Below, in pieces: positions 1-64,000 of a stretch of DNA of 64,000 bases (the stretch's first letter is position 1; each line of letters starts with the position of its first letter). The DNA is from Streptosporangium lutulentum (GTDB taxonomy: Bacteria; Actinomycetota; Actinomycetes; Streptosporangiales; Streptosporangiaceae). The stretch lies in contig NZ_JAUSQU010000001.1 of assembly GCF_030811455.1 (NCBI RefSeq), forward strand, positions 7,378,001 through 7,442,000, written 5' to 3'. Under the pieces are notes generated by a model. The model saw nothing but the letters and a program-made list of their open reading frames with translations, was not told the origin of the DNA and searched no databases. Made by a program: the position numbers and the translations under genes.

Positions 1-249
1 GACGAAGAGGAACGCCGAGTCCATCTCCACCATCGTCTGGCGTACGGCCCCGCCACCGAACTGCAGGCTGGTCCCCTTGGCGAGACTCTGGAAGCCGGAG
101 GCCACCGCTGAGAGATGATCGGCGTCCTCCTTGCTCAGCCCTCGGGACGAGGCCATCATCAACCCGTCGTTGGACAGGATCAGCGCATGCGAGACGTCCG
201 CCACACTCGTGACAAAGTCATCCAGCAGCCAATACAGCTCACCCGGCAC
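1..249 (-). CDS. Roadblock/LC7 domain protein (CvnB-like), C-terminus outside window
   Basis: Reading leftward from a GTG at 249 gives a protein beginning VPGELYWLLDDFVTSVADVS with the Roadblock/LC7 pattern (HALILSNDGLMMASSRGLS, then DADHLSAVASGFQSLAKGTS, then GGGAVRQTMVEM). A purine-rich GAGGGGAAGGGG lies about 10 bases before the GTG. In actinomycetes such proteins sit directly after a sensor-kinase-like protein in conservons (cvnA-D), where they act as small regulators of a membrane-associated GTPase signalling complex. The upstream neighbour here is exactly such a sensor kinase, same strand. The 3' end is cut by the window edge, so DUF742 and GTPase partners would lie beyond it. Confidence 0.85.
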   Translation of the reverse strand, partial: MPGELYWLLDDFVTSVADVSHALILSNDGLMMASSRGLSKEDADHLSAVASGFQSLAKGTSLQFGGGAVRQTMVEMDSAFLFV

Positions 250-363
250 GTGGTTAAACCCCTTCCCCTCTGATGATCTCGCTCGTTTCCTGCCCTCGCC
301 GGCTCCGTGAATCCGGTCTCGCCATGCGGGTCTCGGCCTCGCGTCTTCGTTCACGGTTCCGGT

Positions 364-2553
364 TCATCGCTTCTCGCCTTCGTTGTCGTCCTCCGCGCGC
401 CCGCGCCGCCATCCCGACTGGAGCGAGCTGAGCACCGCCCTGGCCTCCTCAGGTGATCGTTCCTTGGCCTCGATCTCGGGCGTCGCCTGTCCGGGCTCCT
501 GGCCCAGCCGCGACGACAGGTTCGCCTGGCGCACCCGGCGGGGCAGCCCGCCGTTTCCGCGCCGCAGCGGCCTCCACAGGTCTGTGGAGATCGTCTCCAC
601 GGGTTCTCCCGCCTCCACGGGTCCCGGGCGCTCCGGCAGCAGCGCCAGCACCGGCTCCGCCGGCTCGGGCTGCTCCGGTTCGCCCAGCAGTTCCGTGGGG
701 AGGACGACGACGACTCCGGTCCCTCCGTACGGTGAGACCCGCAGCTTCACCTCGACCCCGTACCGGGAGGCCAGCAGGCCGACCACCGCGAAGCCCAGGC
801 GATCGGTCTCGGCCGGGTCGAACTCCGGCGGGCTGGCCAGGCGCTCGTTGATCGCGGCGAGTCTCTCCGGGGACAGTCCGAGTCCCCTGTCCTCGATCTC
901 GATCGCGAAACCCCGGCCCACGACCCCGCCCTGGACCGACACCTGGCTCCCCGGCGGGGAGAAGACCGTGGCGTTCTCGATGATCTCGGCGAACAGGTGC
1001 ATCATGTCCGCCGCCGCGTTGCCGACCACGGTGACGCCTTCCATCGAGTAGATCCGCACCCGGGCGTAGTTCTCGACCTGGGCGGCGGCGCCGCGCAGCA
1101 CGTCCTCCATCGGCACCGAGGAGCGCCACCTGCGCCCCGAGGCCCCGCCGGACAGGATCACCAGACCCTCGGCGTGGCGGCGCATGCGGGTGGTGAGGTG
1201 GTCGAGCCGGAACAGGTTCTCCAGCGCCTCGGGGTCCTCCGCCTGCTTCTGCATCCCGTCGAGCATCTTGAGCTGGCGCTGCAGCAGGGACTGGCTCCGG
1301 CGGGCGAGGTTGCGGAATGCCTGGCCGACGCCCTCGCGCAGCCTGGCCTGTTCCACGGCGGCGTCCACCGCACGGTGCTGGACGCTGTCGAAGGCGGCGG
1401 CGACGTCGAGGACCTCGGCCGTGCTGCCCAGCGGTTCCAGGGGCGGCGCCTCGGCGTTCACGTCCACCTTCTCGCCCCTGCGCAGCTTCTCCATGACCCG
1501 CGGCAGCCGTACCTCCGCGAGGTCGATGGCGGAGCGCCGCAGGCCGGCGAGTTCCCGGGTGAGCCCGCTGCCCACGCGGTAGGAGATCAGCAGCGACGCG
1601 ACGACCGCGACGAGTCCCAGGGCGCCGGCGACACCGGCCCTGACGAACACGCCGGTGGCCGAGGGGGCCGCCCGGCCGGTGAGCACCAGGTCCGTCGCCG
1701 TCAGGGACCGCTCGTAGAGGGCCTCCAGCTCGTCGCCGGCGCTTCGCCAGTCGGTGGCCGACACGACGCCGCCGGACAGCAGGCGGTTCTCCAGACCGGC
1801 GAACCGGGCGTACAGCGCCGAGGCCGTCAGCTCGGCGAAGGGCACGCGCAGATCCGACTCCAGCTCGGGCAGCGCCTGATCCATGAGGAAGGCCCGGTTC
1901 GTGGAGAACTGGGTGAACAGGCGCAACTCCTCCGACGGCAGCGGCCTTCCGAGTGTCAGCGCCTCGGCGGCGAGCGCCCGCTCGCGGTTGAGGAGGTCCT
2001 TGGCCTGACTGATCATCGTGACGGTGCGCGACTGGTGGTAGAGCGTCAGGTCGTTGTTCAGGCTCATGCTGTTGGTGAGCAGGTTCATCGCGTCGGGTAC
2101 CCGTGCGAACTCCGAGGAGAGCCCGGTGAGCCCGATCCGGCCGTTGTCCACCTTGGAGCGGATCTCGTCGAGCTCGTTCACCCGGCTCACCAGCTCGCCG
2201 AAGCGGAGCTTCATCTCCGCGGTCATGGCCGACTGCGCGGAGGGATCGCCGGCCTCCTGCTGGAAGCGGGCGCGGGCCTGGTCGGTGACCATGCGCTGAC
2301 CGGCGAGGGTGTCGCGGTCGGCGTCCGATCGGCTGGCCAGGTATTCGGCCGACAGGAGGTGCTCGCGCTGGACGGATCTGCTCAGGTCGCCGCCGGGCTT
2401 GCCGATGGAGTCGTACAGCGTGCCGATGGTCAGCAGCTTCATGGAGTCGCCGACGGTCACCGTCGCCGCGAAACCCCAGAGCGCGACCAGCGAGGTCAGG
2501 GGGATGGCCAGGAGCACCGAGACCTTGAACCGGATGGACCTACTCGATGCCAT
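364..2553 (-). CDS. Sensor histidine kinase-like protein with nitrate/nitrite-sensing-type region (CvnA-like)
   Basis: 729 residues. A membrane helix lies at about 10-32 (VSVLLAIPLTSLVALWGF), followed by a long helical extracellular part resembling the NIT sensor domain, then a second helix at about 308-325 and a cytoplasmic part. The C-terminal ATPase domain shows the N box (HLFAEIIENATVFSPPG, about 520-537) and G1 box (IEIEDRGLGLS). There is no clear H-box histidine of ordinary kinases; CvnA-type proteins are likewise atypical. The last 110 residues are low-complexity and charged. It precedes the roadblock gene on the same strand (115-base gap), the classic conservon order, so it likely senses at the membrane and passes the signal to the roadblock/GTPase partners. 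Confidence 0.85.
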   Translation of the reverse strand: MASSRSIRFKVSVLLAIPLTSLVALWGFAATVTVGDSMKLLTIGTLYDSIGKPGGDLSRSVQREHLLSAEYLASRSDADRDTLAGQRMVTDQARARFQQEAGDPSAQSAMTAEMKLRFGELVSRVNELDEIRSKVDNGRIGLTGLSSEFARVPDAMNLLTNSMSLNNDLTLYHQSRTVTMISQAKDLLNRERALAAEALTLGRPLPSEELRLFTQFSTNRAFLMDQALPELESDLRVPFAELTASALYARFAGLENRLLSGGVVSATDWRSAGDELEALYERSLTATDLVLTGRAAPSATGVFVRAGVAGALGLVAVVASLLISYRVGSGLTRELAGLRRSAIDLAEVRLPRVMEKLRRGEKVDVNAEAPPLEPLGSTAEVLDVAAAFDSVQHRAVDAAVEQARLREGVGQAFRNLARRSQSLLQRQLKMLDGMQKQAEDPEALENLFRLDHLTTRMRRHAEGLVILSGGASGRRWRSSVPMEDVLRGAAAQVENYARVRIYSMEGVTVVGNAAADMMHLFAEIIENATVFSPPGSQVSVQGGVVGRGFAIEIEDRGLGLSPERLAAINERLASPPEFDPAETDRLGFAVVGLLASRYGVEVKLRVSPYGGTGVVVVLPTELLGEPEQPEPAEPVLALLPERPGPVEAGEPVETISTDLWRPLRRGNGGLPRRVRQANLSSRLGQEPGQATPEIEAKERSPEEARAVLSSLQSGWRRGRAEDDNEGEKR

Positions 2554-2696
2554 GTCACCTCAACGGTTCGGTCTTGGAGCGCCGGGAGGGGGGTCCCCGC
2601 GCGATCTCCAGATCGCCGACGAGGATAGCACCGAACGCTCGACCTATTTGTAGCCCATTTGTGACATGAGAGGAAATAGCGATGACAGGTGATGTA

Positions 2697-3347
2697 TTAG
2701 CTCATAGCGGCTTGTGAGGCACGGGCGGTCTCACGCACCCAGGTCAGCTGCGCCAGCCGTACGGCCAGCACTCCGAGCAGCGCGATCTCGGTCCCGAGCA
2801 GGATCCGCTCGACCAGTCCGATCAGCACCCCGTCCCCCGGAAGGGCCACGTAGGTGATCGCCAGCAGCCCGAACCCACCGGCCAGCGCCAGCCACTCCAC
2901 CGGCCTGGCCACCACCCGCCACCGCTCGTCCTCACCGAACCGCGTCACCATCAAGGCGCCCGCCGCGGGCATCGCGACGAAGGCGGCGATCGACACGTAG
3001 CGGTGCACCTGCGAGCTCAGGTCCATGAACGGCCCCGGGGCGGCACTCGGCACGATCGCGAGGACGACCAGCGCCGCGCTCCACGTCAGCATCAGCCGCT
3101 CCGCCGTCACTCCCACCGGCGCCTTGACCGCCCGCAGTCCCGCCACCAGCGCGAAGGACGCGATCCCCAGGGCCCCCATCGCGAACGGGATGGCTCCCCC
3201 GCCTTCCAGTGCGGCGTACTCGCTGATCGTCAGGTTGAGGGCGTCCGGGTACGGGCCGGGGGAGATCAGGCCGGCGACCATGGCCACGGCGGCCACGGCG
3301 ATCCCGGCACAGGCGAGCAGGGGGGAGAGCCTCTTCAGCGCGAGCAT
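2697..3347 (-). CDS. DUF998 family integral membrane protein
   Basis: 216 residues with about six hydrophobic helices. The N-terminal half has the DUF998 look: a first helix, then a loop with NLTISEYAALEGG, then GALGIASFALVAGLR. A second conserved loop reads GPFMDLSSQVHRYVS with a membrane-embedded histidine. DUF998 proteins have no established reaction. It starts at an ATG and is separated from the upstream xylose operon by a strong inverted repeat, so it is probably transcribed alone. No further function can be read from the neighbours. Confidence 0.75.
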   Translation of the reverse strand: MLALKRLSPLLACAGIAVAAVAMVAGLISPGPYPDALNLTISEYAALEGGGAIPFAMGALGIASFALVAGLRAVKAPVGVTAERLMLTWSAALVVLAIVPSAAPGPFMDLSSQVHRYVSIAAFVAMPAAGALMVTRFGEDERWRVVARPVEWLALAGGFGLLAITYVALPGDGVLIGLVERILLGTEIALLGVLAVRLAQLTWVRETARASQAAMS

Positions 3348-3420
3348 GTTTCAAGACTGTCCTCCAGACGCCCTTTCAGGCATCCGGCGGCACCCCTGAT
3401 CCGACCCTGACCCACCCCTG

Positions 3421-3462
3421 AGACGCGGCCACACCCCTGTAGGGGTGGGGGTGACCGCGTCT
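3421..3462. terminator. Two-tier inverted repeat after xylB
   Basis: AGACGCGG (3421-3428) pairs with CCGCGTCT (3455-3462), and inside it CACCCCT/AGGGGTG forms a second stem. It lies just after the xylB stop codon on the minus strand. There is no T-run, as is usual for actinomycete terminators. Confidence 0.6.
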
Positions 3463-3475
3463 CCCGACGTCCCTC

Positions 3476-4834
3476 TCAACGACCGTCGCGGACCTCGGCG
3501 TAACGGGACCTGACCTCCGGCGTGGCGTCGGCCTCGAAGTGCTCCGTCCCACCCGCCTCCCAGACCGGGGGCTCGTCGCCGCCGCCGAGCAGCCAGGCGG
3601 CCTGCCTGGCCGCCCCGTCCGCGACGTACTCCCCCGGTTCGGGGACGACCACGGGCCGCCCGAAAACCGCGGGGGCGATCCGCCGTACGGCCTCCGACCT
3701 GGCCCCGCCCCCGATGAGCAGCACCCTGGCCGGGTCGAGTCCGAGGGCGTCGAACGCGTCGGCCAGGTGACAGAGCAGGCCCTCCACCGCCGCCCTCGCC
3801 AGGTGGGCGGGGGTCGAGGTCTTCAGGGTCAGCCCGTGCAGCGATCCGGTCGCGTCGGGGAGGTTCGGGGTCCGCTCGCCCTCCAGGTAGGGCACGTAGA
3901 CGAGGCCGCCCGACCCGGCGGGGGCCTCCAGCGCCAGCCGGTCGAACCGGTCGAGGTCGACCCCGAGCATCCCGGCGGTGGCGCTGAGGACCCTGGCCGC
4001 GTTGAGCGTGGCCACCAGCGGCAGGAAGCGCCCGGTGGCGTCCGCGAACCCGGCCACGGCACCGCTCGGGTCGGCGCTCGGGCTCCCCGCGACCGCGAAC
4101 GCCGTCCCGGAGGTCCCGATCGAGACCACCACGTCCCCGGGTTCGGCGCCGACCCCGAGGGCCGCCGCCATGTTGTCCCCGGTCCCCGGCGCGAGCCGTA
4201 CGGACCCATGACCCCCCGCCGCGTCGTGGGGGCCCAGGACGCGGGGAAGTCCGGGTTCGGCGCCGAAGGCCAGCCGGAGGAGATCGGTCCGGTACTCCCC
4301 GGTCGCGGGCGACCAGTATCCGGTCCCGGACGCGTCGCCCCTGTCGGTGACGAACTCCCCGCCCAGCCTCCAGGTGAGCCAGTCGTGCGGCAGGCACACC
4401 CTGGCCGTACGGCGGGCGCTGTCGGGCTCGTGCTCCGCCAGCCAGCGGAGCTTGGTCACGGTGAACGACGCGACCGGCACGCTGCCGACCGCCTCGGCCC
4501 ACGTGGCCGGGCCTCCCAGCTCCTCGACCAGGTCGGCGGCGGCGCGGGCCGAGCGGGTGTCGTTCCAGAGCAGCGCGTCCCTGACGACGGCCCCGGACTC
4601 GTCCAGGCAGACCATGCCATGCTGCTGGGCGCCCACGCCCATGGCCTCGACGTCGTCCAGGCCGCCCGCCTGCGCGATCGCCTCCTGGAGTGCCGTCCAC
4701 CACGCCTCGGGATCGACCTCGGTCCCGTCCGGGTGGGCCGCGCGCCCCTGCCTCACCAGGGCGCCCGTCTTCGCGTCCCTGATCACCACCTTGCAGCTCT
4801 GGGTCGACGAGTCGACCCCGGCCACGAGGGTCAT
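3476..4834 (-). CDS. xylB: Xylulokinase (FGGY family)
   Basis: 452 residues, about normal for the family. It phosphorylates D-xylulose with ATP to D-xylulose 5-phosphate, feeding the pentose phosphate pathway in the cytosol. Visible FGGY features: N-terminal phosphate-binding loop [10 protein letters not shown], substrate-region motif [13 protein letters not shown] near 75, second-domain ATP motif SIGTSGTAF near 235, and the C-terminal adenosine motif [15 protein letters not shown]. The ATG overlaps the stop of xylA (ATGA, 4831-4834), indicating translational coupling in a xylAB operon. Substrate follows from coupling to xylose isomerase. Confidence 0.95.
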
Positions 4835-5982
4835 CCGCGGACCCCGAGGAGGTGCTCGACGGCGAGCTGGTTCAGGCGGGTGAAGTGGAAGCCGCGCTCG
4901 GCGACCTTGTCGAGGTCGAAGTCGTCGCGGTTCAGGTCCGCGAGCGTCTCCCCGGGAGCCAGCGTGGGCTCGGCCAGCTCGGCGACCTTGCTCGCGGCGA
5001 GCGCCTCGGCGACCTCGGGGTCCGCGCGGAAGGCCTTCACCTTCTCCTTCAGGATCAGGTAGGTGCGCATGTTGGCCGCGGCGGAGACCCAGACGTCCTC
5101 GGCGTCCTCGGTGCGCAGCGGCTTGTAGTCGAAGTGCCGGGGGCCGTCGTAGCCGCCGTTCTCCAGCAGGTCCACCACGAAGAACGCGTTCTTCACGTCA
5201 CCGTGACCGAAGATCAGGTCCTGGTCGTACTTGGGACCGTGCTGGCCGTTCAGGTCGATGTGGAAGAGCTTGCCGTGCCAGAGCGCCTGCGCGATGCCGT
5301 GCGCGAAGTTGAGCCCGGCCATCTCCTCGTGGCCGACCTCGGGGTTGAGGCCGACGCGGTCGGAGTGCTCAAGCTCGTTGATGAAGGCGAGCGCGTGGCC
5401 GATGCTCGGGAGCAGGATGTCACCGCGCGGCTCGTTCGGCTTGGGCTCGATGGCGAACCGGATGTCGTAGCCCTGCTCGATCACGTAGGAGGTCAGCAGG
5501 TCCATGCCCTCCTTGTAGCGGCTGAGCGCGGCCCTGATGTCCTTGGCGGCCCCGGACTCGGAGCCCTCACGGCCGCCCCAGCAGACGTAGGTGGTCGCGC
5601 CGAGCTCGGCGGCCAGGTCGACGTTGCGGATGACCTTGCGCAGCGCGTAGCGGCGGACCTCGCGGTCGTTGCTGGTGAACGCGCCGTCCTTGAAGATCGG
5701 GTGGGTGAACAGGTTCGTGGTGGCCATCGGGACCTTCATCCCGGTCTCGGCCAGCGCCTTCTTGAAGCTCGCGATCGCCTTGTCCCGGTCCGGCTCGACG
5801 GCCAGCAGGTCGTCGTCGTGGAAGGTGACGCCGTACGCGCCGAGCTCGGCGAGCCTGTGAACGCTCTCCACCGGGTCCAGCGGCGCCCGCGAGGCGTCTC
5901 CGAAGGGGTCACGGGCCTGCCAGCCGACGGTCCACAAACCGAAGGTGAAGCGGTCCTCGGGCTTGGGGGTATAAGCACTCAT
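4831..5982 (-). CDS. xylA: Xylose isomerase
   Basis: 383 residues, matching the class I actinomycete enzymes. It converts D-xylose to D-xylulose (and D-glucose to fructose) using two divalent metals. Active-site segments can be seen in order: TFHDDDLLA (catalytic His), [12 protein letters not shown] (metal Glu and Lys), [11 protein letters not shown] (metal Glu, His), [14 protein letters not shown] (metal aspartates) and FDYKP. The open frame runs further upstream, but [12 protein letters not shown] at 5982, preceded by GGAGGAA, is the family start. It is first in the operon with xylB and divergent from the ROK regulator, with the probable operator 19 bases upstream of the start. Confidence 0.96.
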
Positions 5983-6000
5983 CTGTTCTTCCTCCGATTT

Positions 6001-6017
6001 AGTCCACTTTATGGACT
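6001..6017. promoter_or_regulatory. Probable XylR operator between xylA and the ROK gene
   Basis: AGTCCA (6001-6006) and TGGACT (6012-6017) form a perfect inverted repeat around CTTTA, with further flanking T/A symmetry. ROK-type XylR operators in actinomycetes have this kind of AT-centred palindrome. Its place in the divergent intergenic region fits control of both genes by the ROK repressor. Confidence 0.7.
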
Positions 6018-6061
6018 TAATATGGATCGAGTTGGTGGCATCGTCAAGGGGTGGGTGTTTC

Positions 6062-7243
6062 ATGACGCAGGCCGTACGCCACGACTCGATGCGCGCCCGC
6101 AACCTCGGAGTGGTCCTCGGCGAGGTTCGCAGGAGCGGGCCGATCACGCGTGCGGCACTGGCGGAGATGACCGGGCTGACCAAGACCACGGTGTCGAAGA
6201 TGGTCGGCGACCTGATCGACGCCGGCATGGTCACCGAGTCGGGCGCGCTCAGGGGTGGCGAGCGGGGACGGCCCGGCACGGCGGTCACCCTCAGCGGGAA
6301 ACGCGTCGCGGCGCTCGGCCTGGAGATCAACGTCGACTATCTGTCGGCGTGTGTCGTCGACCTCACCCTCTCGGTGCGGCTTCGCTATACACAGGCTGTG
6401 GACAACCGGGTGGCCTCGCCTGTGGAAACTCTGTCCCACCTGCAGAAACTATTCCACAAGGCTGTGGATGAAGCACGCCTGGAGGGTCTCACCATCGCCG
6501 GTTCCACCCTCGCGGTGCCCGGTCCTGTGGACAAGGGGCTGCTCCACACCGCCCCGAACCTCGGCTGGCACGACGTCCGCGTCGGCGAGTTGCTGAACTT
6601 TCCCGTGGCTGTGGACAACGAGGCCAATCTCGCCGCCCTCGGCGAGCTCTGGTTCGGGTCCGGGCCGGGGGACTTCCTCCACGTATCGGGGGAGATAGGG
6701 ATCGGCGCCGGCCTGGTGGTCGGCGGCACGCTGTTCCGCGGCGCGCGGGGGCTCGCCGGGGAGCTGGGACATGTGATCGTCTCCCCTGACGGCCCGGACT
6801 GCCGCTGCGGCGGGAAGGGCTGCCTGGAGCAGTACGCGGGCCAGGAGGCCCTGCTGCGAGCCGCCGACCTGGGGGGAGGCCTGGCGGGGATCCCCGAGCT
6901 GGTGGAGCGCCTCCACGCCGGCGAGCCACGCGCGCTGGAGGCGTGCGAATGCGCCGGGCAGGCCCTCGGCATCGCCCTCACCTCGGCGATCAACCTGATG
7001 GATCCCGGGACGATCGTGCTGGGCGGCGTCTTCGCGCCGCTGTTCCCCTGGATCCGCGGCCCGGTCCTTGAGACGATGACCGCCCGGCTGGCCAGGATGC
7101 GCCGCGCCGTCCCCGAACTGACCGTCTCCCGGCTCGGCGGCGACGCCGCGACCCTGGGGGCCGCCGGACAGGTCATCCACCGGATCATCGCCGACCCGTG
7201 GACCCACCTCGCTAAAGGCCAGACGGGTCGCGGCCCACACTGA
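6062..7243 (+). CDS. xylR: ROK family transcriptional repressor, xylose-responsive
   Basis: 393 residues from ATG 6062. An upstream in-frame ATG at 6011 lies inside the operator and is unlikely to be used. The N-terminal winged helix reads [20 protein letters not shown]. The ROK sugar-binding domain follows, with the zinc motif [14 protein letters not shown] near 255 and glycine-rich [17 protein letters not shown] repressors bind a free sugar and release DNA. Divergent placement from xylAB argues for xylose as ligand. The last 32 bases overlap the end of the convergent 73-residue gene. Confidence 0.9.
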
Positions 7244-7433
7244 TCTCCTCGGCGATCCGCCGGATCCCCTGCCCGTCCAGGCCCGGAACGTCGACCAGCC
7301 TCCGGCGGAGCACCGCCGCCACCTCGGGCACGCTCGCCCCGGCGTATCCCTTCGCGACCTCGTGGACGATCCCGAAGAGCACGCGGTTCGCCTCGTGCTC
7401 GACGTTCGTCCGGATCAGAGAAGCCTCCGTCAT
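7212..7433 (-). CDS. Small conserved-type hypothetical protein, 73 aa
   Basis: Starts at ATG 7433 with GGGGGA nine bases upstream and reads MTEASLIRTNVEHEANRVLF, ending [13 protein letters not shown]. It is acidic/helical with no membrane segment. I do not recognise a domain; the fold looks like a short all-helical protein. It is convergent with xylR, sharing 32 bases at the 3' ends, and is upstream of the MarR gene's stop on the same strand. No function is assigned. Confidence 0.6.
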   Translation of the reverse strand: MTEASLIRTNVEHEANRVLFGIVHEVAKGYAGASVPEVAAVLRRRLVDVPGLDGQGIRRIAEEISVGRDPSGL

Positions 7434-7530
7434 GCCGCATCCCCCGTTTTCGTCGAATGACCGGGGCCCACGGTACGACGTGGGACCGACAGTCTCCGGG
7501 AGGCCCGCTCCGATCCGCTCGGGAAGCCGC

Positions 7531-7980
7531 TCAGGAGCCCGTTTTCCCGAGCACCGCCCCGCAGATCTCGGCGAGCTGACGGACCTGCTCGGGGGTGAGC
7601 CGGTCGAAGAAGCTCCGCCGTACCGCCTCGGTGTGTCCCGGTGCCGCCGAGGCCAGCGCCGCGAACCCCTCATCGGTCAGAACCGCCCAGCTCACGCGCT
7701 TGTCCGCCGCGCACGGCCGCCGCCGCACCCAGCCGCGCTCCTCCAGCCGCGCCACCGCGTGCGAGAGCCGGCTCTGCGAGGAGTTGAGCTCCGTCGCCAG
7801 CTCGCTCATCCGCAGCGTGCGGTCGGGTGCCTCCGACAGCTTCACCAGCACCGCGTAGTAGGCGTGCGGCATGCCGGAGTCTCTCTGCAACTGCCGGTCC
7901 AGCTCCTCGTGGACCAGTTGCGAGGTCGCCATGAACGCACGCCAGGTGCGCTGCTCGTCATCGTCCAGCCATCGCGTCAC
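7531..7980 (-). CDS. MarR family transcriptional regulator
   Basis: 149 residues, GTG start. The winged-helix core reads LRMSELATELNSSQSRLSHA followed by VARLEERGWVRRRPCAADKR and the wing SWAVLTDEG, typical of MarR. N- and C-terminal helices would form the dimer interface. It is divergent from the VOC-family gene. Two related inverted repeats in the 72-base gap are probable binding sites, so it likely represses itself and the VOC gene, responding to an unknown small (often phenolic) ligand. Confidence 0.9.
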   Translation of the reverse strand: MTRWLDDDEQRTWRAFMATSQLVHEELDRQLQRDSGMPHAYYAVLVKLSEAPDRTLRMSELATELNSSQSRLSHAVARLEERGWVRRRPCAADKRVSWAVLTDEGFAALASAAPGHTEAVRRSFFDRLTPEQVRQLAEICGAVLGKTGS

Positions 7981-7993
7981 GGACTCATCTTAC

Positions 7994-8037
7994 TTGAGCT
8001 CTCAACAAAACGGAGGTAATCTACTTGAGAGTTCAAG
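7994..8037. promoter_or_regulatory. Pair of MarR-type operators
   Basis: TTGA-gctc-TCAA (7994-8005) and CTTGA-gagt-TCAAG (8024-8037) are two inverted repeats with the same half site, about 31 bases apart centre to centre (three helical turns). They fill the divergent gap between the MarR and VOC genes. Same-face spacing suggests cooperative binding by the MarR protein. Confidence 0.6.
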
Positions 8038-8052
8038 TTTCGAGGAGGAATC

Positions 8053-8562
8053 ATGCCCGTTCAGCGGCTCAACCACGCGGTCCTGTACGTGCGCGACGTC
8101 GAGCGCAGCGTCGCCTTCTACCAGGAGGCCCTCGGGTTCAAGGTCGTCATGGGCTTCCGGGGCGCCGCGTTCCTCCAGGCCGCCGGCTCCGCCAACGACC
8201 ACGACCTCGGCCTGTTCGAGGTCGGCGCCCAGGCGGGTCCCACCGGGGCCGGGCGCACCACCGTCGGGCTCTACCACCTGGCCTGGGAGGTCGACACCCT
8301 GGACGAACTGGAGCGGATCTCCCTCAAGCTCGGCGAGATGAACGCCCTCGTCGGCGCCTCGGACCACTCCACCACCAAGGCCCTGTACGCCAAGGACCCC
8401 GACGGCCTGGAGTTCGAGGTGTCCTGGCTGGTCCCGGCCGACCTGCTCACCGACGACGTGCTCGACGGGCGCACCGGCGTCAAGCCCCTCGACCTCGCCC
8501 GGGAGAAGGAGCGGTACGGCGCGCGGACCCGCGGCGGCCTCGGCGTCTCGACCCCCGCCTGA
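8053..8562 (+). CDS. VOC family (glyoxalase/extradiol dioxygenase-like) protein
   Basis: 169 residues with two beta-alpha-beta-beta-beta modules: QRLNHAVLYVRDVERSVAFY with the first metal-ligand His, a second at GLYHLAWEVD, and a closing Glu in DGLEFEVSW. This resembles catechol 2,3-dioxygenase-like or glyoxalase-like proteins. It has a good GAGGAGG ribosome site. The adjacent MarR gene suggests induction by an aromatic or electrophilic compound. Substrate unknown. It ends two bases before the convergent EamA gene. Confidence 0.85.
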   Translation: MPVQRLNHAVLYVRDVERSVAFYQEALGFKVVMGFRGAAFLQAAGSANDHDLGLFEVGAQAGPTGAGRTTVGLYHLAWEVDTLDELERISLKLGEMNALVGASDHSTTKALYAKDPDGLEFEVSWLVPADLLTDDVLDGRTGVKPLDLAREKERYGARTRGGLGVSTPA

Positions 8563-8563
8563 A

Positions 8564-9463
8564 TCACCGGACGGTCGCTCCCCGACCCCGTGAGACGGCC
8601 ACGCCGGCCAGGCAGAGCAGGCCGCCGAGCAGGGTCAGCCGGCCGGGGACCTCTCCGAGGACCACCCAGGACATCAGGACCACCAGGGCCGGAACGACAT
8701 ACGTGGTGGCGCCCATCTTGCCCGCGGTGGTGCGGGCGAGGGCGTAGGCCCAGGTCGTGAAGGCCAGAGCCGTCGGGAAGACGCCCAGGTAGAGGACGTT
8801 CAACGTCGCGGACAGCGGCGCGGTCCCGAGCTGCGACACCAGCTGGCCCGCGAACGGCAGGCAGGCCGTCGTCCCGACGAAGCAGCCGAAGGTGGTGACC
8901 TGAAGCGCCGAGGCGTGCCGCAGCGCGGGCTTCTGGCTGACGACCCCGGCGGCGTACGTCACGGCCGCGACCAGGCAGAGCAGGACACCGAGGATCGACG
9001 AGCGACCGCCGTCGGACATGGAGACGCCCACCACGACGGCGCCGACGAACGACACCGCCATACCGGCCATCAACCGAGGGGGGAACCCCTCCTTGAGCAG
9101 CAGGCCACCGAGAAGCGCGATCACCATTGGGCCGATGTTGACGACCATCGCGGCGGTGCCGGCGTCCACTTCCTGCTCGCCCCAGTTCAGGACGACCATG
9201 TACAGGCCGAACCACAGGATCCCCGAGGCCAGGATGCCGGGCCACGCGGCACGCGGTGGCAGCCCCTCGCGCCGTACCGACCAGATGACGCCGAGCACGA
9301 CCGACCCGGAGAACAGCCGTCCCAGGGCCAGGGCGCCGGGTCCGAAATCCTGCGTGGCGCTGCGGATGGCGACGAAGGCCGAGGCCCACAACAGCACGGT
9401 GACGGCCGCCGCCGCGAGCGCCCGGCGATCGACGCGACTCCGTACAACGGTGATCGGATTCAT
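8564..9463 (-). CDS. EamA/DMT family transporter
   Basis: 299 residues from ATG 9463 (MNPITVVRSRV). Ten hydrophobic helices are arranged as two five-helix EamA repeats; the first repeat opens AVTVLLWASAFVAIRSA and the second opens LLCLVAAVTYAAGVVSQKP. Family members export amino acids, nucleosides or drugs across the membrane; no substrate can be deduced here. Upstream lies a duplicated 38-base sequence with a palindrome that may control it. Confidence 0.9.
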   Translation of the reverse strand: MNPITVVRSRVDRRALAAAAVTVLLWASAFVAIRSATQDFGPGALALGRLFSGSVVLGVIWSVRREGLPPRAAWPGILASGILWFGLYMVVLNWGEQEVDAGTAAMVVNIGPMVIALLGGLLLKEGFPPRLMAGMAVSFVGAVVVGVSMSDGGRSSILGVLLCLVAAVTYAAGVVSQKPALRHASALQVTTFGCFVGTTACLPFAGQLVSQLGTAPLSATLNVLYLGVFPTALAFTTWAYALARTTAGKMGATTYVVPALVVLMSWVVLGEVPGRLTLLGGLLCLAGVAVSRGRGATVR

Positions 9464-9490
9464 GCGCCGAACGTTAGGTCCCACACCTTT

Positions 9491-9566
9491 CGGTTCGTAT
9501 CGAACCATCGGCGTGCTCCCACCGGGATCGGTTCGTATCGAACCATCGGCGTGCTCCCACCGGGAT
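9491..9566. repeat. Tandem duplication of 38 bases, each with a palindrome
   Basis: Two exact 38-base copies (9491-9528, 9529-9566). Each begins with GGTTCG-TAT-CGAACC, a perfect 6-base inverted repeat. They lie upstream of the EamA gene on its promoter side, so they may be duplicated operators. Confidence 0.85.
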
Positions 9567-9628
9567 CGTCTCGGGTGACGACCGCTCGGGACCGGCCGTG
9601 ACCGGTCCTGCGACTCGGTGAAGACCTT

Positions 9629-9663
9629 CCCGGCTCCGTCCAGGACGGCTGGACGGAGCCGGG
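9629..9663. terminator. Strong hairpin after the asparaginase gene
   Basis: CCCGGCTCCGTCCAG (9629-9643) and CTGGACGGAGCCGGG (9649-9663) form a perfect 15-base stem with a 5-base loop, 14 bases beyond the asparaginase stop. It could also serve the opposite direction. Confidence 0.8.
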
Positions 9664-9676
9664 GGATCCAGAAAGA

Positions 9677-10654
9677 TCAGAGCCTGCCGAACCAGTCGCG
9701 GACGGCGTCCACCCCGCCCGTCCCGAGGGCGACCATCAGCGCGACGCGCGCCTTCGAGGGCGCCAGACCTCGGGCTCCGATCGCCCCCAGCTTTGCGGCG
9801 AGGCCCGCGTGGAAGCCCAGGTCGTCGAGCGGAACCCCGAGAGTGAGGGACCGGGACGCGATGACGGTCGGGATGCCCCACTCCGACAGCTCGCCGAGCG
9901 TCGCGAAGAGGTCGACCGGCACGTTCCCCAGGCCGGTCCCCTCCAGGACGATGCCCCGGGCCCCGGCGTCCACGACCGCGGTGAGCAGGACGGGATCCAT
10001 TCCCGGGTAGGTCTTGATCAGAGCGACGTCCGACTCCGGCTCCCCGGCGACCAGAGGGGGCCGGGCCGGCGGCGCGGCCAGCGTCTCGACCCGCCCGCCG
10101 ACCACCCGTCCCAGCACGGGGAAGGGCGCCGAGGAGAACCCCGCCACGCTCGTGGCGTCGGCCAGGGTGACCCAGCGGGCCGCGTGCACCTCGTCGTTGA
10201 CGCAGACGACGGCGCCGGCACCGCGCAGCGCGCCATCGGCGGCGGCCACGATGGACGAGGCGAGGTTCCTCGGGCCGTCGCTGGACAGGTCGTCCAGCGC
10301 GCGCATGGCTCCGGTCAGCACGATCGCGCCCCGCTCCGCGGCCCTGCCCGCGAGAAGATCCACGAGGAAGGCGCCGTCCTCCAGCGTGTCGGTGCCCTGA
10401 GTGATCACGACACCGTCGAATCCCCGCTCCAGGATGGCCGAACGGGCCCTGCGGGCCAGCCCCAGCATGGTCGAGGGCGACGTGTCCCAGCTCGGCTCCG
10501 CCATCACGTCCTCCACCTCCACCGCCACGTCCGCGGGGAGCGCGCCGGAGGGGACGGTCTTCAGGAGCTCGGTCCCGGACGCGACGCCTTGCTGTCCGGG
10601 GCGGTACGAGTGGGCGATGGTGTCACCGGTCGCCAGCAGCAGCACACGCTTCAC
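9677..10654 (-). CDS. L-asparaginase (type I/II asparaginase family)
   Basis: 325 residues from GTG 10654 (VKRVLLLATGDTIAHSY). It hydrolyses asparagine to aspartate and ammonia. The first catalytic threonine loop is ATGDTI, where most enzymes have ATGGTI; the second is ITQGTDTLED with the Thr-Asp pair; TGAMRA and LEGTGLGNVP are further family motifs. The Gly-to-Asp change in the first loop is a small oddity but is known in actinomycete homologues by general impression only. No signal peptide is present, so a cytoplasmic enzyme is likely. It is followed by a strong terminator. Confidence 0.88.
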   Translation of the reverse strand: MKRVLLLATGDTIAHSYRPGQQGVASGTELLKTVPSGALPADVAVEVEDVMAEPSWDTSPSTMLGLARRARSAILERGFDGVVITQGTDTLEDGAFLVDLLAGRAAERGAIVLTGAMRALDDLSSDGPRNLASSIVAAADGALRGAGAVVCVNDEVHAARWVTLADATSVAGFSSAPFPVLGRVVGGRVETLAAPPARPPLVAGEPESDVALIKTYPGMDPVLLTAVVDAGARGIVLEGTGLGNVPVDLFATLGELSEWGIPTVIASRSLTLGVPLDDLGFHAGLAAKLGAIGARGLAPSKARVALMVALGTGGVDAVRDWFGRL

Positions 10655-10803
10655 GGCATGATCCCTTCGATGGGCCGCAACGAGTTCGACCCCCGCGGGC
10701 GGCTCGCCCTCCAGCAGATGCCGCGCCCCTGAGCCGGGTACCGGCCGCCGCGACGGGTGCTCGTCGCCGGAGCCGACGTACCCGAAGGCGGTCGCCTCCA
10801 TTT

Positions 10804-10833
10804 ATAACCCATACATACCCCTACTGGGGTTAT
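10804..10833. promoter_or_regulatory. Inverted repeat in the asparaginase upstream region
   Basis: ATAACCC (10804-10810) pairs with GGGTTAT (10827-10833), with an inner ACCCC-TACT-GGGGT. On the minus strand it overlaps an AT-rich TTATAAAT that could be a -10 box. The rest of the 10,655-10,973 gap shows no gene. Confidence 0.4.
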
Positions 10834-10973
10834 ATTTTGAGGCCGTAGGTTCCAGCGCAGGACCGCCACGACCCGGCATCCGTCGCGCGGGGCGGGTCGG
10901 TTGCCCCGGAAACATCCGGACCGTCGCGATCAGGAGGCCCGCTCACGGACCGTGGATCGACGGTCCGGCACCC

Positions 10974-11655
10974 TCAGGAGACCGGGGACACGACGGTTTC
11001 GCGGAGGCGGCGCGCGGCCGTGACCACGTTGGCAAGCGCCGCCTCGACCTCGCCGTACGCGCGGGTCTTCAGCCCGCAGTCGGGATTGACCCAGACCCGT
11101 TCGGCGGGCAACGCCCGCAACGCCTTCCTCAGCGACTCCTCGACCTCCTCGGTGGAGGGCACGCGCGGCGAGTGGATGTCGTACACCCCCGGGCCGAGTC
11201 CCCGGCCGAAGTCGCCCACGGCGGGCTCATCGAGGATCCGCGCGTGCGACCGGGCCGACTCGATGCTCGTCACGTCGGCGTCGAGCGCGTCGATCGCGGC
11301 GAGGATCTGGTCCGCGTCCGAGTAGCACAGGTGCGTATGGATCTGGGTACGGTCGCCCGCGCCCGACGTGGCCCGCCGGTAGGCGTCCACGGCCCACTCC
11401 AGGTAGACGTCCTGCGACTCGCGGCGCAACGGCATCAGCTCGCGCAACGCCGGCTCGTCGACCTGGATGATGGAGACGCCCGCGGCCTCCAGGTCCCGCA
11501 CCTCGGCGCGGACGGCGTCGGCGACCTGGAACGTGACGTCGCGCAGCGGCAGGTCGTCGCGCACGAACGACCACGCGACGATGGTGACCGGCCCGGTCAG
11601 CATCCCCTTGACCGGCAGGCCGGTCAGTGACTGCGCGTATCGGGCCCAGCGCACG
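10974..11655 (-). pseudogene. metE: metE fragment 3 (C-terminal catalytic part), cut off by an IS
   Basis: Encodes the end of cobalamin-independent methionine synthase: [49 protein letters not shown] (zinc-binding His and Cys), [12 protein letters not shown] and [13 protein letters not shown] (last zinc Cys). Its frame is broken at 11,655 by the IS256 element, whose other side (13,087) carries the preceding codons. Together with fragments at 13,087-13,160 and 29,326-30,995 the whole gene can be reconstructed. As arranged, no functional MetE can be made. Confidence 0.95.
11646..11655. repeat. Target-site duplication of the IS256-family element
   Basis: CCAGCGCAC(G) at 11646-11654/55 is repeated at 13087-13095/96 on the far side of the IS. 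The sequence is metE coding DNA (GTGCGCTGG on the metE strand, codons V-R-W), which proves insertion into metE. Confidence 0.9.
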
Positions 11656-13086
11656 AGCAATGATCGAAACCTGTGGATCTGCCGGGGAGGGGTGTACCTT
11701 CCCGGATCATCCGATGATGGTTTCGAGATAAGGCCGACGTTGGCGCGTCGGTCGGGAAGGCACACCCGTGCCGCTCACCGTAGTGCCCGAACCGCCCGCT
11801 GACGACAGCTCATCGACGGCCGCCGCCTCCTCGTTGATCGATGAGATCGTCCGTGAGGGCGCCCGTAAGATGCTGGCCGCCGCGTTGCAGGCCGAGGTGG
11901 ACGCCTACATCGCCGCCTTCGCTGACGAGCGCGATGCGGCCGGTCGCCGTCTGGTGGTGCGTAACGGCTCCCATCAGCCGCGCGAGATCCTCACCGCGGC
12001 CGGCGCGATCGAGGTCACGGCCCCGCGCGTCAACGACAAGCGCATCGACGAGCAGACGGGTGAGCGTCAGCGGTTCTCCTCATCGATCCTGCCGGCCTGG
12101 GCGCGTAAGACCCCGCAGGTCAGCGAGGTGTTGCCGCTGTTGTACCTGCACGGCCTGTCCTCGGGCGATTTCATCCCCGCGCTGGGCCAATTCCTCGGCT
12201 CGACCGCGGGCCTGTCCGCGCCGGTGATCACTCGTCTGACCGAGACCTGGAAGGGCGAGCAGCGCGCGTTTGCCGCCCGCGACCTGTCCGGCGCCGACTA
12301 CGTCTACCTGTGGGTCGACGGCATCCACGTCAACATCCGGCTGGAGGAGCACAAGCTGTGCCTGCTGGTGATGATCGGGGTGCGCGCTGATGGCCGCAAG
12401 GAACTCGTCGCGCTGAGCGACGGCTATCGGGAGTCGGCTGAGTCGTGGGCCGATCTGCTGCGCGATGCCAAAAGGCGCGGGATGCGGGCGCCGGTGCTGG
12501 CGATGGGGGACGGTGCGCTGGGGTTCTGGTCCGCGCTTCGGGAGGTGTTTCCGCAGGCCAGAGAGCAGAGGTGTTGGTTTCACAAGATCGCTAATGTGCT
12601 GGGGGCGCTGCCGAAGTCCGCTCACCCCGCAGCGAAGAAGGCCCTGGCCGAGATCTGGAACGCCGAGGACAAAAACCATGCCCAGGCCGCGGTCAAGGGC
12701 TTCCAGGCCGCCTACGGCGCCAAGTATCCCAAGGCCGTGACCAAGGTGGTCGACGACCTCGAGGAGCTGCTCGCCTTCTATGACTTCCCGGCCGAGCACT
12801 GGGTGCACCTACGCACGACCAACCCGATCGAGTCGACCTTCGCCACCGTCCGGCACCGCACCAAGGTCACCAAGGGGCCCGGCTCACGCGCTGCCGGGCT
12901 GGCCATGGCGTTCAAGCTGATCGAGTCCGCCCAGGCCCGCTGGCGCGCGGTCAACGCCCCTCATCTGGTCGCGCTGGTCCGCGCCGGGGCGACCTTCACC
13001 GGCGGCAAGCTCGTCGAACGACCCGACGACCACGTCCCATCCGCAGCCGCTTAAAAGATCTTGATCCACAGGTATTGACGATTGCT
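11656..13086 (+). mobile_element. IS256-family insertion sequence, 1431 bp, inside metE
   Basis: Ends show imperfect inverted repeats: left AGCAATGATCGAAACC then TGTGGATC, right (complement) AGCAATCGTCAATACC then TGTGGATC. It contains a single intact transposase gene and is flanked by the duplicated metE bases. It lies 70 bases from attL of the large element, so it entered metE independently. Confidence 0.92.
11768..13054 (+). CDS. IS256-family (Mutator-type) transposase
   Basis: 428 residues, full length. Family landmarks: [15 protein letters not shown] near the N-terminus, [15 protein letters not shown], the DDE region with [20 protein letters not shown] and [17 protein letters not shown], and the C-terminal [17 protein letters not shown] with the catalytic Glu. 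It starts GTG. Apparently intact and able to move the element. Confidence 0.95.
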
Positions 13087-13160
13087 CCAGCGCACGGTGA
13101 TCGGCGCCGGTCGCCGGACGTCACCGTGGAGGATGGGCGGCCGCGTGCAGCGGGAGCCGT
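13087..13160 (-). pseudogene. metE: metE fragment 2 (short middle piece between IS and element)
   Basis: On the minus strand this 74-base stretch reads [19 protein letters not shown] then ITVRW, the metE segment that normally links the QSYG motif to WARYAQ. It is trapped between the serine-integrase element (attL at 13,157-13,160) and the IS256 copy. Confidence 0.9.
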
Positions 13161-13175
13161 CGGACTGTAGGTCTC
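13146..13175. other. attL attachment site
   Basis: Junction of metE (left) and element (right). On the metE strand it reads CTACAGTCCG-ACGG-CTCCCGCTGC, where ACGG (13157-13160) is the core shared with attR. The metE frame is valid only from the core leftward. Confidence 0.8.
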
Positions 13176-13209
13176 CCAAACCCTCCAGCAATGACCTGAC
13201 ATAGAAAGA

Positions 13210-13246
13210 CGCCCCTAGCTGATTGACCGGGGGTTCTTTCTTCTTT
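13210..13246 (+). terminator. Hairpin plus pyrimidine tract near the left end
   Basis: CCCC and GGGG segments (13212-13232) can pair and are followed by TTCTTTCTTCTTT (13234-13246). The same pyrimidine tract recurs at several sites in the element, usually after a hairpin. It could stop transcription entering or leaving at attL. Confidence 0.4.
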
Positions 13247-13259
13247 ATGCGGGCTACCC

Positions 13260-13288
13260 CATATGAGCGGCGAATCGCCGCTTATATG
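13260..13288. repeat. Near-perfect palindrome at the element's left end
   Basis: CATATGAGCGGCGA (13260-13273), one base, then TCGCCGCTTATATG (13275-13288): 14-base arms with one mismatch, 100 bases from attL. The remaining sequence between attL and the first IS (13,161-13,329) shows no gene. Confidence 0.8.
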
Positions 13289-13333
13289 ACAGCCGTATTG
13301 TCTGCCATTCCACGAGGTGTGATTAACGCCTAA

Positions 13334-14989
13334 CCTCGATCTTTCGTGATCTTCGTGTGGTCGGCTGAAGCATTTGGCTGAGGCGTGATTTCGCTTCCTG
13401 GTCAGCGTGGTGGCCCGGCTGTCGCGCCGGGTGGGCGGGGTTCCACGAGCCCGTGGGTGTCCTTTCTTGGTCGGTGGAGCGGCTTGATGCTGGTCAGGGC
13501 GGTGCCGGCAGGGCTTGCAGGCGGGTGACGGCGGCGATGATCTGCGGTGCCCAGGGCCATCGGGCGGCGATGCGGAGCCGGAGCCGCCGGCCGCCGTGGA
13601 CCAGGCGTCCGGCGACGGCGAACAGGCGCAGCCGCAAGCGTTTGGGCTCCCAGCGGCGGGCCGGGCCCTGCAGGGCGAGCATCTGCATCCAGGCCATGAG
13701 GTCGCCGGCCAACGCGACGATCTCGCACCACATCTGGTTCTGGGTGAAATCGTGCAGCGGCAGGTTGCGCAGGCCGGTGTCCTTGGCGCAGCGGATGCGG
13801 TCCTCGGCGCGGGCGCGGCGACGATGGCGCAGCTCCAGATCGGCGAGCTGGCCTTGCTTGGTGTTGGTGACGAAACAGGTGAAGCGGTGCCCGCCGGGGT
13901 CGGTGAAGCGCAGCCGCGCACCGGGGTGCGGGCGCTCCCTGCGGACGATGACGCGCATGCCCTTGGGCCAGGAGGTCAGGTTCGCCAGGCCGGTGATCTC
14001 GGCGACCCAGGCGCCTGCTCTGACCTGCCCCTCGGCGTCGTAGGCGGGTGTCCACGCGCTGGCGGGCAAGCGACCGATCGCGGCGCCGATGTCGTCGGTG
14101 ATGGTGAAGCCGATGGAGTATTTCAACCACCGGCCTGGACGGGTCAGCCAGGTGAGGAACTCATGAGTGCCGCCGCCTGAGTCGGTGCGGATCAGAATCT
14201 GACGGCGTCGGGCCCGGGGCAGTTGGGCCAGGGCCAAGACGGTGGCGTTGATGTGGTCGGTGGCGGTGTTGGAGCCGGCGTTGCCCGCTCGCAGCACCAG
14301 GGCCAGTGGCTCACCGGCTCCGTCGGTGCCGTGGTCGGCGAAGGCGGTCATGGGGTGGAAGCCGAAGGTTTTCTTCCAGGTCGGGGTGGCGTTTTCCTTC
14401 TCAGAGTGGGCGATGACGATGGTGGCGTCCAGATCGATGGGGATCAGCTGGCCGTCGGCTCCGGGCGCGGCTGACGCGGCGAGGGTCCAGGCGTGTTCAC
14501 GGGCGATGGCGCGTGCGCGTCGAATCGCTTTCAGGGCTTTGGCGGTGTCGGTGGCGAGCCGGTCGATCAGCCGGGAGACGGTCGGGTCAGAGGCGATGGG
14601 GCCGAACAGTTCCGGCTGAGAGCGCAGTATCGCGATGTCGGCCAGGCAGTCGCCTCCCAGGGCGAGGCTGACGGCGAGATCAGCGATGATCTTTCCGGGA
14701 TCGTGGATCGCGCGGGCCGGTCGCCATCGTTGCAATTGCTCCGACAGGGCCTGGTCCAGGCCGGTGACGCGCAGCGTTTCCAGCAACAGCAGCGCGCCTG
14801 ATTGGGAGATGAGCCCGGAGCCGTCGGCGGACATGACGATCTTGGGTCGCGAAGCGATAGTCTTCACGTGAAAAGTGCCTCTTGAGCTGGTGTGGACGGG
14901 ACCTTAGACAAGTCCGATCATCCCAGTTCAAAGGCACTTTTCTCATGTAAACGATCAAGGCTGGCGATATTCACCGTGAAAGCCCGAGG
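13334..14989 (-). mobile_element. IS1380-family insertion sequence, copy A (1656 bp)
   Basis: Bounded by the inverted repeats CCTCGATCTTTC (left) and the complement of CCTCGGGCTTTC (right) and by a 4-base target duplication CTAA (13330-13333, 14990-14993), as expected for IS1380. It is oriented opposite to copy B at 15,235 and is practically identical to it. Confidence 0.93.
13494..14867 (-). CDS. IS1380-family transposase, copy A
   Basis: 457 residues, full length. The DDE triad lies in IPIDLDATIVIAHSEKENAT (first Asp), ILIRTDSGGGTHEFL (second Asp) and RAEDRIRCAKDTGL (Glu), all typical of IS1380. The start ATG (MKTIASRPKIVMSADGSG) follows a short leader just inside the IS end. Apparently intact. 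The protein is identical in sequence to that of copy B. Confidence 0.95.
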   Translation of the reverse strand: MKTIASRPKIVMSADGSGLISQSGALLLLETLRVTGLDQALSEQLQRWRPARAIHDPGKIIADLAVSLALGGDCLADIAILRSQPELFGPIASDPTVSRLIDRLATDTAKALKAIRRARAIAREHAWTLAASAAPGADGQLIPIDLDATIVIAHSEKENATPTWKKTFGFHPMTAFADHGTDGAGEPLALVLRAGNAGSNTATDHINATVLALAQLPRARRRQILIRTDSGGGTHEFLTWLTRPGRWLKYSIGFTITDDIGAAIGRLPASAWTPAYDAEGQVRAGAWVAEITGLANLTSWPKGMRVIVRRERPHPGARLRFTDPGGHRFTCFVTNTKQGQLADLELRHRRRARAEDRIRCAKDTGLRNLPLHDFTQNQMWCEIVALAGDLMAWMQMLALQGPARRWEPKRLRLRLFAVAGRLVHGGRRLRLRIAARWPWAPQIIAAVTRLQALPAPP

Positions 14990-14993
14990 CTAA

Positions 14994-15230
14994 CACTCCT
15001 GGTCACCGCCAAGGGTACGCACCAGTGCGTACCCCTTCTCCGAGCTGGGAGAGCCCCGCTGGAGCGCCGTCGGAGCCCCGATGCGGCACCCAACCCCGTC
15101 GAAGGGAACCGGATTTTCCTGGCCGGCCGTGACCGGGGCCGGCCTACGTCCTGGGAACCTCCACCCCTCTGACCTGCGACGGAAGAATTTCTTCGGGCAT
15201 ACCCGGACCTTTCGAGGTTTGTCCGCTCTA
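14994..15230. other. Element DNA between the two IS1380 copies
   Basis: No convincing gene. It holds a perfect hairpin, GGGTACGCA (15013-15021) / TGCGTACCC (15026-15034), followed by CTTCTCC, which resembles a terminator. The stretch is original element sequence; it is not cargo specific to a composite transposon. Confidence 0.6.
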
Positions 15231-15234
15231 TTAA

Positions 15235-16890
15235 CCTCGGGCTTTCACGGTGAATATCGCCAGCCTTGATCGTTTACATGAGAAAAGTGCCTTTGAACTG
15301 GGATGATCGGACTTGTCTAAGGTCCCGTCCACACCAGCTCAAGAGGCACTTTTCACGTGAAGACTATCGCTTCGCGACCCAAGATCGTCATGTCCGCCGA
15401 CGGCTCCGGGCTCATCTCCCAATCAGGCGCGCTGCTGTTGCTGGAAACGCTGCGCGTCACCGGCCTGGACCAGGCCCTGTCGGAGCAATTGCAACGATGG
15501 CGACCGGCCCGCGCGATCCACGATCCCGGAAAGATCATCGCTGATCTCGCCGTCAGCCTCGCCCTGGGAGGCGACTGCCTGGCCGACATCGCGATACTGC
15601 GCTCTCAGCCGGAACTGTTCGGCCCCATCGCCTCTGACCCGACCGTCTCCCGGCTGATCGACCGGCTCGCCACCGACACCGCCAAAGCCCTGAAAGCGAT
15701 TCGACGCGCACGCGCCATCGCCCGTGAACACGCCTGGACCCTCGCCGCGTCAGCCGCGCCCGGAGCCGACGGCCAGCTAATCCCCATCGATCTGGACGCC
15801 ACCATCGTCATCGCCCACTCTGAGAAGGAAAACGCCACCCCGACCTGGAAGAAAACCTTCGGCTTCCACCCCATGACCGCCTTCGCCGACCACGGCACCG
15901 ACGGAGCCGGTGAGCCACTGGCCCTGGTGCTGCGAGCGGGCAACGCCGGCTCCAACACCGCCACCGACCACATCAACGCCACCGTCTTGGCCCTGGCCCA
16001 ACTGCCCCGGGCCCGACGCCGTCAGATTCTGATCCGCACCGACTCAGGCGGCGGCACTCATGAGTTCCTCACCTGGCTGACCCGTCCAGGCCGGTGGTTG
16101 AAATACTCCATCGGCTTCACCATCACCGACGACATCGGCGCCGCGATCGGTCGCTTGCCCGCCAGCGCGTGGACACCCGCCTACGACGCCGAGGGGCAGG
16201 TCAGAGCAGGCGCCTGGGTCGCCGAGATCACCGGCCTGGCGAACCTGACCTCCTGGCCCAAGGGCATGCGCGTCATCGTCCGCAGGGAGCGCCCGCACCC
16301 CGGTGCGCGGCTGCGCTTCACCGACCCCGGCGGGCACCGCTTCACCTGTTTCGTCACCAACACCAAGCAAGGCCAGCTCGCCGATCTGGAGCTGCGCCAT
16401 CGTCGCCGCGCCCGCGCCGAGGACCGCATCCGCTGCGCCAAGGACACCGGCCTGCGCAACCTGCCGCTGCACGATTTCACCCAGAACCAGATGTGGTGCG
16501 AGATCGTCGCGTTGGCCGGCGACCTCATGGCCTGGATGCAGATGCTCGCCCTGCAGGGCCCGGCCCGCCGCTGGGAGCCCAAACGCTTGCGGCTGCGCCT
16601 GTTCGCCGTCGCCGGACGCCTGGTCCACGGCGGCCGGCGGCTCCGGCTCCGCATCGCCGCCCGATGGCCCTGGGCACCGCAGATCATCGCCGCCGTCACC
16701 CGCCTGCAAGCCCTGCCGGCACCGCCCTGACCAGCATCAAGCCGCTCCACCGACCAAGAAAGGACACCCACGGGCTCGTGGAACCCCGCCCACCCGGCGC
16801 GACAGCCGGGCCACCACGCTGACCAGGAAGCGAAATCACGCCTCAGCCAAATGCTTCAGCCGACCACACGAAGATCACGAAAGATCGAGG
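15235..16890 (+). mobile_element. IS1380-family insertion sequence, copy B (1656 bp)
   Basis: Same length and ends as copy A, in opposite orientation, with its own target duplication TTAA (15231-15234, 16891-16894). The only difference I noticed from copy A is a silent base (15779 A versus the base opposite 14445). Different target duplications show two separate insertions. Confidence 0.93.
15357..16730 (+). CDS. IS1380-family transposase, copy B
   Basis: 457 residues, identical in protein sequence to the copy A transposase, with the same DDE positions (IDLDATIV, IRTDSGGGTHEF, RAEDRIRCAKDTG). Being intact and near-identical to copy A points to recent transposition inside the element. Confidence 0.95.
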   Translation: MKTIASRPKIVMSADGSGLISQSGALLLLETLRVTGLDQALSEQLQRWRPARAIHDPGKIIADLAVSLALGGDCLADIAILRSQPELFGPIASDPTVSRLIDRLATDTAKALKAIRRARAIAREHAWTLAASAAPGADGQLIPIDLDATIVIAHSEKENATPTWKKTFGFHPMTAFADHGTDGAGEPLALVLRAGNAGSNTATDHINATVLALAQLPRARRRQILIRTDSGGGTHEFLTWLTRPGRWLKYSIGFTITDDIGAAIGRLPASAWTPAYDAEGQVRAGAWVAEITGLANLTSWPKGMRVIVRRERPHPGARLRFTDPGGHRFTCFVTNTKQGQLADLELRHRRRARAEDRIRCAKDTGLRNLPLHDFTQNQMWCEIVALAGDLMAWMQMLALQGPARRWEPKRLRLRLFAVAGRLVHGGRRLRLRIAARWPWAPQIIAAVTRLQALPAPP

Positions 16891-16894
16891 TTAA

Positions 16895-17228
16895 CAGGCG
16901 GGAAGGGGGAGCGAGGGCTCCGGACCTTCCGGCAGAAGTCCGGGGGATACACCTATGTGAGGCAGGGGCAGGGACCCCGAGAGCTTGGGGGGTAAGGGGG
17001 GCCGTAGTTGAGTCGTAGTCGTAACTAACAACTACGACCTAAAGGGAAGTAGTTGTTAACCGTTAACTACTAACTAACTAACTAACCCGGCCCTTAAGGC
17101 CGGGTAGTAGATAGCAACTCCTACTAGTAACACTCTCCAGCCACTAATACTCCTGGTAATTAAGCTTCCAAGCTTCGTGCTTGGAATCTCCAGACCAGTT
17201 AAATCAACCAGCTCCATGAAAGGCCAAC
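16895..17228. promoter_or_regulatory. AT-rich, repeat-rich leader before the left gene cluster
   Basis: No gene. AACAACTAC (17027-17035) pairs with GTAGTTGTT (17049-17057); AGTAGTT/AACTACT and a run of TAAC repeats (about 17063-17085) follow; then CCCGGCC-cttaa-GGCCGGG (17086-17104) makes a strong hairpin. Low GC in a high-GC genome and nested inverted repeats suggest a promoter/operator region or terminator ahead of the rightward genes. Confidence 0.5.
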
Positions 17229-17543
17229 ATGCCCAGGAACCCGAACAACAGCAAGCCCTGCTCCTATCCGAATTGTGGACGTCCTAAGCACAGCAGGCAG
17301 TTGTGCGTGGGGCACTCCTCGATGATCCGTCGTCGGGAAGACCTCCGCCCCCTCGGTCGGCCCAAGGTCACGAAGGTCGATGCCAACGGCATGGTGCATT
17401 GTCCGGAGTGCCAGCAGCGCCTTAGCGCTGACAGCTTTCGCCAGAACCTGGCCTCGAAGCCTGGGGGCTTCGCCACCTACTGCACCCCCTGCGTGGCCAA
17501 GCGCAACGAGGCCCGACGCCTCAGCCGGAAGGCTGCCCAATAA
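17229..17543 (+). CDS. Small zinc-knuckle protein, 104 aa
   Basis: Starts ATG with AAAGG six bases upstream. The N-terminus holds C-SYPN-C-(9)-C-VG-H, a CxxxxC...CxxH knuckle also seen in two other proteins of this element. A second set, CPEC near 58 and CTPC near 88, forms a zinc-ribbon-like pair, so two metal sites are likely. The remainder is basic (RRREDLRPLGRPK, KRNEARRLSRKAA), compatible with DNA or RNA binding. Exact role unknown; such small Cys-rich proteins are frequent in actinophages. It is followed by a T-run terminator. Confidence 0.7.
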   Translation: MPRNPNNSKPCSYPNCGRPKHSRQLCVGHSSMIRRREDLRPLGRPKVTKVDANGMVHCPECQQRLSADSFRQNLASKPGGFATYCTPCVAKRNEARRLSRKAAQ

Positions 17544-17580
17544 CCCCACTGCGGCTAAGGCCGCCACCAACGACACCTGA

Positions 17581-17610
17581 CCGCCCGGCCCCGATGCCGA
17601 GCGGTTTTTT
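17581..17610 (+). terminator. Intrinsic terminator with T6
   Basis: CCGCCCGGC (17581-17589) pairs with GCCGAGCGG (17596-17604; one mismatch), followed by TTTTTT. It separates the 104-residue gene from the next operon. Confidence 0.75.
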
Positions 17611-17633
17611 GACGCCCAGCCACAGGAGAGCAC

Positions 17634-17681
17634 ATGAAGCCCAAGCGACCCCGCAAGCGCAAGCGCCGGAGAAGACGATGA
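17634..17681 (+). CDS. 15-residue polybasic micro-ORF coupled to the next gene
   Basis: ATG AAG CCC AAG ... CGA TGA encodes MKPKRPRKRKRRRRR. AGGAG lies seven bases before the ATG, a stronger ribosome site than most here. Its stop overlaps the next start as ATGA (17678-17681). It may be a real basic peptide or a leader whose translation opens the next gene. Too short for homology. Confidence 0.45.
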   Translation: MKPKRPRKRKRRRRR

Positions 17682-18433
17682 CCACCGACCTCCTCACGAG
17701 AGCGCCCGCCCCCACTGCCAAGACCACCCCTAAGACCGTGACACACCCCCGACCGCAGATACGCACACTTGGAGAACTCGTGTTGGAAGCCCGTGAGATC
17801 GCTGCCGAGACCGGTGAGGTGCCGAGCCAGCGATACCTGAAGACCGCTCTCAACATCGGTGGTGCCCGAGCGAAGTTGGTGAGGGACAAGCTCGTGGCCG
17901 AGACGGAACCCGTACCTGAGGTTCCTGAGCCGGTGCCGGCCGAGCCTGGCGACGAGATCGCCCTGGGCGCACTGGACGCGCCCACCGAGACCAGCTCTAG
18001 ACGATCCCACAAGCTCGCTACCTGGCCTCTCGTCCTGCTGGCCATCCCCGCCTTCGTGGCCGTCTGGTCCGGCTGGGTGGGCCTCGGAGAGCTTGCCGGG
18101 TTCGGAGTGGTCCACCCGCTCCCTGGTATCGCGGATGGCTTCAGCATCAACACAGCGATCACCTTGCCGATCAGTCTGGAGGCGTATGGGGCGATCGCCC
18201 TCCGAGCATGGCTGAGCATGCCGAGAACCCACCGGGCTCACCGGTTCTCGAAGTGGAGCGCACTGATCTCGCTGCTCCTGGGGGCTCTTGGCCAAGTGGC
18301 GTATCACCTCCTCGTGAGCCTCGGCTATGAGGCTGCTCCGTGGGGGATCACGACCGCAGTAGCAACGCTCCCGGTCGCTGTGCTTGGCATGGGCGCGGCC
18401 CTCGCTCACATGATCAAAGAAGAGCGCTCGTGA
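17678..18433 (+). CDS. Membrane protein with N-terminal DNA-binding-like segment (DUF2637/Spd-like)
   Basis: 251 residues from MTTDLLTRAPAP. Residues about 28-65 (IRTLGELVLEAREIAAETGE, then SQRYLKTALNIGGARAKLVR) look like the helix-turn-helix found in actinomycete plasmid and phage proteins. A Pro/Glu linker leads to four membrane helices (LATWPLVLLAIPAFVAV onward to TTAVATLPVAVLGMGAALAHM), with the DUF2637-like stretch SLEAYGAIALRAWLS. Related proteins occur in conjugative and phage-like elements; no proven function. Start chosen by GGAGAAG five bases before ATG. It overlaps the next gene (GTGA). Confidence 0.6.
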   Translation: MTTDLLTRAPAPTAKTTPKTVTHPRPQIRTLGELVLEAREIAAETGEVPSQRYLKTALNIGGARAKLVRDKLVAETEPVPEVPEPVPAEPGDEIALGALDAPTETSSRRSHKLATWPLVLLAIPAFVAVWSGWVGLGELAGFGVVHPLPGIADGFSINTAITLPISLEAYGAIALRAWLSMPRTHRAHRFSKWSALISLLLGALGQVAYHLLVSLGYEAAPWGITTAVATLPVAVLGMGAALAHMIKEERS

Positions 18434-18570
18434 ACGAACGGATCAACCAGTGTGGGTTCACCGGCTGCCGCAGGCGCGTCGCTGACAAGATCGCCGACCG
18501 CTGCGAGGACCACGCCGAGCACACCGAGCCTGAGCCCGAGACCGCCCGATGGCGGCCGTTCTCGTCCTGA
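18430..18570 (+). CDS. 46-residue zinc-knuckle protein
   Basis: GTG start overlapping the previous stop (GTGA at 18430-18433). Reads VNERINQCGFTGCRRRVADK then IADRCEDHAEH. The CxxxxC-(11)-CxxH arrangement matches the knuckles of the 104-residue protein and of the HNH protein in this element. The rest is acidic. Probably a metal-binding adaptor; function unknown. Confidence 0.6.
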   Translation: MNERINQCGFTGCRRRVADKIADRCEDHAEHTEPEPETARWRPFSS

Positions 18571-18640
18571 ACCCGTACAGCGAATCTGGCCCTCGGCATC
18601 CCTGCCGGGGGCCTTTCCATCTGACAGCCAGGAGACCCAC

Positions 18641-19297
18641 TTGATCGACACCGGCTTTGAGATCCCTGCTGACTACATGCCTCGTCCGCATTTCGTCCCG
18701 CCTATCGAGGCTGTCGAGCCTGACGAGCCCTGGGACTTCGACTACATGTTCGGGGTTGGAGCGCCGCTCCCGAGCTCCAGCACTCACGAGGACACCGAAT
18801 ACATCCTGAGTGACGAGGAGCTTGCGGACTTCCTGGAGTGGTCGTCCGCACAAACTGCTGAGGAGTCCACCGAGGCAGCTACCGAGGTCCCTGAGGCGGT
18901 GTTCATCGAGCCTGACACCGAGGGCTACGACATCACCTACATCGGCACGGAGCCTTTCAACCACGACAGCTTCCGGAAGCTGTCGGCCAAACGCCCCAAG
19001 CGCCTGAGCATGACCGACTACGAGGACATGTTCAGTAACGAGGAGCTGGATGCACTCCAGGCTTCCTGGTCCGTGGACGTAGAGCCTGCGCCCGACGAGA
19101 TGGAGTTTGCCAGCTTCGTGGTCAACCTCCATCGAGAAGCCTCACAGAACAAGGTCTCCGAGCGGCTGTCTGCTGAGTTCGGTGGGTCCAAGGAGAAGTT
19201 CCGGAAGATGTTCCACCGCAAGAAGATCCCCATCGTCAGGGCAAACACAGCGTGGTGCTTCACCGGCGAGTACCGGTGGATACAGCACGAACTGTGA
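18641..19297 (+). CDS. Acidic hypothetical protein, 218 aa
   Basis: TTG start supported by AGGAG seven bases upstream; reads LIDTGFEIPADYMPRPHFVP. The first 150 residues are strongly acidic and low in structure (ILSDEELADFLEWSSAQTAE, MTDYEDMFSNEELDAL; two related EEL segments). The last 60 residues are basic and helical (LHREASQNKVSERLSAEFGG, KEKFRKMFHRKKIPI), suggesting a C-terminal DNA-binding helix-turn-helix. I do not recognise the family. It lies in the same operon as the two genes before it. Confidence 0.6.
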   Translation: MIDTGFEIPADYMPRPHFVPPIEAVEPDEPWDFDYMFGVGAPLPSSSTHEDTEYILSDEELADFLEWSSAQTAEESTEAATEVPEAVFIEPDTEGYDITYIGTEPFNHDSFRKLSAKRPKRLSMTDYEDMFSNEELDALQASWSVDVEPAPDEMEFASFVVNLHREASQNKVSERLSAEFGGSKEKFRKMFHRKKIPIVRANTAWCFTGEYRWIQHEL

Positions 19298-19748
19298 CTG
19301 GATGCTGACTCTGTGGTTGGGGACAACCTGGAGATGGACCCCAAACCAGGTTCACCAGGCTCTTGCAGAACCCCAGGTCAGAGGGTGGGGATAAATGGAA
19401 AGCCTTAAGGGGAAATACCTGTCCCCTCCTCCTTCGTCGTCGGGTCCAGGAGGTGACCCCCAAAGGGAGCCTCCTCTGTGATCGTCGGCTCCTATAACAC
19501 TCCTAACCCAGGAGGACAGGCCCACCCTGGACTCCTGGATACGTAGACCTACGAGACCAGTCCTGTCTGCGACGTCCTGGCCTCTACCAACTGGACCTCC
19601 TGGATAGACAACCTCCTGTTGTCGTCGTCGGACCTCCTCCGGGGTCCTCCCTGACCGACCAACCTCAGCACTACTGGCATTCACAACCACCTTCCTGTAC
19701 GGCCCTGGCCCTTGATGGCCGGGGCCTTTCGCATGTCTGGAGACCACC
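19298..19748. other. Non-coding stretch rich in CCTCCT and AGGAGG
   Basis: No convincing gene in 450 bases. CCTCCT occurs at about 19425, 19428, 19470, 19596, 19612 and 19633; AGGAGG at about 19448 and 19510. CCAGGAG/CTCCTGG (19508-19538 region) can pair. A hairpin GGCCCTGGCC/GGCCGGGGCC followed by TTTCG near 19703-19730 resembles a terminator. A structured non-coding RNA is possible. Confidence 0.4.
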
Positions 19749-20324
19749 ATGACCACCACACCCCACGGCCACGTCACCCTGCGCTGCCAGCACGCAACCT
19801 GCGGGCGCAGCTTCCACCACCCCAGAGGCCGGGGCCGATACCCGTCCTACTGCTCCACGGCCCACCGCAAGGCGGGCAGGACCGAGTACCTGGCCTCCAG
19901 GGACCGCTCCTACGAGAAGTGCTCACACTGCTCCAAGATCGCGGAGCTGACATGGGGCGGCCGGGAGTACTGCTCACCCATCTGTTTCGGTGTCGCCTCC
20001 TTGATGGCTCAGGGAGAGACCCAGGAGGCCGCTGAGGTCGCTGTGGCGGCCCTCATCACCAATGACCCCGTATTGGCATCCAGACGCCCGGTAAGGCGTC
20101 CTGGAGCCCCTGAAGATGACCCCGAGAAATACGGCTTCACCAAACGCTCTCTGCGTCGGCTCGATGCTCACGAAATGTATGACGGCTACAGCGTCCAGTC
20201 CAAAAGCACTTACCTGGGCGGAGATCTGGGACCGGATGAAGGCCGGACTCGTCTGGGCCTTTACTCACCGAATCTCAAGGACCACGAATGGTTCAAGAGT
20301 CATCCGGGTTGGTGGAAGTCTTGA
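19749..20324 (+). CDS. Double zinc-finger hypothetical protein, 191 aa
   Basis: ATG start. First finger: LRCQHATCGRSFHHPRGRGR then YPSYCSTAHR (CxxxxC, then CxxxH). Second: KCSHCSKIAELTWGGREYCSP with ICF (CxxC, CxxxC). This resembles FCS/MYM-like treble-clef fingers. A helical middle (GETQEAAEVAVAALITND) and a polar C-terminus follow. It may bind nucleic acid or be an adaptor in the satellite's take-over of a helper; no function can be named. A hairpin with a pyrimidine tract follows. Confidence 0.65.
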   Translation: MTTTPHGHVTLRCQHATCGRSFHHPRGRGRYPSYCSTAHRKAGRTEYLASRDRSYEKCSHCSKIAELTWGGREYCSPICFGVASLMAQGETQEAAEVAVAALITNDPVLASRRPVRRPGAPEDDPEKYGFTKRSLRRLDAHEMYDGYSVQSKSTYLGGDLGPDEGRTRLGLYSPNLKDHEWFKSHPGWWKS

Positions 20325-20470
20325 ATGCCTCTGGAGGCCGCGGCGTCGGGCCGTAGAGGGCCTCTGAGCCTTTTCTGGCACCCACGGAGCGGGGAGATCA
20401 CTAGAGGCTCTTAGAATCGATCTCAGGGCCTTACGGAAGCCCTAAACTTTGGAACCCCATCTGCTGCCCT

Positions 20471-20510
20471 CCGGCCTACAGCCGGGGGCCGGCACTTACT
20501 TCTTTCTCTC
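20471..20510 (+). terminator. Hairpin plus ACTTCTTTCT tract
   Basis: CCGGCC (20471-20476) pairs with GGCCGG (20487-20492), followed by ACTTCTTTCTCTC (20498-20510). It is one member of the hairpin/pyrimidine family repeated in this element. Confidence 0.5.
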
Positions 20511-20532
20511 TACAGGGTGACTCGTGGGTGGA

Positions 20533-20556
20533 GCGGTTACTGGGGTCAGTAACCGC
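20533..20556. promoter_or_regulatory. Operator-like palindrome GTTACTG-N4-CAGTAAC (site 1)
   Basis: GCGGTTACTG (20533-20542) and CAGTAACCGC (20547-20556) are perfect 10-base arms with a 4-base centre. The same core recurs at 26,413-26,430, in the control region. It lies upstream of the capsid operon. Confidence 0.65.
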
Positions 20557-20600
20557 CACCTAACCTGCCCCCATACCTTGCCGAAGTCCCGATCCACAAG

Positions 20601-20618
20601 GTTAGTGCGCACACTAAC
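20601..20618. promoter_or_regulatory. Operator-like palindrome GTTAGTG-N4-CACTAAC
   Basis: Perfect 7-base arms around CGCA. It has the same design as the GTTACTG sites (one base swapped symmetrically) and lies 226 bases before the first gene of the capsid operon. The rest of 20,325-20,843 shows no gene. Confidence 0.6.
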
Positions 20619-20843
20619 GTTTGCCTGACCTGAGCATTCTTCGAGACCACCCGCACATTGGGCCTGACCTGCGAACTACCCGCTAGGCGGGTACCGCAAA
20701 GACTGCGGCCGACAGCCCTTCTCTCTCGGGACAGTTATTACGAGAGTAGGGACTTGCCAATGGGATCCTTCGGAGCCTCCCGCCTCGCCAGCGGGGGGCT
20801 CCACTTCATTTCTATCCAGCAACACCAATTGAGGGGAAACACC

Positions 20844-21044
20844 ATGACGTACAAGCACATGATTGAGACCGCCGCTGATCTGAATCGCTGGGAGCCCGAG
20901 GACCTGGATGCCTTCCTCGCCGTCGATGAGCACAACGCTGAGCACAGCGTTGGCGTCCCGCCCATCATCAACCCGGCCCTTGGCCTGGTGCTGGTGTACC
21001 GCCCGGTTGGCTACATCACCGAGCCCGTCACCGCCGTCGCCTGA
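20844..21044 (+). CDS. Small hypothetical protein, 66 aa, first gene of the capsid operon
   Basis: ATG with GAGGGG nine bases upstream. Reads MTYKHMIETAADLNRWEPED and ends GLVLVYRPVGYITEPVTAVA. Acidic N-terminal helix, then a beta-like hydrophobic C-terminus. No domain recognised. The HNH gene starts seven bases after its stop, so it belongs to the HNH-scaffold-capsid operon. Confidence 0.65.
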   Translation: MTYKHMIETAADLNRWEPEDLDAFLAVDEHNAEHSVGVPPIINPALGLVLVYRPVGYITEPVTAVA

Positions 21045-21050
21045 GCGACG

Positions 21051-21860
21051 ATGCCCAAGGCCCCTTCCAAATGCTTGACGGATGGCTGCCGGAAAGTAGC
21101 CATCAAACAGGGTCGATGTGACATCCACTATGTGCCCTGGTCGGTGACCAGTCCGCGGAATCTGACGCGGCCGAAGAACGCAGCCACCCTGATCCGGCGA
21201 GTACGAGTCCGAGACCGGGAGCGCTGTTATCTCTGTGGCGGCCCCGGCCGCATCGTTGACCACATCACCCCAGTTGCCGAAGGCGGCACCTGGGATATGG
21301 CCAATCTGGCCTGCTGCTGTGGGCCATGTCACCGCACCAAGACTCGTGAGGAGTCCTCACGAGGGCGGTCGCGCAACAAATGGCCTATGACACTTCTTTC
21401 TTCCTTCTTGAGAGGACACCAAATGGATGCCAATCCGGGGACGGGTGACACTCCCGTCGCCGTTCCGGAAACCCCCACACCGGTAGGTGAAGAGAGCGCT
21501 TCGTTCGAGGAACGGTGGAAGGCAACCAGCGCCGAACTGGAGGCCGTCAACGCCAGGAACGCCGAGATGGAGCAGGCTCTCGCCAATATCGAGGCTGAGC
21601 GGACGCGAAAGCTCATCTACGACGAGTTCGCCCAGGCCGGCAAGGCGCGGGGAATTGAGCTGAACGAGGCAGTGCTTGAAGGGCTCGACCTGTCGGCCTT
21701 TGCGGCCGATGGGGCGGTGAACGGTGAGGCGATTGCCGACCTCATGGACCTCTTCGCTCCCGTTCTTCCGCGCTTCTCCCAGAGCCTCGGTATCGGCCCG
21801 CAAAGGTCTAGCAAAATCCCTGACGCCAAGCTCTCACTCGATGTCCGAGCGCGACGCTAA
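21051..21860 (+). CDS. HNH endonuclease fused in frame to a scaffold-like domain
   Basis: 269 residues. N-terminal zinc knuckle CLTDGC-(9)-CDIH; then HNH nuclease: RVRVRDRERCYLCGGPGRIV, DHITPVAEGG, NLACCCGPCHRTKT (about 45-105). In tailed phages an HNH protein next to capsid/terminase genes aids DNA packaging. From about residue 125 the protein changes to an acidic, coiled-coil part (ERWKATSAELEAVNARNAEM, EQALANIEAERTRK) ending in a basic tail, typical of scaffolds placed just before a capsid gene. No stop separates the two parts, but an internal start (see nested entry) may make the scaffold separately. Confidence 0.75.
   Translation: MPKAPSKCLTDGCRKVAIKQGRCDIHYVPWSVTSPRNLTRPKNAATLIRRVRVRDRERCYLCGGPGRIVDHITPVAEGGTWDMANLACCCGPCHRTKTREESSRGRSRNKWPMTLLSSFLRGHQMDANPGTGDTPVAVPETPTPVGEESASFEERWKATSAELEAVNARNAEMEQALANIEAERTRKLIYDEFAQAGKARGIELNEAVLEGLDLSAFAADGAVNGEAIADLMDLFAPVLPRFSQSLGIGPQRSSKIPDAKLSLDVRARR
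21423..21860 (+). CDS. Nested scaffold-like protein, 145 aa, same frame as HNH
   Basis: ATG 21423 (MDANPGTGDTPVAVPETPTP) is preceded by GAGAGG about eight bases upstream. The product begins with the acidic Pro/Thr-rich segment, then the coiled coil, then a domain (IYDEFAQAGKARGIELNEAV) and a basic C-terminus, the usual layout of scaffolding proteins, whose basic tail binds coat protein. The layout recalls scaffolds translated from inside a larger gene in lambda-like phages. The capsid gene follows 24 bases later. Confidence 0.6.
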   Translation: MDANPGTGDTPVAVPETPTPVGEESASFEERWKATSAELEAVNARNAEMEQALANIEAERTRKLIYDEFAQAGKARGIELNEAVLEGLDLSAFAADGAVNGEAIADLMDLFAPVLPRFSQSLGIGPQRSSKIPDAKLSLDVRARR

Positions 21861-21884
21861 CCCACCTAACAAAGGAAATACATA

Positions 21885-22805
21885 ATGGCACTCACTCCAA
21901 TGCCCCCCTATCAGCACGTCGGCACCGGCTCGTTCATTCCCACTCAGTGGAGTGACGAACTCCTCCGGCAGTTCGACCCGCTGCTCGTCTGGTCCTCGTC
22001 CCTGGTTTGTAACCGCAACTACGAGGGCGAGATCAGCGGTAAGGGCGACCGGGTCGTGGTCAACGGCATTATCCGGCCCAGCGTCGGCAAGTACGAAGAC
22101 ACCGTGGGCATGACGATCGAGGACCTGAAGACCGTCGAGCAGCACGTGGACATCACCGAGGCCGACTATGTGGCCTTCTATGTCCGCGACATCGAGCGGG
22201 TTCAGGTCGCCGGGGTTCTCGGTGCCCCGGCCACGCAGGAGTCCATCCAGGCTCTGGTCAACGAGACTGACACCTTCGTCGGTGCCAAGATCGCGGCCTC
22301 CGCCACCTCGGCCGCTCAGGTGGACGTGAGCACCCTCACCGCGAGCCGCGACAAGGGCGAGGCGCTCCTGGAGACCATCTTCGACATGATGGAGAAGCTC
22401 GACACCGCCAATGTGGCGGACGGGCGGTATGTGGTCGTCTCACCGAAGGTGAAGCGCTACCTGCTGCGCGCCCCGGACATCGCCAACGCCGCCGCCCTCG
22501 GCGAGGGTCAGGCCACCGCCAACGGCGTGGTTGCTCGGCTGGCCGGCTTCACGGTGGTCAGCACCACGGCGATGCCTGCCGGCTGTGAGATTCTCGCAGG
22601 CCACAGGTCGTTCACTACCTTTGCCAGCCAGTTCACGAACTTCCGTGAGCAGCCGGTGGAGCAGTTCCGCCGCAACCAGATCGATGCCCTGCACCTGTAC
22701 GGTGCGCGGGTGCTGTCCTTCCCTGGAGGCAAGCAGCCCACCGCCCCCGGCGCTGCCGTGGTCGGCTCCGAAGGGCTGATCAAGGCCGTCGTCAAGTGGT
22801 CCTGA
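21885..22805 (+). CDS. P22-type phage major capsid protein
   Basis: 306 residues with AAAGGA nine bases before ATG. The pattern LVCNRNYEGEISGKGDRVVV, IRPSVGKYEDTVGMTIEDLK, VDITEADYVAFYVRDIERVQ and, later, RYVVVSPKVKRYLLR, LAGFTVVSTTAMP, DALHLYGARVLSFP matches the P22 coat/HK97-fold family. The coat protein would assemble the icosahedral shell on the scaffold. No portal or terminase gene is adjacent: a strong terminator follows 28 bases on. Carrying a coat gene alone is unusual and points to a satellite that builds its own (perhaps smaller) shell with a helper's remaining parts. Confidence 0.85.
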   Translation: MALTPMPPYQHVGTGSFIPTQWSDELLRQFDPLLVWSSSLVCNRNYEGEISGKGDRVVVNGIIRPSVGKYEDTVGMTIEDLKTVEQHVDITEADYVAFYVRDIERVQVAGVLGAPATQESIQALVNETDTFVGAKIAASATSAAQVDVSTLTASRDKGEALLETIFDMMEKLDTANVADGRYVVVSPKVKRYLLRAPDIANAAALGEGQATANGVVARLAGFTVVSTTAMPAGCEILAGHRSFTTFASQFTNFREQPVEQFRRNQIDALHLYGARVLSFPGGKQPTAPGAAVVGSEGLIKAVVKWS

Positions 22806-22833
22806 CCTCCAAGAGCTGATCCCTCTCACTCCA

Positions 22834-22875
22834 AGCCCCGAGCTTGTCCTTTGTGGACGGCTCGGGGCTTTTTTG
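22834..22875 (+). terminator. Strong intrinsic terminator after the capsid gene
   Basis: AAGCCCCGAGC (22834-22844) pairs perfectly with GCTCGGGGCTT (22861-22871), followed by TTTT. It closes the capsid operon, arguing that no downstream structural genes were ever part of it. Confidence 0.92.
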
Positions 22876-22961
22876 CGTTGTAGCCCAGTAGCAGCTTCAG
22901 GGGCGCAGGCCCCACACACATGGATCGGACTGACGCGAGCTGGAGCTGGCGGCCGTGAAAG

Positions 22962-23684
22962 TCAGTAGCATGGTGTGATTTCTTTGACCTCTGTCGGCTC
23001 AAGGCCGCCTATGTCATCTCCCAGCCAGTCGTTGCCAAGGGGTTTGTAGACTCCGTCGGCTGGATCTACTGGCCACAAAGTTCCTCCTACGATTTCGTCG
23101 AACTTGCTGGCGAATCGGTAGGAGACGCCTTTGATGCTGGATTCACTGCCCTCTGGCGGGAGGGCTGTCACAAGAGCTTGAGTGCAAGGCGCGATGTCAT
23201 ACGCATAGAAGCGTAGGGGCGGATCGGGTTCTGCTGCCGAGTGGTAACCGACACCGAGGTACAGAGTCACGTTGTGCGAATTGCCGTTCCGAACCCGCCA
23301 ACTCTCACCCTCTCCTGGTTTCCGTAGAGCACCACCCCGGACGGTCACGCGTCTAGCAAAGGCGGATTTCTCCTTGGCGTCGGCCTCCGCCTTATCCTCC
23401 GCCCGGTGCTTTCGGGCGTCGTCTTGCTGCTGTTGACTGATCTCCAATGCGTTCATGGAGATGACGATCGCGGGGATGGACATGAGACCAGCGATGAAGG
23501 TGGAGAGGGCTGCTAACCATTGGACGTTCCAGCGGCCGTCGCTGAGCCGTTTTCTCCGGCGTGGCCGTGAGGGGAATGTGAAACGCCTGGTGGCCCGAGC
23601 AGAAGGGCGGGGGTTGGCACCTTGCGGCGGTGGCTTGCGGGGGGTCACCGGCCCAGTATTCCGAGGTGAAGTGTATCTAGTCAC
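22962..23684 (-). CDS. Single-pass membrane protein, unknown function
   Basis: About 240 residues from GTG 23684 (VTRYTSPRNTG); AAAGG lies some 11 bases upstream. A basic Pro-rich cytoplasmic start leads to a membrane helix at about 54-80 (VQWLAALSTFIAGLMSIPAI), a charged coiled-coil stretch (QQQQDDARKHRAEDKAEADA), and a beta-rich extracellular domain (SHNVTLYLGVGYHS). No family recognised. The frame is open further upstream up to the ISAs1 insertion; rejoining across that IS keeps it open, so a longer product before the insertion is possible. It runs against the capsid operon. Confidence 0.5.
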   Translation of the reverse strand: MTRYTSPRNTGPVTPRKPPPQGANPRPSARATRRFTFPSRPRRRKRLSDGRWNVQWLAALSTFIAGLMSIPAIVISMNALEISQQQQDDARKHRAEDKAEADAKEKSAFARRVTVRGGALRKPGEGESWRVRNGNSHNVTLYLGVGYHSAAEPDPPLRFYAYDIAPCTQALVTALPPEGSESSIKGVSYRFASKFDEIVGGTLWPVDPADGVYKPLGNDWLGDDIGGLEPTEVKEITPCY

Positions 23685-23787
23685 CCGAATCCGTACCTTT
23701 ATGGCTGATTTCCCAGTGGGAGTTTCGGGGTCGCCCTCAAGGGCGTCAACCCAGGTTGATAGGCAAATCCTAGTGAATTTGCGAAAG

Positions 23788-25207
23788 AGCCAGACCCCAG
23801 GGCCCCGGCATAGTGGCGTTGAATGATGTGATGTCCGGTTCGCGGAGTGACGGACGCGAAGCCGGCCGGTAAGCAAGCAGGCACGATCTTCGAGATCATG
23901 AGGTTCTCTACGCCAAATGATCAGAGAAGGCCGTGCCTGCCCCCTCATCATTGCCGATCAACCCTGCCCTGAACCAACTGGCCGAAGTGAGCTGCGACTC
24001 CATGCCCGTCGTAGTCGCCGAGTACGCCAGCCTGCTGGATCAGTTACGGCAGGTTCCCGATCCGCGCGATCGACGCGGGATCCGACACGCGCTGGCTTCG
24101 GTACTGGCAGTGGCCGCAGCGGCGGTCCTGGCCGGAGCGCGGTCCTTCACCGCGATCGGCGAATGGATCGCTGATGCTCCAGTCCAGGTCCAGGCCATAT
24201 TGGAGGTCAGACGCGACCCCGTGATCGGAGCTCATCGGCCACCACACGAGGCGACGATCCGCCGGTTGCTGGAGGTTGTCGACGCCGACATGCTCGATGC
24301 GATCCTCACTGGGTGGCTGACCGCCCGCCTGCAGATACACGCCGAAAGCGCCCCGACATCCGGGCGCGGCCGACAACGCCAGGCCATCGCGGTGGATGGC
24401 AAGGCGCTACGCGGTGCTCGCCTGGCCGAACACAGCACCGTGCACCTGCTGGCCGCCTTCGATCACAACTCCGGCTTGGTGCTGGCCCAGACCGACGTGG
24501 ACGGCAAAACGAACGAGATCACCCGATTCCAGCCCCTGCTGGAAGGTCTTGACCTGGACGGATGTGTCCTCACCGCCGACGCGCTGCACACCCAGCGCGA
24601 TCATGCCACCTTCCTGGTGACCAAGAAGAACGCCCATTACATACTGATCGTGAAGAAGAATCAGCCCAGCCTGCACACCCAGCTCAAACGCCTGCTGTGG
24701 AAACGGGTCCCCATTGCCGACCGCCGGCGCGATCGCGGACACGGCCGCGAGGAACGCCGCACGCTGAAGGTGCTCACCGTCAAAGCCGGCCTGCTCTTCC
24801 CGCACGCTGTCCAAGCCATGCAGATCAAACGCCAGGTCAGGGATCTGAAGCAGGGCAAATGGCGAACCGTGACCGTCTACGCCATCACCAGCCTGCCCAC
24901 CTGGCAGGCCAGCCCCGCCGACCTCGCCGCATGGATCCGCGGCCACTGGAGCATCGAAAATCGGCTCCACTACGTCCGCGACGTCACCTACGGCGAGGAC
25001 CACTCCCAAGCCCGCACCGGCAACGCACCCCGCAACATGGCCGCCCTGCGCAACCTCGCCATCGGCGTTCTGCGCCTGACCGGCGCGACCAACCTCGCCC
25101 AGGCCATCCGGCACCTCTCCCGAGACGCCACCCGCCCTCTGGCCCTCCTCGGCCTCACATGATCAAGAGCCGCCCAACCGACTTTGCCGGGGCCCTGAGC
25201 CAGACCC
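23788..25207 (+). mobile_element. ISAs1-family insertion sequence (1400 bp) with 10-bp target duplication
   Basis: IS spans 23798-25197 with 13-base inverted repeats CAGGGCCCCGGCA / TGCCGGGGCCCTG. It is flanked by the perfect direct repeat AGCCAGACCC (23788-23797 and 25198-25207). Intact and recently inserted by appearance. Confidence 0.95.
23933..25162 (+). CDS. ISAs1-family transposase
   Basis: 409 residues, GTG start with AGAAGG upstream. Landmarks: [32 protein letters not shown] (first Asp), [13 protein letters not shown] (second Asp), [13 protein letters not shown], and the C-terminal [20 protein letters not shown] (Glu). Full length and undamaged, unlike the related broken copy at 37.4-38.6 kb. 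Confidence 0.95.
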
Positions 25208-25339
25208 GTACGTTCTCGGAGGAGGCAAGACCTTTGGGCTCGCGTGCGCGTGAGCCTAGGCACCCCCCCCACCCCTGCTGACCTGTGGGGACGCCCCGCG
25301 CCCCACGCCCTAGGCCACGCAGAGAGAGCAGTCCACCAC

Positions 25340-25570
25340 GCAGCATGCCCGCTTACTTACTTCTTTCTCGGCCACACACCTCGCCTGACCTGGCCTTTCT
25401 CTGCCCCACTCTGTCCCTGCCTGTCCTCACTGTCCAGTTCATCCCCTCTGTCCTACTCTGCGCTGTTCATCGTCCTTGTCCTGTCTGTGCCTCATTCTCA
25501 CCCTTCATCACCTTTGTCTGTTCTGTCCTCTATCTGCCCGTTCACACTGTTCCTGCCTCTGTGTCCTACT
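25340..25570. other. Pyrimidine-rich stretch of the control region
   Basis: About 230 bases of C/T-rich plus strand with ACTTCTTTCTCG at 25359-25370, another member of the repeated tract. Open frames here translate to low-complexity Pro/Ser/Leu and I do not regard them as genes. Confidence 0.5.
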
Positions 25571-25694
25571 ACCTGGCCCTGTATGGGCCAGGGCCAGTAC
25601 GTGAGTATGGCGGCGCTGTTGTTAAATATGCCGCCCTGTAGGCGGCGACTAAGAAGATGACAACTATGAATGGTGGCGGTAGTGCCGGCCGAGT

Positions 25695-25830
25695 GGCGAG
25701 AGCACAGCAGAGCGGAGCAGAGCAGGCGGAGTGAGCGGAGTGCCGAGCCGCGGAGTGCTGAGCTGAGAGTGGCGCTGAGCGAAGCTGAGCTGCGGCGAGA
25801 GTAGCGGTGGTGACCGAGGAGGGAGAGTGC
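25695..25830. repeat. Purine-rich irregular repeats (GCGGAG / GCTGAG units)
   Basis: GAGCGGAG, GCAGAGC, GCGGAGTG and GCTGAGC units repeat at irregular 6-12 base spacing. Together with the pyrimidine block upstream this gives marked strand asymmetry. No gene. Confidence 0.6.
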
Positions 25831-25897
25831 AGTGCACCCACCCTCCGAGGCGAGAGCTGCCAGTGGAGAGTGCGCCGTGAGGGCGGCGCTACAGGAT

Positions 25898-26000
25898 CGG
25901 GTTTACGGATACGAACGGGTTTATGGACACGGGTTTGAGGATCGGGTTTATGGATGTGGTTCGGGTTTGTGGATACGGCCCACAGCTCGGGTTTGAGGAC
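25898..26000. repeat. Iteron-like array, six copies of CGGGTTTNNGGA
   Basis: CGGGTTT begins at 25898, 25916, 25930, 25943, 25962 and 25988, each followed by two variable bases and GGA (acGGAtacg, atGGAcacg, gaGGAtcgg, atGGAtgtg, gtGGAtacg, gaGGAcctt), spaced 18, 14, 13, 19 and 26 bases. All are in one orientation. This looks like iterons of a replication origin or a multi-site operator. Confidence 0.8.
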
Positions 26001-26057
26001 CTTGCCGGCCAGAGCTACCCGTCACTACTAATGACGTGTGGTCGTGCAGGTCAGAGC

Positions 26058-26572
26058 AAGTATCGGTCTGACCGATACTTTCCGTGGCAGCGCCACCTGG
26101 GTCCATCGGTATGTGGGAGAGGCCGAAGGCATCCGCGATGTGGATGCGTTCGCCAGTACGCAGGTCAGAAGGTGTGCTGTTAGAGCACCCCTGGCGGAGG
26201 GTGTGCGCCCCGTCCCAGGCCAGGCAAGGGTAACGAATCGTTACCCTTGCGGGAATGGGTGGCGTAGCGTCACTCATACGACGTTTGCCCAGCTCAGATA
26301 CTCCGTACTTTAATCACCCCTTCGATAGACGGACATTTTGTCCGTCATACGGCGTCATCCCAGGCCAGGGGCATGTTAGTGCCGACGCTAAGATGCTCCA
26401 GCTCAGAGGCATGTTACTGAGCCCAGTAACTTGTTCCCGGTTGGCCGGCCAGCCCAGGCTAATCCGGTGATTAACCTGGCTGACCTGGTGTTCGTTGACT
26501 GAATCCCACTCTGGTTATTAAAGAACCAGAGTGCATCGCCGCAGCTCAGGACCATATTCGGGAGGTCCCGAA
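26058..26572. promoter_or_regulatory. Array of eight distinct palindromes
   Basis: In order: AAGTATCGGT/ACCGATACTT (26058-26080); GCAAGGGTAACGA/TCGTTACCCTTGC (26224-26250); GACGGACA/TGTCCGTC (26328-26346); GTTAGTG/CGCTAAG (26375-26392, imperfect); GTTACTG/CAGTAAC (26413-26430); CCAGGcTAATC/GATTAaCCTGG (26454-26479); ACTCTGGTT/AACCAGAGT (26508-26532); TTCGGGA/TCCCGAA (26557-26572). Short direct repeats (CCCAGGCCAGG, CAGCTCAG) lie between them. No gene is present. Probable operators and/or replication-packaging signals. Confidence 0.7.
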
Positions 26573-26590
26573 AAAGGTGCCAACGATCTC

Positions 26591-26827
26591 CTAGCGGTCG
26601 CCATAGCTGACGCATGCGCTGGCGCGCATCTTGACCTTGGCCAGGGCCTGGTCCACCAACCGGCCCAACTCCCCCAGGTCGTGGAGCATCCTGGCGCGGT
26701 CCAGCTTCTCCCAGTCACGGATCACGGCCGGCACATCCTTCGCCTGCCTGGCAGCGACGGTGATGTGCTGGCCGGTGCCCTCTCTTACAGCCACGTTCCC
26801 GATGATGGTCCAGTCCCGAAGCGCCAC
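26591..26827 (-). CDS. Small hypothetical protein, 78 aa
   Basis: GTG 26827 with GGAGGT about ten bases upstream. Reads VALRDWTIIGNVAVREGTGQ then HITVAARQAKDVPAVIRDWE; beta-rich first half, amphipathic helical second half (KLDRARMLHDLGELGRLVDQ). No family recognised. It is second in a leftward pair with the 52-residue gene and ends next to the palindrome array, a position typical of early control proteins. Confidence 0.5.
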   Translation of the reverse strand: MALRDWTIIGNVAVREGTGQHITVAARQAKDVPAVIRDWEKLDRARMLHDLGELGRLVDQALAKVKMRASACVSYGDR

Positions 26828-26899
26828 GTCTCCGACCTCCGAAGCTCCGAGCCATCAGGCTCGGTAGATGTATTTAAGTGCGCCTAGATGTAGTAACCC

Positions 26900-27058
26900 T
26901 CAGATCCACGAAATCCCACGCTGCTTGCTGGGGCCAGCCTCCAGCTCCATGCCCCGCAGCCATGCTGCGATTCCCTCATCGGCGATCTTGCGGAGGAGTA
27001 GGGTCAGCAACCGCTGCTCACGCGACAGGTCCACCAGGTACATGTCCATGCAGTGCAT
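26900..27058 (-). CDS. Small leucine-rich helical protein, 52 aa
   Basis: ATG 27058 reads MHCMDMYLVDLSREQRLLTL, then LLRKIADEGIAAWLRGMELE and ends KQRGISWI. Starts at Met4 or Met6 are possible; no strong ribosome site is visible. Composition and codon use look coding. It is divergent from the GntR gene across the promoter region with paired repeats. Function unknown. Confidence 0.45.
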   Translation of the reverse strand: MHCMDMYLVDLSREQRLLTLLLRKIADEGIAAWLRGMELEAGPSKQRGISWI

Positions 27059-27144
27059 GGTAGCCGTATCTAGGTGTATTAAACCATCACTATGTGTATC
27101 GCAGTGTCTTAGCGTGTGGCTATGTTGAGGATAATACGGCTACC
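27059..27144. promoter_or_regulatory. Divergent promoter bracketed by an 11-base inverted repeat
   Basis: GGTAGCCGTAT (27059-27069) and ATACGGCTACC (27134-27144) are exact complements, 75 bases centre to centre (about seven turns). GATAAT (27130-27135) could be the -10 of the GntR gene and TTTAAT on the other strand the -10 of the leftward genes. A two-site operator for the GntR protein is likely. Confidence 0.55.
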
Positions 27145-27158
27145 TACGGTGGCGTCTT

Positions 27159-27416
27159 GTGACCGCCATCCATCCCCAGCGCTCCAAGTGGAAGCAGGCG
27201 TTCAGGGCCATCAAGGAGCGAATCCGCTCTGGCGAGCTGGCTCCTGGAGATCGCGTGCCTACGGTGCATGAGCTGATGGCTGAGTTCGAGATGTCGAACA
27301 CCGTGGCGCAGAAGGTCCACAAGGCCCTCCGTGAGGAGGGCCTGGTCGAGACCGAAGTGGGGACCGGCAGCTACGTCCTGGAAGGCGCAGCGGAGAAGAT
27401 CGAGGCTGCGGAGTAG
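27159..27416 (+). CDS. GntR-type winged-helix regulator, 85 aa, no ligand domain
   Basis: GTG start. WKQAFRAIKERIRSGELAPG, DRVPTVHELMAEFEMSNTVA, then QKVHKALREEGLVETEVGTG and SYVLEG form a complete GntR winged helix; there is no C-terminal effector domain. It is the only obvious transcription factor of the element and lies between the divergent promoter and the integrase, the typical spot for the lysogeny/induction switch. It may bind the 11-base repeats flanking its own promoter. Confidence 0.82.
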   Translation: MTAIHPQRSKWKQAFRAIKERIRSGELAPGDRVPTVHELMAEFEMSNTVAQKVHKALREEGLVETEVGTGSYVLEGAAEKIEAAE

Positions 27417-27435
27417 GGCCTTGCGTGGCACCCCT

Positions 27436-27606
27436 GATCAAGAAGAAAGAAGTCCATCGAGGGTTGCCGGCCACCGCAGCTAAGGCTCCGGTGCGCACAC
27501 GACTCCCCCGATATGAAGAAGAAAGAAGTAGGTACCGTCCAGGCGGTACCCCCCGCCACATGGGCCACCCCCGAGAGAGAAGAAAGAAGTGGGGGCACCG
27601 TCGTGG
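27436..27606 (-). terminator. Three tandem hairpin/pyrimidine terminator-like units
   Basis: On the minus strand three hairpins are each followed by ACTTCTTTCTTCT: GGTACCG/CGGTACC with its tract at 27517-27529; GGGGGTACC/GGTGCCCCC with its tract at 27577-27590; and a weaker GGTGGCCGGCAACC with its tract at 27441-27453. They lie just past the integrase stop and would stop integrase transcripts before the convergent GntR gene. Confidence 0.5.
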
Positions 27607-27628
27607 TACCCCCAGCCTCTAGCAGCTC

Positions 27629-29260
27629 TTAAGCCCTCTTCATGGCGGCCTCCCTCATAGCCGCCTCAAGCTCCCTCTGTTCCGCCACGGCCTCCCCTGC
27701 CCAGCGCTTGGCCTCCTGTAGGTAGCCGGGTTCCACGGTGTCGGAGAACGCGTCGTTGATGCGTCGCTGGAGGTCTCCGGGAAGGAGCAGTTCCAGGTCT
27801 GGAGCGTTCGGGCTTCCGCCCACGTACATCCGGACGCCGGTCTTGCGCAGCAGGGCGGCGCGAGTCTTCCAGTCCGGGTTACGCTCCCAGAACTCGCGGA
27901 AGGTCTCACCAGTGCCTGTCTCGACCCACCGGGACGGAACCACGGGCAGGGCCTCCAGCTCGGCGAGAGCTGCTTCGTGGTCCTCCATGGCCTTGATGAC
28001 TGCGTTGGCTGAGGCGCTGCCGGGCTTCATGTGGACGAGGTTGCCCGTCAGGTTGTTCAGGGCTTCCTTGAGCTGGTTGATGTCGGATGTCCGGTCGGAG
28101 CCGGGGACGTAGGTCTTGTTGGTGATCTCCAGGCCGCCAGCGATGGTGAGGAACATCTCCTCCAGGTGCATTTGCAGAACCTCCCGCAACCAGGAGGTTG
28201 CGTACTGGCACTTGTGGTCGGTCCACTGGGTCTTGCAGATGTACCAGTTGTAGGTCTTCGCTGGGACTGTCTTCCTCTTCTTGGTGGACGAGCTGCCGTG
28301 CAGCACCTCGCCGCACCGGCAGTGGAAGACGCCGGCCAGATCTGTGGTCCTTCGGTCCACGCCTCGCTGTGATGCGCCGCGAAGGTTTACGACGTCCTGT
28401 AGCTGTTTAAATTCCTCGGGGGTGAGGATCTCCTCGGCCCACTGCACCGGTAGGCCGTTCTTCTTCTGGATCTCGCCCTTGTGGACCGCGTAGCCCATCA
28501 GGGCTGAGTTGGTCAGGACCGACCTGATCGAGTTGGTCCGCCACTTGGTACCCACAGGCGTGTTCGAGACGTTCTCGCGGCCGTTGAGGGCGTTGATGTG
28601 CCTCTGGTGGTCGCGGGCGGTCATGATGCCACGGGCGTTCCAGTCGTCGGCGATGCCGCCCATGGAGCCGTTTTTGTTCACCAGGCGCTCGTAGGCTTCC
28701 CGGATGAGGGGGCCTGTGATGGGGTCGATGTCGAGACGCCAGCGCGGCGTCTCTTTGTGCTCGATGCGGATCGCCCGGTAGCCGAAGGGCCAGGAGCCGC
28801 CTGACCAGAGCTGTTCATCCCGGAAATATTCGAGCTGGTCCAGGCGCTTTTTGACGACGTCGTTGCGGTAGTTGGCTGCCTGTGTGGCCTTGATGTGGGC
28901 GATCATTCGGCCGTTGGGGGTGGACAGGTCGAAGGCAGGGTCGTCGAGGACGATGACGGTCTTGTCGTTCTCCATCACGAAGCCGACGAAGGCGGCCCAG
29001 TGAAGGTCGTCTCGGGTGATCCGGTCCTGGGCTGTGACCATCATGCCGTCCCACTCGTGGATCAGTGGTGACACGAGCCACTTGGCCAGAGAGGGCCGCT
29101 TGTCCAGGTTGATCGAGCCGGAGACGGTGGCGTCCTCTACCCAGCCTGCGAGGGTGTGGTTGCCCTTCCTGACGGCCTCTGAGAGTCGGACGTCTTGGCG
29201 CTCCAGCGCCGATGACTGCTCTGTGTCCCTGCTGATCCGCTTGACTGCCAGCACGCGCAC
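27629..29260 (-). CDS. int: Large serine recombinase (integrase) of the element
   Basis: 543 residues from GTG 29260, chosen by AGGAGG five bases upstream and because the catalytic domain begins there (VRVLAVKRISRDTEQSSALE, nucleophile Ser about residue 10). Later landmarks: resolvase arginine region, LVSPLIHEWDGMMVTAQDRI, recombinase domain (GGSWPFGYRAIRIEH, IRSVLTNSALMGYAVHKGEI), zinc ribbon (VFHCRCGEVLHG, WYICKTQWTDHKC) and a coiled coil near 410-450. It catalyses attP x attB integration into metE. It is next to attR, as usual. Length is normal for the family. Confidence 0.95.
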   Translation of the reverse strand: MRVLAVKRISRDTEQSSALERQDVRLSEAVRKGNHTLAGWVEDATVSGSINLDKRPSLAKWLVSPLIHEWDGMMVTAQDRITRDDLHWAAFVGFVMENDKTVIVLDDPAFDLSTPNGRMIAHIKATQAANYRNDVVKKRLDQLEYFRDEQLWSGGSWPFGYRAIRIEHKETPRWRLDIDPITGPLIREAYERLVNKNGSMGGIADDWNARGIMTARDHQRHINALNGRENVSNTPVGTKWRTNSIRSVLTNSALMGYAVHKGEIQKKNGLPVQWAEEILTPEEFKQLQDVVNLRGASQRGVDRRTTDLAGVFHCRCGEVLHGSSSTKKRKTVPAKTYNWYICKTQWTDHKCQYATSWLREVLQMHLEEMFLTIAGGLEITNKTYVPGSDRTSDINQLKEALNNLTGNLVHMKPGSASANAVIKAMEDHEAALAELEALPVVPSRWVETGTGETFREFWERNPDWKTRAALLRKTGVRMYVGGSPNAPDLELLLPGDLQRRINDAFSDTVEPGYLQEAKRWAGEAVAEQRELEAAMREAAMKRA

Positions 29261-29310
29261 ACGTTCCTCCTGGTGGTCGCCCTGATTCCAGGCTACACGG
29301 AAGTTTGGGT

Positions 29311-29345
29311 AGAGGACAATCCGACCCGTACGACTGCACCCAGCC
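29311..29345. other. attR attachment site
   Basis: On the metE strand: GGGTGCAGTCGT-ACGG-GTCGGATTGTCC; core at 29326-29329. The metE frame (GWVQSYG) is valid up to the core. Combining element halves of attL and attR gives an attP with CCGAC-GG-GTCGG symmetry, and the central GG is a plausible non-palindromic crossover dinucleotide. Confidence 0.8.
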
Positions 29346-30995
29346 GTGGCGGGTGACCGCGAAGCCGTCGAGGTGCTCGGCGAAGTACTGCACCATGTCG
29401 TTGCGTTCCGGCTCACCGTGGACGAGCACGTCCAGCCCGAGCCGCTCCTGCAGGGCGACGACCCGCTCGATCTCGGCGCGGACCCGGTGCTCGTACCCGG
29501 CCTCGTCCAGCTCCCCCGCGACCATCGCCGCGCGGGCCGCCCGCAACTCGCCGGTCTGCGGGAACGAACCGATCGTGGTGACCGGGAGCGTCGGCAGCCG
29601 CAGGTGCTCGGCCTGCGCCGCCGCCCGCACCGCGTACGGGCTCCGGCCCTCTCGCGCCGACGGCGCCTCAACCGGTGCGTCGAACACCGGCGTCCCTTCG
29701 ATCCGTACGTCGGACACTGGCGTTCCTTCGGCCGGCACCGGCCTCCGCGGCCCCGAGACCGACGCCACGGACGCCGACGGCCCCGCGCCGAATGCCCCGG
29801 ACGCCGGCGGAGCCGTTCCGCCGCGCGGAATCGAGGCCAGCAGGCCGGCCAGCTCGACCACCTCGGCCACCTTCTGGTCCGCGAAGGCCAGCCGCCGCCT
29901 CAGTGCCGGGTCGAGGTCCGTCTCAAGGTCGGCGTCGTACGGGACGTGCAGGAGGGAGCAGGAGGTGCTCACGACCACGTCGCCCACCCGGTCGCGTACG
30001 GCGAGCAGCGTGGCGAGCGCCCGCTCGGTGTCGGTGCGCCAGACGTCGCGCCCGGAGACCACCCCGGCGACGACGATCTTCCCGGCGAGGACGTCCAGCC
30101 GGGAGAGGTCGCCGTCCGCCCACCCGCCGTGTCCCTGCCCGCCGTCCGCCTGCCCGCCGTGTCCCGGGCCGCCGTGCACCAGGTCCACGCCGATCGCCTC
30201 GACCGGCGTGCCCGCGAGGACCGGCAGCGCGTCACCGAGATCACCGAAGTACGAGGCGACGAACAGCGACGGCCGGTCGGGCAGGGAGCCGAGCCACTCG
30301 TAGGCGGTCCGGACGGCGGCGAGTTCCGCGTCCGTACGGTCCGCCACGAGCGCGGGCTCGTCCAGCTGTACCCAGGCGACGCCCTCGGCGGCGAGTGCCG
30401 CGAGCAACCGCTCGTACACGCCGAGCACGTCGGCCAGCCGGTCCAGCGGCACGAATCCGGCCGGACCGCCGGGCGCTGCCTGCGACAGCAGGAGGAACGT
30501 CACCGGGCCGACGAGGACGGGCCGGGTCTCGACGCCCAGCGCACGCGCCTGCCGTACCTCCGAGAGGGGTTTGGCGGCGTCGAGCCGGAAGACGGTGTCG
30601 ACGCCGATCTCCGGGACGATGTAGTGGTAGTTCGTGTCGAACCACTTGGTCATGCGCAGCGGCGCGACGCCCTCCGTGCCGCGGGCCATCGCGAAGTAGG
30701 CGTCCTCGTCCGACCGCCCGCGATACCGCTCGGGGACCGCGCCCAGCAGCATCGCGGTGTCGAGCACCTGGTCGTAGTACGAGAAGGTGTTGGACGGCGA
30801 CGCGCCCAGGCCGAGCGTGCCGAGCCGCCGCCAGCTCTCCTCGCGCAGCCCGGACCCCACCCCGTGCAGGTCCTCGCTGGTCGAACGACCGCCCCAGTAG
30901 GACTCCAGCGCCCGCTTCAGCTCACGGCGGGGACCGATCCTCGGATACCCGAGGACCGTGGAGGTGGGAAACGGTGATGTACGTACGGCGGTCAC
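29326..30995 (-). pseudogene. metE: metE fragment 1 (N-terminal two thirds), truncated by the integrated element
   Basis: Starts GTG 30995 with GGAG six bases upstream: VTAVRTSPFPTSTVLGYPRI, then KWFDTNYHYIVPE, WVQLDEPALV, and the linker to the second barrel, LPTTIGSFPQT-type (LPVTTIGSFPQTGELRAARA), ending HGEPERNDMVQYFAEH and GWVQSYG at the core. The frame runs on into the element without homology. An extra Ala/Pro-rich insert lies near residues 370-410. Cobalamin-independent methionine synthase transfers a methyl group from methyltetrahydrofolate-triglutamate to homocysteine; without the C-terminal zinc site the product is inactive. Confidence 0.95.
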
Positions 30996-31084
30996 GCTGA
31001 CTCCATGCACTGAGGCGGATCGGACGGGGAAATCCTGCCCACCCCACACCTCCCGGGCTCGATCCATTGAGGATGCTTATGGAT

Positions 31085-31250
31085 GCCTCCCAGCGGACGC
31101 CGGGGGCACGACAGCCCTCCTGGGAGCCGACCCCGGCCCACACCTGCGCGGTGTCGGTCGCTTCACGGTGGGGCCGATCATTCGCCGGGCTTATCCACCG
31201 GCCTCCGGCCCTTTCCCGGACTGAACCCTTTTGGGCTGAACTGGCTCGGC
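31085..31250 (-). ncRNA. Cobalamin-riboswitch-like leader of metE
   Basis: Minus-strand sequence upstream of metE contains, in order, AAAGGGCCGGAGGCCGGTG, AAGCCCGGCG, GGCCCCACCGTGA and, 50 bases later, CCCAGGAGGGCTGTCG, a fair match to the conserved order of the B12 element (GGAAGCCGGTG.., ..GCCCGCAACGGTGA, then the B12 box). B12 control of metE is established in actinobacteria. The match is by eye; pairing was not computed. Confidence 0.6.
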
Positions 31251-31343
31251 AACGCATCGCCACCGCTCGCCGAGTGGCTCGTGAGCGTGATCATTCGACC
31301 TCTGACTGATGACTGCTCCGACCACGCACGCAGCGCTCTGTTT

Positions 31344-31868
31344 CTACGGCTCGGTAAGAACGTAGAGCAGCGCAGCCATGCTGGTGCCGCTCACGATGTC
31401 GCCCTTGCCGACCAATTCACGGATGTCGGCGAGGGGTACCCACTCGACGCGCTCGGCCTCCCATGCCTCGGTCGGCGGACCGGTGTAGGTGGCGCTGTCG
31501 GCGCGGAAGATGTGGTGGACCGAGTCCGAGATACCGTTTGTCGGCTGGATGCGCAGCAGTGCGCGCAGCGGTCCGGGCCTCCATCCGGTCTCCTCCTCCG
31601 TCTCGCGTGCGGCGGCCGTCATCGGCCCCTCGCCGTCGTCGATCTTCCCGATGGGGATCTCCCATCCCCACGTGTCGGTGATGAACCTGTGCCGCCAGAT
31701 CATCAGCACCCGACACTGATCGTCGGTGACGACGGCACCGGCTCCCGGCGCGGTACGGATCAGCCGATGGTCCAGGTGCCTGCCGTCGGGAAGCTCCACA
31801 TCCGCCACCCGGATATCAAGCCACGGATCGGTGTAGAGGGGTTCTTCGGAGTTGACCTGCCAGCGCAT
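31344..31868 (-). CDS. NUDIX hydrolase
   Basis: 174 residues. The NUDIX box is complete: GKIDDGEGPMTAAARETEEE with TGW following (about 75-97), giving the metal-binding REx2EE core. N-terminal strand region LYTDPWLDIRVADVELPDG and C-terminal ALLYVLTEP complete the fold; length fits ADP-ribose/nucleoside diphosphate-X pyrophosphatases. Substrate cannot be fixed. It is in the same direction as the frameshifted regulator upstream, with which it may be paired. Confidence 0.92.
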   Translation of the reverse strand: MRWQVNSEEPLYTDPWLDIRVADVELPDGRHLDHRLIRTAPGAGAVVTDDQCRVLMIWRHRFITDTWGWEIPIGKIDDGEGPMTAAARETEEETGWRPGPLRALLRIQPTNGISDSVHHIFRADSATYTGPPTEAWEAERVEWVPLADIRELVGKGDIVSGTSMAALLYVLTEP

Positions 31869-31909
31869 GCGACGTGCTCCCAGCGTGGTTGCCTGATCTC
31901 GGCTTCACG

Positions 31910-33254
31910 CTACAAGGGCACGCGTGCCTGCTGATGTGCACGTGTCAGAAACTCCCCGACCACGCGGGCTTCGAAGGGACGCAGAGCATCGGCCACCATG
32001 GCGACCCGTTCGGCGATGCGTTCGGACTCCATGCCCTGCGCGCGGTCGAGCATCGTCTCAGCGGTGATGACGGCGTGGTCCAGGTCACCGCGCTCGGTCA
32101 GGATGAGAGCAAGGGTCGCGAGCCGGTGAGTCTGGCCGCGTAGATGGCAGGTATCGGCGGAACGAAGCGCCTCTTCGGCATTGGTCTGGGCGGCGGTGAG
32201 ATCACCAAGCCGCCGTAGGGCCTCAGCGTGCTGACACTCCAGCAGGCCCGGCTGCACGTATCCGGTCTCGGGCGGCTCGTCACCCTGGCGGATTTGAGCG
32301 GCGGTGGTCTCCGAGCGGCGTAGGTGCGCGTGACAGCTCGCCCGGTCTCCCACCCGTGCGTACGCCTTGGCCTGAAGCGTGTGCAGGTCGGTGACCAGGG
32401 CCGGACTCAGATGCCCACGCGCGCCGCGCAACGCGGTCTCGGCGTATTGGATGACGTACCGGTACTTCGCCCGGGACATGGCCTGATTCGCCAGCAGGGC
32501 GACCACGTAGCCGCCGAACGCCAGGTTGCCGGATGCCTTGGCCATCCGCAGGGCGTGGAACAGGTAGCGCTGAGAGCGCGTGACGGTCGGAGTCGTAAGC
32601 GCAGATGCCCGCGAGCGCGACCAGGCCACCGGCTGCCCGAAACAGTTCCCGGCCCGTGCGATCGTCATGGCCCCCCTTCAGCAGAGGTGCCACGCCGGAG
32701 TTGAGAAAGGCCACGACGCGCGGCCGTACCGGCACACCCCCGACACGGCGGTACATCTGTTCGTAGCGATTGCGGGCGTCCTTGAGTACCTGGACATCGT
32801 CCATGCTCACCGGGTGCGGGCCTCGGTGGGAGACGTCCAGCTCATGAGGAGGGTTCTCCCACGCGAAGACGGGCGCGACGGCAGCCGGTCCGTCGATCAT
32901 CGAAGCCCCTGCCGGGAACACCTTGTTGCTGAGGTCTCCGCGCCACAACGCCACTGCCTGATCAACGGCTCGCGGTAGATCCGGCTCGTCTCGGCCTGTT
33001 CCGGCGCGCATCATGCCGATGTCAGCGAGCGACAAGGGCCGGCAGATCTTGTCCCCGATGATCTCGCAGATGATTTCCGGCACATCGCCTCGGGGGACCG
33101 CCCCGTCTCTGATCCATCGGGCGACGGCGGTGTGGTCGTAACGGGTCGGGCGTCGGGCGGTGGATGTGGCGCTGTTGATGCGCGCGGCGAGCCCGGCGTG
33201 TGAGATCCCCGCCTCGGCGAGCAGAGAGTCAAGCAGGATGTTCGGCTCGCTCAT
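31910..33254 (-). pseudogene. XRE-type regulator with TPR-like C-terminus, frameshifted
   Basis: From ATG 33254 (MSEPNILLDSLLAEAGISHA) the protein has an HTH (GLAARINSATSTARRPTRYD) and continues to GICAYDSDRHALS near 32,576; the expected continuation QRYLFHALRMAKASGNLAFG and the TPR-like helices (YAETALRGARGHLSPALVTD, HAEALRRLGDLTAAQTNAEE) is in another frame to 31,910. A single +1 or -2 change around 32,571-32,577 explains this. Either a true pseudogene or a sequencing error; intact relatives are common actinomycete regulators next to small orphan genes. Confidence 0.85.
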
Positions 33255-33440
33255 CGACCCGCCTTCCGCACGCTGCCGCTCTTGCTCGGAGTGTAAACAG
33301 CCCCGTGCGCTGCGGAGAGGGCATCCACTCAAGGCGGCTGTCACGACTGGATCGCTTTCACACGGGGTGTGAACCGACTCCCATGTCCACGGTCGATCAC
33401 ACGCTTATGCCGACTCAACCACGGGCGGTCCACTGGGGGC

Positions 33441-33782
33441 ATGAATCCGTCGATGACCGATATGGATCTTGCCGCGCTGACTCCCGTCGACTCGGCCGAA
33501 GAGCTTCGGGCCGAACTGGAACGGCTGGACATCACAGCCGATGTCCATGACGGGTATGGGCTGGCGCTGGTGTCGGTCTGGGTGGGCCTGGTCGTCTGGT
33601 GTAAGGATGATCGCTATTGGTGGCGTACCGGCTGGGACGCTCGGCGTCAGCGGTTCACCTACGCCTGGCATCCGGCGATAGAACCTGTCCGAGCTGCTCG
33701 CCGAATCGCGTTCCGCTATGCGGAGCTACGCAAGGTCTATCCCCCGTCTGAGCCGGCGGGGGCACGTTGTGATCCTGCTTGA
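33441..33782 (+). CDS. Hypothetical protein, 113 aa
   Basis: ATG 33441 (MNPSMTDMDLAALTPVDSAE) after GGGGGC. Helical acidic start (ELRAELERLDITADVHDGYG), then WVGLVVWCKDDRYWWRTGWD and RFTYAWHPAIEPVRAARRIA. Trp-rich centre resembles small proteins commonly paired with XRE regulators in actinomycetes; divergent from the XRE pseudogene here. Function unknown. Confidence 0.7.
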   Translation: MNPSMTDMDLAALTPVDSAEELRAELERLDITADVHDGYGLALVSVWVGLVVWCKDDRYWWRTGWDARRQRFTYAWHPAIEPVRAARRIAFRYAELRKVYPPSEPAGARCDPA

Positions 33783-33844
33783 TGAGTGCGTGAGTCCGCA
33801 CGTGGCCATGGCCCAGCGGGATCACGCGCGGCTGGAGTGTTAGT

Positions 33845-36007
33845 TCAGTCGGCCACGGGGCGCCAGCGGGCGGCGACGCGGACGGCGTTCGCACCACCAG
33901 CCGCTCCAATGGCGAGCGACAACCCCGCTGTCGTCACGGCCACATTCGCCAATAGGCTCCACGACATATCTCCAGACCTTGACATCGCCACGAAGAAGTT
34001 GCCTTGCCAAGCTGCTATTGCCACCCCTGCCGCGACCGCGATCAGGCAGGGCGCCACAAGGTTCCAGGCGGCCACGCCGAACACGAACCGCCGCCGCTCG
34101 GTGAGCACGGTCAACGGTGCGAGCGCGGCGGTGAATGTCAGGAACTCGGCCGCCGAACTCAACCCCATCGCCACCAAGAGCACACTCAGCACGACCGTGA
34201 CCAGGAAAACGACCCAGGAGGAAATCGTCGTCAACCTATTTGACCCCTGAGCCCAGGTGTCACCGGGGCGGTTTACCTCCGCCAGGGCGAACGCCCGATG
34301 CGCCTCCTCATTCACTTGCACCGCCAGCCCACCTGTCCCGACCGCTGAGACGACGACGAGTTCCTGGACACGCGGCCAAGCGCTTCGCTCATTCGTCAAG
34401 CGCACTTGCACGTCGTCTCCGCTCCGCCGGAAATGACCGACCAGCGTTTGCGCCCGAATATCGCCGTCCCGCAACGACACCCGATTCCCAAAGCAGTCCG
34501 ACACCAGCCCATCCACGGCAGCGCAGGAGCCCCAGAGCCGTCTCGGCTGTGTCTCATCCTCCGGTGCTACCACGCCCAGCGTCGCCGAGCCCGCCGGAAG
34601 CTTCCCGACGAAAGACTCGATCGACTCACTGTCTAGATAGGGGGAACTGACGACCAAAACGCTGTCCTGAAGACTCTTCTGGAACTCAAGGGCCCTCTCT
34701 GATGAGTCGCCGAGTCTGCTGGTCCATACCTGTGCTTGTACGACGATCCCGATCCCGATGACAATGACCGCAGTCAGGCGGACCACGATGCCAGGGCGCG
34801 CGGCTGTCCACCGCCCCGCGATCAGCATCGCAACGTGCCCTGCCTTTGCGGCCCATGCAGCCATCACGCCGCCGAACCGCTGGATCACGATCGCCGACGC
34901 CGAAGGAAGTGCAGCCCACAACACCGCTGTGCCGCCAAGATAGGCCAGAAAACCGAACATGCGCGGCAAATATGGGGTGAGTACGATCCCCACTAGCCCA
35001 GCTACACCGGCGACGAGCCTCCACCGGGGCACCCGTCCCGTGAACGTCCGCGGGCGCCCCGAACGGCCGCCCGCGTCCACCCGGTGCAGCGTCACGATGG
35101 CCAGCAGTACGAAGATGACGGAGGCGGCCACGGTTGGCGGCACTGCCCACAACCACGCTCGGGTGTCAGCCGAATTGATCATATACTCCGGCCCCGGCAG
35201 GCGGACGGTTGTGACCAGCGTAGCCAGGTAAGGCGTCAAGCCGATCACCGCACCGGCCAGCGCTGGGACGACGCCCTCGCCCATGTTCAGCAGAGCCCGA
35301 TGTCGCCACGACGCACCCAGTGCCGCCAGTAGCTCCGTTCGCCGATCTCTAGCCGCAGAGCCGCATCGAACAGCGATGACTAGCAGAACAGCCGCCGCGA
35401 CCCCCAGTGTGGCCACTAGCATAGTGAGGAACTGTCCAATCGGCGCGACATCTCGCGAGTCGCCGATCAGCATGGTGTTTACCCCACCGAACCGTTTGAT
35501 CCCGCGCCAGCCCTCATACCCGCCGACTACGTCGGGCCGCACATACGCCAACCGCTCGCCCGGAGAAGATAGCCCGGCATCTCCGATGAGTCCTGCGAAC
35601 GTCCCGTACCTGTGGAGAATGCGCTCCCTGGCACCAGCTTCCAGGAGCGCCGGGGACAGGAATACCTCACCCCGTTCAGGCCAGCGCGGTAATCCCGGCG
35701 GCGGACTGACGGACTCGGCGAGCGGCTCCACGTGAATTACCGAGTGGGGCACGGTTCCGATAGCGTCCCTGTTGATGTTCAGCCACACGGCTGGCCTGCG
35801 CACGTCGTTGCCTGCAGGAACCGGTCCGCGTGCCGCATCCCGTTGCTCACGACCGTCGTAGGTCGCCACCACGACAAGGCCGGCCAGCATCGTAGTCGTC
35901 AACACCGCCGAGGCCAGTAGCAGCCCGGCGAACCTAATTCGACTTCCTGGCGCGCCCCTTCCAGCTGCGAACCCGATGCGCAGCAATTGACGCCACAGAG
36001 GGCTCAT
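33845..36007 (-). CDS. ABC transporter permease, FtsX-like, 720 aa
   Basis: A first membrane helix at about 25-50 is followed by a large extracellular region, three helices near 195-310, further helices around 330-440, a second extracellular region (about 445-600), and four C-terminal helices. This is the duplicated FtsX/MacB-like plan of exporters handling peptides or lipids. Its start overlaps the stop of the ATPase gene (ATGA, 36004-36007). With the ATPase and the secreted peptide gene upstream on the same strand, a role in exporting or giving immunity to that peptide is plausible. Confidence 0.85.
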   Translation of the reverse strand: MSPLWRQLLRIGFAAGRGAPGSRIRFAGLLLASAVLTTTMLAGLVVVATYDGREQRDAARGPVPAGNDVRRPAVWLNINRDAIGTVPHSVIHVEPLAESVSPPPGLPRWPERGEVFLSPALLEAGARERILHRYGTFAGLIGDAGLSSPGERLAYVRPDVVGGYEGWRGIKRFGGVNTMLIGDSRDVAPIGQFLTMLVATLGVAAAVLLVIAVRCGSAARDRRTELLAALGASWRHRALLNMGEGVVPALAGAVIGLTPYLATLVTTVRLPGPEYMINSADTRAWLWAVPPTVAASVIFVLLAIVTLHRVDAGGRSGRPRTFTGRVPRWRLVAGVAGLVGIVLTPYLPRMFGFLAYLGGTAVLWAALPSASAIVIQRFGGVMAAWAAKAGHVAMLIAGRWTAARPGIVVRLTAVIVIGIGIVVQAQVWTSRLGDSSERALEFQKSLQDSVLVVSSPYLDSESIESFVGKLPAGSATLGVVAPEDETQPRRLWGSCAAVDGLVSDCFGNRVSLRDGDIRAQTLVGHFRRSGDDVQVRLTNERSAWPRVQELVVVSAVGTGGLAVQVNEEAHRAFALAEVNRPGDTWAQGSNRLTTISSWVVFLVTVVLSVLLVAMGLSSAAEFLTFTAALAPLTVLTERRRFVFGVAAWNLVAPCLIAVAAGVAIAAWQGNFFVAMSRSGDMSWSLLANVAVTTAGLSLAIGAAGGANAVRVAARWRPVAD

Positions 36008-36690
36008 GACCTGGTCTCCGCGAGATTACCGCCACGCAGGTCGAATCTGCGGTCAGCCCGGCGGGCCACCGCTTCGTCGTGGGTCACCACCAGCAGCGCG
36101 CAGTCACGCACGCGTGGCACGGTGAATAGCAACTCTGCTACCGACTCGCGGGCCTGCTGATCGAGCGCGCCGGTCGGTTCGTCGGCAAGCAGCAGCACGG
36201 GCTCGGTGATTAACGCCCGCGCGACGGCTGTGCGTTGCCTCTCCCCACCGGACAGCAACCCTGTCGGCGTTCCGGAGACGGGCACGCCCAGGTCACGGAG
36301 CAGCGCCTCGGCGTTGTGGTATGCGTTCCGGCGTGGTTGCCCAGCCAGCAGCGCCGCGATGGCGACGTTCTCGACTGGCGACAATTCGGGCAATAGTTCC
36401 CCGAATTGGAAGACCATGCCGATGTACTCGCGCCGATGTTCAGCCAGACGCCGCTTTGGTAGCTTGAGGATGTTTTCACCAGCGACGTAGATCGCTCCAT
36501 CGTCGGGCGCGGTGAGCCCCATGATGCAGTTCAGCAGGGTGGTTTTTCCGGTTCCGCTTGGTCCGCAGAGAACCGCTGATTCCCCTGATCGGAGCTCAAA
36601 CGAAAGCGTTCCGAACAAGTGGCGACCGGAAACCGCAAATCTTAGCCCCTCGATCCTCAGAACTGGACGCCCGTGAGCACGGCTGACCAT
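36004..36690 (-). CDS. ABC transporter ATP-binding protein (MacB/LolD-like)
   Basis: 228 residues from ATG 36690 (MVSRAHGRPVLRIEGLRFAV). Walker A CGPSGTGKTTLL, Q loop VFQFGELLPEL, signature LLSGGERQRTAVARAL, Walker B VLLLADEPTGALD, and switch VVTHD are all intact. The length and the ADEPTGALD type belong to the LolD/MacB group that pairs with FtsX-like permeases. Translationally coupled to the permease (ATGA) and 69 bases after the peptide gene. Confidence 0.95.
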   Translation of the reverse strand: MVSRAHGRPVLRIEGLRFAVSGRHLFGTLSFELRSGESAVLCGPSGTGKTTLLNCIMGLTAPDDGAIYVAGENILKLPKRRLAEHRREYIGMVFQFGELLPELSPVENVAIAALLAGQPRRNAYHNAEALLRDLGVPVSGTPTGLLSGGERQRTAVARALITEPVLLLADEPTGALDQQARESVAELLFTVPRVRDCALLVVTHDEAVARRADRRFDLRGGNLAETRS

Positions 36691-36758
36691 GAAACTCGCC
36701 TTCTGAATTGTTGAGAAATGCCGGGCGGAGCAGCGGCTCCGCCCGGCATTAGGTATTA

Positions 36759-37118
36759 CTACTCGTCCCAAGCGCTGCAGTCATCCGGGAGTACCGGAAT
36801 ACTGACGCACGCGCGCAGACTGGTCACCGTGGTTCCCGTGCCGCTCTGGACGGAGGTTCCCCAGTTGGGGTTGTTCAGGTTGAACACCGAGCTTCCCGAG
36901 CCGCTGCGGGTGTAGTTGGCGTACGTGTGGCCCGGGTTGGTCTGCCAGCTGTTGTTCTGCGCCACCACCCGCGTACCCGAGGTGTAGGCGTGGGCGTAGT
37001 CCTCGGTCGCGCTCAGCGCGGACGCGCCGAACACGGGCATGAGCGCGGCAGCTCCGATGACACCTCCGAGGAGCAGACCGGCCTTCTTTAACAGGAAGCG
37101 ACCACGGTTGGACTTCAT
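36759..37118 (-). CDS. Secreted small peptide precursor, candidate bacteriocin
   Basis: 119 residues from ATG 37118 (AAAGGG eight bases upstream). Signal peptide: MKSNRGRFLLKKAGLLLGGV then IGAAALMPVFGASALSA, with likely cleavage near residue 38 (GASALSA/TE). The mature part of about 80 residues is rich in Ser, Thr, Asn, Tyr (YTSGTRVVAQNNSWQTNPGH, TYANYTRSGSGSSVFNLNNP) and ends with two cysteines, RACVSIPVLPDDCSAWDE, perhaps a disulfide. Followed by its own ATPase/permease pair. The layout (secreted peptide, ABC ATPase, large permease) is that of lactococcin-972-type systems, but I do not see that family's motif. Confidence 0.65.
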   Translation of the reverse strand: MKSNRGRFLLKKAGLLLGGVIGAAALMPVFGASALSATEDYAHAYTSGTRVVAQNNSWQTNPGHTYANYTRSGSGSSVFNLNNPNWGTSVQSGTGTTVTSLRACVSIPVLPDDCSAWDE

Positions 37119-37150
37119 TGCGATACCCTTTCTGTGCATCGAAAAGATGT

Positions 37151-37185
37151 GCTGCGGGCGGAGGCTAAGGATTTTCGCCCGCAGC
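37151..37185. promoter_or_regulatory. Leader hairpin upstream of the peptide gene
   Basis: GCTGCGGGCG (37151-37160) and CGCCCGCAGC (37176-37185) form a perfect 10-base stem with a 15-base loop, 33 bases before the peptide start on the minus strand. It would lie in the 5' leader and could act in attenuation or RNA stability. Confidence 0.55.
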
Positions 37186-37199
37186 TCTTGACCTATGTG

Positions 37200-37229
37200 A
37201 TCATGACTTTTTTTTCCTCTTGAAGTCAA
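37200..37229 (-). promoter_or_regulatory. Possible promoter of the peptide operon
   Basis: On the minus strand TTGACT (37224-37229) and CATGAT (37200-37205) are separated by 18 bases that include an A8 tract. Position just upstream of the leader hairpin fits. Confidence 0.4.
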
Positions 37230-37355
37230 GATCGAACAATCTTATCTCATAGCTTTGCAGGCATTTGGCCTAGGAATTAGCACTGAGTCGCAGCTCAGGC
37301 GGCGTCTCCGCGTCATTGATTCGGCCAACCGACCGGATGGTTTTGGGATGACCAC

Positions 37356-38659
37356 CAGGGCCCCGGCGTTGAATTGTTCCGTCCCAATCCGTCCTGTGAT
37401 CAGATGTTGTAGACAGCGAAGGCGGCATCGTGGTCGAGGAGGTCGCGGCGGGCGGGGGCGATGTTGGCACGGCCGGCCAGACGGGCGGTGCTGATCGCCA
37501 GATTCCGGAAGCCGGCCAGGGCCCTGGGCGCGGTACCCGTCCTGACCTGGGAATGATCCTCCTTGAACGTCACGTCTCTGACCCCATTCAGCCGATTTTC
37601 CACGCACCAGTGCCGGCGCTCGTAGTGGTTGAGGTGGATGGGACCTGCCAGGCAGGCTGGCGATGCCGAACACGATCTCTTTGCTGATCCACGGGCCATC
37701 CGGGGGCCGGGCCAGGTCGCCGACGTCGCGGCGGAGCCGGAAGGCTTGCCGGGCACCGGGGAAGAGACCGTCATCGGCGGGGGCGGTGCGGATGGTGCGG
37801 CGCTCGGTACGGCCGTGCCCGTGATCGTCATCGATGGCGGTGGTGGCCGACCATTCGGCATCCGGTTCCGACAGCAGGGCGTGCGCGGCGGCGCGGGTCA
37901 GCGGTTGGTTGCCCTTCACGATGAGGACATAGTGGCCACCCATCTGGGTGATCATGCGGGCGGTGGTCTTGGTGGTGTGCAACGCGTCCAGGGTCAAGAC
38001 CATCCCCTCTATCGGCAGGTGGGGCAGCAGGGTGCGGGCGGCGGGGCCCTCGCCCTTCTTGCCGGCGACCTGGCATTGGCCCAGGATCACGCCGTGCTCG
38101 TGGCTGATCGCGCCGACCAGGACGACCCGTCCGCCCTCGGCGGTGCGTGCTCCGCGCAGTGCCTTACCGTCCAGTGCCGCCGCGGGCAGCAGTCCGGGCG
38201 GGGCAGGGTGGGTGAGCTGCCGCGCGGCCGCGCGGCGCTGTTCTCGCTCAGCGGGGCCGGGGGTGTCGGGGATCTGCGGTGCGGGCGCCTGATGGTGGAT
38301 GACATCGACGACGTAGCCGCTGATCGCGGTGCCCAGTGCGTCGGCGTCCAGCTCGGCCAGGACCCGGCGGAAGGTCCGTTCGCTCGGGACGGTGAACAGC
38401 CCGGTGAACGAATCGCGGTAGGCGCCCAGCCGCTGGAGCACCTGTTGAGAGATCCGGGCGGCCCACTGCCGGATCGCCGCCACGCTGTCACCGCCGACCA
38501 CCGGCGTGGCGCACGCGGTCAACGTCACGATGACCACCAGCGGATGCCGCAGCCCACAGGACGAGCGCTGATCGGGCACCGTCGCCAACCGGCGCATCAA
38601 CGCCGATTCCACCACGACCGGGTCGGCGGCTAGTGCCGCATCATCTTGGGTTTGCCCTG
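37356..38659 (-). mobile_element. Degenerate ISAs1-family element
   Basis: Begins CAGGGCCCCGGCG (37356), as in the intact ISAs1 element of this window; the far end has only CAGGGC (complement at 38654-38659). No target duplication is visible, so one end is probably altered by the neighbouring IS630 remnant. Confidence 0.7.
37400..38615 (-). pseudogene. ISAs1-family transposase, frameshifted
   Basis: Starts MVESALMRRLATVPDQRSSC, carries [12 protein letters not shown] and LTLDALHTTK with GGHYVLIVKGNQPL, then breaks near 37,660 (after VFGIASLPG); the continuation [20 protein letters not shown] and [11 protein letters not shown] lies in another frame. Inactive as a single protein. Confidence 0.88.
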
Positions 38660-38722
38660 TTTTGTGGCGACACGCCGATCACGGTCCCACCTCTGTGGGC
38701 GTGATCGCTTCAGACTCTGCTC

Positions 38723-39372
38723 GTGGCTGAGCGGGTTCGCGTACGCGAGATCGATGACGATGAAGGAAATCGGCTGCTGCGCATCGTACGGCGCGGCACC
38801 GGCTCGGTGGTGACCTGGCGGCGAGCGCAGATGATGATGCTGTCCGCCCAGGACATGAACACCACCCAGATCGCCAAAGTGGCCTTCACCAGCGAAGACC
38901 GGGTCCGAGATGTGATCCACAACTTCAACGCCGACGGATTCGACTCGCTCTACCCCAAGTACAAGGGCGGCCGGAAGCCGACGTTCACCCTCCCGCAGCG
39001 CGTGGAGATCAAGAAGATCGCCAAGTTCAAACCGGTCGAGCACGGGTTGCCGTTCTCTCGGTGGAGCCTTGCCAAGCTGGCCGATTTCCTGGTCGCCGAG
39101 GGGGTGGTCGAGGACATCAGCCATGAGGGCCTGCGCGAGCTTCTGCGTGCGGAAAGTGTGTCCTTTCAAGCCATAAAGACCTGGAAAGCCTCCCGGGATC
39201 CGGACTACGCGACCAAGAAGGCCCGCGTCGAGCACCTGTACGCCATCGCCGACGGCGAGGTCATCGGTGACCCCGACGAGCCGGCTGTGATCTTCTGCAT
39301 GGACGAGTTCGGGCCGCTCAACCTTCAGCCCCGCCCGGGCAGGCAGTGGACCGGCGTTGGCGGCAAGGCCAA
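38723..39372 (+). pseudogene. IS630-family transposase, 3'-truncated
   Basis: GTG start; HTH region (MMMLSAQDMNTTQIAKVAFT) and first DDE Asp (IFCMDEFGPLNL). Similarity stops at GGKAKDPER near 39,372, where the ABC permease gene begins. The last catalytic residues are missing. The truncation probably removed whatever preceded the permease. Confidence 0.85.
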
Positions 39373-39383
39373 GGACCCCGAGC

Positions 39384-40145
39384 GTGAAACTCGACCGGGC
39401 CGTTCGCGTCACCCCGCCCGTCATCCGGCGGCGCGACCTCGTGACTGCTGAGGTCACGAAGATCCTCACCCACCCGGCCACTCCGTTCGCGATCGTGGTC
39501 ACGTTGCTGCTGAACACGACTCTGGGTGTCATCCACGCCACCGACCTGGTGCGGCTCGGCGTCGGCCCCCGCCCCACGCCGCTCTCCGAACTCGGCACCC
39601 TGATGTTCGTGCCCGTGTACGTGTTCCTCGTCCTCCCGATCTACGCGGCCGGGAGCGAGTACCTGTCAGGGCAGATCAGGGTCACCCTGGCCAGCACCCC
39701 GAACCGGGTCACCCTCGCCCTCGCCAAACTGGCGGCGCTCCTCGCCGTCACGGTTCCCGGCGCGCTCCTTGTGCTCCTCCCCGAACGCCTCACCATCACC
39801 ATCGCCGACGGAACGGACGCCGGGGGCATCCTCCTCGATCTGGGCCGCTGGGTCGCCGCGTACACGCTGATGGCGCTGGTCGCGTACGGGCTCGCGGGAC
39901 TTCTGCGCAGCACCATCGCACCGCTGACGATCCTGGTTCTCGTCCCGGTCCCGGTCGCGACCGGCGTGTTCCAACTGCCGGAAGTGATCCGGTTACTCCC
40001 CGACCAATTGAGTCTCAGCATGCTCGGCACCCCCGGATATGCCGTCACCGAGCTCCCTCCGATGCTCGCCGGCGCGGCTCTCACGACCTGGGCGCTGCTG
40101 CTCGCTGCCGCGAACGGGCTCGCTCTGGTCCGCCGCGACAGTTAG
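39384..40145 (+). CDS. ABC-2-type permease, orphan
   Basis: About 253 residues from GTG 39384 (VKLDRAVRVTPPVIRRRDLV). Six membrane helices; LVTAEVTKILTHPATPFAIV and EYLSGQIRVTLASTPNRVTL are typical of permeases of small actinomycete ABC-2 exporters. The usual ATPase gene would precede it, but a truncated IS630 lies there, so the system is probably broken. Start uncertain because the IS junction is 12 bases away. Confidence 0.7.
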   Translation: MKLDRAVRVTPPVIRRRDLVTAEVTKILTHPATPFAIVVTLLLNTTLGVIHATDLVRLGVGPRPTPLSELGTLMFVPVYVFLVLPIYAAGSEYLSGQIRVTLASTPNRVTLALAKLAALLAVTVPGALLVLLPERLTITIADGTDAGGILLDLGRWVAAYTLMALVAYGLAGLLRSTIAPLTILVLVPVPVATGVFQLPEVIRLLPDQLSLSMLGTPGYAVTELPPMLAGAALTTWALLLAAANGLALVRRDS

Positions 40146-40314
40146 CCTGGGCACCCTTCCTCCGTCAACGGCACGGGCCAGCGCGGCCGGAAAATAACGT
40201 GGAGAGCTCTGCGCCTGCCGATAATTCCATCCGTCCAGGTCACGGCCTTGCAATGCTTCTCTTGCAGGCAGGCTCCGGCTCTTGCAGAGGAGGAGTACGG
40301 CAGGATGACCGGTC

Positions 40315-40988
40315 GTGCTCCTTTGTCTGGCCTATCTCGCCGTCACGAACACCTTCGCGGCGCTGAGGTTGCTGCCGATGGGCGATCGGGACAAGGACAT
40401 CGAGATTCTCACCCTACGTCACCAGATCGCCGTCCTGGAACGGCAACTCGGCGCCGACACCCGGGTGAGGTTCGCGCCTGAGGACCGGGCCTTCCTCGCC
40501 GCTCTCCTGGCGCCTCTGCCCCGCGAGGTGCTTCGCCGACTGAGGCTTCTCATCCGCCCGGACACTGTCATGCGCTGGCATCGCGATCTGATGAAACGGC
40601 GTCATGCTCGTGCCTGCGCGCCGAAGCGGCGCGGGCGCCCAAATTCCCGGCGCTCATCGACGAGATCCTCGCCGAGGCCGGCATCCAGAGCGTGCTCACC
40701 GGTATCCGGATGCCACGGATGAACGCGATCATGGAACAGTGGGTGCAGTCCTGCCGCCGCGAACTACTCGATCGCTGCCTGCTGTGGAACGAACGCCACC
40801 TCCGGCACGCCCTGCGCGAGTACGAACAGTTCTACAACCGGCACCGCGCCCACCAAGCCCTCGCTCAGGCCACCCCGCTGCGTCCTGCCCCGGATCCGAT
40901 CACCGATCCAGAGCGGATCGGCGACCTGAACATACATCGGCGAGATCGGCTCGGCGGAGTTCTCACATGCTGCTTGAATCCCCTATAA
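40315..40988 (+). pseudogene. Integrase-core (IS3/IS481-like) transposase remnant with internal deletion
   Basis: First part: LCLAYLAVTNTFAALRLLPM, LRHQIAVLERQLG, VMRWHRDLMKRRH, to about 40,640. The C-terminal part NAIMEQWVQSCRRELLDRCL and YEQFYNRHRAHQALAQATPL follows in another frame from about 40,640. The catalytic core is largely missing, so it is a relic. Confidence 0.82.
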
Positions 40989-41058
40989 GAACAATTCGGC
41001 AACTCACTTCCCGAGGTCGCGTTCTTCTGGACTCCAACCCCCGCAGAGAAGGATCACG

Positions 41059-41220
41059 ATGAACGACAACGTCATGGTCGGGCCCGGTGCTCACGAGGAT
41101 TCCGCACTGAATGCTCTCGCTGACAAAAGACCGGAGGAGGCGCAGGTGTGGGCCATCCTTGCGCTGGCTTCGGCGGTCAACCGGCTGGCGGAAGCACAAG
41201 AGGCCATCGCGAACAGCTGA
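41059..41220 (+). CDS. Small protein, 53 aa
   Basis: ATG with AGAAGGA seven bases upstream. Reads MNDNVMVGPGAHEDSALNAL and ends SAVNRLAEAQEAIANS, an acidic N-terminus with an amphipathic C-terminal helix (VWAILALASAVNRLAEAQEA). No family recognised with confidence; similar short proteins accompany XRE regulators in actinomycetes. Survives intact between IS remnants. Confidence 0.5.
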   Translation: MNDNVMVGPGAHEDSALNALADKRPEEAQVWAILALASAVNRLAEAQEAIANS

Positions 41221-41378
41221 GCCCCGCTGAATCTTTCGGCAACAGTGTTGGGGTGCTCGCGGCCTGCTCCCGGTCCTCGTCGACGACGGTCGCGATTCTT
41301 TCGGCAACCGCCTGTCGAGGGCCTGGGCGTCGCGGGCCGGGACCGGCCGGAGAGCCGCAGCCCGGCCCGCGAACGCCA

Positions 41379-41400
41379 GCGGCCCGCCGTGGCGGGCCGC
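41379..41400. terminator. Perfect 10-base hairpin
   Basis: GCGGCCCGCC-GT-GGCGGGCCGC, a GC-rich stem with a 2-base loop, 160 bases after the 53-residue gene. The surrounding 41,221-41,484 shows no gene; TCTTTCGGCAAC occurs twice in it (about 41,230 and 41,297). Confidence 0.6.
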
Positions 41401-41482
41401 CTTGACTATGTAATGAAAATCCTCGCCGAACGACCTTCTCAAGCGACCTTGATCATGTGATCCGACAACGTACGTAGCCAGT

Positions 41483-42652
41483 TACTGATCAAGAAAGTCT
41501 GAGGTTACGGGCGCCTGGGCCGGTTGAGCGGCGCGTTCGCGGGGGTTGTAGACCTGGAATATGAGGTATTCGGATCGTGGGGGCCTGTCGATGCGGGCCC
41601 GCGCTGAACGGGAGCGGCTTCGGTTCGTGGCGGCGGACCTGTTCGCCCAGGGGATGAGCGCGCCGCAGGTGGCGCGGGAGTTGAGCATCACCCGCAAATC
41701 GGCGTGTGCATGGCGTCGAGCCTGGGAGGCCGGCGGCAAGACCGCACTGGCCTCCAGGGGTCCCGGCGGGAATGTGTGCCGACTGTCTGCCGATCAGCTG
41801 GAGCGGCTGGCGTGGGAGCTGGATCGAGGTCCGGCCGCGCACGGCTGGACTGATCAGCGCTGGACGCTGCCCCGGATCGCCGCAGTGATCAACGAGGTGT
41901 TTCGGGTGTCGTACACGGCGCGCGGGGTGGCCTACCTGTTGCGCGGGCAGGGGTGGTCGCCGCAGGTGCCGGTACATCGAGCCACCGAGCGTAACGAGGA
42001 GCAGATCACCGCGTGGCGGGGCCGGCGGTGGTCGGCGTTAAAAGAACCGCGGCGGCCTGGGGCGCCTGGATCGTCTTCTGCGACGAATCGGGCCAGAACC
42101 TCAGACCGCCCAAGGGCCGCACCTGGGGAAGGCGGGGCCAGACCCCGATCGTGACCGTGCCCGGGCGTGGAGCGGGCCGGGTCTCGATCGCCGGGCTGCT
42201 GTGCGTCAAGCCGGGCGAGCGGACCCGGCTGATCTACCGCACGATCACTTATCACGGCCGCAGACATGAGCCGAAGGGCTTCGGCTGGGCCGACTTCGCC
42301 GCTCTGCTCACCGATGCCCATCAGCAACTCCGCGGCCCGATCATGGTGATTTGGGACAACCTTCCGGCGCATGTCAGCGCCCCGATGCGGGCCTGGATCA
42401 CCGCGCGTGCCGACTGGCTGCTGGTCTATCGGCTGCCGGCGTATGCCCCTGAACTCAATCCGGCCGAAGGCATCTGGGCCAACCTCAAGGGCAAGATCTA
42501 CAACCTCGCCGTTCACGGCGTCGACGCACTCGCGGTGCTCCTGAAAAGCCATCTCAAGCGCATGCAGTACCAGCCTGGCCTGCTCAACGCGTTCATCGCC
42601 GAGATCGGCTTGAGTCTCGAACCGCCGTAACCTCAGACCTTCTTAATCAGTA
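41483..42652 (+). mobile_element. IS630-family insertion sequence with TA duplication
   Basis: Inverted repeats CTGATCAAGAAAGTCTGAGG (left) and, on the complement, CTGATTAAGAAGGTCTGAGG (right). TA lies at 41483-41484 and 42651-42652, the family's target duplication; the element itself is 41485-42650. Confidence 0.9.
41561..42630 (+). CDS. IS630-family transposase in two overlapping frames (probable -1 frameshift)
   Basis: First frame (41561-42154): HTH region with DLFAQGMSAPQVARELSITR and GWTDQRWTLPRIAAVINEVF. Second frame (to 42630): WGAWIVFCDESGQNL (Asp), IMVIWDNLPAHVS (Asp), YAPELNPAEGIWANLKG (Glu). The switch point lies at TTAAAAG (42038-42044), an A-rich slippery site, where a -1 shift joins the frames at VKRTAAAWGAW. 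All catalytic parts are present, so this looks like programmed frameshifting rather than decay. Confidence 0.82.
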
Positions 42653-43463
42653 GAGGGTGTCTGAAAAGCCCATTGATGGGCATATCGACCATGTAATGAC
42701 CCGTGTCGGGAGCACGGGAGGTCGTCGATGACCGAGAAGCGTGCCGCATACCCAGCCGACCTGAGTGACGTCGAGTAGGAGGCCCTTGCTCCATCGATCC
42801 CGCTGGCCAAGCTGGGTGGGCGTCCGGCGGTGCATGAGCGGCTGGCGAGAGATCCTGACCGTGCTGCGGGAGCGGGAACGCACCCGGCAGGGCCGACTCC
42901 CGCAGCCGAGCGCGGGCATTCTGGACAGCCAGAGTGTCAAGACCACCGAAAAAGGGGGCCCCACGGCTACGACGGCGCCAAGAAGGTGAACGGCCGCAAA
43001 CGGCACCTGATCGTCGACACCCTGGGCATCGTGCTCAAGGCCCGGGTGAGCGCGGCCAACGTCGACGACCGCATCGGCGCCACCCTCCTGTTGCACGACA
43101 TCCGACAGGACTTCCCGCGGCTCCGCCATTGCTGGGCCGACCAGGGCTACCGTGGCCCCTTCCTGGAATGGGCCCGCCAGGTTGCCGGCATCACCGTGCA
43201 GGTGGTCGCCCGACGCGACGGCGGCATGCGGCACACCTGGGCTCCCGTTGGAGCACCGCCCCGGATCGTACCTCGGTTCGCCGTCGTCCCCCGCCGTTGG
43301 GTAGTGGAAAGAACGTACGCCTGGCTGGGCCGCTACCGCCGATTGGCCAAGGACTACGAGTACCTGCCGGCCACCTCAGAAAACACCATCTACCTGGCTA
43401 TGGGCTTCACCCTGCTCCGCCGGCTCACCCGAGCACCAACCTAACGACTTTTCAGACACCCTC
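42653..43463 (+). mobile_element. IS5-family element, defective
   Basis: Ends GAGGGTGTCTGAAAAG (42653) and its complement (43448-43463) with TA on both outer sides. Its left TA is the right TA of the IS630 copy, so the two elements abut exactly. Confidence 0.88.
42728..43444 (+). pseudogene. IS5-family transposase pseudogene
   Basis: Starts MTEKRAAYPADLSDVE and meets a stop at 42776; the remainder has lost part of its N-terminal region and continues in another frame: GYDGAKKVNGRKRHLIVDTL, ADQGYRGPFLEWARQV, VVPRRWVVERTYAWLGRYRR. Not functional as it stands. Confidence 0.88.
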
Positions 43464-43595
43464 TACCGACTCAAGCGGGATCCGGAAAGGGATCGCGCAT
43501 GGGTGTGGTCCCGTTCGGAGCGCCCGCGGGACCGGGCGTGGCCGGATCCGGTGCCGCTTCACCAGCCGTTCGGAGGGACCGGGAATGCCCGGCGG

Positions 43596-44435
43596 CTACC
43601 AGTGCGCCGGGTGGGTGAGCGACGGCGGCACCTTGGTCCCGGCATCGCCCTTCGCCGCGTCCAGCTGGGACTGGATGAGGAAGATGCTCCCGGTGAGGTC
43701 GGCCCCTCTGAGATCGGCGTCCCTGAGGTCGGCCCCGATGAGATCGGCCGTTCTCAGGTCGGCGCCTCTGAGATCGGCCCCGATGAGGTAGGCCCCCCTC
43801 AGGTTGGCGCCTCTCAGGTCCGCGCCCTTGAGTTTGGCCCCGATGAGGTCGGCTCCCCTGCGGTCCTTCTTCTTGTGCCGGACCTCGGCGCGCACGAGTT
43901 CGCTCGCGCGCAGCAGCAGGGCGTTGACGTCTCGCCGGCGTGCCGCCACGTCCAGCTCGACGAGAGCTTCGGGGCCGTTGCGGGTGAGGCGTTCGATCTC
44001 CTCCAGCGCGAGGCCGAGCTCACCGTGGAGGGATCGGGCGGGCTGCAGCGTCAGCGCCTCGGTCAGGTACCAGAGCAGCTCGTGGAGGTCCCGCATGACC
44101 GGGAACACCTCGAACATCCGCCGCGCGGTGTGCGGGGCCCGCCGCCAGTCCTCTCCGCCGAAGGTGATCTGAGAGACCTTCTGCCCCGCGCCGAAGCAGT
44201 CGTAGACGGTGCACCCTCGAAAGCCCTGCTGCCTGAGGCGTGAGTGGATGCCGCAGCGGAAGTCCGTTTTCAGGTTGGGGCAGGCCTGCTTGGCGGGCTT
44301 GTCGATCGCGAAGTCCGTCGAGGCGGAGAAGGCCGGTGCGACGCAGCACAGCGCGAAGCAGTTCTCGCAGTCGGCTCGCAGGCCGAGGCGTCCTTCTTCC
44401 GAGGTCTGCCCTGGGTGTTCGTGTTTCTCGGACAA
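43596..44435 (-). CDS. Pentapeptide-repeat protein with Cys-rich N-terminus
   Basis: About 279 residues; a TTG at 44435 follows AGGAG by ten bases, though a start at 44462 is possible. The first 75 residues hold a dense cysteine set ([41 protein letters not shown]), likely a metal or disulfide site. A helical middle follows, then about 14 pentapeptide repeats of A(D/N)LxG type ([20 protein letters not shown]) that fold into a right-handed beta helix. Biological role unknown; not obviously a gyrase-protecting type. Confidence 0.88.
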
Positions 44436-44606
44436 CGTGCGCGATCTCCTGCTGGGAAGCAACCGTGCCGGTCACGGACGGTGACGAATGACCATGAGCA
44501 GCACTTTCACCACGCACCCTAGCCGACCTCTCCCAGGCCGTCGTCGCGGGCGGGATCGCACGGCGGGCGCGGACCGTGTGCGACCGGGCGCCACCGGCCC
44601 GGGTCC

Positions 44607-45020
44607 TCAGTGCTCGGTCAACCGCTGGAACAGCTCCCATGAAGCACGCTCGACCCAGTTGTGCAGCAACTTGCCGTCTTCGCGCACCGCCCAGACGGCG
44701 GTGCCCGTGAAGGTTATCCACCGCTGGTCGGCCTCCAGGCCGAGCACGCCGTTGTTCTTCCCGGTTATGCGCCAGCGGGACGCGACACGACTTCCGTCCT
44801 CGTTCTGGAACGACTCGACGACCTCCAACTTCAGGTCGACGACCTTCTCCAGGAAGCCCCCGACCCACTCCTTGAAGCTCTCCTTCGAGACGACGTCCTC
44901 ACCGCCGCTGGTGAGAACGAAGTCGTCGACCACGAACCTGTCGATCGCATCAGGATCGTGTGCGTTCCAGACGGCGTCCCAGAACTCTTCCACGATCTCA
45001 ACCGATGTCGGAGCGCTCAC
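44607..45020 (-). CDS. NTF2-like (SnoaL-type) protein
   Basis: 137 residues from GTG 45020, chosen by GGAGGTGA just upstream. Helix SVEIVEEFWDAVWNAHDPDA followed by DRFVVDDFVLTSGG and the strands SRVASRWRITGKNNG and ITFTGTAVWAVREDGKLLHN form the cone-shaped NTF2 fold. Such proteins act as small isomerases/hydrolases or as ligand-binding subunits; none of those can be chosen from sequence. Confidence 0.85.
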   Translation of the reverse strand: MSAPTSVEIVEEFWDAVWNAHDPDAIDRFVVDDFVLTSGGEDVVSKESFKEWVGGFLEKVVDLKLEVVESFQNEDGSRVASRWRITGKNNGVLGLEADQRWITFTGTAVWAVREDGKLLHNWVERASWELFQRLTEH

Positions 45021-45127
45021 GCTCACCTCCGGAAGGCGCAGCAAGACTTTTTGTCATTATTTCTGACACTACAGTCAAGGGCGACGCGGCCTCCTGAGTC
45101 ACCCGGGGCCGGTGCGAGATCAGCCCG

Positions 45128-45175
45128 GCGCGATCCGTGCCGGGGCGATCCGGGCCAGGGCGATCCGGGCCGGGG
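45128..45175. repeat. 15-base tandem repeat after lysE-like gene
   Basis: Three to four units of GGCGATCCGGGCCRG in tandem, just before the stop-side end of the LysE-family gene. Function not evident. Confidence 0.7.
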
Positions 45176-45180
45176 CGAGC

Positions 45181-45825
45181 TCAGACGAGGTCGTCCGCCG
45201 CGAGAAGTCCGGCGAGGCCGACGAAGCACACGCCGCTGCCGAGATCGACTCGGCGCCGGGTCCGAGCCGGGATGCCGGTCGCTCCGAGGCGACCGCCGAG
45301 GCCGATGTAGCCGAGGCCGACCACGATCTCGATGCCGAGGTAGGCCCCTCCGAGCAGGGCGAGTTGCGCACCGGCGCCGTCTTTCGGCCCACCGGTGAAC
45401 TGGGGCAGCAGGGCGGCGGTGAAGAGCACCAGCTTCGGGTTGCTCATCGCGACGACGAACTCGTTGACGATGAGCGGCCGCACGCCCTTTCTCCCCGTGG
45501 AAGTCGGGGCGGCCAAGTCCGGGTCGGCCGATGCCCGCCAGGCGCGCCGCAGGCTCACGAACCCGATCCACGCGAGGTAGGCGACACCGACCCACTTGAT
45601 CACCGTGAGCGCGGTGGCCGAGGCCGCCAGTGCCGCGCCGAGCCCGGCCACGACCAGCCCGACGAGGATGACAAAGGCGGCCAGTCGCCCGCCGAGCCCG
45701 GCGAGGGCGTGCGCGGAGCCGTGACGTACGGCGTTGCTCAGGCCGAGGAGCTGGTTCGCTCCGGGAATGAGCGACACAAGCACGGCAGTCGGGATGAAAC
45801 CGACCCAATTAATCACAAAAGCCAA
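45181..45825 (-). CDS. LysE/RhtB family amino-acid exporter
   Basis: 214 residues, six membrane helices. N-terminal FIPTAVLVSLIPGANQLLGL with the family's P-G pair, and NEFVVAMSNPKLVLFTAALL with the conserved NPK. Exports amino acids or related metabolites. The TTG at 45825 is the first available start. Divergent from the LysR regulator 69 bases away, a standard LysE-LysR pairing. Confidence 0.92.
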   Translation of the reverse strand: MAFVINWVGFIPTAVLVSLIPGANQLLGLSNAVRHGSAHALAGLGGRLAAFVILVGLVVAGLGAALAASATALTVIKWVGVAYLAWIGFVSLRRAWRASADPDLAAPTSTGRKGVRPLIVNEFVVAMSNPKLVLFTAALLPQFTGGPKDGAGAQLALLGGAYLGIEIVVGLGYIGLGGRLGATGIPARTRRRVDLGSGVCFVGLAGLLAADDLV

Positions 45826-45893
45826 CTTTAGTACTCAAAACGGGTTTAACCAGGCCCGGGGTACGCGGCGTGGGGAGATGGCCATACTGGAGT

Positions 45894-46793
45894 GTGGATC
45901 CCGGCCCGCCACTGCGAGACATCGGCTGCTTCGCGCTCGTCGCCCAGCGCCTCAGCTTCTCGCGCGCCGCCGCCGAGCTGCACATGTCCCAACCGGCGAT
46001 GAGCCAGGCCATCGGCCGCCTGGAACGATCCCTGGGGGTCCGCCTCTTCGAGAGGACCAGCCGGGAGGTCCGGCTTTCGCCGGCGGGCAAGGCGCTCCTG
46101 CCCTACGCCGACGCGATGCTGGAGGCCTCCGCCGCGCTCGTGGCCGAGGGCGCGCGGCTGGCCAGGTCGGCGAGACCGACCCTTCGCCTGGCCTATCCAC
46201 TGATCGTCGGCCCTCTCGCGGCGCGGATCGCCCTCCGGCTGACCCGGCGCAAGCCCGCGATCGACGTCGAACTCAGGGCCTCGGGGTGGGGGGCCGCCAC
46301 GTCGGACCTGGAGCGGGGCGACATCTCGGCGGCCATCCTCAGCGCGCCGTTCCCCCGGGAGTTCACGACCGCCGCCCGTTTCCACGTGACGGTCGGCCAT
46401 CTCACCGTACCGGCGGGCGACCCCCTCGCCGCCGTGTCACGGATCCGGCCCGAGCAGCTCTCCCGGCAGAAGATCCTCATGCCGCGCAACCGCACGCCCG
46501 GCGGCATGTGGGCGCGGCTCGCCGCCCAGTTGCGAGGCCCGCACCAGCACCACGTGGTGGCCGACGACATCGACGACTTCGCGGCCGCGCTGGACCTCGT
46601 GGCCGCCGGCGTCGGCCTGCTGCCGACGCCCGAGTTGCTCGTCAAGACGATCCGCCGCCATGACATCCGCTTCGTCCCGCTCGACGCCGGGGATCTTCGC
46701 ATGATGTACGGACTCGTCTGGTCCGGCACGCACGCCTCGCCCGAGCTGATGACCCTGGTCCAGACCGTCCAGGAGGCGCTGTGGACCAGGTAG
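45894..46793 (+). CDS. LysR family transcriptional regulator
   Basis: About 299 residues from GTG 45894 (a GTG at 45870 is also possible). HTH: LRDIGCFALVAQRLSFSRAA, ELHMSQPAMSQAIGRLERSL, LFERTSREVRLSPAGKALL. The effector domain follows to the end. It lies divergent to the LysE-type exporter and probably controls it in response to the exported compound. Confidence 0.92.
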   Translation: MDPGPPLRDIGCFALVAQRLSFSRAAAELHMSQPAMSQAIGRLERSLGVRLFERTSREVRLSPAGKALLPYADAMLEASAALVAEGARLARSARPTLRLAYPLIVGPLAARIALRLTRRKPAIDVELRASGWGAATSDLERGDISAAILSAPFPREFTTAARFHVTVGHLTVPAGDPLAAVSRIRPEQLSRQKILMPRNRTPGGMWARLAAQLRGPHQHHVVADDIDDFAAALDLVAAGVGLLPTPELLVKTIRRHDIRFVPLDAGDLRMMYGLVWSGTHASPELMTLVQTVQEALWTR

Positions 46794-47148
46794 GCCCCCT
46801 GCTGCTCGGCTCGCCCGACCGGCGGACTCCGCGCGGATGAGCGGCCATGACCTCGACGTCCCCGTTTCCGGTCGGCCGATCGTGTAACGAAAGGCAGGCT
46901 GCCGGAACTAAGGGGGAGAAGCAGGACGTCATGGGATCAAGGTGGACAGGAATCAGTAAGAAAAGGTGTCAGACCATGTCAGAGCGGGAATCTTCCCCCT
47001 CTGACACGCAGCACTCCCGGGAGCGCTTCAGCGGAGAGGACGCGTCAGCAACGGCAATGCCACTTGTCAGCGCCGAGACACCCCCGAGCCGGAAACGATC
47101 CGGCAGAGCGTTCCAGCATCATTGATGTCCTATTTGGAGGAAGCGATC

Positions 47149-47799
47149 GTGGAGTCGTTCACGGGCGGCGGACTGCCCCCGGACGATGTCGTCGTCGCGG
47201 CCCTGCGTGCCGGAGACGAAGCGATGTTCGCGGCACTGCTGGACACCTGGTCGCGAGGGATGTTGTGGTTGGCCCGCTCTCACGTGTCCACCAGCGACTC
47301 GGCGGAAGAGGTCGTGCAGGACACCTGGCTGGCGGTGATCAAGGGGATCGACGGCTTCGAGGGCCGCTCCTCGGTCAAGACCTGGGTCTATCGGATCCTG
47401 GTCAACACGGCCAGGAAACGGGGTGTGCGCGAGAATCGCACGGTTCCGTGGAGCAGCGCCTTCGAGCAGGAGAAACCGACCATCGACCGCTCCTCTTTCC
47501 AGGGCGCGGACGACCCCTTTCCCGGCCATTGGAAATACTTCCCCCTGGCCTGGCCGACCCCCGAGGGCGAGGTGCTCGCCGCCGAGGTGCGCGGCCGGAT
47601 CGCGGTGGCCCTGGCCGATCTCCCTCCCCGGCAGCGAACCGTGATCACACTTCGCGACGTCGAGGGGTGCACTTCTGAGGAGGTCTGCGAGATCCTGGAT
47701 ATCTCCGCGGCCAATCAACGCGTTCTGCTGCATCGCGCCCGTGCGGCGGTGCGCGAACAATTGGAAGATTATTTCGAGACGGCGAGGCGGTCCGCGTAG
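47149..47799 (+). CDS. ECF-type RNA polymerase sigma factor
   Basis: 216 residues from GTG 47149; GGAGGA seven bases upstream decides the start. Region 2: MLWLARSHVSTSDSAEEVVQ, DTWLAVIKGIDGFEGRSSVK, WVYRILVNTARKRG. A longish linker (about 40 residues with FPGHWKYFPLAWPTPEG) leads to region 4: VALADLPPRQRTVITLRDVE, EEVCEILDISAANQRVLLHR. Overlaps the anti-sigma gene by one base (TAGTG), so both are made together. The regulon cannot be deduced; the preceding 46,794-47,148 shows no gene. Confidence 0.93.
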   Translation: MESFTGGGLPPDDVVVAALRAGDEAMFAALLDTWSRGMLWLARSHVSTSDSAEEVVQDTWLAVIKGIDGFEGRSSVKTWVYRILVNTARKRGVRENRTVPWSSAFEQEKPTIDRSSFQGADDPFPGHWKYFPLAWPTPEGEVLAAEVRGRIAVALADLPPRQRTVITLRDVEGCTSEEVCEILDISAANQRVLLHRARAAVREQLEDYFETARRSA

Positions 47800-48098
47800 T
47801 GAGAACGGTTCAGTTTCAAGACGGTAAGGCGGTCGAAGTTGTGAAGCGGTTCAGCTGCGAGGAGTTGGTGGACCTCGTCACCGCCTTCCTGGAAAACGAC
47901 CTCGATGAGTCCACCCGGTCCCGGTTCGAGGAGCATCTGGTCGGCTGCGAGGGCTGCGAGCGGTACCTCGACCAGTTCCGCACCACTGTCGACGGCCTCG
48001 GCACGCTGCGGTCCGGGACCCTGCCGGGCGACGAAGGGCTGTCACCCGCCACGCGGGACCGGCTACTGTCCGCTTTTCGCGACCGGCGGACGGCCTGA
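47799..48098 (+). CDS. Zinc-finger anti-sigma factor
   Basis: 99 residues. The zf-HC2/ZAS motif is FEEHLVGCEGCERYLDQF (HxxxCxxC), preceded by FSCEELVDLVTAFLENDLDE. There is no membrane helix, so it is a soluble ZAS-type factor that would hold its sigma partner and release it under redox or metal stress. Coupled to the sigma gene. The tail overlaps 36 bases of the convergent second anti-sigma-like gene. Confidence 0.88.
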   Translation: MRTVQFQDGKAVEVVKRFSCEELVDLVTAFLENDLDESTRSRFEEHLVGCEGCERYLDQFRTTVDGLGTLRSGTLPGDEGLSPATRDRLLSAFRDRRTA

Positions 48099-48395
48099 GT
48101 CCGGGCCCGCGCCCGCGCCTGCGCCTGCGCCTGCGCCTGCGCCGAGGAAGCTTCCGCACAGCCCTCTGAGCACGCGCTCCGGAATGTCATCGGCTCCGAG
48201 ACAGCCCAGCGCATTGATCGTCGCCCGCATCTGCTCCAGGTAGCCGAGACAGCCGGCGCATTCGGCCAGGTGAGAGTCGAAGCGCCGCCGTCGCCTGGCG
48301 GGCAGCGCCTCTTCGAGATAGTCGGTGGCAAGCCCCAGAACCTCACGGCAGTCAGCCGATCGCCTGAAGCGAGACCCGGATCGCGTCATTCCCAC
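48063..48395 (-). CDS. Second zinc-finger anti-sigma-like protein, convergent
   Basis: 110 residues (start GTG 48395; ATG two codons on is possible). The same finger is visible: FDSHLAECAGCLGYLEQM (HxxxCxxC), preceded by CREVLGLATDYLEEALPARR. It ends in a low-complexity tail GAGAGAGAGAGAG encoded by a hexanucleotide repeat (about 48,105-48,145). No sigma gene accompanies it. It looks like a diverged relative of the facing gene and could compete for the same sigma factor. Confidence 0.75.
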   Translation of the reverse strand: MGMTRSGSRFRRSADCREVLGLATDYLEEALPARRRRRFDSHLAECAGCLGYLEQMRATINALGCLGADDIPERVLRGLCGSFLGAGAGAGAGAGAGPDSGRPPVAKSGQ

Positions 48396-48514
48396 TCATG
48401 CCCCATGCGACGTAGTTCCGCTTGCGGGGCGATCCGTTACATCACGCTCCTCTGTAACGTTCGCGCGCTTCACGGGTCTATAGACCCATACATATCGGGC
48501 GAAAGGGGAAGAGG

Positions 48515-49825
48515 ATGACCGGTCTGGCGACCGAGAACACGCTGATCCGGAATGCCTCGGACGTTGAGGACTTCGCACGAGGCTGCTTCCTCGGCTCCAC
48601 CGGCGACCAGGTGGGGGTGGAGCTGGAGTTCCTGGTCTTCGACCGTACGGCTCCCGATCTCCAGGTCCCGCTGGCCAGGATCGCCGACGCTCTGCCCCCG
48701 CTGCCCGGCGGGAGCCGGGTGACCTTCGAACCGGGCGGCCAGCTCGAACTCTCCGGCCCTGAGGGCTCCCTGCCCGATGCGATCGTCCGCCTCTCCGCCG
48801 ACGTGGACGTCACCCGCCGAGCACTGTGGGACGCCGGCATGGTGCTGACCGGGGTGGGCCTCGACCCGCTGCGCCCGGCTCGGCGGCAACTGCGGATGCC
48901 CCGGTACGACACGATGGCGGCGTTCCTCGGCACCCCGTACGGGCCCCTGATGATGTGCTCGACGGCGTCGATCCAGGTCAACCTGGATCTGGGCAGGAAG
49001 CCCGCGGTGCGGTGGGAGCGCGCGCACCTGCTGGGTCCCGTCCTGGTGGCGGCCTTCGCCAACTCCTCGCTCAGCGAGGGCAGGCCGTACGGGTGGATGT
49101 CGGGCCGCCAGGCGGTGTGGGAGCGGCTCGACCCCACGCGGACGGCCCCCGTCCCCGCGGCCGATGATCCCGCCGCGGCCTGGACGGAGTACCTGCTCGA
49201 CGCCCGGCTCATGCTCGTAGGCGAGCACGACGAGCACGACGAGCACGGCGCGGGTGGCACGGGCTGCGACGGTCGCGAGGATCCAGGGGTCCTCGACGGC
49301 GGCCGGGCGGACGGGGAGCGATCCCGCCTGATCCGCAACGGCTCGACCCTTCGCGACCGGCTGGCCGCGGACACCCGCCCCCTGACCCTGACCGACCTGG
49401 CCTACCACGCCACGACGATCTTCCCCCCGGTACGGCCACGCGGCTGGCTGGAGATCCGCTACCTCGACGCCCAGCACCCGGCGAGCTGGCCGGTGTGCGT
49501 GGCGGTGACCCACGCCCTCGTGATGGACGACCGCGCCGCCGACACGGCGCTGACCGCGGCCGAGCCGTACGCGGGGATGTGGTCGCGGGCGGCGCGCCGC
49601 GGCCTGGCGGATCCGGGGCTGCGGAGGGCCGCCGACGCCTGTTTCCAGGCCGCCCTCGCCGCGCTGCCCCGCCTGGGTGCGACCGCGGGCCTGGTCCGCG
49701 AGGTGGCCGCGTTCGCCGATCGTCACGTGACACCCGGCCGGTCCCCGGCCGCCGACCTGCTGGATCTGGTGAGAGGGCCAGGGCGGCGTCTGTCGGCCTG
49801 GTTGACCGAGGAAGAACCGGCCTGA
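48515..49825 (+). CDS. egtA: Glutamate-cysteine ligase EgtA
   Basis: 436 residues. It joins Glu and Cys to gamma-glutamylcysteine, the sulfur donor substrate of EgtB. GCS2-type features: VGVELEFLVFD near 30, RVTFEPGGQLELSGPEGSLP, LGTPYGPLMMCSTASIQVNL, and RPRGWLEIRYLDAQHPASW. An acidic/His insert (GEHDEHDEHGAGG) near 230 is not seen in most relatives. The start ATG follows GGGGAAGAGG. First of five egt genes in one direction. Confidence 0.93.
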   Translation: MTGLATENTLIRNASDVEDFARGCFLGSTGDQVGVELEFLVFDRTAPDLQVPLARIADALPPLPGGSRVTFEPGGQLELSGPEGSLPDAIVRLSADVDVTRRALWDAGMVLTGVGLDPLRPARRQLRMPRYDTMAAFLGTPYGPLMMCSTASIQVNLDLGRKPAVRWERAHLLGPVLVAAFANSSLSEGRPYGWMSGRQAVWERLDPTRTAPVPAADDPAAAWTEYLLDARLMLVGEHDEHDEHGAGGTGCDGREDPGVLDGGRADGERSRLIRNGSTLRDRLAADTRPLTLTDLAYHATTIFPPVRPRGWLEIRYLDAQHPASWPVCVAVTHALVMDDRAADTALTAAEPYAGMWSRAARRGLADPGLRRAADACFQAALAALPRLGATAGLVREVAAFADRHVTPGRSPAADLLDLVRGPGRRLSAWLTEEEPA

Positions 49826-49893
49826 CCGAGGAAGAACCGGTCTGACCTCCTCCCGCGGCTGAAGCCCGGGATCCCCATTCTCAGGGAGATTCG

Positions 49894-51213
49894 ATGAACG
49901 ACTTCAAGGAACGGATCGCCTCCGAGCTGCTCTCGGTGCGGAACCGCTCCCTGGCCTACACCGACGCCGAGGACGACCTGCTGCTCAAGCAGCACTCGCC
50001 GCTGATGTCACCGCTGGTGTGGGATCTGGCGCACGTGGGCAACTACGAGGAGCTGTGGGTGCTGCGTGAGGTCGGCGGGATCACCCCGCTCCGGCCCGAG
50101 ATCGACGACCTGTACGACGCGTTCAAACACCCCCGCAAGAATCGTCCGAGCCTTCCCATCCTGGGACCGGTGGAGGCGCGCCGCTACATCGAAGGGGTGC
50201 GCGGCCGGGTGCTGGACGTCCTGGACAAGGTCGACCTGCACAACCCCGATCCTCTCCACCGGAGCGGCTTCGTCTTCGGCCTGGTGATCCAGCACGAGCA
50301 TCAGCACGACGAGACGATGCTCGCCACCCTGCAGCTGTCGAAGGCGCCGGGCCTGGTCCGCGACGGCGACCTCCCACCCGGCAGGCCCGGAGGGGCCGAG
50401 GAGGTGTTCATCCCGGCGGGATCCTTCCTGATGGGCACCGACACCGAGCCGTGGGCCTACGACAACGAACGGCCCGCCCACCGGGTGGACCTTCCCGGCT
50501 ACTGGATCGACAGGCTCCCCGTCGGCAACCGCGCCTACCTCGCCTTCATCGAGGAGGGCGGATACGACGACCCACGGTGGTGGACCCCGGAGGGCTGGCG
50601 CTGGCGGCAGGAGAGCCGCGCCTTCGCCCCGCTGTTCTGGACCAGGGACGGCGACACCTGGTGGCGCACCCGGTTCGGCCGGACCGAGCCGGTGCCCATG
50701 GACGAGCCCGTCCAGCACGTGTGCTGGTACGAGGCCGACGCCTACGCCCGCTGGGCCGGCAGGAGGCTGCCCACCGAGGCCGAATGGGAGAAGGCCTGCG
50801 GCTGGGATCCCGAGACGGAACGGGCGCGGAAGTACCCGTGGGGTGACGACGATCCCGGGCCCGGAAGGACGAACCTCGGGCACAGGGCGGCACGGCCCGC
50901 GCCGCTCGGCGCCTTCCCCTCCGGGGCCAGCGCCTACGGCGTCGAGCAGATGATCGGGGACGTGTGGGAGTGGACCGGTTCCCGGTTCCTGGCCTACCCC
51001 GGCTTCAGCAGCTTCCCCTACCCCGAGTACAGCGAGGTCTTCTTCGGCGGCGACTACCGGGTGCTGCGCGGCGGATCCTGGGCGGCCGACCCGGCCGCGA
51101 TCCGCACGACGTTCAGGAACTGGGACCATCCGATCCGCAGGCAGATCTTCTCCGGTTTCCGCTGCGCCAGATCGGCCTCCCCGGACGCCCCCTCCTCCCC
51201 GGAGCGGACGTAG
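49894..51213 (+). CDS. egtB: Ergothioneine sulfoxide synthase EgtB
   Basis: 439 residues. Non-haem iron enzyme that couples hercynine and gamma-glutamylcysteine with O2. The DinB-like N-terminal half contains the iron site HEHQHDETM (HxxxHxE) and a further His (PLVWDLAHVGNYEELWVL). The C-terminal half is FGE-sulfatase-like (EEVFIPAGSFLMGTDTEPWA, LPTEAEWEKACGWDPE, RVLRGGSWAADPAAIRTTFR, FSGFRCAR). egtC starts on the next base after its stop, so they are co-translated. Confidence 0.95.
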   Translation: MNDFKERIASELLSVRNRSLAYTDAEDDLLLKQHSPLMSPLVWDLAHVGNYEELWVLREVGGITPLRPEIDDLYDAFKHPRKNRPSLPILGPVEARRYIEGVRGRVLDVLDKVDLHNPDPLHRSGFVFGLVIQHEHQHDETMLATLQLSKAPGLVRDGDLPPGRPGGAEEVFIPAGSFLMGTDTEPWAYDNERPAHRVDLPGYWIDRLPVGNRAYLAFIEEGGYDDPRWWTPEGWRWRQESRAFAPLFWTRDGDTWWRTRFGRTEPVPMDEPVQHVCWYEADAYARWAGRRLPTEAEWEKACGWDPETERARKYPWGDDDPGPGRTNLGHRAARPAPLGAFPSGASAYGVEQMIGDVWEWTGSRFLAYPGFSSFPYPEYSEVFFGGDYRVLRGGSWAADPAAIRTTFRNWDHPIRRQIFSGFRCARSASPDAPSSPERT

Positions 51214-51918
51214 ATGTGCCGCCACGTGGCCTGGCTGGGCGCCCCCCGGACCCTCGCCTCACTGATCCACGAACCCGAGTACGGCCTGCTCCGCCAGTCC
51301 TACGCCCCGCGCCTGCAGTGCCACGGCACGATCAACGCCGACGGCTTCGGCATGGGCTGGTACGACGCCGCCCTGGAGGAGCCGGTCCGCTACCGTCGCG
51401 CGGTCCCCATCTGGACCGACGCCAACCTGCCGCCCCTCGCGCGGGTCGCCCGCTCGGGGAGCCTGCTGGCCGCCGTACGGTCGGCGACCGTCGGCATGCC
51501 GATCGAGGAGACCGCGACCGCGCCCTTCAGTGACGGGACGTGGCTGCTCAGTCACAACGGCCGTGTCGCGCGGGAGGCGGTCAGGGAGCTCGCCGACGAC
51601 GCGGCCAGCTCCTGCGACTCCGCCTGGCTCGCCGCCGCGGTGTTCGAACGGCGGCGCGCGGGTCATCCGCTCGGCGACGCCCTGGCGGAGGTCGTCACCC
51701 ACGCCGGGGTGAAGGATCCCGAGGCCCGCCTGAACCTGCTCGCCTGTGACGGCACGTCGCTCGCCGCGACCGTCTGGGGCGACACGCTCTTTCTCCGTCG
51801 CGGCGACGGCGTGCTCGTGGCGAGCGAGCCGTTGGACGACCGGCCCGGCTGGCAGGCCGTACCGGAGCGAACCCTGGTGCTCGTCTCTTCCGGGGACGTG
51901 CGCATCCAGCCACTCTGA
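51214..51918 (+). CDS. egtC: Gamma-glutamyl hercynylcysteine S-oxide hydrolase EgtC
   Basis: 234 residues. Class II glutamine-amidotransferase fold beginning MCRHVAWLGAPRTLASLIHE with Cys2 as nucleophile, then CHGTINADGFGMGWY and RSGSLLAAVRSATVGMPIEE, PFSDGTWLLSHNGRV. It removes glutamate from the EgtB product. Abuts egtB. Confidence 0.95.
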   Translation: MCRHVAWLGAPRTLASLIHEPEYGLLRQSYAPRLQCHGTINADGFGMGWYDAALEEPVRYRRAVPIWTDANLPPLARVARSGSLLAAVRSATVGMPIEETATAPFSDGTWLLSHNGRVAREAVRELADDAASSCDSAWLAAAVFERRRAGHPLGDALAEVVTHAGVKDPEARLNLLACDGTSLAATVWGDTLFLRRGDGVLVASEPLDDRPGWQAVPERTLVLVSSGDVRIQPL

Positions 51919-52070
51919 CCGACCGGCACCCCGGTCACGAACCGACGGACCGCGAGGCGAGGAGGACCGTGATCGAGCGGAGCGAGGTCATCGAGAAGAC
52001 ACAGAAGCCCGGTCACGAGCCGACGAGCCGTCACACGGGGGGCCGTGACCCATCGCCTTGAGGAGGGCCC

Positions 52071-53051
52071 ATGCCTGTCACCCAGTCAGCCGTACACCTG
52101 ATCAACCACCTCGGTCGCGACTACCTGCGCCAGGCGCTCGAACACGACGTCCGCACCGGGCTGACGTCGACGCCCAAGTGGTTGCCGCCCAAATGGTTCT
52201 ACGACGCGACGGGCAGCGAGCTGTTCTCCCGGATAACCCGATTGCCGGAGTACTATCCCACGCGTCGCGAGCTGGCCATCCTGCGCGAGCAGGCCGCCGA
52301 CATCGCGACGCGGAGCCGTGCGGACACCCTGGTCGAACTCGGCTCGGGGACCAGCGAGAAGACCGTCCTGCTGCTCGACGCCCTCGCCGCGGCCGGGACG
52401 CTGCACACCTACACGCCGGTGGACGTCGACGCGATCACCCTCGCCGACGCCGCGCGGCGGCTCGCCGTCCACTACGCCGGCCTGACCGTGCACGCGGTCT
52501 GCGCCGACTTCGAGCACCACCTGACGCTGCTGCCGCGAACGGGGCGCCGGATGGTCGCGTTCCTCGGCGGCACCATCGGCAACCTCGATCCGGTGGCACG
52601 CGAGATGTTCCTGAAGGAGCTGCGCACCACGCTCCGCCCCGGCGACACCTTCCTGCTCGGCGCCGATCTGATCAAGGACACCGGCCGGCTGATCGCGGCG
52701 TACGACGACGCGGCCGGGGTGACCGCCGCCTTCAACAGGAACGTCCTGCACGTGATCAACCGGGAGCTGGACGCCGACTTCGAGCCGGACGCCTTCGAAC
52801 ACGTCGCGCTGTACGACGCGGAGCACGACTGGATCGAGATGCGGCTCCGCGCCACGCGTCCCATGCACGTGCGGGTCGGCGATCTCGGTCTGCACGTCTC
52901 CTTCGAGGCGGGAGAGGAGGTCCGCACCGAGATCAGCGCCAAATTCCGCCTCGACGACCTGAGCCGGGAGCTCGTCTCGGCCGGATTCACGGTGAACCAC
53001 CGCTACGTCGACCCGACCGGTGACTTCAGTCTCCTCCTGGCCGGCACATGA
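52071..53051 (+). CDS. egtD: Histidine N-alpha-methyltransferase EgtD
   Basis: 326 residues. Trimethylates histidine to hercynine with SAM, the first pathway step. Family motifs: PPKWFYDATGSELFSRITRL (histidine-binding part), VELGSGTSEKTVLLLDAL (SAM loop), VDVDAITLADAARRL, VAFLGGTIGNLDPVAREMFL. GGAGG precedes the ATG. The 152-base gap from egtC holds no other gene. Overlaps egtE by ATGA (53048-53051). Confidence 0.96.
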   Translation: MPVTQSAVHLINHLGRDYLRQALEHDVRTGLTSTPKWLPPKWFYDATGSELFSRITRLPEYYPTRRELAILREQAADIATRSRADTLVELGSGTSEKTVLLLDALAAAGTLHTYTPVDVDAITLADAARRLAVHYAGLTVHAVCADFEHHLTLLPRTGRRMVAFLGGTIGNLDPVAREMFLKELRTTLRPGDTFLLGADLIKDTGRLIAAYDDAAGVTAAFNRNVLHVINRELDADFEPDAFEHVALYDAEHDWIEMRLRATRPMHVRVGDLGLHVSFEAGEEVRTEISAKFRLDDLSRELVSAGFTVNHRYVDPTGDFSLLLAGT

Positions 53052-54196
53052 TCGCTGATGACTGGCGGGCGGCGCGGTCCTCCGCGCCGCCCGGTCACCT
53101 CGACGCCGCCGGATACAACATCCCCAGCGACCGGGTGCACCACGCCGTCGTCGATCACCTGCGGCGCGAACGCGAGGTGGGCGGCCACCGGGCGGCTCCG
53201 GACCTCCACCCGTCCAGATCCGCGCTGGCCGCCCTGGTCGGCGCCGGCGCCGGCGACGTCGCCTTCCTGGAGAGCGGGACGGCGGCGATGGCCGCGCTGC
53301 TGGGCGGATGGCGGCTTCCGCCGGGCAGCCGGGTCGGCGTCGGCCGCACGGAGTACGGGAGCACGCTCATGCTGCTGCACCGCCTGGCGCGGCTGAGCGG
53401 CTGGAAACTCCTCGAACTGCCCGTGGACGACGACTCCCGCCTCGACCTGGACGGGCTCACGTCCCTGCTGTCCGACGGGCTGGACCTGGTCGCCCTCCCG
53501 CACATCTCCTCCCACCGCGGCGTCGTCCAGCCCGCCGCCGCGGCCGGACGGCTGTGCCACGCCGCCGGGGTGCCGCTGGTCCTCGACGTCTGCCAGTCCC
53601 TCGGCCACGTGGACGTCGGCGGCGCCGGTGCGACCGCCTACGTCGGGACCTCCCGCAAGTGGCTCGCCGGGCCCCGCGGGGTCGGATTCCTGATCGTTCC
53701 CGGCCTCGCCGAGCACGATCAGGACATGGACGCGGCGGCTCCCGCCCTCGGCGGGCACACCTGGGTGCACGGCGACCCGTCTCCCCTGGCCGGCGCGGCC
53801 CGCTACGAGACCTTCGAGGGGCCGATCGCCGCGCGGGTCGGGCTGGGCGTCGCCGTACGGGAACACCACGACCTCGGCCCCGCCGCGATCCACGCCCGCC
53901 TGGCCGAACTCGGCGTCGCGGCGCGGCGCCTCCTCGACGGGATCGGCGGCTGGCGGGCGGCCGAACCGCTCGACGAGCCGTCCGCTCTCGTCACCCTCCG
54001 GCCGCCGCCGGGCGCGGACCCCGAAGCGGCCGTCGAGAACGCCAGATCACGGGCGGCACAGGCATCCCTGCTGGTCGGCGCCGTGCCCGTCGGCAGAGCC
54101 CCTGCGGACCTGCCCACGCCCGTGTTGAGGATCTCCCCGTCTCCGGGGACGCGCCGGGAGACCCTGGACGCCCTCGCCCGCGTTCTCGATCACTGA
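53048..54196 (+). CDS. egtE: PLP-dependent ergothioneine C-S lyase EgtE
   Basis: 382 residues. Aminotransferase class V fold; it cleaves hercynylcysteine sulfoxide to ergothioneine. Markers: LDAAGYNIPSDRVHHAVVDH, VAFLESGTAAMAALLGGWRL, PHISSHRGVVQPAAAAGRLC, VLDVCQSLGHVDV, and the PLP lysine in TSRKWLAGPRGVGFLIV. Last gene of the run, coupled to egtD. Confidence 0.93.
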   Translation: MIADDWRAARSSAPPGHLDAAGYNIPSDRVHHAVVDHLRREREVGGHRAAPDLHPSRSALAALVGAGAGDVAFLESGTAAMAALLGGWRLPPGSRVGVGRTEYGSTLMLLHRLARLSGWKLLELPVDDDSRLDLDGLTSLLSDGLDLVALPHISSHRGVVQPAAAAGRLCHAAGVPLVLDVCQSLGHVDVGGAGATAYVGTSRKWLAGPRGVGFLIVPGLAEHDQDMDAAAPALGGHTWVHGDPSPLAGAARYETFEGPIAARVGLGVAVREHHDLGPAAIHARLAELGVAARRLLDGIGGWRAAEPLDEPSALVTLRPPPGADPEAAVENARSRAAQASLLVGAVPVGRAPADLPTPVLRISPSPGTRRETLDALARVLDH

Positions 54197-54640
54197 ACCG
54201 GCCGTTCGGAGAACCCCGGCGACTCCCCGCGGGGAAGGGAGTCGCCGAGTGCGCCCGCGCCGCCGAAAGCGCAGGGACCGCCCTCCCGCGGGGCTCGGAA
54301 TCCTGTTGACCAGGGCCTCTTCCGCCCTCAGCCTGAATTCATCCGAAGACCGGCGGTATCGTTCTGGGCCCGCCGGTTGTTGTCCTTTTTGGCAACCCGC
54401 CGTCAAAACCGTCGGTGGCCACCTCGCTGCCGCCCCCTCGGGCGTCTTCAGCCGGTGCCACCGCCTGTCGCGTCGGCGGCGCTGCCGCGCTCGATGGCGT
54501 TCCTCGACGGCACCCCCGTCGTCCAGCCGCTCATCGGGTCGCTCGCTTGGATCGTCGTGGGAGTAGTGACCGTGCCTGATTGTCGAACATCGCGCCACCA
54601 AGGCTCATCTCACGTCCGCACCGGCAGCCCTCATCCCCCC

Positions 54641-55750
54641 ATGACATCCCCCTCCGTGCTGACAGCCCCTCCTGAGCAGGAGGATCACGACCCTCAGGAG
54701 CAGTGGCCGCCCGGCGCCGGATCCCCGGCGGACGGCCCCTCGGCCCGGACGCCGCCGTCCGCCGTCCGCCGATGGATCCGGATCCTCATCCCCGTCGCCG
54801 TCGTCTCCGTAGCGATATGGACGCTCCGCGACAGCCTCCCGGCACCCGCGCAGATCGCCCATGCCATGCGGGAGGCCAGTACGTGGGGTCTCGCCGTCGC
54901 CCTGGCCACCTCGGTGCTGTCGGTCACCATGTTCGCCCGGCAGCAGCGAGCGCTGCTGCACGCCTACGGCGCCGCCATGAGAATGCCGCACGCCCTGGCC
55001 CTGGCCTACGCCCGCACCGCCATAGCCGCCGCCCTGCCCGCCGGATCCGCCGTCTCGGCCGCCTACGCCTTCCAGCGGTTCCGCGCCCACGGCGCGAGCC
55101 GTACCACCGCCGCGTCCGTCACCATCCTGTCCGGCACCGTCTCGGCCATCGGACTGCTGCTGCTCTACCTGGCCGGCACCGCCCTGGCCCTCGTCATCGA
55201 CCCCGCCCTGCTCGTCGACGCCCAGGGAACGCTGATCACGGGTGGAGCCCTCATCCTGCTGGCGGGAGCCATCCTGCTGGCCGGACGCCTGCGCCGGCCG
55301 AGGCCCACCTCCCGATGGTCCCGGGTGGCCACCTTCCTCGCGCCGGTCGGCACCACCTTCCGCACCGTCGCCGCCCTTCCCCGCCGCGACGCGGCGGCGG
55401 CGCTCTGTTTCGCCGTGGTCGGGTGGCTGGCCGACCTGGCCTGCCTGTACACCGCCACCGTCGCGTTCGACCTGGACGTCCACCCGGTACGGCTGGCCGC
55501 CGTCTACCTCGCCACCCAGCTGCTGCGGCAGATCCCGCTCACCCCCGGCGGCATCGGCATCATCGAGACCAGCCTCATCGCCGGGCTGACCGCCACCGGA
55601 GCGCCCGTCACGCCGGTCACGGCGGCCGTCCTGGTCTACCGGCTGCTCACCTGCTGGCTCACCCTGCCCGTCGGCGCCGCCGCCTGGGCCCTGCTGCGCC
55701 GTATCGAGCCCTCTCCTCAGCAGGCCCCGGAACCCCAGCCGGTGAGCTAG
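54641..55750 (+). CDS. Flippase-like/lysylphosphatidylglycerol synthase TM family membrane protein
   Basis: About 369 residues from ATG 54641 (weak ribosome site; start not certain). After a Pro-rich cytoplasmic start there are eight or so membrane helices with family stretches WGLAVALATSVLSVTMFARQ, ALAYARTAIAAALPAGSAVS, SGTVSAIGLLLLYLAG, and LLRQIPLTPGGIGIIETSLI (the conserved PGGIGxxE). Related proteins move lipid intermediates or form part of LPG synthases. Substrate unknown. 54,197-54,640 before it shows no convincing gene. Confidence 0.85.
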   Translation: MTSPSVLTAPPEQEDHDPQEQWPPGAGSPADGPSARTPPSAVRRWIRILIPVAVVSVAIWTLRDSLPAPAQIAHAMREASTWGLAVALATSVLSVTMFARQQRALLHAYGAAMRMPHALALAYARTAIAAALPAGSAVSAAYAFQRFRAHGASRTTAASVTILSGTVSAIGLLLLYLAGTALALVIDPALLVDAQGTLITGGALILLAGAILLAGRLRRPRPTSRWSRVATFLAPVGTTFRTVAALPRRDAAAALCFAVVGWLADLACLYTATVAFDLDVHPVRLAAVYLATQLLRQIPLTPGGIGIIETSLIAGLTATGAPVTPVTAAVLVYRLLTCWLTLPVGAAAWALLRRIEPSPQQAPEPQPVS

Positions 55751-55879
55751 TCACGGCCGTCCTCGGCCACGGCCGGTGACGAACCTCCGGGACTCGCCGC
55801 CGCGAGCAGGCCCCCGCACCGCGCGATCTCCGCGAAAGCCCAGGATCCGACGGGCTCCGCGCCCCGGCGGGACGCGCGA

Positions 55880-56149
55880 TCAGTCACCGATCGTCTGGTA
55901 GGCGGCGGTCCAGAAGTCGCGGTGGAGGCGAGGCGTGTCCACCGAGTCCATCGCCGTCTGGGTCAGCAGGATTCCGATGAGTCCTTCGGCCGGGTCGGCG
56001 TAGGCGGTGGTGCCCAGGCCGCCGTCCCAGCCGAACTGGCCCACGGACGCCAGGTCGCGGCGGTGGGTGCGGACCGCCATCCCGAAGCCGAAGCCGCCGT
56101 GCCTGCCGAAGTGGTCGCCGAAGGCGTCCTTCTCGACCCCGTGGCCAGG
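55880..56149 (-). pseudogene. Serine hydrolase (beta-lactamase family) C-terminal remnant
   Basis: The stretch GVEKDAFGDHFGRHGGFGFG, GQFGWDGGLGTTAYADPAEG, LIGILLTQTAMDS, LHRDFWTAAYQTIGD matches the end of class C beta-lactamase-like esterases. The N-terminal two thirds with the SxxK nucleophile are missing: the MFS gene's stop lies immediately upstream in the same frame. A relic left by deletion. Confidence 0.8.
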
Positions 56150-57667
56150 TCAGTCGAACGTGAGCTCTTTGGTGCGCCTGGGCATGAGCAGCATGGCGCC
56201 CACACCCAGCACGGCCACCAGGAGAAGCGCGAGGAAGATGTTGTGGGTGGCGTCGTAGAGCGCCGTGCGGACGAAGGCCACCACCGCCGGCTGTCCTCCC
56301 GCGTCCTGGCCGCCGAGCACCAGGCTCGTCGCGTCGACGCTGTCGGGCAACCGGCCGGCCACCGAGGCCGGCGGGGCGGCGAAGTGGCCGGCCAGCGTGG
56401 CGTTGGAGATGGCTCCGAAGACCGCCGCTCCGACCGCGCTGCCGATGGAGCGGCAGAACATGTTGGTCGCCGTGACGACGCCGCGACGCTCCCACCCGAC
56501 GACGGACTGGATGGCGACCATGGTCGGGCTCGACGCGAGTCCCAGCCCGGCGCCCACGACGAAGCACGCCCCCGCGACCGCCCAGATCGGGGCGCGCTGG
56601 GTGAGCAGAACACACAGGACGGCGCCGACCACGATCAGGCCACTGCCGATGAGCGCCGTGTCGCGGAAGCCGATGCGCATGTAGAGGCGTCCTGAGAAGG
56701 TCGCGGCGATGGGCCAGCCGATGGTGAGCGCGGCCAGGGCGAAGCCCGCCACCAGCGCGCCGGTGCCGAGGACGCCCTCCGCGTAGGTCGGCACGTACGA
56801 GCTGAGACCGATCATGAGCGCGCCGATGCACAGGCTGACGAGGTTGCCGCCCGTGAGCGTGCGATGGCGGAACACCCACAGCGGCAGGATGGGCTCGGCC
56901 GCTCTGCGCTCCATGAGGACGAACACGACGGCCAGGACGACGCCCATCGTGAGGATGAGCACGCTCGGAACGGATACCCAGCTCCACGCCACCCCGCCTT
57001 CGAGTAGACCAAGGATGATCAGGGAGGAACTGGCCGTGAGCAACGCCGCCCCGACGTAGTCAATCTTGTGGGAGCTCCGCTTCACCTGCTCCTTGAAGCG
57101 CCGGGCGAGCACCCAGGCGGCGATGGCGCCGAGCGGCAGGTTGATGAAGAAGATCCAGCGCCACGAGAGGTACTCGGAGAACACGCCGCCGAGCGTGGGC
57201 CCGATCACGGAGGCGGCGCCCCAGACGCTCGCGACGTAACCCTGCACGCGCGCGCGTTCCTCGACGGAGTAGAGATCGCCGACCATCGTGATGCTCATGG
57301 GCTGCACGGCTCCGGCGCCGATGCCCTGCAGCGCGCGGAAGAAGATCAGCGCCGGCATGCTCCAGGCGATACCGCACAGCACCGAACCCAGAAGGAACAC
57401 GGCGATGCCGAAGAACATCACCGGCTTGCGCCCGAAAACGTCGGCGAGCTTGCCGTAGAGGGGGACGGTCACCGCCTGGGTGAGCAGGTAGATCGAGAAA
57501 AGCCAGGGGAACTGGGAGAAACCTCCCAGATCACTGACAACCGACGGCACCGCCGTCGCGATGATCGTGCTGTCGAGTGCCACCAGGCCGGTGCAGAGCA
57601 TGATGGCGGCAAGCACCGGACCACGCTTCGACCTGAAACCGACGCCCTCCGAAGTCTCTGTCGTCAC
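56150..57667 (-). CDS. MFS multidrug exporter (EmrB/QacA, DHA2 type)
   Basis: About 505 residues from GTG 57667 (VTTETSEGVGFRSKRGPVLA; AAGGAG about 11 bases upstream). Fourteen helices. Motif D1 LDSTIIATAVPSVVSDLGGF; motif A GKLADVFGRKPVMFFG; motif C region GAASVIGPTLGGVFSEYLSW with WRWIFFINLPLG. Proton-driven efflux of drugs or toxic metabolites. Divergent from the PPOX-type gene; its 3' end meets a serine hydrolase relic. Confidence 0.95.
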   Translation of the reverse strand: MTTETSEGVGFRSKRGPVLAAIMLCTGLVALDSTIIATAVPSVVSDLGGFSQFPWLFSIYLLTQAVTVPLYGKLADVFGRKPVMFFGIAVFLLGSVLCGIAWSMPALIFFRALQGIGAGAVQPMSITMVGDLYSVEERARVQGYVASVWGAASVIGPTLGGVFSEYLSWRWIFFINLPLGAIAAWVLARRFKEQVKRSSHKIDYVGAALLTASSSLIILGLLEGGVAWSWVSVPSVLILTMGVVLAVVFVLMERRAAEPILPLWVFRHRTLTGGNLVSLCIGALMIGLSSYVPTYAEGVLGTGALVAGFALAALTIGWPIAATFSGRLYMRIGFRDTALIGSGLIVVGAVLCVLLTQRAPIWAVAGACFVVGAGLGLASSPTMVAIQSVVGWERRGVVTATNMFCRSIGSAVGAAVFGAISNATLAGHFAAPPASVAGRLPDSVDATSLVLGGQDAGGQPAVVAFVRTALYDATHNIFLALLLVAVLGVGAMLLMPRRTKELTFD

Positions 57668-57934
57668 GTGGGGTGGTTCTCCTTGCGGGCTGAGCGCGGA
57701 CATCAACGCCGGACTCACCTCGCCGGCGACGTGGCCGTCCAGCGAGAGGCAACCACCCCTCTGGCCTCGGCATTCCTCACGTAAGGGATTCACAGGAACC
57801 CGAGATGTTCGCGGGAGGCACGGAGAATCCGGCGAGGCCGGAGCGCCGCGCGAGCAGGCCGGCGACCGGCGGGAGGGCAGGGAGACACGCCCCGGTCTCC
57901 GGCCACGACGGAGCAAGTATGCTGCTCCACAATC

Positions 57935-58378
57935 ATGCCGGGCAGCTCAGAAGAGCGCCGCATCCGACTGGCTGAAGAGATCGCCGTGAAACTCACCGAA
58001 GAACTGCTCGCGCTGCTGCGACGGCCGAGCGTCTGCTATATCGCCACCACGATGGCCGACGGTTCGCCGCAGTTGACCCAGACCTGGGTCGACACCGACG
58101 GCGAGCACGTGCTGATCAACAGCGTGCAGAGCCACGTGAAGACCAGGAACATCGAGCGGGACCCGCGCGTGGCCGTCGCCGTCTCCCACCCTGACGACCC
58201 CTCGAGTTACACGCAGGTGCGCGGACGGGTGGTCGAGGTCACCACCATCGGCGCGGCCGACCACATCGAGAAGCTCGCCCAGAAATACCTCGGCAAGCCC
58301 TACCCCTGGTACGGAGGTCGCGACCAGGTGCGCGTGATCTTCGTCATCAAGCCCGAGAGGATCAGCGGCATCGGGTGA
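57935..58378 (+). CDS. PPOX-class / F420-type flavin-binding split-barrel protein
   Basis: 147 residues. Split-barrel pattern: ELLALLRRPSVCYIATTMAD then GSPQLTQTWVDTDGEHVLIN, SHVKTRNIERDPRVAVAVSH, YTQVRGRVVEVTT. This is the layout of PPOX-class F420-dependent reductases common in actinomycetes. Cofactor preference cannot be settled by eye. Divergent from the MFS exporter. Confidence 0.9.
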   Translation: MPGSSEERRIRLAEEIAVKLTEELLALLRRPSVCYIATTMADGSPQLTQTWVDTDGEHVLINSVQSHVKTRNIERDPRVAVAVSHPDDPSSYTQVRGRVVEVTTIGAADHIEKLAQKYLGKPYPWYGGRDQVRVIFVIKPERISGIG

Positions 58379-58440
58379 CGTTCCGGCCGTAGTTCGTGAT
58401 CAAGGCCGCCCGTCGTGGGGAGGCACCGCGGATGCCTCTC

Positions 58441-58490
58441 CTACGGCCGCGTCATCCGGCCTGTCCTACGGCCGCGTCATCCGGCCTGCC
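58441..58490. repeat. 25-base direct duplication at the end of the MerR gene
   Basis: CTACGGCCGCGTCATCCGGC occurs at 58441 and again at 58466, a 25-base period. The second copy runs into the MerR-type gene's stop codon region. Confidence 0.85.
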
Positions 58491-59259
58491 GGACCCGCTC
58501 CAGGTAGACGACCAGGTCGCGCATCTGGTCCACGGGCCACGGGAGCCTCTGACCGATCTGCTCGCTGTTCTCCTCCCACGTCCTTCGCGCGGCGGCCTTG
58601 GTCCGCTCGCCGTCCTCGCCTTCGCTGTGGAACCGGTTCCCCAGCGCGTCCCAGCGGCCGGCCAGGGCCCTCACCCGCGGGTCGTCGACGGGGGTGTCGT
58701 CCCGCACGTGCCGCAGGAGCTCCTCGACGAGCCCGGCCCATTCGGTCTTGGCCGCCTCGACGGCCTCCGGGCCGAGTTCGGCCCTGCGCCGGGCCAGTTG
58801 CTCCCGCTGCTCCGGCGTGAATGTGGTCTCGAACACAGAGATCATCTCCAATGTCATCATGAACTGGTCCGGATCGGGCATCGACGCGCTGTCGATCTGT
58901 CCCAGCAGCCCGTGAAGCCGGTGCGTGAGCTGCTGGATCCGTACGGCGTGCGACTCCAGCCCGTGCAACTGGGCCGTCAGCACCTCGCGCATCGCCGCCA
59001 GGTCGTCCGCGGAGTCCGCGAGGACACTCGCGATCTCCTCCAGTGACAGCCCGAGCGTCCGCAGTGCCCGCACCCGGTACAGCCGCCGCACATCGCTCTC
59101 GGTGTAGCGGCGGTGCCCCGACGCGATGCGTTCGCTCGCGCTCAGCAGGCCGATCTCGTCGTAGTGACGCAGCGCGCGCACGGTCATGCCGCTCGCCCGC
59201 GCCACCTCGCCGATACTCCATCGACGCTCGCCGTCGTCTTTCCCGATCACGTCCACCAC
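58477..59259 (-). CDS. MerR family regulator with TipA-type C-terminus
   Basis: 260 residues. N-terminal MerR HTH: RWSIGEVARASGMTVRALRH, YDEIGLLSASERIASGHRRY, SDVRRLYRVRALRTLGLSLE. The long C-terminal helical part (about 120-260; TFTPEQREQLARRRAELGPE, WAGLVEELLRHVRDDTPVDD) is like TipAS, a drug-binding domain. It likely activates a resistance gene after binding a ligand; the MFS exporter 0.8 kb away is a possible target. GTG start. Confidence 0.92.
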   Translation of the reverse strand: MVDVIGKDDGERRWSIGEVARASGMTVRALRHYDEIGLLSASERIASGHRRYTESDVRRLYRVRALRTLGLSLEEIASVLADSADDLAAMREVLTAQLHGLESHAVRIQQLTHRLHGLLGQIDSASMPDPDQFMMTLEMISVFETTFTPEQREQLARRRAELGPEAVEAAKTEWAGLVEELLRHVRDDTPVDDPRVRALAGRWDALGNRFHSEGEDGERTKAAARRTWEENSEQIGQRLPWPVDQMRDLVVYLERVRQAG

Positions 59260-59324
59260 GCTAGAACCTCCCGTCGCGGCGGGTTCAAGTCCCTGTCGGC
59301 GGAGGAGTTCTAAACTGTCCGACC

Positions 59325-60134
59325 ATGCGCTTCCCCCCGTCCGGCGCCGATTCGCGACGCCCCCTCCGGCGCCTGACCGTCCTCACCCGATGGGCGATCC
59401 TGGCGACCGCGTGCCTGACCGTCCTGTCGTCCGGAGTCGCGCAGGCCGCGCCGCCCAAGAGCCCGTTGCTGAAGACCGGCAAGCTGGCGACCACGTCGTG
59501 CCCGGAACCGCCGATCATCGACCTGGGCATCCCCCGGACGCGCGAGTACCTGACGACGGTCATGAAATGCCTTGATAAATCATGGTCCGCCCACTTCGCT
59601 CGCGCCGGGCTGAGGTTCCGCAAGCCCACGGTCCGTTTCTACGAGGAGCCCGCGCAGAAGGTGTGCGGCACCGTGCCCTGGCCCGTCAACGTGGGGGCCC
59701 TCTACTGCACGGAACGGGCCACGCTGGTGTTCCCGCTCACCGGCGACTGGATCGAGAACCGGACCGACCTGTATCCCTTCAAGATCGCGGCCCACGAGTA
59801 CGGCCACCACCTGCAGAGCCTCACCGGTGTCAGACGCGACTACGAGGCCCGCGTCCGCTCCGACCCCGCCCACCAGAACGAGCTCAACCGCCGCTACGAA
59901 CTCCAGGCGGACTGCCTGTCAGGGGTGTTCCTGGGCAGCGTGCGACGCTCTCTGCCCCGTACCGCGCAAGACTGGGAGTCGCTGTCCGACGAGCTCCGCG
60001 CCAGCGGCGACGACCCCGGCCACCGCACCCACGGCGCCGGCGCCAACCGGGTCCGCTGGTTCGATCGCGGCTACCGCGCGATCTCCCCCGCCGCCTGCGA
60101 CACCTGGACCGCCAAGCCGTCCTACGTGTCCTGA
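59325..60134 (+). CDS. Secreted neutral zinc metallopeptidase
   Basis: 269 residues. Signal peptide (WAILATACLTVLSSGVAQAA, cleavage near residue 42). Catalytic motif IAAHEYGHHLQSLTG (HExxH) near 155 and a downstream NELNRRYELQADCLSGVFLG with the third zinc ligand, as in putative neutral zinc metallopeptidases. Four cysteines may form disulfides. Exported; substrate unknown. Confidence 0.9.
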   Translation: MRFPPSGADSRRPLRRLTVLTRWAILATACLTVLSSGVAQAAPPKSPLLKTGKLATTSCPEPPIIDLGIPRTREYLTTVMKCLDKSWSAHFARAGLRFRKPTVRFYEEPAQKVCGTVPWPVNVGALYCTERATLVFPLTGDWIENRTDLYPFKIAAHEYGHHLQSLTGVRRDYEARVRSDPAHQNELNRRYELQADCLSGVFLGSVRRSLPRTAQDWESLSDELRASGDDPGHRTHGAGANRVRWFDRGYRAISPAACDTWTAKPSYVS

Positions 60135-60399
60135 TCCGCAGGACACGATCGGTGGGACAGAGCCGGGGAGCGCCGTGGCCGGTGCCACGGCGGACGGCCG
60201 GTCACGGGGCCGAGTCTGGTCTCAAGGCCGTCCATGAGAGCGGGCCGGCCCCGCGTGGGAGCCGGTCGTCGTGGCGGGTGGAAACCGGTTCCTCGACCGC
60301 CGCCCGAACAGGCCCGCACACCGAGCCACCGGCCGGCTTCACCCGCTGCGGTAGCCTCACCGTCAAGATCAATAAGCTGACGAGACGGGATGCGCATTC

Positions 60400-61488
60400 A
60401 TGGGATCGTCGCCGGACCGCTCTGACATGTCCCACGCCACACGTCTCTCCGGCTACGACACCGTCTCCACCGCCCTGGCGTTGCTGAGCGACCGGCGCCT
60501 CGGCGAGCTCGTGGACGAGGCCCCGGTCATCGCCTCCGGGGTCGGCGGCACGGCGGTGTTGCTGGACATCGAAGGCATACCGGTCTTCGCGAAACGCGTT
60601 CCCCTCACCGACCTGGAACGACGCCCGGAGAACATCAGGTCCACGGCGAACGTGTTCCGGCTCCCCACGTTCTGTCAGTACGGACTGGGGCCGGGATCGG
60701 GATTCGGCGCGTGGCGCGAGCCGGCCGTGCACACCATGACGACCAACTGGGTTCTCGGGAGGCGATCCGAGAGTTTCCCGCTGATGTACCACTGGCGGGT
60801 GCTGGAGGGGCCGCCGCCCCGGACACCGACCTCCGAGGAGCGAGCGGATCTGGCGGACACGGTCGCGTACTGGGACGGTTCGGCGGCGGTACGCGAGCGG
60901 CTTGAGGCGGTCGCGCGGGCATCGGCCGGTGTGATGCTGTTTCTCGAATACATTCCCCAGAACCTGCACGAGTGGCTGACCGCGCAGGTCGCCCTCGGTG
61001 ACGACGCCGTCGAATCGGCGCTCACCATGGTGGAGCGAAATCTGAGAGCCGGCGTCTCCTTCATGAACGCGAACGGGCTCCTGCACTTCGACGCGCATTT
61101 CGAGAACATCCTGACCGACGGCCGACGTCTCTACTTCGCGGACTTCGGCCTCGCGGTGAGCTCTCGATTCGAATTCCTGGAAGCCGAGTCCGGCTTCTTC
61201 GCGGAACACCGGGGTTACGACCGGGACTACACGGCGTCACAGTTGGTCAACTGGCTGACAACCGCGCTGAGCGGTGCGGTCGACCGGGCGGGCCGCGTCG
61301 CGTTCATGAACCGATGCGTCGACGGCGAGGACCTCCCGGGTGTTCCGGCGGCGGCCGCGGCGATCATCAAGCGCTACGCCCCGGTCGCCGTCGTCATGGG
61401 CAGGTTCTATCGGGAGTTGCAGACCGAGAGCAGGACCACTCCCTATCCGGTCGAGGAGGTCGGACGAGCCTGGGCCACGATCCGATAA
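60400..61488 (+). CDS. Protein-kinase-like phosphotransferase
   Basis: 362 residues (ATG 60400; MSHATRLSG at 60427 also possible). Kinase-fold marks: IASGVGGTAVLLDI (Gly loop), IPVFAKRVPL (Lys), LFLEYIPQNLHEWL (hinge), catalytic loop LLHFDAHFENILTDG (HxDxxxxN) and DFGLAVSSRFEFLE (DFG). It lacks a canonical activation segment of Ser/Thr kinases, so the substrate may be a protein or a small molecule. The next gene, 398 bases on, has a phosphothreonine-binding FHA domain, so a working pair is plausible. Confidence 0.82.
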   Translation: MGSSPDRSDMSHATRLSGYDTVSTALALLSDRRLGELVDEAPVIASGVGGTAVLLDIEGIPVFAKRVPLTDLERRPENIRSTANVFRLPTFCQYGLGPGSGFGAWREPAVHTMTTNWVLGRRSESFPLMYHWRVLEGPPPRTPTSEERADLADTVAYWDGSAAVRERLEAVARASAGVMLFLEYIPQNLHEWLTAQVALGDDAVESALTMVERNLRAGVSFMNANGLLHFDAHFENILTDGRRLYFADFGLAVSSRFEFLEAESGFFAEHRGYDRDYTASQLVNWLTTALSGAVDRAGRVAFMNRCVDGEDLPGVPAAAAAIIKRYAPVAVVMGRFYRELQTESRTTPYPVEEVGRAWATIR

Positions 61489-61614
61489 GACTTTCCCCGT
61501 CACGCCGACCGTGTTTTCCCGGCCGGCGCGGAACTCCTCTCGGACATGATCTCCATCGGGCGATTCGAGACGTCTGCGTTCGATCCCGTTCCCTTGGGAG
61601 GTGGCCCCTGAATG

Positions 61615-61657
61615 CAGGGGCGCCGGAGGCATCCCCCGATATGAATCAGCGCCCCTG
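61615..61657. terminator. Hairpin after the kinase-like gene
   Basis: CAGGGGCGC (61615-61623) and GCGCCCCTG (61649-61657) form a 9-base stem with a 25-base loop. Sequence from 61,660 to 61,886 has no convincing gene and probably holds the promoter of the next one. Confidence 0.5.
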
Positions 61658-61886
61658 AATGCCTTGATGTCATTGAATGCGAAGTTTGATGGCAAGGGAT
61701 TTGGGCGGGTATGGGACATTTCCCGTGGGCGTCAAGCGTGGCACGATGGGTGATCGCGTAGAGGTTCTCCGGAGTGGAGGAAAACTCTGCGATGAACCTG
61801 GTCGACCCGGAACACGATGGAACGCACAGCGCCCGTGCGATCGCCGATCGCATCGGTTCTACGACCCAGGGAAAGGGGTACGCCCC

Positions 61887-63842
61887 ATGCCACCTGCGAT
61901 TGTCGGGCATCAAGGTCCGCTTACCGGACAGCGGTTCCCGATCGGCGACACGCCCATCACCTTCGGTCGCAGGGAAGACAGCAGCGTGGTGATCGCCAGC
62001 GGGAGGGCCTCGCGCCTTCACGCGGAGGTGCTCCGCGAGGCCGGCGGCTATGTCCTGCACGACCGGGGGAGCCGCAACGGGACGCTGGTCAACGGTAATC
62101 GCGTGACCTCGCATGTGCTCCAGCCGGACGATCTGATCACGATCGGCGATGAAACGTTCAGTTTCGAGGCCTCCAATGAGATGGAAACAATCGTCGACGC
62201 CCTCGTCCTTCAGTCATTCATCAAATCCGCCGTGCGCGGCGACGCGGGACCGGTTCTGAATGTCACGGTCTCCGGGGGCGGCCCTGTCGGACTGAGCCTT
62301 TCCCTGCTCCTCGAAAACCTCATGGGTCCGCGAGTGGCCATCACGGTGTACGACGGTCGCTGGACTCAGGACGGGTCCCGGGTCGTGTGGAAAGACGAAG
62401 CCCAGGGAAACGTCCGGCGCCGGCAGGTCGTGACGGTCCAGAGTCGTCAATATCTGAACCTCCCCGAGGAGGTCCAGTCGCGGCTGTTCACCCCCGAGGC
62501 GTACTCCGAGATGTGGCCGACCGGCCCCGATTCGATTCGCGGCTACGGCCCGCGCAACATCCGGATCGCCGACATCGAGGACCGGCTGCTTGAGATGGCG
62601 AACGAGAAGCCCGACCGCATCCGGCTCGTTCCCGCCGTCTTCGACCCGGCCGAGCACCATGAGACGTTGATCGAGAACCAGGTGCTCGCCATCTGCGAGG
62701 GCGGACGCTCACGGACCCGCGAGTACTTCACCGACAAGTTCGGCAACGCCGACACGTCGATCTACTCACTGGACGGTCAGCACATACAGGACGTCGTGCT
62801 GGGCCTTCAGGTGAAGTCCGGCCTGTCGGATCCCATGACCGTCCTGCTGACCGTGGCCCAGAACCGTTTTCTCCTGAACGCCCTGCGCGGCGAGGGCTTC
62901 CTGAACATGCGCCTCACCGACACCGAGGCCGGGGAGGTCATCGGGATCGACCCCGTCCGGCACGTGTTCGAGGAATGCATCGCCTCCCGCCCGTGCCTGA
63001 TGGCACGAACCGACCACGGAGAGTTTCACTGCTCGACCCACGGCACGCTGTTCCTGCCCGCCCTGGTCAGAAGCTCGGCCCTGTGGAAACGGGTGATGGA
63101 GGGGTTGACGCTCTTCGGCGTCACGGAGGAGAACCTGAGAGCCGTCACCGCCTTCCGGCTGGACATGGTGCAGCGGCCCCGATTCACCGCCCAGCTGTAT
63201 CCCGCGACGTCGACCACCCCGGGAACCTACGGCTTCCTGCTCGGGGACGCCGCCAACGCGATCCACTTCTGGCCGGGGCGCGGGCTCAACAGCGGCCTCG
63301 CGTCGTCCATCTCCCTGGCGCGCTCCCTCAGCAACGGCTGGCGCGGGAAAGCCTTCCGCGACGCCGACTTCGTCCGTCACGAGGCGGCGATGTCGATGCT
63401 CCAGTACCGGCACAAGAGCCGGGCCTGGAAGGCGATGGTGACCACCGACGATCACGGGGTCACCCGTGCGATCAAAGAGAAGATCGTCCAGGGCATCGAG
63501 GAGGGAGGCGCGGGCACGGACAAGGACGCGGACATCGACGCTCTCATGGAGCGACTGCGGCAGATCCGGGATCGCCTGTCCTCTCGCATTCCCGGCATGC
63601 CCGACGACGAGACCCTCAGGGACCACCTGCGGCGGCTGAAGGGTGAGACGGTGCGGACCCTGCTGGTCAGCGGGGCCTGGGAGACGTCCGTCGTCGGAGG
63701 CGAGGAGGTCGACATCGACATCTTCGACCGGCGGGACCTGCCCGTGGCCGAGAGATCCCAGGTCGCGGCACGCGTCGAAGAGTCACCCGACCGCACCCGG
63801 CTGATCGCACGGAGACCGAGCGGCTCGATATCGCCGGGGTGA
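61887..63842 (+). CDS. FHA domain fused to a flavoprotein monooxygenase-like domain
   Basis: 651 residues from ATG 61887 (AAAGGGG eight bases upstream). FHA: TFGRREDSSVVIASGRASRL then HAEVLREAGGYVLHDRGSRN and GTLVNGNRVTSHVLQ, with the Arg, Ser-x-x-His and Asn residues that bind phosphothreonine (1-95). The rest is a FAD-dependent hydroxylase-like domain: VTVSGGGPVGLSLSLLLENL (dinucleotide loop, about 125) and LLGDAANAIHFWPGRGLNSG (GD motif, about 450), as in aromatic hydroxylases/MICAL-like enzymes. A C-terminal 170 residues are helical and charged. This domain pair is not one I know; it suggests a monooxygenase guided to phosphorylated proteins. Confidence 0.82.
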   Translation: MPPAIVGHQGPLTGQRFPIGDTPITFGRREDSSVVIASGRASRLHAEVLREAGGYVLHDRGSRNGTLVNGNRVTSHVLQPDDLITIGDETFSFEASNEMETIVDALVLQSFIKSAVRGDAGPVLNVTVSGGGPVGLSLSLLLENLMGPRVAITVYDGRWTQDGSRVVWKDEAQGNVRRRQVVTVQSRQYLNLPEEVQSRLFTPEAYSEMWPTGPDSIRGYGPRNIRIADIEDRLLEMANEKPDRIRLVPAVFDPAEHHETLIENQVLAICEGGRSRTREYFTDKFGNADTSIYSLDGQHIQDVVLGLQVKSGLSDPMTVLLTVAQNRFLLNALRGEGFLNMRLTDTEAGEVIGIDPVRHVFEECIASRPCLMARTDHGEFHCSTHGTLFLPALVRSSALWKRVMEGLTLFGVTEENLRAVTAFRLDMVQRPRFTAQLYPATSTTPGTYGFLLGDAANAIHFWPGRGLNSGLASSISLARSLSNGWRGKAFRDADFVRHEAAMSMLQYRHKSRAWKAMVTTDDHGVTRAIKEKIVQGIEEGGAGTDKDADIDALMERLRQIRDRLSSRIPGMPDDETLRDHLRRLKGETVRTLLVSGAWETSVVGGEEVDIDIFDRRDLPVAERSQVAARVEESPDRTRLIARRPSGSISPG

Positions 63843-64000
63843 CGTCGACCACAGTGCCCGCCGGCGTCGACGACCGTGCCGTGGGCGCCGCGGCCCGGCG
63901 AGGCCGGACCAGGCCGGACGGTGATCGCCGCCGGAATTCTCACCACGGTGTCACCGTTTCCCTCTACTGCTCGCGCTGTAGAGAAAGAGGCGAAGGATGT
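63843..64000 (+). other. Window end; start of a further gene
   Basis: No complete gene. An ATG at 63,997 is preceded by GAAAGAGGCGAAGG, a good ribosome site, so another gene probably starts at the very edge. Confidence 0.4.

Follow-up and report, generated by a model that had tools for sequence, protein, structure and literature searches.

The metE gene of Streptosporangium lutulentum is interrupted by a compact element that encodes a phage coat protein and its scaffold and has no recognised gene for a portal, a large terminase subunit (TerL) or a tail. We consider it probable, at roughly three chances in four, that this element is a satellite that depends on a helper phage, assembling a small shell of its own but taking the portal, the motor and the tail from that helper. 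It lies in the window analysed here, a stretch of 64,000 nucleotides whose numbering is used throughout. The sequence-only reading had described a coat-only satellite as an unusual find in an actinomycete; the observation is confirmed, yet the element is not a single oddity but a member of a family, with 14 relatives, all of them compact elements, known to date from a single actinomycete family and two IMG/VR contigs.

The insert splits metE, measures 16.2 kb with its three insertion sequences (ISs) and about 11.5 kb once these are subtracted (about 11.4 kb in the earlier estimate), and ends exactly at 13157 and 29329. The core ACGG is present at both junctions, 13157-13160 and 29326-29329, and the uninterrupted metE of a same-genus genome (locus L137, genome G014) reads GTGCAGTCATACG|GTTCCCGCTGCACG, the halves that are separated in the window; the exact ends that had been proposed are thereby borne out. 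At the level of sequence, then, the element in metE is flanked by serine-integrase-type junctions, and it has what phage satellites in general have, i.e., a small integrated body, a recombinase, and att sites. Its features are as follows.

13157..13160, no strand: attR core ACGG, element end within metE (from the sequence and the empty site in L137)
13331..14990, minus: IS copy 1, transposase ORF 13494-14867 (from the inverted repeat match; inner end approximate)
15220..16893, plus: IS copy 2, inverted, transposase ORF 15357-16730 (inner end approximate)
17229..17543, plus: p1, small Cys-rich HNH or endonuclease VII-like protein (weak PHROG matches, best 6.6e-05)
17678..18433, plus: p2, probable membrane protein by eye (no Pfam or PHROG match; weak kinship to a protein encoded by L063, an element in the same genus, 33%, E 0.001)
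18641..19297, plus: p3, 218 aa (from its coding score; no Pfam or PHROG match)
19749..20324, plus: p4, Cys-rich, with kin in elements L063, L064, and L067 (35-47% identity)
20844..21044, plus: p5, 66 aa, with kin immediately before the coat gene of L064 and of L067 (53-54% identity)
21051..21422, plus: HNH endonuclease, continuing in frame into the scaffold (Pfam HNH; 67% and 71% identity to the HNH of L222 and L115, respectively)
21423..21860, plus: scaffold protein (comparison with relatives; profile match 7.5e-53, the window's own row being part of that profile)
21885..22805, plus: major coat protein, HK97 fold (PHROG_267, PDB relative 8e16, AlphaFold model, Foldseek)
22836..22876, plus: inverted repeat with a T run, terminator-like, downstream of the coat (from the sequence; like repeats follow the coat in L055-L057)
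22962..23600, minus: p8, possible membrane protein, seen as an ORF only, which extends to 23951 (no Pfam or PHROG match; missed by the gene finder)
23798..25197, plus: third IS, bordering the conserved non-coding element and showing the 10-bp target duplication AGCCAGACCC
25190..25300, plus: conserved non-coding element, candidate replication or control site, common to satellites and full prophages (its first 8 bases are the IS end)
25897..25999, plus: six iterons WCGGGTTTRNGGA (motif count)
27159..27416, plus: small GntR-type regulator (Pfam GntR, 1.5e-16)
27629..29260, minus: serine integrase (Pfam and PHROG; 66% over 541 aa to the integrase of the same-genus full prophage L222)
29326..29329, no strand: attL core ACGG, opposite element end within metE (from the sequence and the empty site in L137)

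The coat falls into the major head protein family PHROG_267 (6e-39, PHROG profile search), and its nearest solved relative is 8e16, gp6 (4.2e-20). Its AlphaFold model (70 rows) has a pLDDT of 79.6 and a pTM of 0.76, and a Foldseek search with this model gave 8e16, from phage Che8, as the top match (1.4e-15). The gene had been called a P22-type coat: the coat stands, while P22 is an NCBI family name carried by relatives and is borne by none of the 13 PDB sequences that the coat matches. The HNH nuclease (Pfam HNH, 8.9e-08) and the scaffold are encoded in a single open frame (21051-21860), whose internal ATG at 21423 is ribosome-site-like. The scaffold is 35-43% identical to the equally placed proteins of seven relatives, and 8 of 122 proteins of the relatives match the head scaffolding family PHROG_4708 (among the best 25 of 63 families listed). 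The integrase belongs to PHROG_95 (5.2e-74), and the GntR regulator is 44% identical to that of L112 and 35% to that of element L063. The serine integrase, the HNH nuclease, the scaffold-like partner of the coat, and the terminator downstream of it had all been named from the letters of the window and are confirmed here; the coat, scaffold, HNH, and integrase genes are intact.

Regarding the genes that a self-sufficient temperate phage would have, namely portal, TerL, and tail genes, none was recognised. Among 87 ORFs of at least 50 aa in the window, with the ISs and the integrase frame excluded, portal, TerL, and tail are absent from all 24 PHROG families matched at E ≤1e-4 and, at E 0.01, from the best 25 of 38 families listed; the sole match to a "terminase small subunit" family falls on the HNH domain. 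In the 122 proteins of the relatives, they are absent from all 23 Pfam families found at E 1e-5, and the largest called gene of the 14 relatives has at most 286 aa, excepting the integrase, helicase, and coat and three proteins with Pfam domains (hemC-like, DUF3631, and HTH_36). Profiles for TerL and portal, built on nine rows to which the six control phages belong, match none of the 15 family elements. These profiles also recognise six phage loci outside them (L227, L232, L236, L237, L238, and L240) and miss eight coat-bearing loci classed as phages by gene runs, so that absence by these profiles alone is no proof. A PHROG "portal protein" match among the relatives (family 15528, 3.2e-10, among the best 25 of 29 families listed) was discounted because it maps to a NUDIX protein, that of L105, and the same family matches in all 14 control genomes. 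The profile search of small proteins for portal and terminase functions that had been advised was hence run on the window ORFs and on the relatives, with no candidate accepted, and the reported lack of portal, terminase, and tail genes holds as far as recognised portal, TerL, and tail genes go.

Within the 15 elements, the coat is found in 15, the helicase in 13, the scaffold in 12, and a portal or TerL in none. Ten of the elements went into the coat profile, 7 into the helicase profile, and 8 into the scaffold profile, and these match by construction, so that the new matches number 5, 6, and 4, respectively; the scaffold profile has no match in L062, L064, and L067. The helicases, missing from the window copy, are mostly of the DUF3987 type and are split in four relatives, and these frameshifted copies may be assembly errors. 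A small terminase subunit (TerS) occurs in three relatives (its PHROG part among the best 25 of 63 families listed), remnants of a TerS-TerL junction persist in L060, L057 and L059 combine near-identical coats with helicases of two types, and three such elements reside in a single genome, G187. Of 12 genome elements inspected, 9 have flanking repeats of 16-41 bp next to the integrase, in four cases within tRNA-Val, and the repeats delimit elements of 9.7-13.1 kb; they come without a computed chance level, and the 16-bp pair of L054 carries little weight because pairs of 14-17 bp are also found away from integrases. The ends of L057, L058, L059, and L235 were placed by eye; for L104 and L105, both contigs, no ends were located. 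A common compact arrangement is present at differing att sites, for which the earlier reader had advised looking.

That reader had also asked whether close relatives are the remains of full prophages. Relatives whose coats are 58-79% identical to that of the window are compact, and all matches in that range are elements; phage and plasmid records hold no close relatives, with the best coat at ∼31% and the best helicase at 34%. All 41 rows of coat matches were inspected and classed: 15 are elements (the window, L054-L064, L067, L235, and L239), 15 are phages by TerL and portal profile (L065, L066, L068, L069, L070, L073, L115, L118, L120, L227, L232, L236, L237, L238, and L240), and 8 are taken for phages solely from their gene runs (L071, L072, L226, L228-L231, and L233), the remaining rows being a broken fragment, L234 (two rows), and a 3-kb contig, G036, listed as unclassed. 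Elements L235 and L239, with coat, TerS, and GntR genes, are placed outside the 15-member lineage among other phages, and suggest a second origin.

The coats of the 15 family members cluster together, separately from the compared phage coats, with 97-99% bootstrap in three trees: 97/87 against 26 phage coats, 98/88 against 71 others, and 99/90 in a tree of 54 members, from which L001 was left out as a duplicate of L226. The tree with 71 others took 45 of 80 loci, and since 47 of those 80 show neither the TerL nor the portal profile within a 3-kb flank, some could be unrecognised satellites. All trees are rooted at the midpoint, and any "sister" status depends on the root, the prophage group falling across it from the satellites in the tree with 26 phage coats. 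The coat dN/dS is 0.09-0.27 (28 pairs, nearest eight), by which measure the coats are under purifying selection; the window scaffold pairs give 0.34-0.69 with dS above 1.2, too diverged for a clear selection test.

Portal and TerL are present in the full prophages L113-L115 (G158), L222 (G005), L118 (G294), and L120 (G169). The coats of L115, L118, and L120 adjoin the satellite coats in the midpoint-rooted 54-member tree, at an identity of ∼20-30%. Of the other shared parts, the integrase is 66% identical (L222), the HNH 67-71%, and the helicase 26-58%, while L054 and prophage L113 share 842 bp at 84.6% DNA identity, and the conserved non-coding element also occurs in L113. Because integrase, HNH, helicase, and non-coding element are common to satellites and these prophages, the group represented by L115 and L222 is the likely helper type. 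One genome, G158, holds both a satellite, L056, and prophage L113-L115. A resident helper was sought in the window's host genome with the TerL and portal profiles and with PF04860 and PF03354, and none of these gave a match; of ten genomes with satellites, matches were obtained in just two, G158 and G306.

On the satellite reading, the element would excise when a helper phage is active and would replicate from the iterons or the conserved non-coding region, with most relatives contributing their own helicase. Coat and scaffold would then form a small shell sized for ∼11 kb, into which the portal of the helper would be incorporated; the large terminase of the helper would load the DNA, with the satellite TerS in some relatives and perhaps the HNH nuclease assisting, and its tail would finish the particle. 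We know of no shell that has accepted a foreign portal. Also counting against this reading are the three ISs of the window copy, its missing helicase and its HNH frame that continues into the scaffold, the three elements without a scaffold match, and a host genome in which the TerL and portal profiles match nothing. It seems to us an even bet that portal-less shell-making is a satellite strategy of its own, in which a complete small shell of own coat and scaffold accepts a foreign portal and motor, and which would have two or more separate origins within a single actinomycete family, in the 15-member lineage beside its likely helpers and separately in L239 and L235.

Borrowing all but the shell, as had been proposed from the window, is the supported reading and at the same time one of two possible mechanisms, given that SaPIbov5 with its Ccm is the one precedent of a portal-less, coat-bearing satellite (PMC8569155). 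In the other, the coat would enter the helper shell at some positions and shrink it, the helper coat still being required. We hold this unlikely: three elements lack a scaffold match, and the ∼20-30% identity between satellite and full-prophage coats is comparable to the 24% between Ccm and the helper coat (PMC8569155), but a scaffold stands beside the coat in most elements, 12 of 15, whereas Ccm suffices alone for redirection (PMC8569155).

Decay of a prophage, leaving these genes after the rest was lost, would account for a window copy with three ISs and no helicase, for the split helicases of four relatives, and for the TerS-TerL leftovers of L060. Against it stand the compact layout that recurs, with flanking repeats, from site to site, the separate coat group, the purifying selection on the coat, the three copies in one genome, and the lack of coats at similar identity in full prophages, where the 58-79% matches are all elements and the best phage records reach ∼31%. 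A prophage remnant was accordingly rejected on the relatives, the coat trees, and the selection analysis, and has in our view a very slim chance; single copies only, that of the window included, could be dead, while the family as a whole argues against decay. The slimmest chance goes to an element that would use its coat and scaffold defensively, to spoil the assembly of the helper, and would itself transfer rarely or not at all: a coat kept under selection and a host genome without a helper matching the profiles would agree with this, but integrases and differing att sites, the TerS of some elements, and the mosaic exchange seen in L057 and L059 fit an element that transfers. The capsid-carrying satellite reading is supported by the compact relatives, by portal or TerL in 0 of 15, and by the separate coat group in three trees.

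To our knowledge, SaPIbov5 encodes neither a portal nor a TerL, and by its genes the window family resembles it in having a coat homologue without either; small shells, known for SaPIbov5, are also what the window family would make. The family differs in that its coat belongs to another coat family and adjoins a scaffold gene, whereas Ccm occupies just the pentamers and makes no shell by itself (PMC8569155). The capsid-forming cf-PICIs are likewise small integrated satellites with a major coat protein of their own, as the window element has, and their coats are clades inside the phage coat tree (PMC11389934). By the definition quoted in PMC10690885, they encode portal and connectors, a protease, and the two subunits of the terminase. 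They need the helper for tails only, whereas portal and TerL are recognised in 0 of 15 elements here. Mulch and Flayer, Streptomyces satellites isolated with virulent helpers, share with the window family the actinomycete host, own coat, scaffold, and HNH; their structural module comprises TerS, TerL, portal, scaffold, and coat, and primase homologues are absent (PMC10690885), in contrast to a family without recognised portal or TerL and mostly with a DUF3987-type helicase. The full prophages likewise differ from the family in having portal and TerL. In such accounts as we have drawn upon, cf-PICIs and Mulch and Flayer bring their own portal and motor, and size-redirecting satellites use the helper coat; a shell without a gate is intermediate. 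The family, which places satellites in rare actinomycetes, asks whether a portal can seed the shell of a different coat lineage, a question made testable by its natural satellite and phage pairs, with G158 holding both.

The three ISs that had been counted in the element are two inverted copies of one IS, which we take to be IS1380-like, with an exact inverted match (13331-14444 against 15780-16893) and identical 457-aa ORFs, and a third, presumably ISAs1-like. Loss of the helicase through this third insertion was considered and is unsupported because the IS shows a 10-bp target duplication. A further IS copy, assumed to be IS256-like, lies within metE outside the element, at 11768-13054. Six Rfam matches were obtained in the element at E up to 1, none reaching the gathering score. 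The conserved non-coding element and the iterons, at 25.2-26.0 kb, had escaped the earlier description; the iterons number 6 against 0.03 expected, for a pattern picked after first inspection. The non-coding profile, built on six of the sequences that it recovers, finds no such element at E 0.01 in L059, L062, L063, L064, L104, and L105. L106 and L111, and likewise L107 and L113, appear to be the same phages.

The coat gene of the element integrated in metE was searched for in 341 genomes of the same bacterial family, and matches were found in 36 of them (41 rows). Those at 58–79% coat identity are compact elements, as are L063, L064, and L067 at 34–38%, and with two IMG/VR contigs (49–50% coat identity) the set comprises 15 elements, that of the window included. 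Of the 12 genome elements that were examined, nine are bounded by direct repeats of 16–41 bp, which lie 9.7–13.1 kb apart with one copy beside the integrase, and four of these are situated in tRNA-Val; the integrase is a serine enzyme in some elements and a tyrosine enzyme in others, and one genome carries three elements. The coat profile matches all 15, the helicase profile 13 (it is missing in the window and L063), and the scaffold profile 12 (missing in L062, L064, and L067), while a small terminase (TerS, PHROG_1496) occurs in three relatives. A large terminase (TerL) or portal was found in 0/15 elements with profiles built in this analysis, which include the six control phages among their own rows, also recognise six phage loci outside the profiles, and miss eight further loci that are phage-like by gene run. 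The close relatives at 58–79% coat identity are compact elements and not the remains of full prophages, the outcome that the sequence-only reading had named as contrary to a helper-dependent satellite.

Regarding the window, its coat (306 aa) matches the major head protein family PHROG_267 at 6e-39; among PDB entries it matches capsid protein 8e16 at 4.2e-20. Its AlphaFold model, made from 70 rows (pLDDT 79.6, pTM 0.76), retrieves 8e16 of phage Che8 as the top structure (1.4e-15) among HK97-fold capsids. The HNH and scaffold-like proteins encoded 5' of the coat share a single open frame without stop, 21051–21860, which may reflect either a fusion or an internal start, and the integrase is a serine recombinase adjoined by a small GntR regulator. 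Portal, large terminase, and tail are absent from the 24 PHROG families (E 1e-4; 87 window ORFs of at least 50 aa), as had been noticed from the sequence; the single window match to a "terminase small subunit" family sits on the HNH domain.

The same holds for the relatives, in which the complete list of Pfam families (E 1e-5; 122 other proteins) includes small terminase and none for large terminase, portal, or tail. Among the best 25 of 29 PHROG families at 1e-7 there is one labeled "portal protein", 15528, which was discarded as a portal because the match is a NUDIX protein of the contig L105, covers only model stretch 490–650, and recurs in 14/14 control genomes. This label can mislead annotation, as the matches here fall in one NUDIX-like stretch. 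In addition, if integrase, coat, helicase, and three products carrying other Pfam domains are set aside, the called genes of the relatives encode at most 286 aa; portal genes in the compared phages encode 410–514 aa.

The insert, 13157–29329, splits metE, and its ends, as first read, are exact: both junctions share ACGG (13157–13160 and 29326–29329), and metE is unbroken across the site at the locus L137 of a same-genus genome. The G+C content is mostly 0.59–0.66 within the element versus 0.67–0.75 leftward, which is weak evidence for an insert because the stretch further right also drops to 0.63–0.69. The element includes one IS in two inverted copies and one ISAs1-like IS flanked by a 10-bp target duplication, and without ISs it measures ∼11.5 kb. 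An IS256-like copy of a third IS type, outside the element, interrupts metE (10974–13160 and 29326–31067) a second time. No second metE was matched in the host genome at 1e-50; the B12-dependent methionine synthase domain has two matches there, with one TGA inside each, and these might or might not compensate for the loss of metE.

That these elements are prophage remnants was rejected in view of their separate coat group and of selection on the coat. The 15 coats form one group against 26 phage coats (support 97/87, and 96% of bootstrap trees), against 71 other coats (98/88, 97%), and in a 54-coat tree with further loci of the bacterial family (99/90, 98%). Coat dN/dS is 0.09–0.27 (28 pairs, eight nearest coats) and scaffold dN/dS 0.21–0.38 (eight pairs with dS under 0.9); the pairs of the window scaffold give 0.34–0.69 at dS above 1.2, too diverged to judge. 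The helicase, in contrast, is split in four elements and absent from two; decay, replacement, and assembly errors are possible reasons.

Within the same bacterial family there are full prophages that encode TerL, portal, scaffold, a distant coat, and in several cases a helicase too; judging from their genes, they are the likely helpers. In the midpoint-rooted 54-coat tree, the coats of L066, L115, L118, L120, L236, and L238 cluster with those of the satellites at 97/92. Moreover, the window integrase and that of L222, a prophage of the same genus, share 66% identity over 541 aa, and the window HNH is 67% identical to that of L222 and 71% to that of prophage L115. Satellite and prophage helicases are 26–58% identical, and satellite L054 and prophage L113 have 842 bp in common at 84.6% DNA identity. 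In satellite L060, the region 6054–6815 beside the helicase holds one stretch that resembles the TerS end of L115 and another that resembles its TerL start, which gives the impression of a copy taken from a related phage. Among the ten satellite-bearing genomes, the TerL and portal profiles match only in G158 and G306, and they have no match in the host genome; hitchers are also reported, in one account, from genomes without any possible helper (PMC11389934).

Integration, gene content, selection on the coat, a coat lineage of its own, and genes in common with full prophages are established from the sequences. In the mechanism that we propose, a helper would trigger excision and replication of the element, the element's own coat and scaffold would build a small shell, and the helper's portal, terminase, and tail would complete the particle. 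The main rival is that the satellite coat replaces the helper's coat only in part, as for Ccm, the coat homologue of SaPIbov5, which is described as 24% identical to the helper coat, occupying pentamers only, and making no shell alone (PMC8569155). The scaffold gene beside the coat favours a full shell of the satellite's own, but the three elements without a scaffold match leave room for partial replacement. The cf-PICIs and the Mulch/Flayer satellites of Streptomyces are described as shell-making with their own portal and terminase (both PMC10690885); the present elements differ in that portal and TerL were not found in 15/15. A survey of actinobacterial prophages suggested small elements, no more, as possible satellites (PMC10023795), and searches in titles and abstracts of open-licence papers yielded no description of an actinomycete satellite with coat and scaffold but without portal.

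Two weak coat matches led to further elements, at the loci L239 and L235:

L239:5026–13095, bounded by 34-bp repeats with 8.0 kb between them; integrase, scaffold, coat, TerS, GntR
L235:5300–13400, serine integrase, HNH, coat, TerS, GntR

A flanking repeat was looked for and not found at L235; that of L239, judged by eye, resembles the end of a tmRNA gene, and an smpB-like gene, likewise identified by eye, is nearby. Neither element has TerL or portal by the profiles, which do recognise L237 and L240, the phages nearest to them by coat. The coats of these four loci group at 100/100, far from the 15-element lineage (54-coat tree). Most simply, coat-bearing elements without a portal would have arisen at least twice.

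A non-coding element of ∼110 bp lies 3' of the coat and 5' of the helicase in the satellites, and ahead of the early-gene run in the full prophages:

window 25190–25300, non-coding element
L055:11629–11761, non-coding element
L111:1001–1126, non-coding element

Weak additional matches occur in L056, L057, L058, L060, L061, L067, and L109, and the profile search gave no match in six others. In the window it is followed by six iterons (0.03 expected).

Among individual relatives, L057, L058, L059, and L060 have closely related coats and helicases of two types (91% versus 45–47% identity to that of L056), a pattern that is mosaic exchange. The locus L109, in genome G234, which has no coat match, encodes a helicase 74% identical to that of L054 in seemingly the same chromosomal neighbourhood, and is perhaps a decayed copy. 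Finally, the repeat-bounded satellite L062 includes a porphobilinogen deaminase (hemC-like) gene at 11468–12499, a possible cargo.
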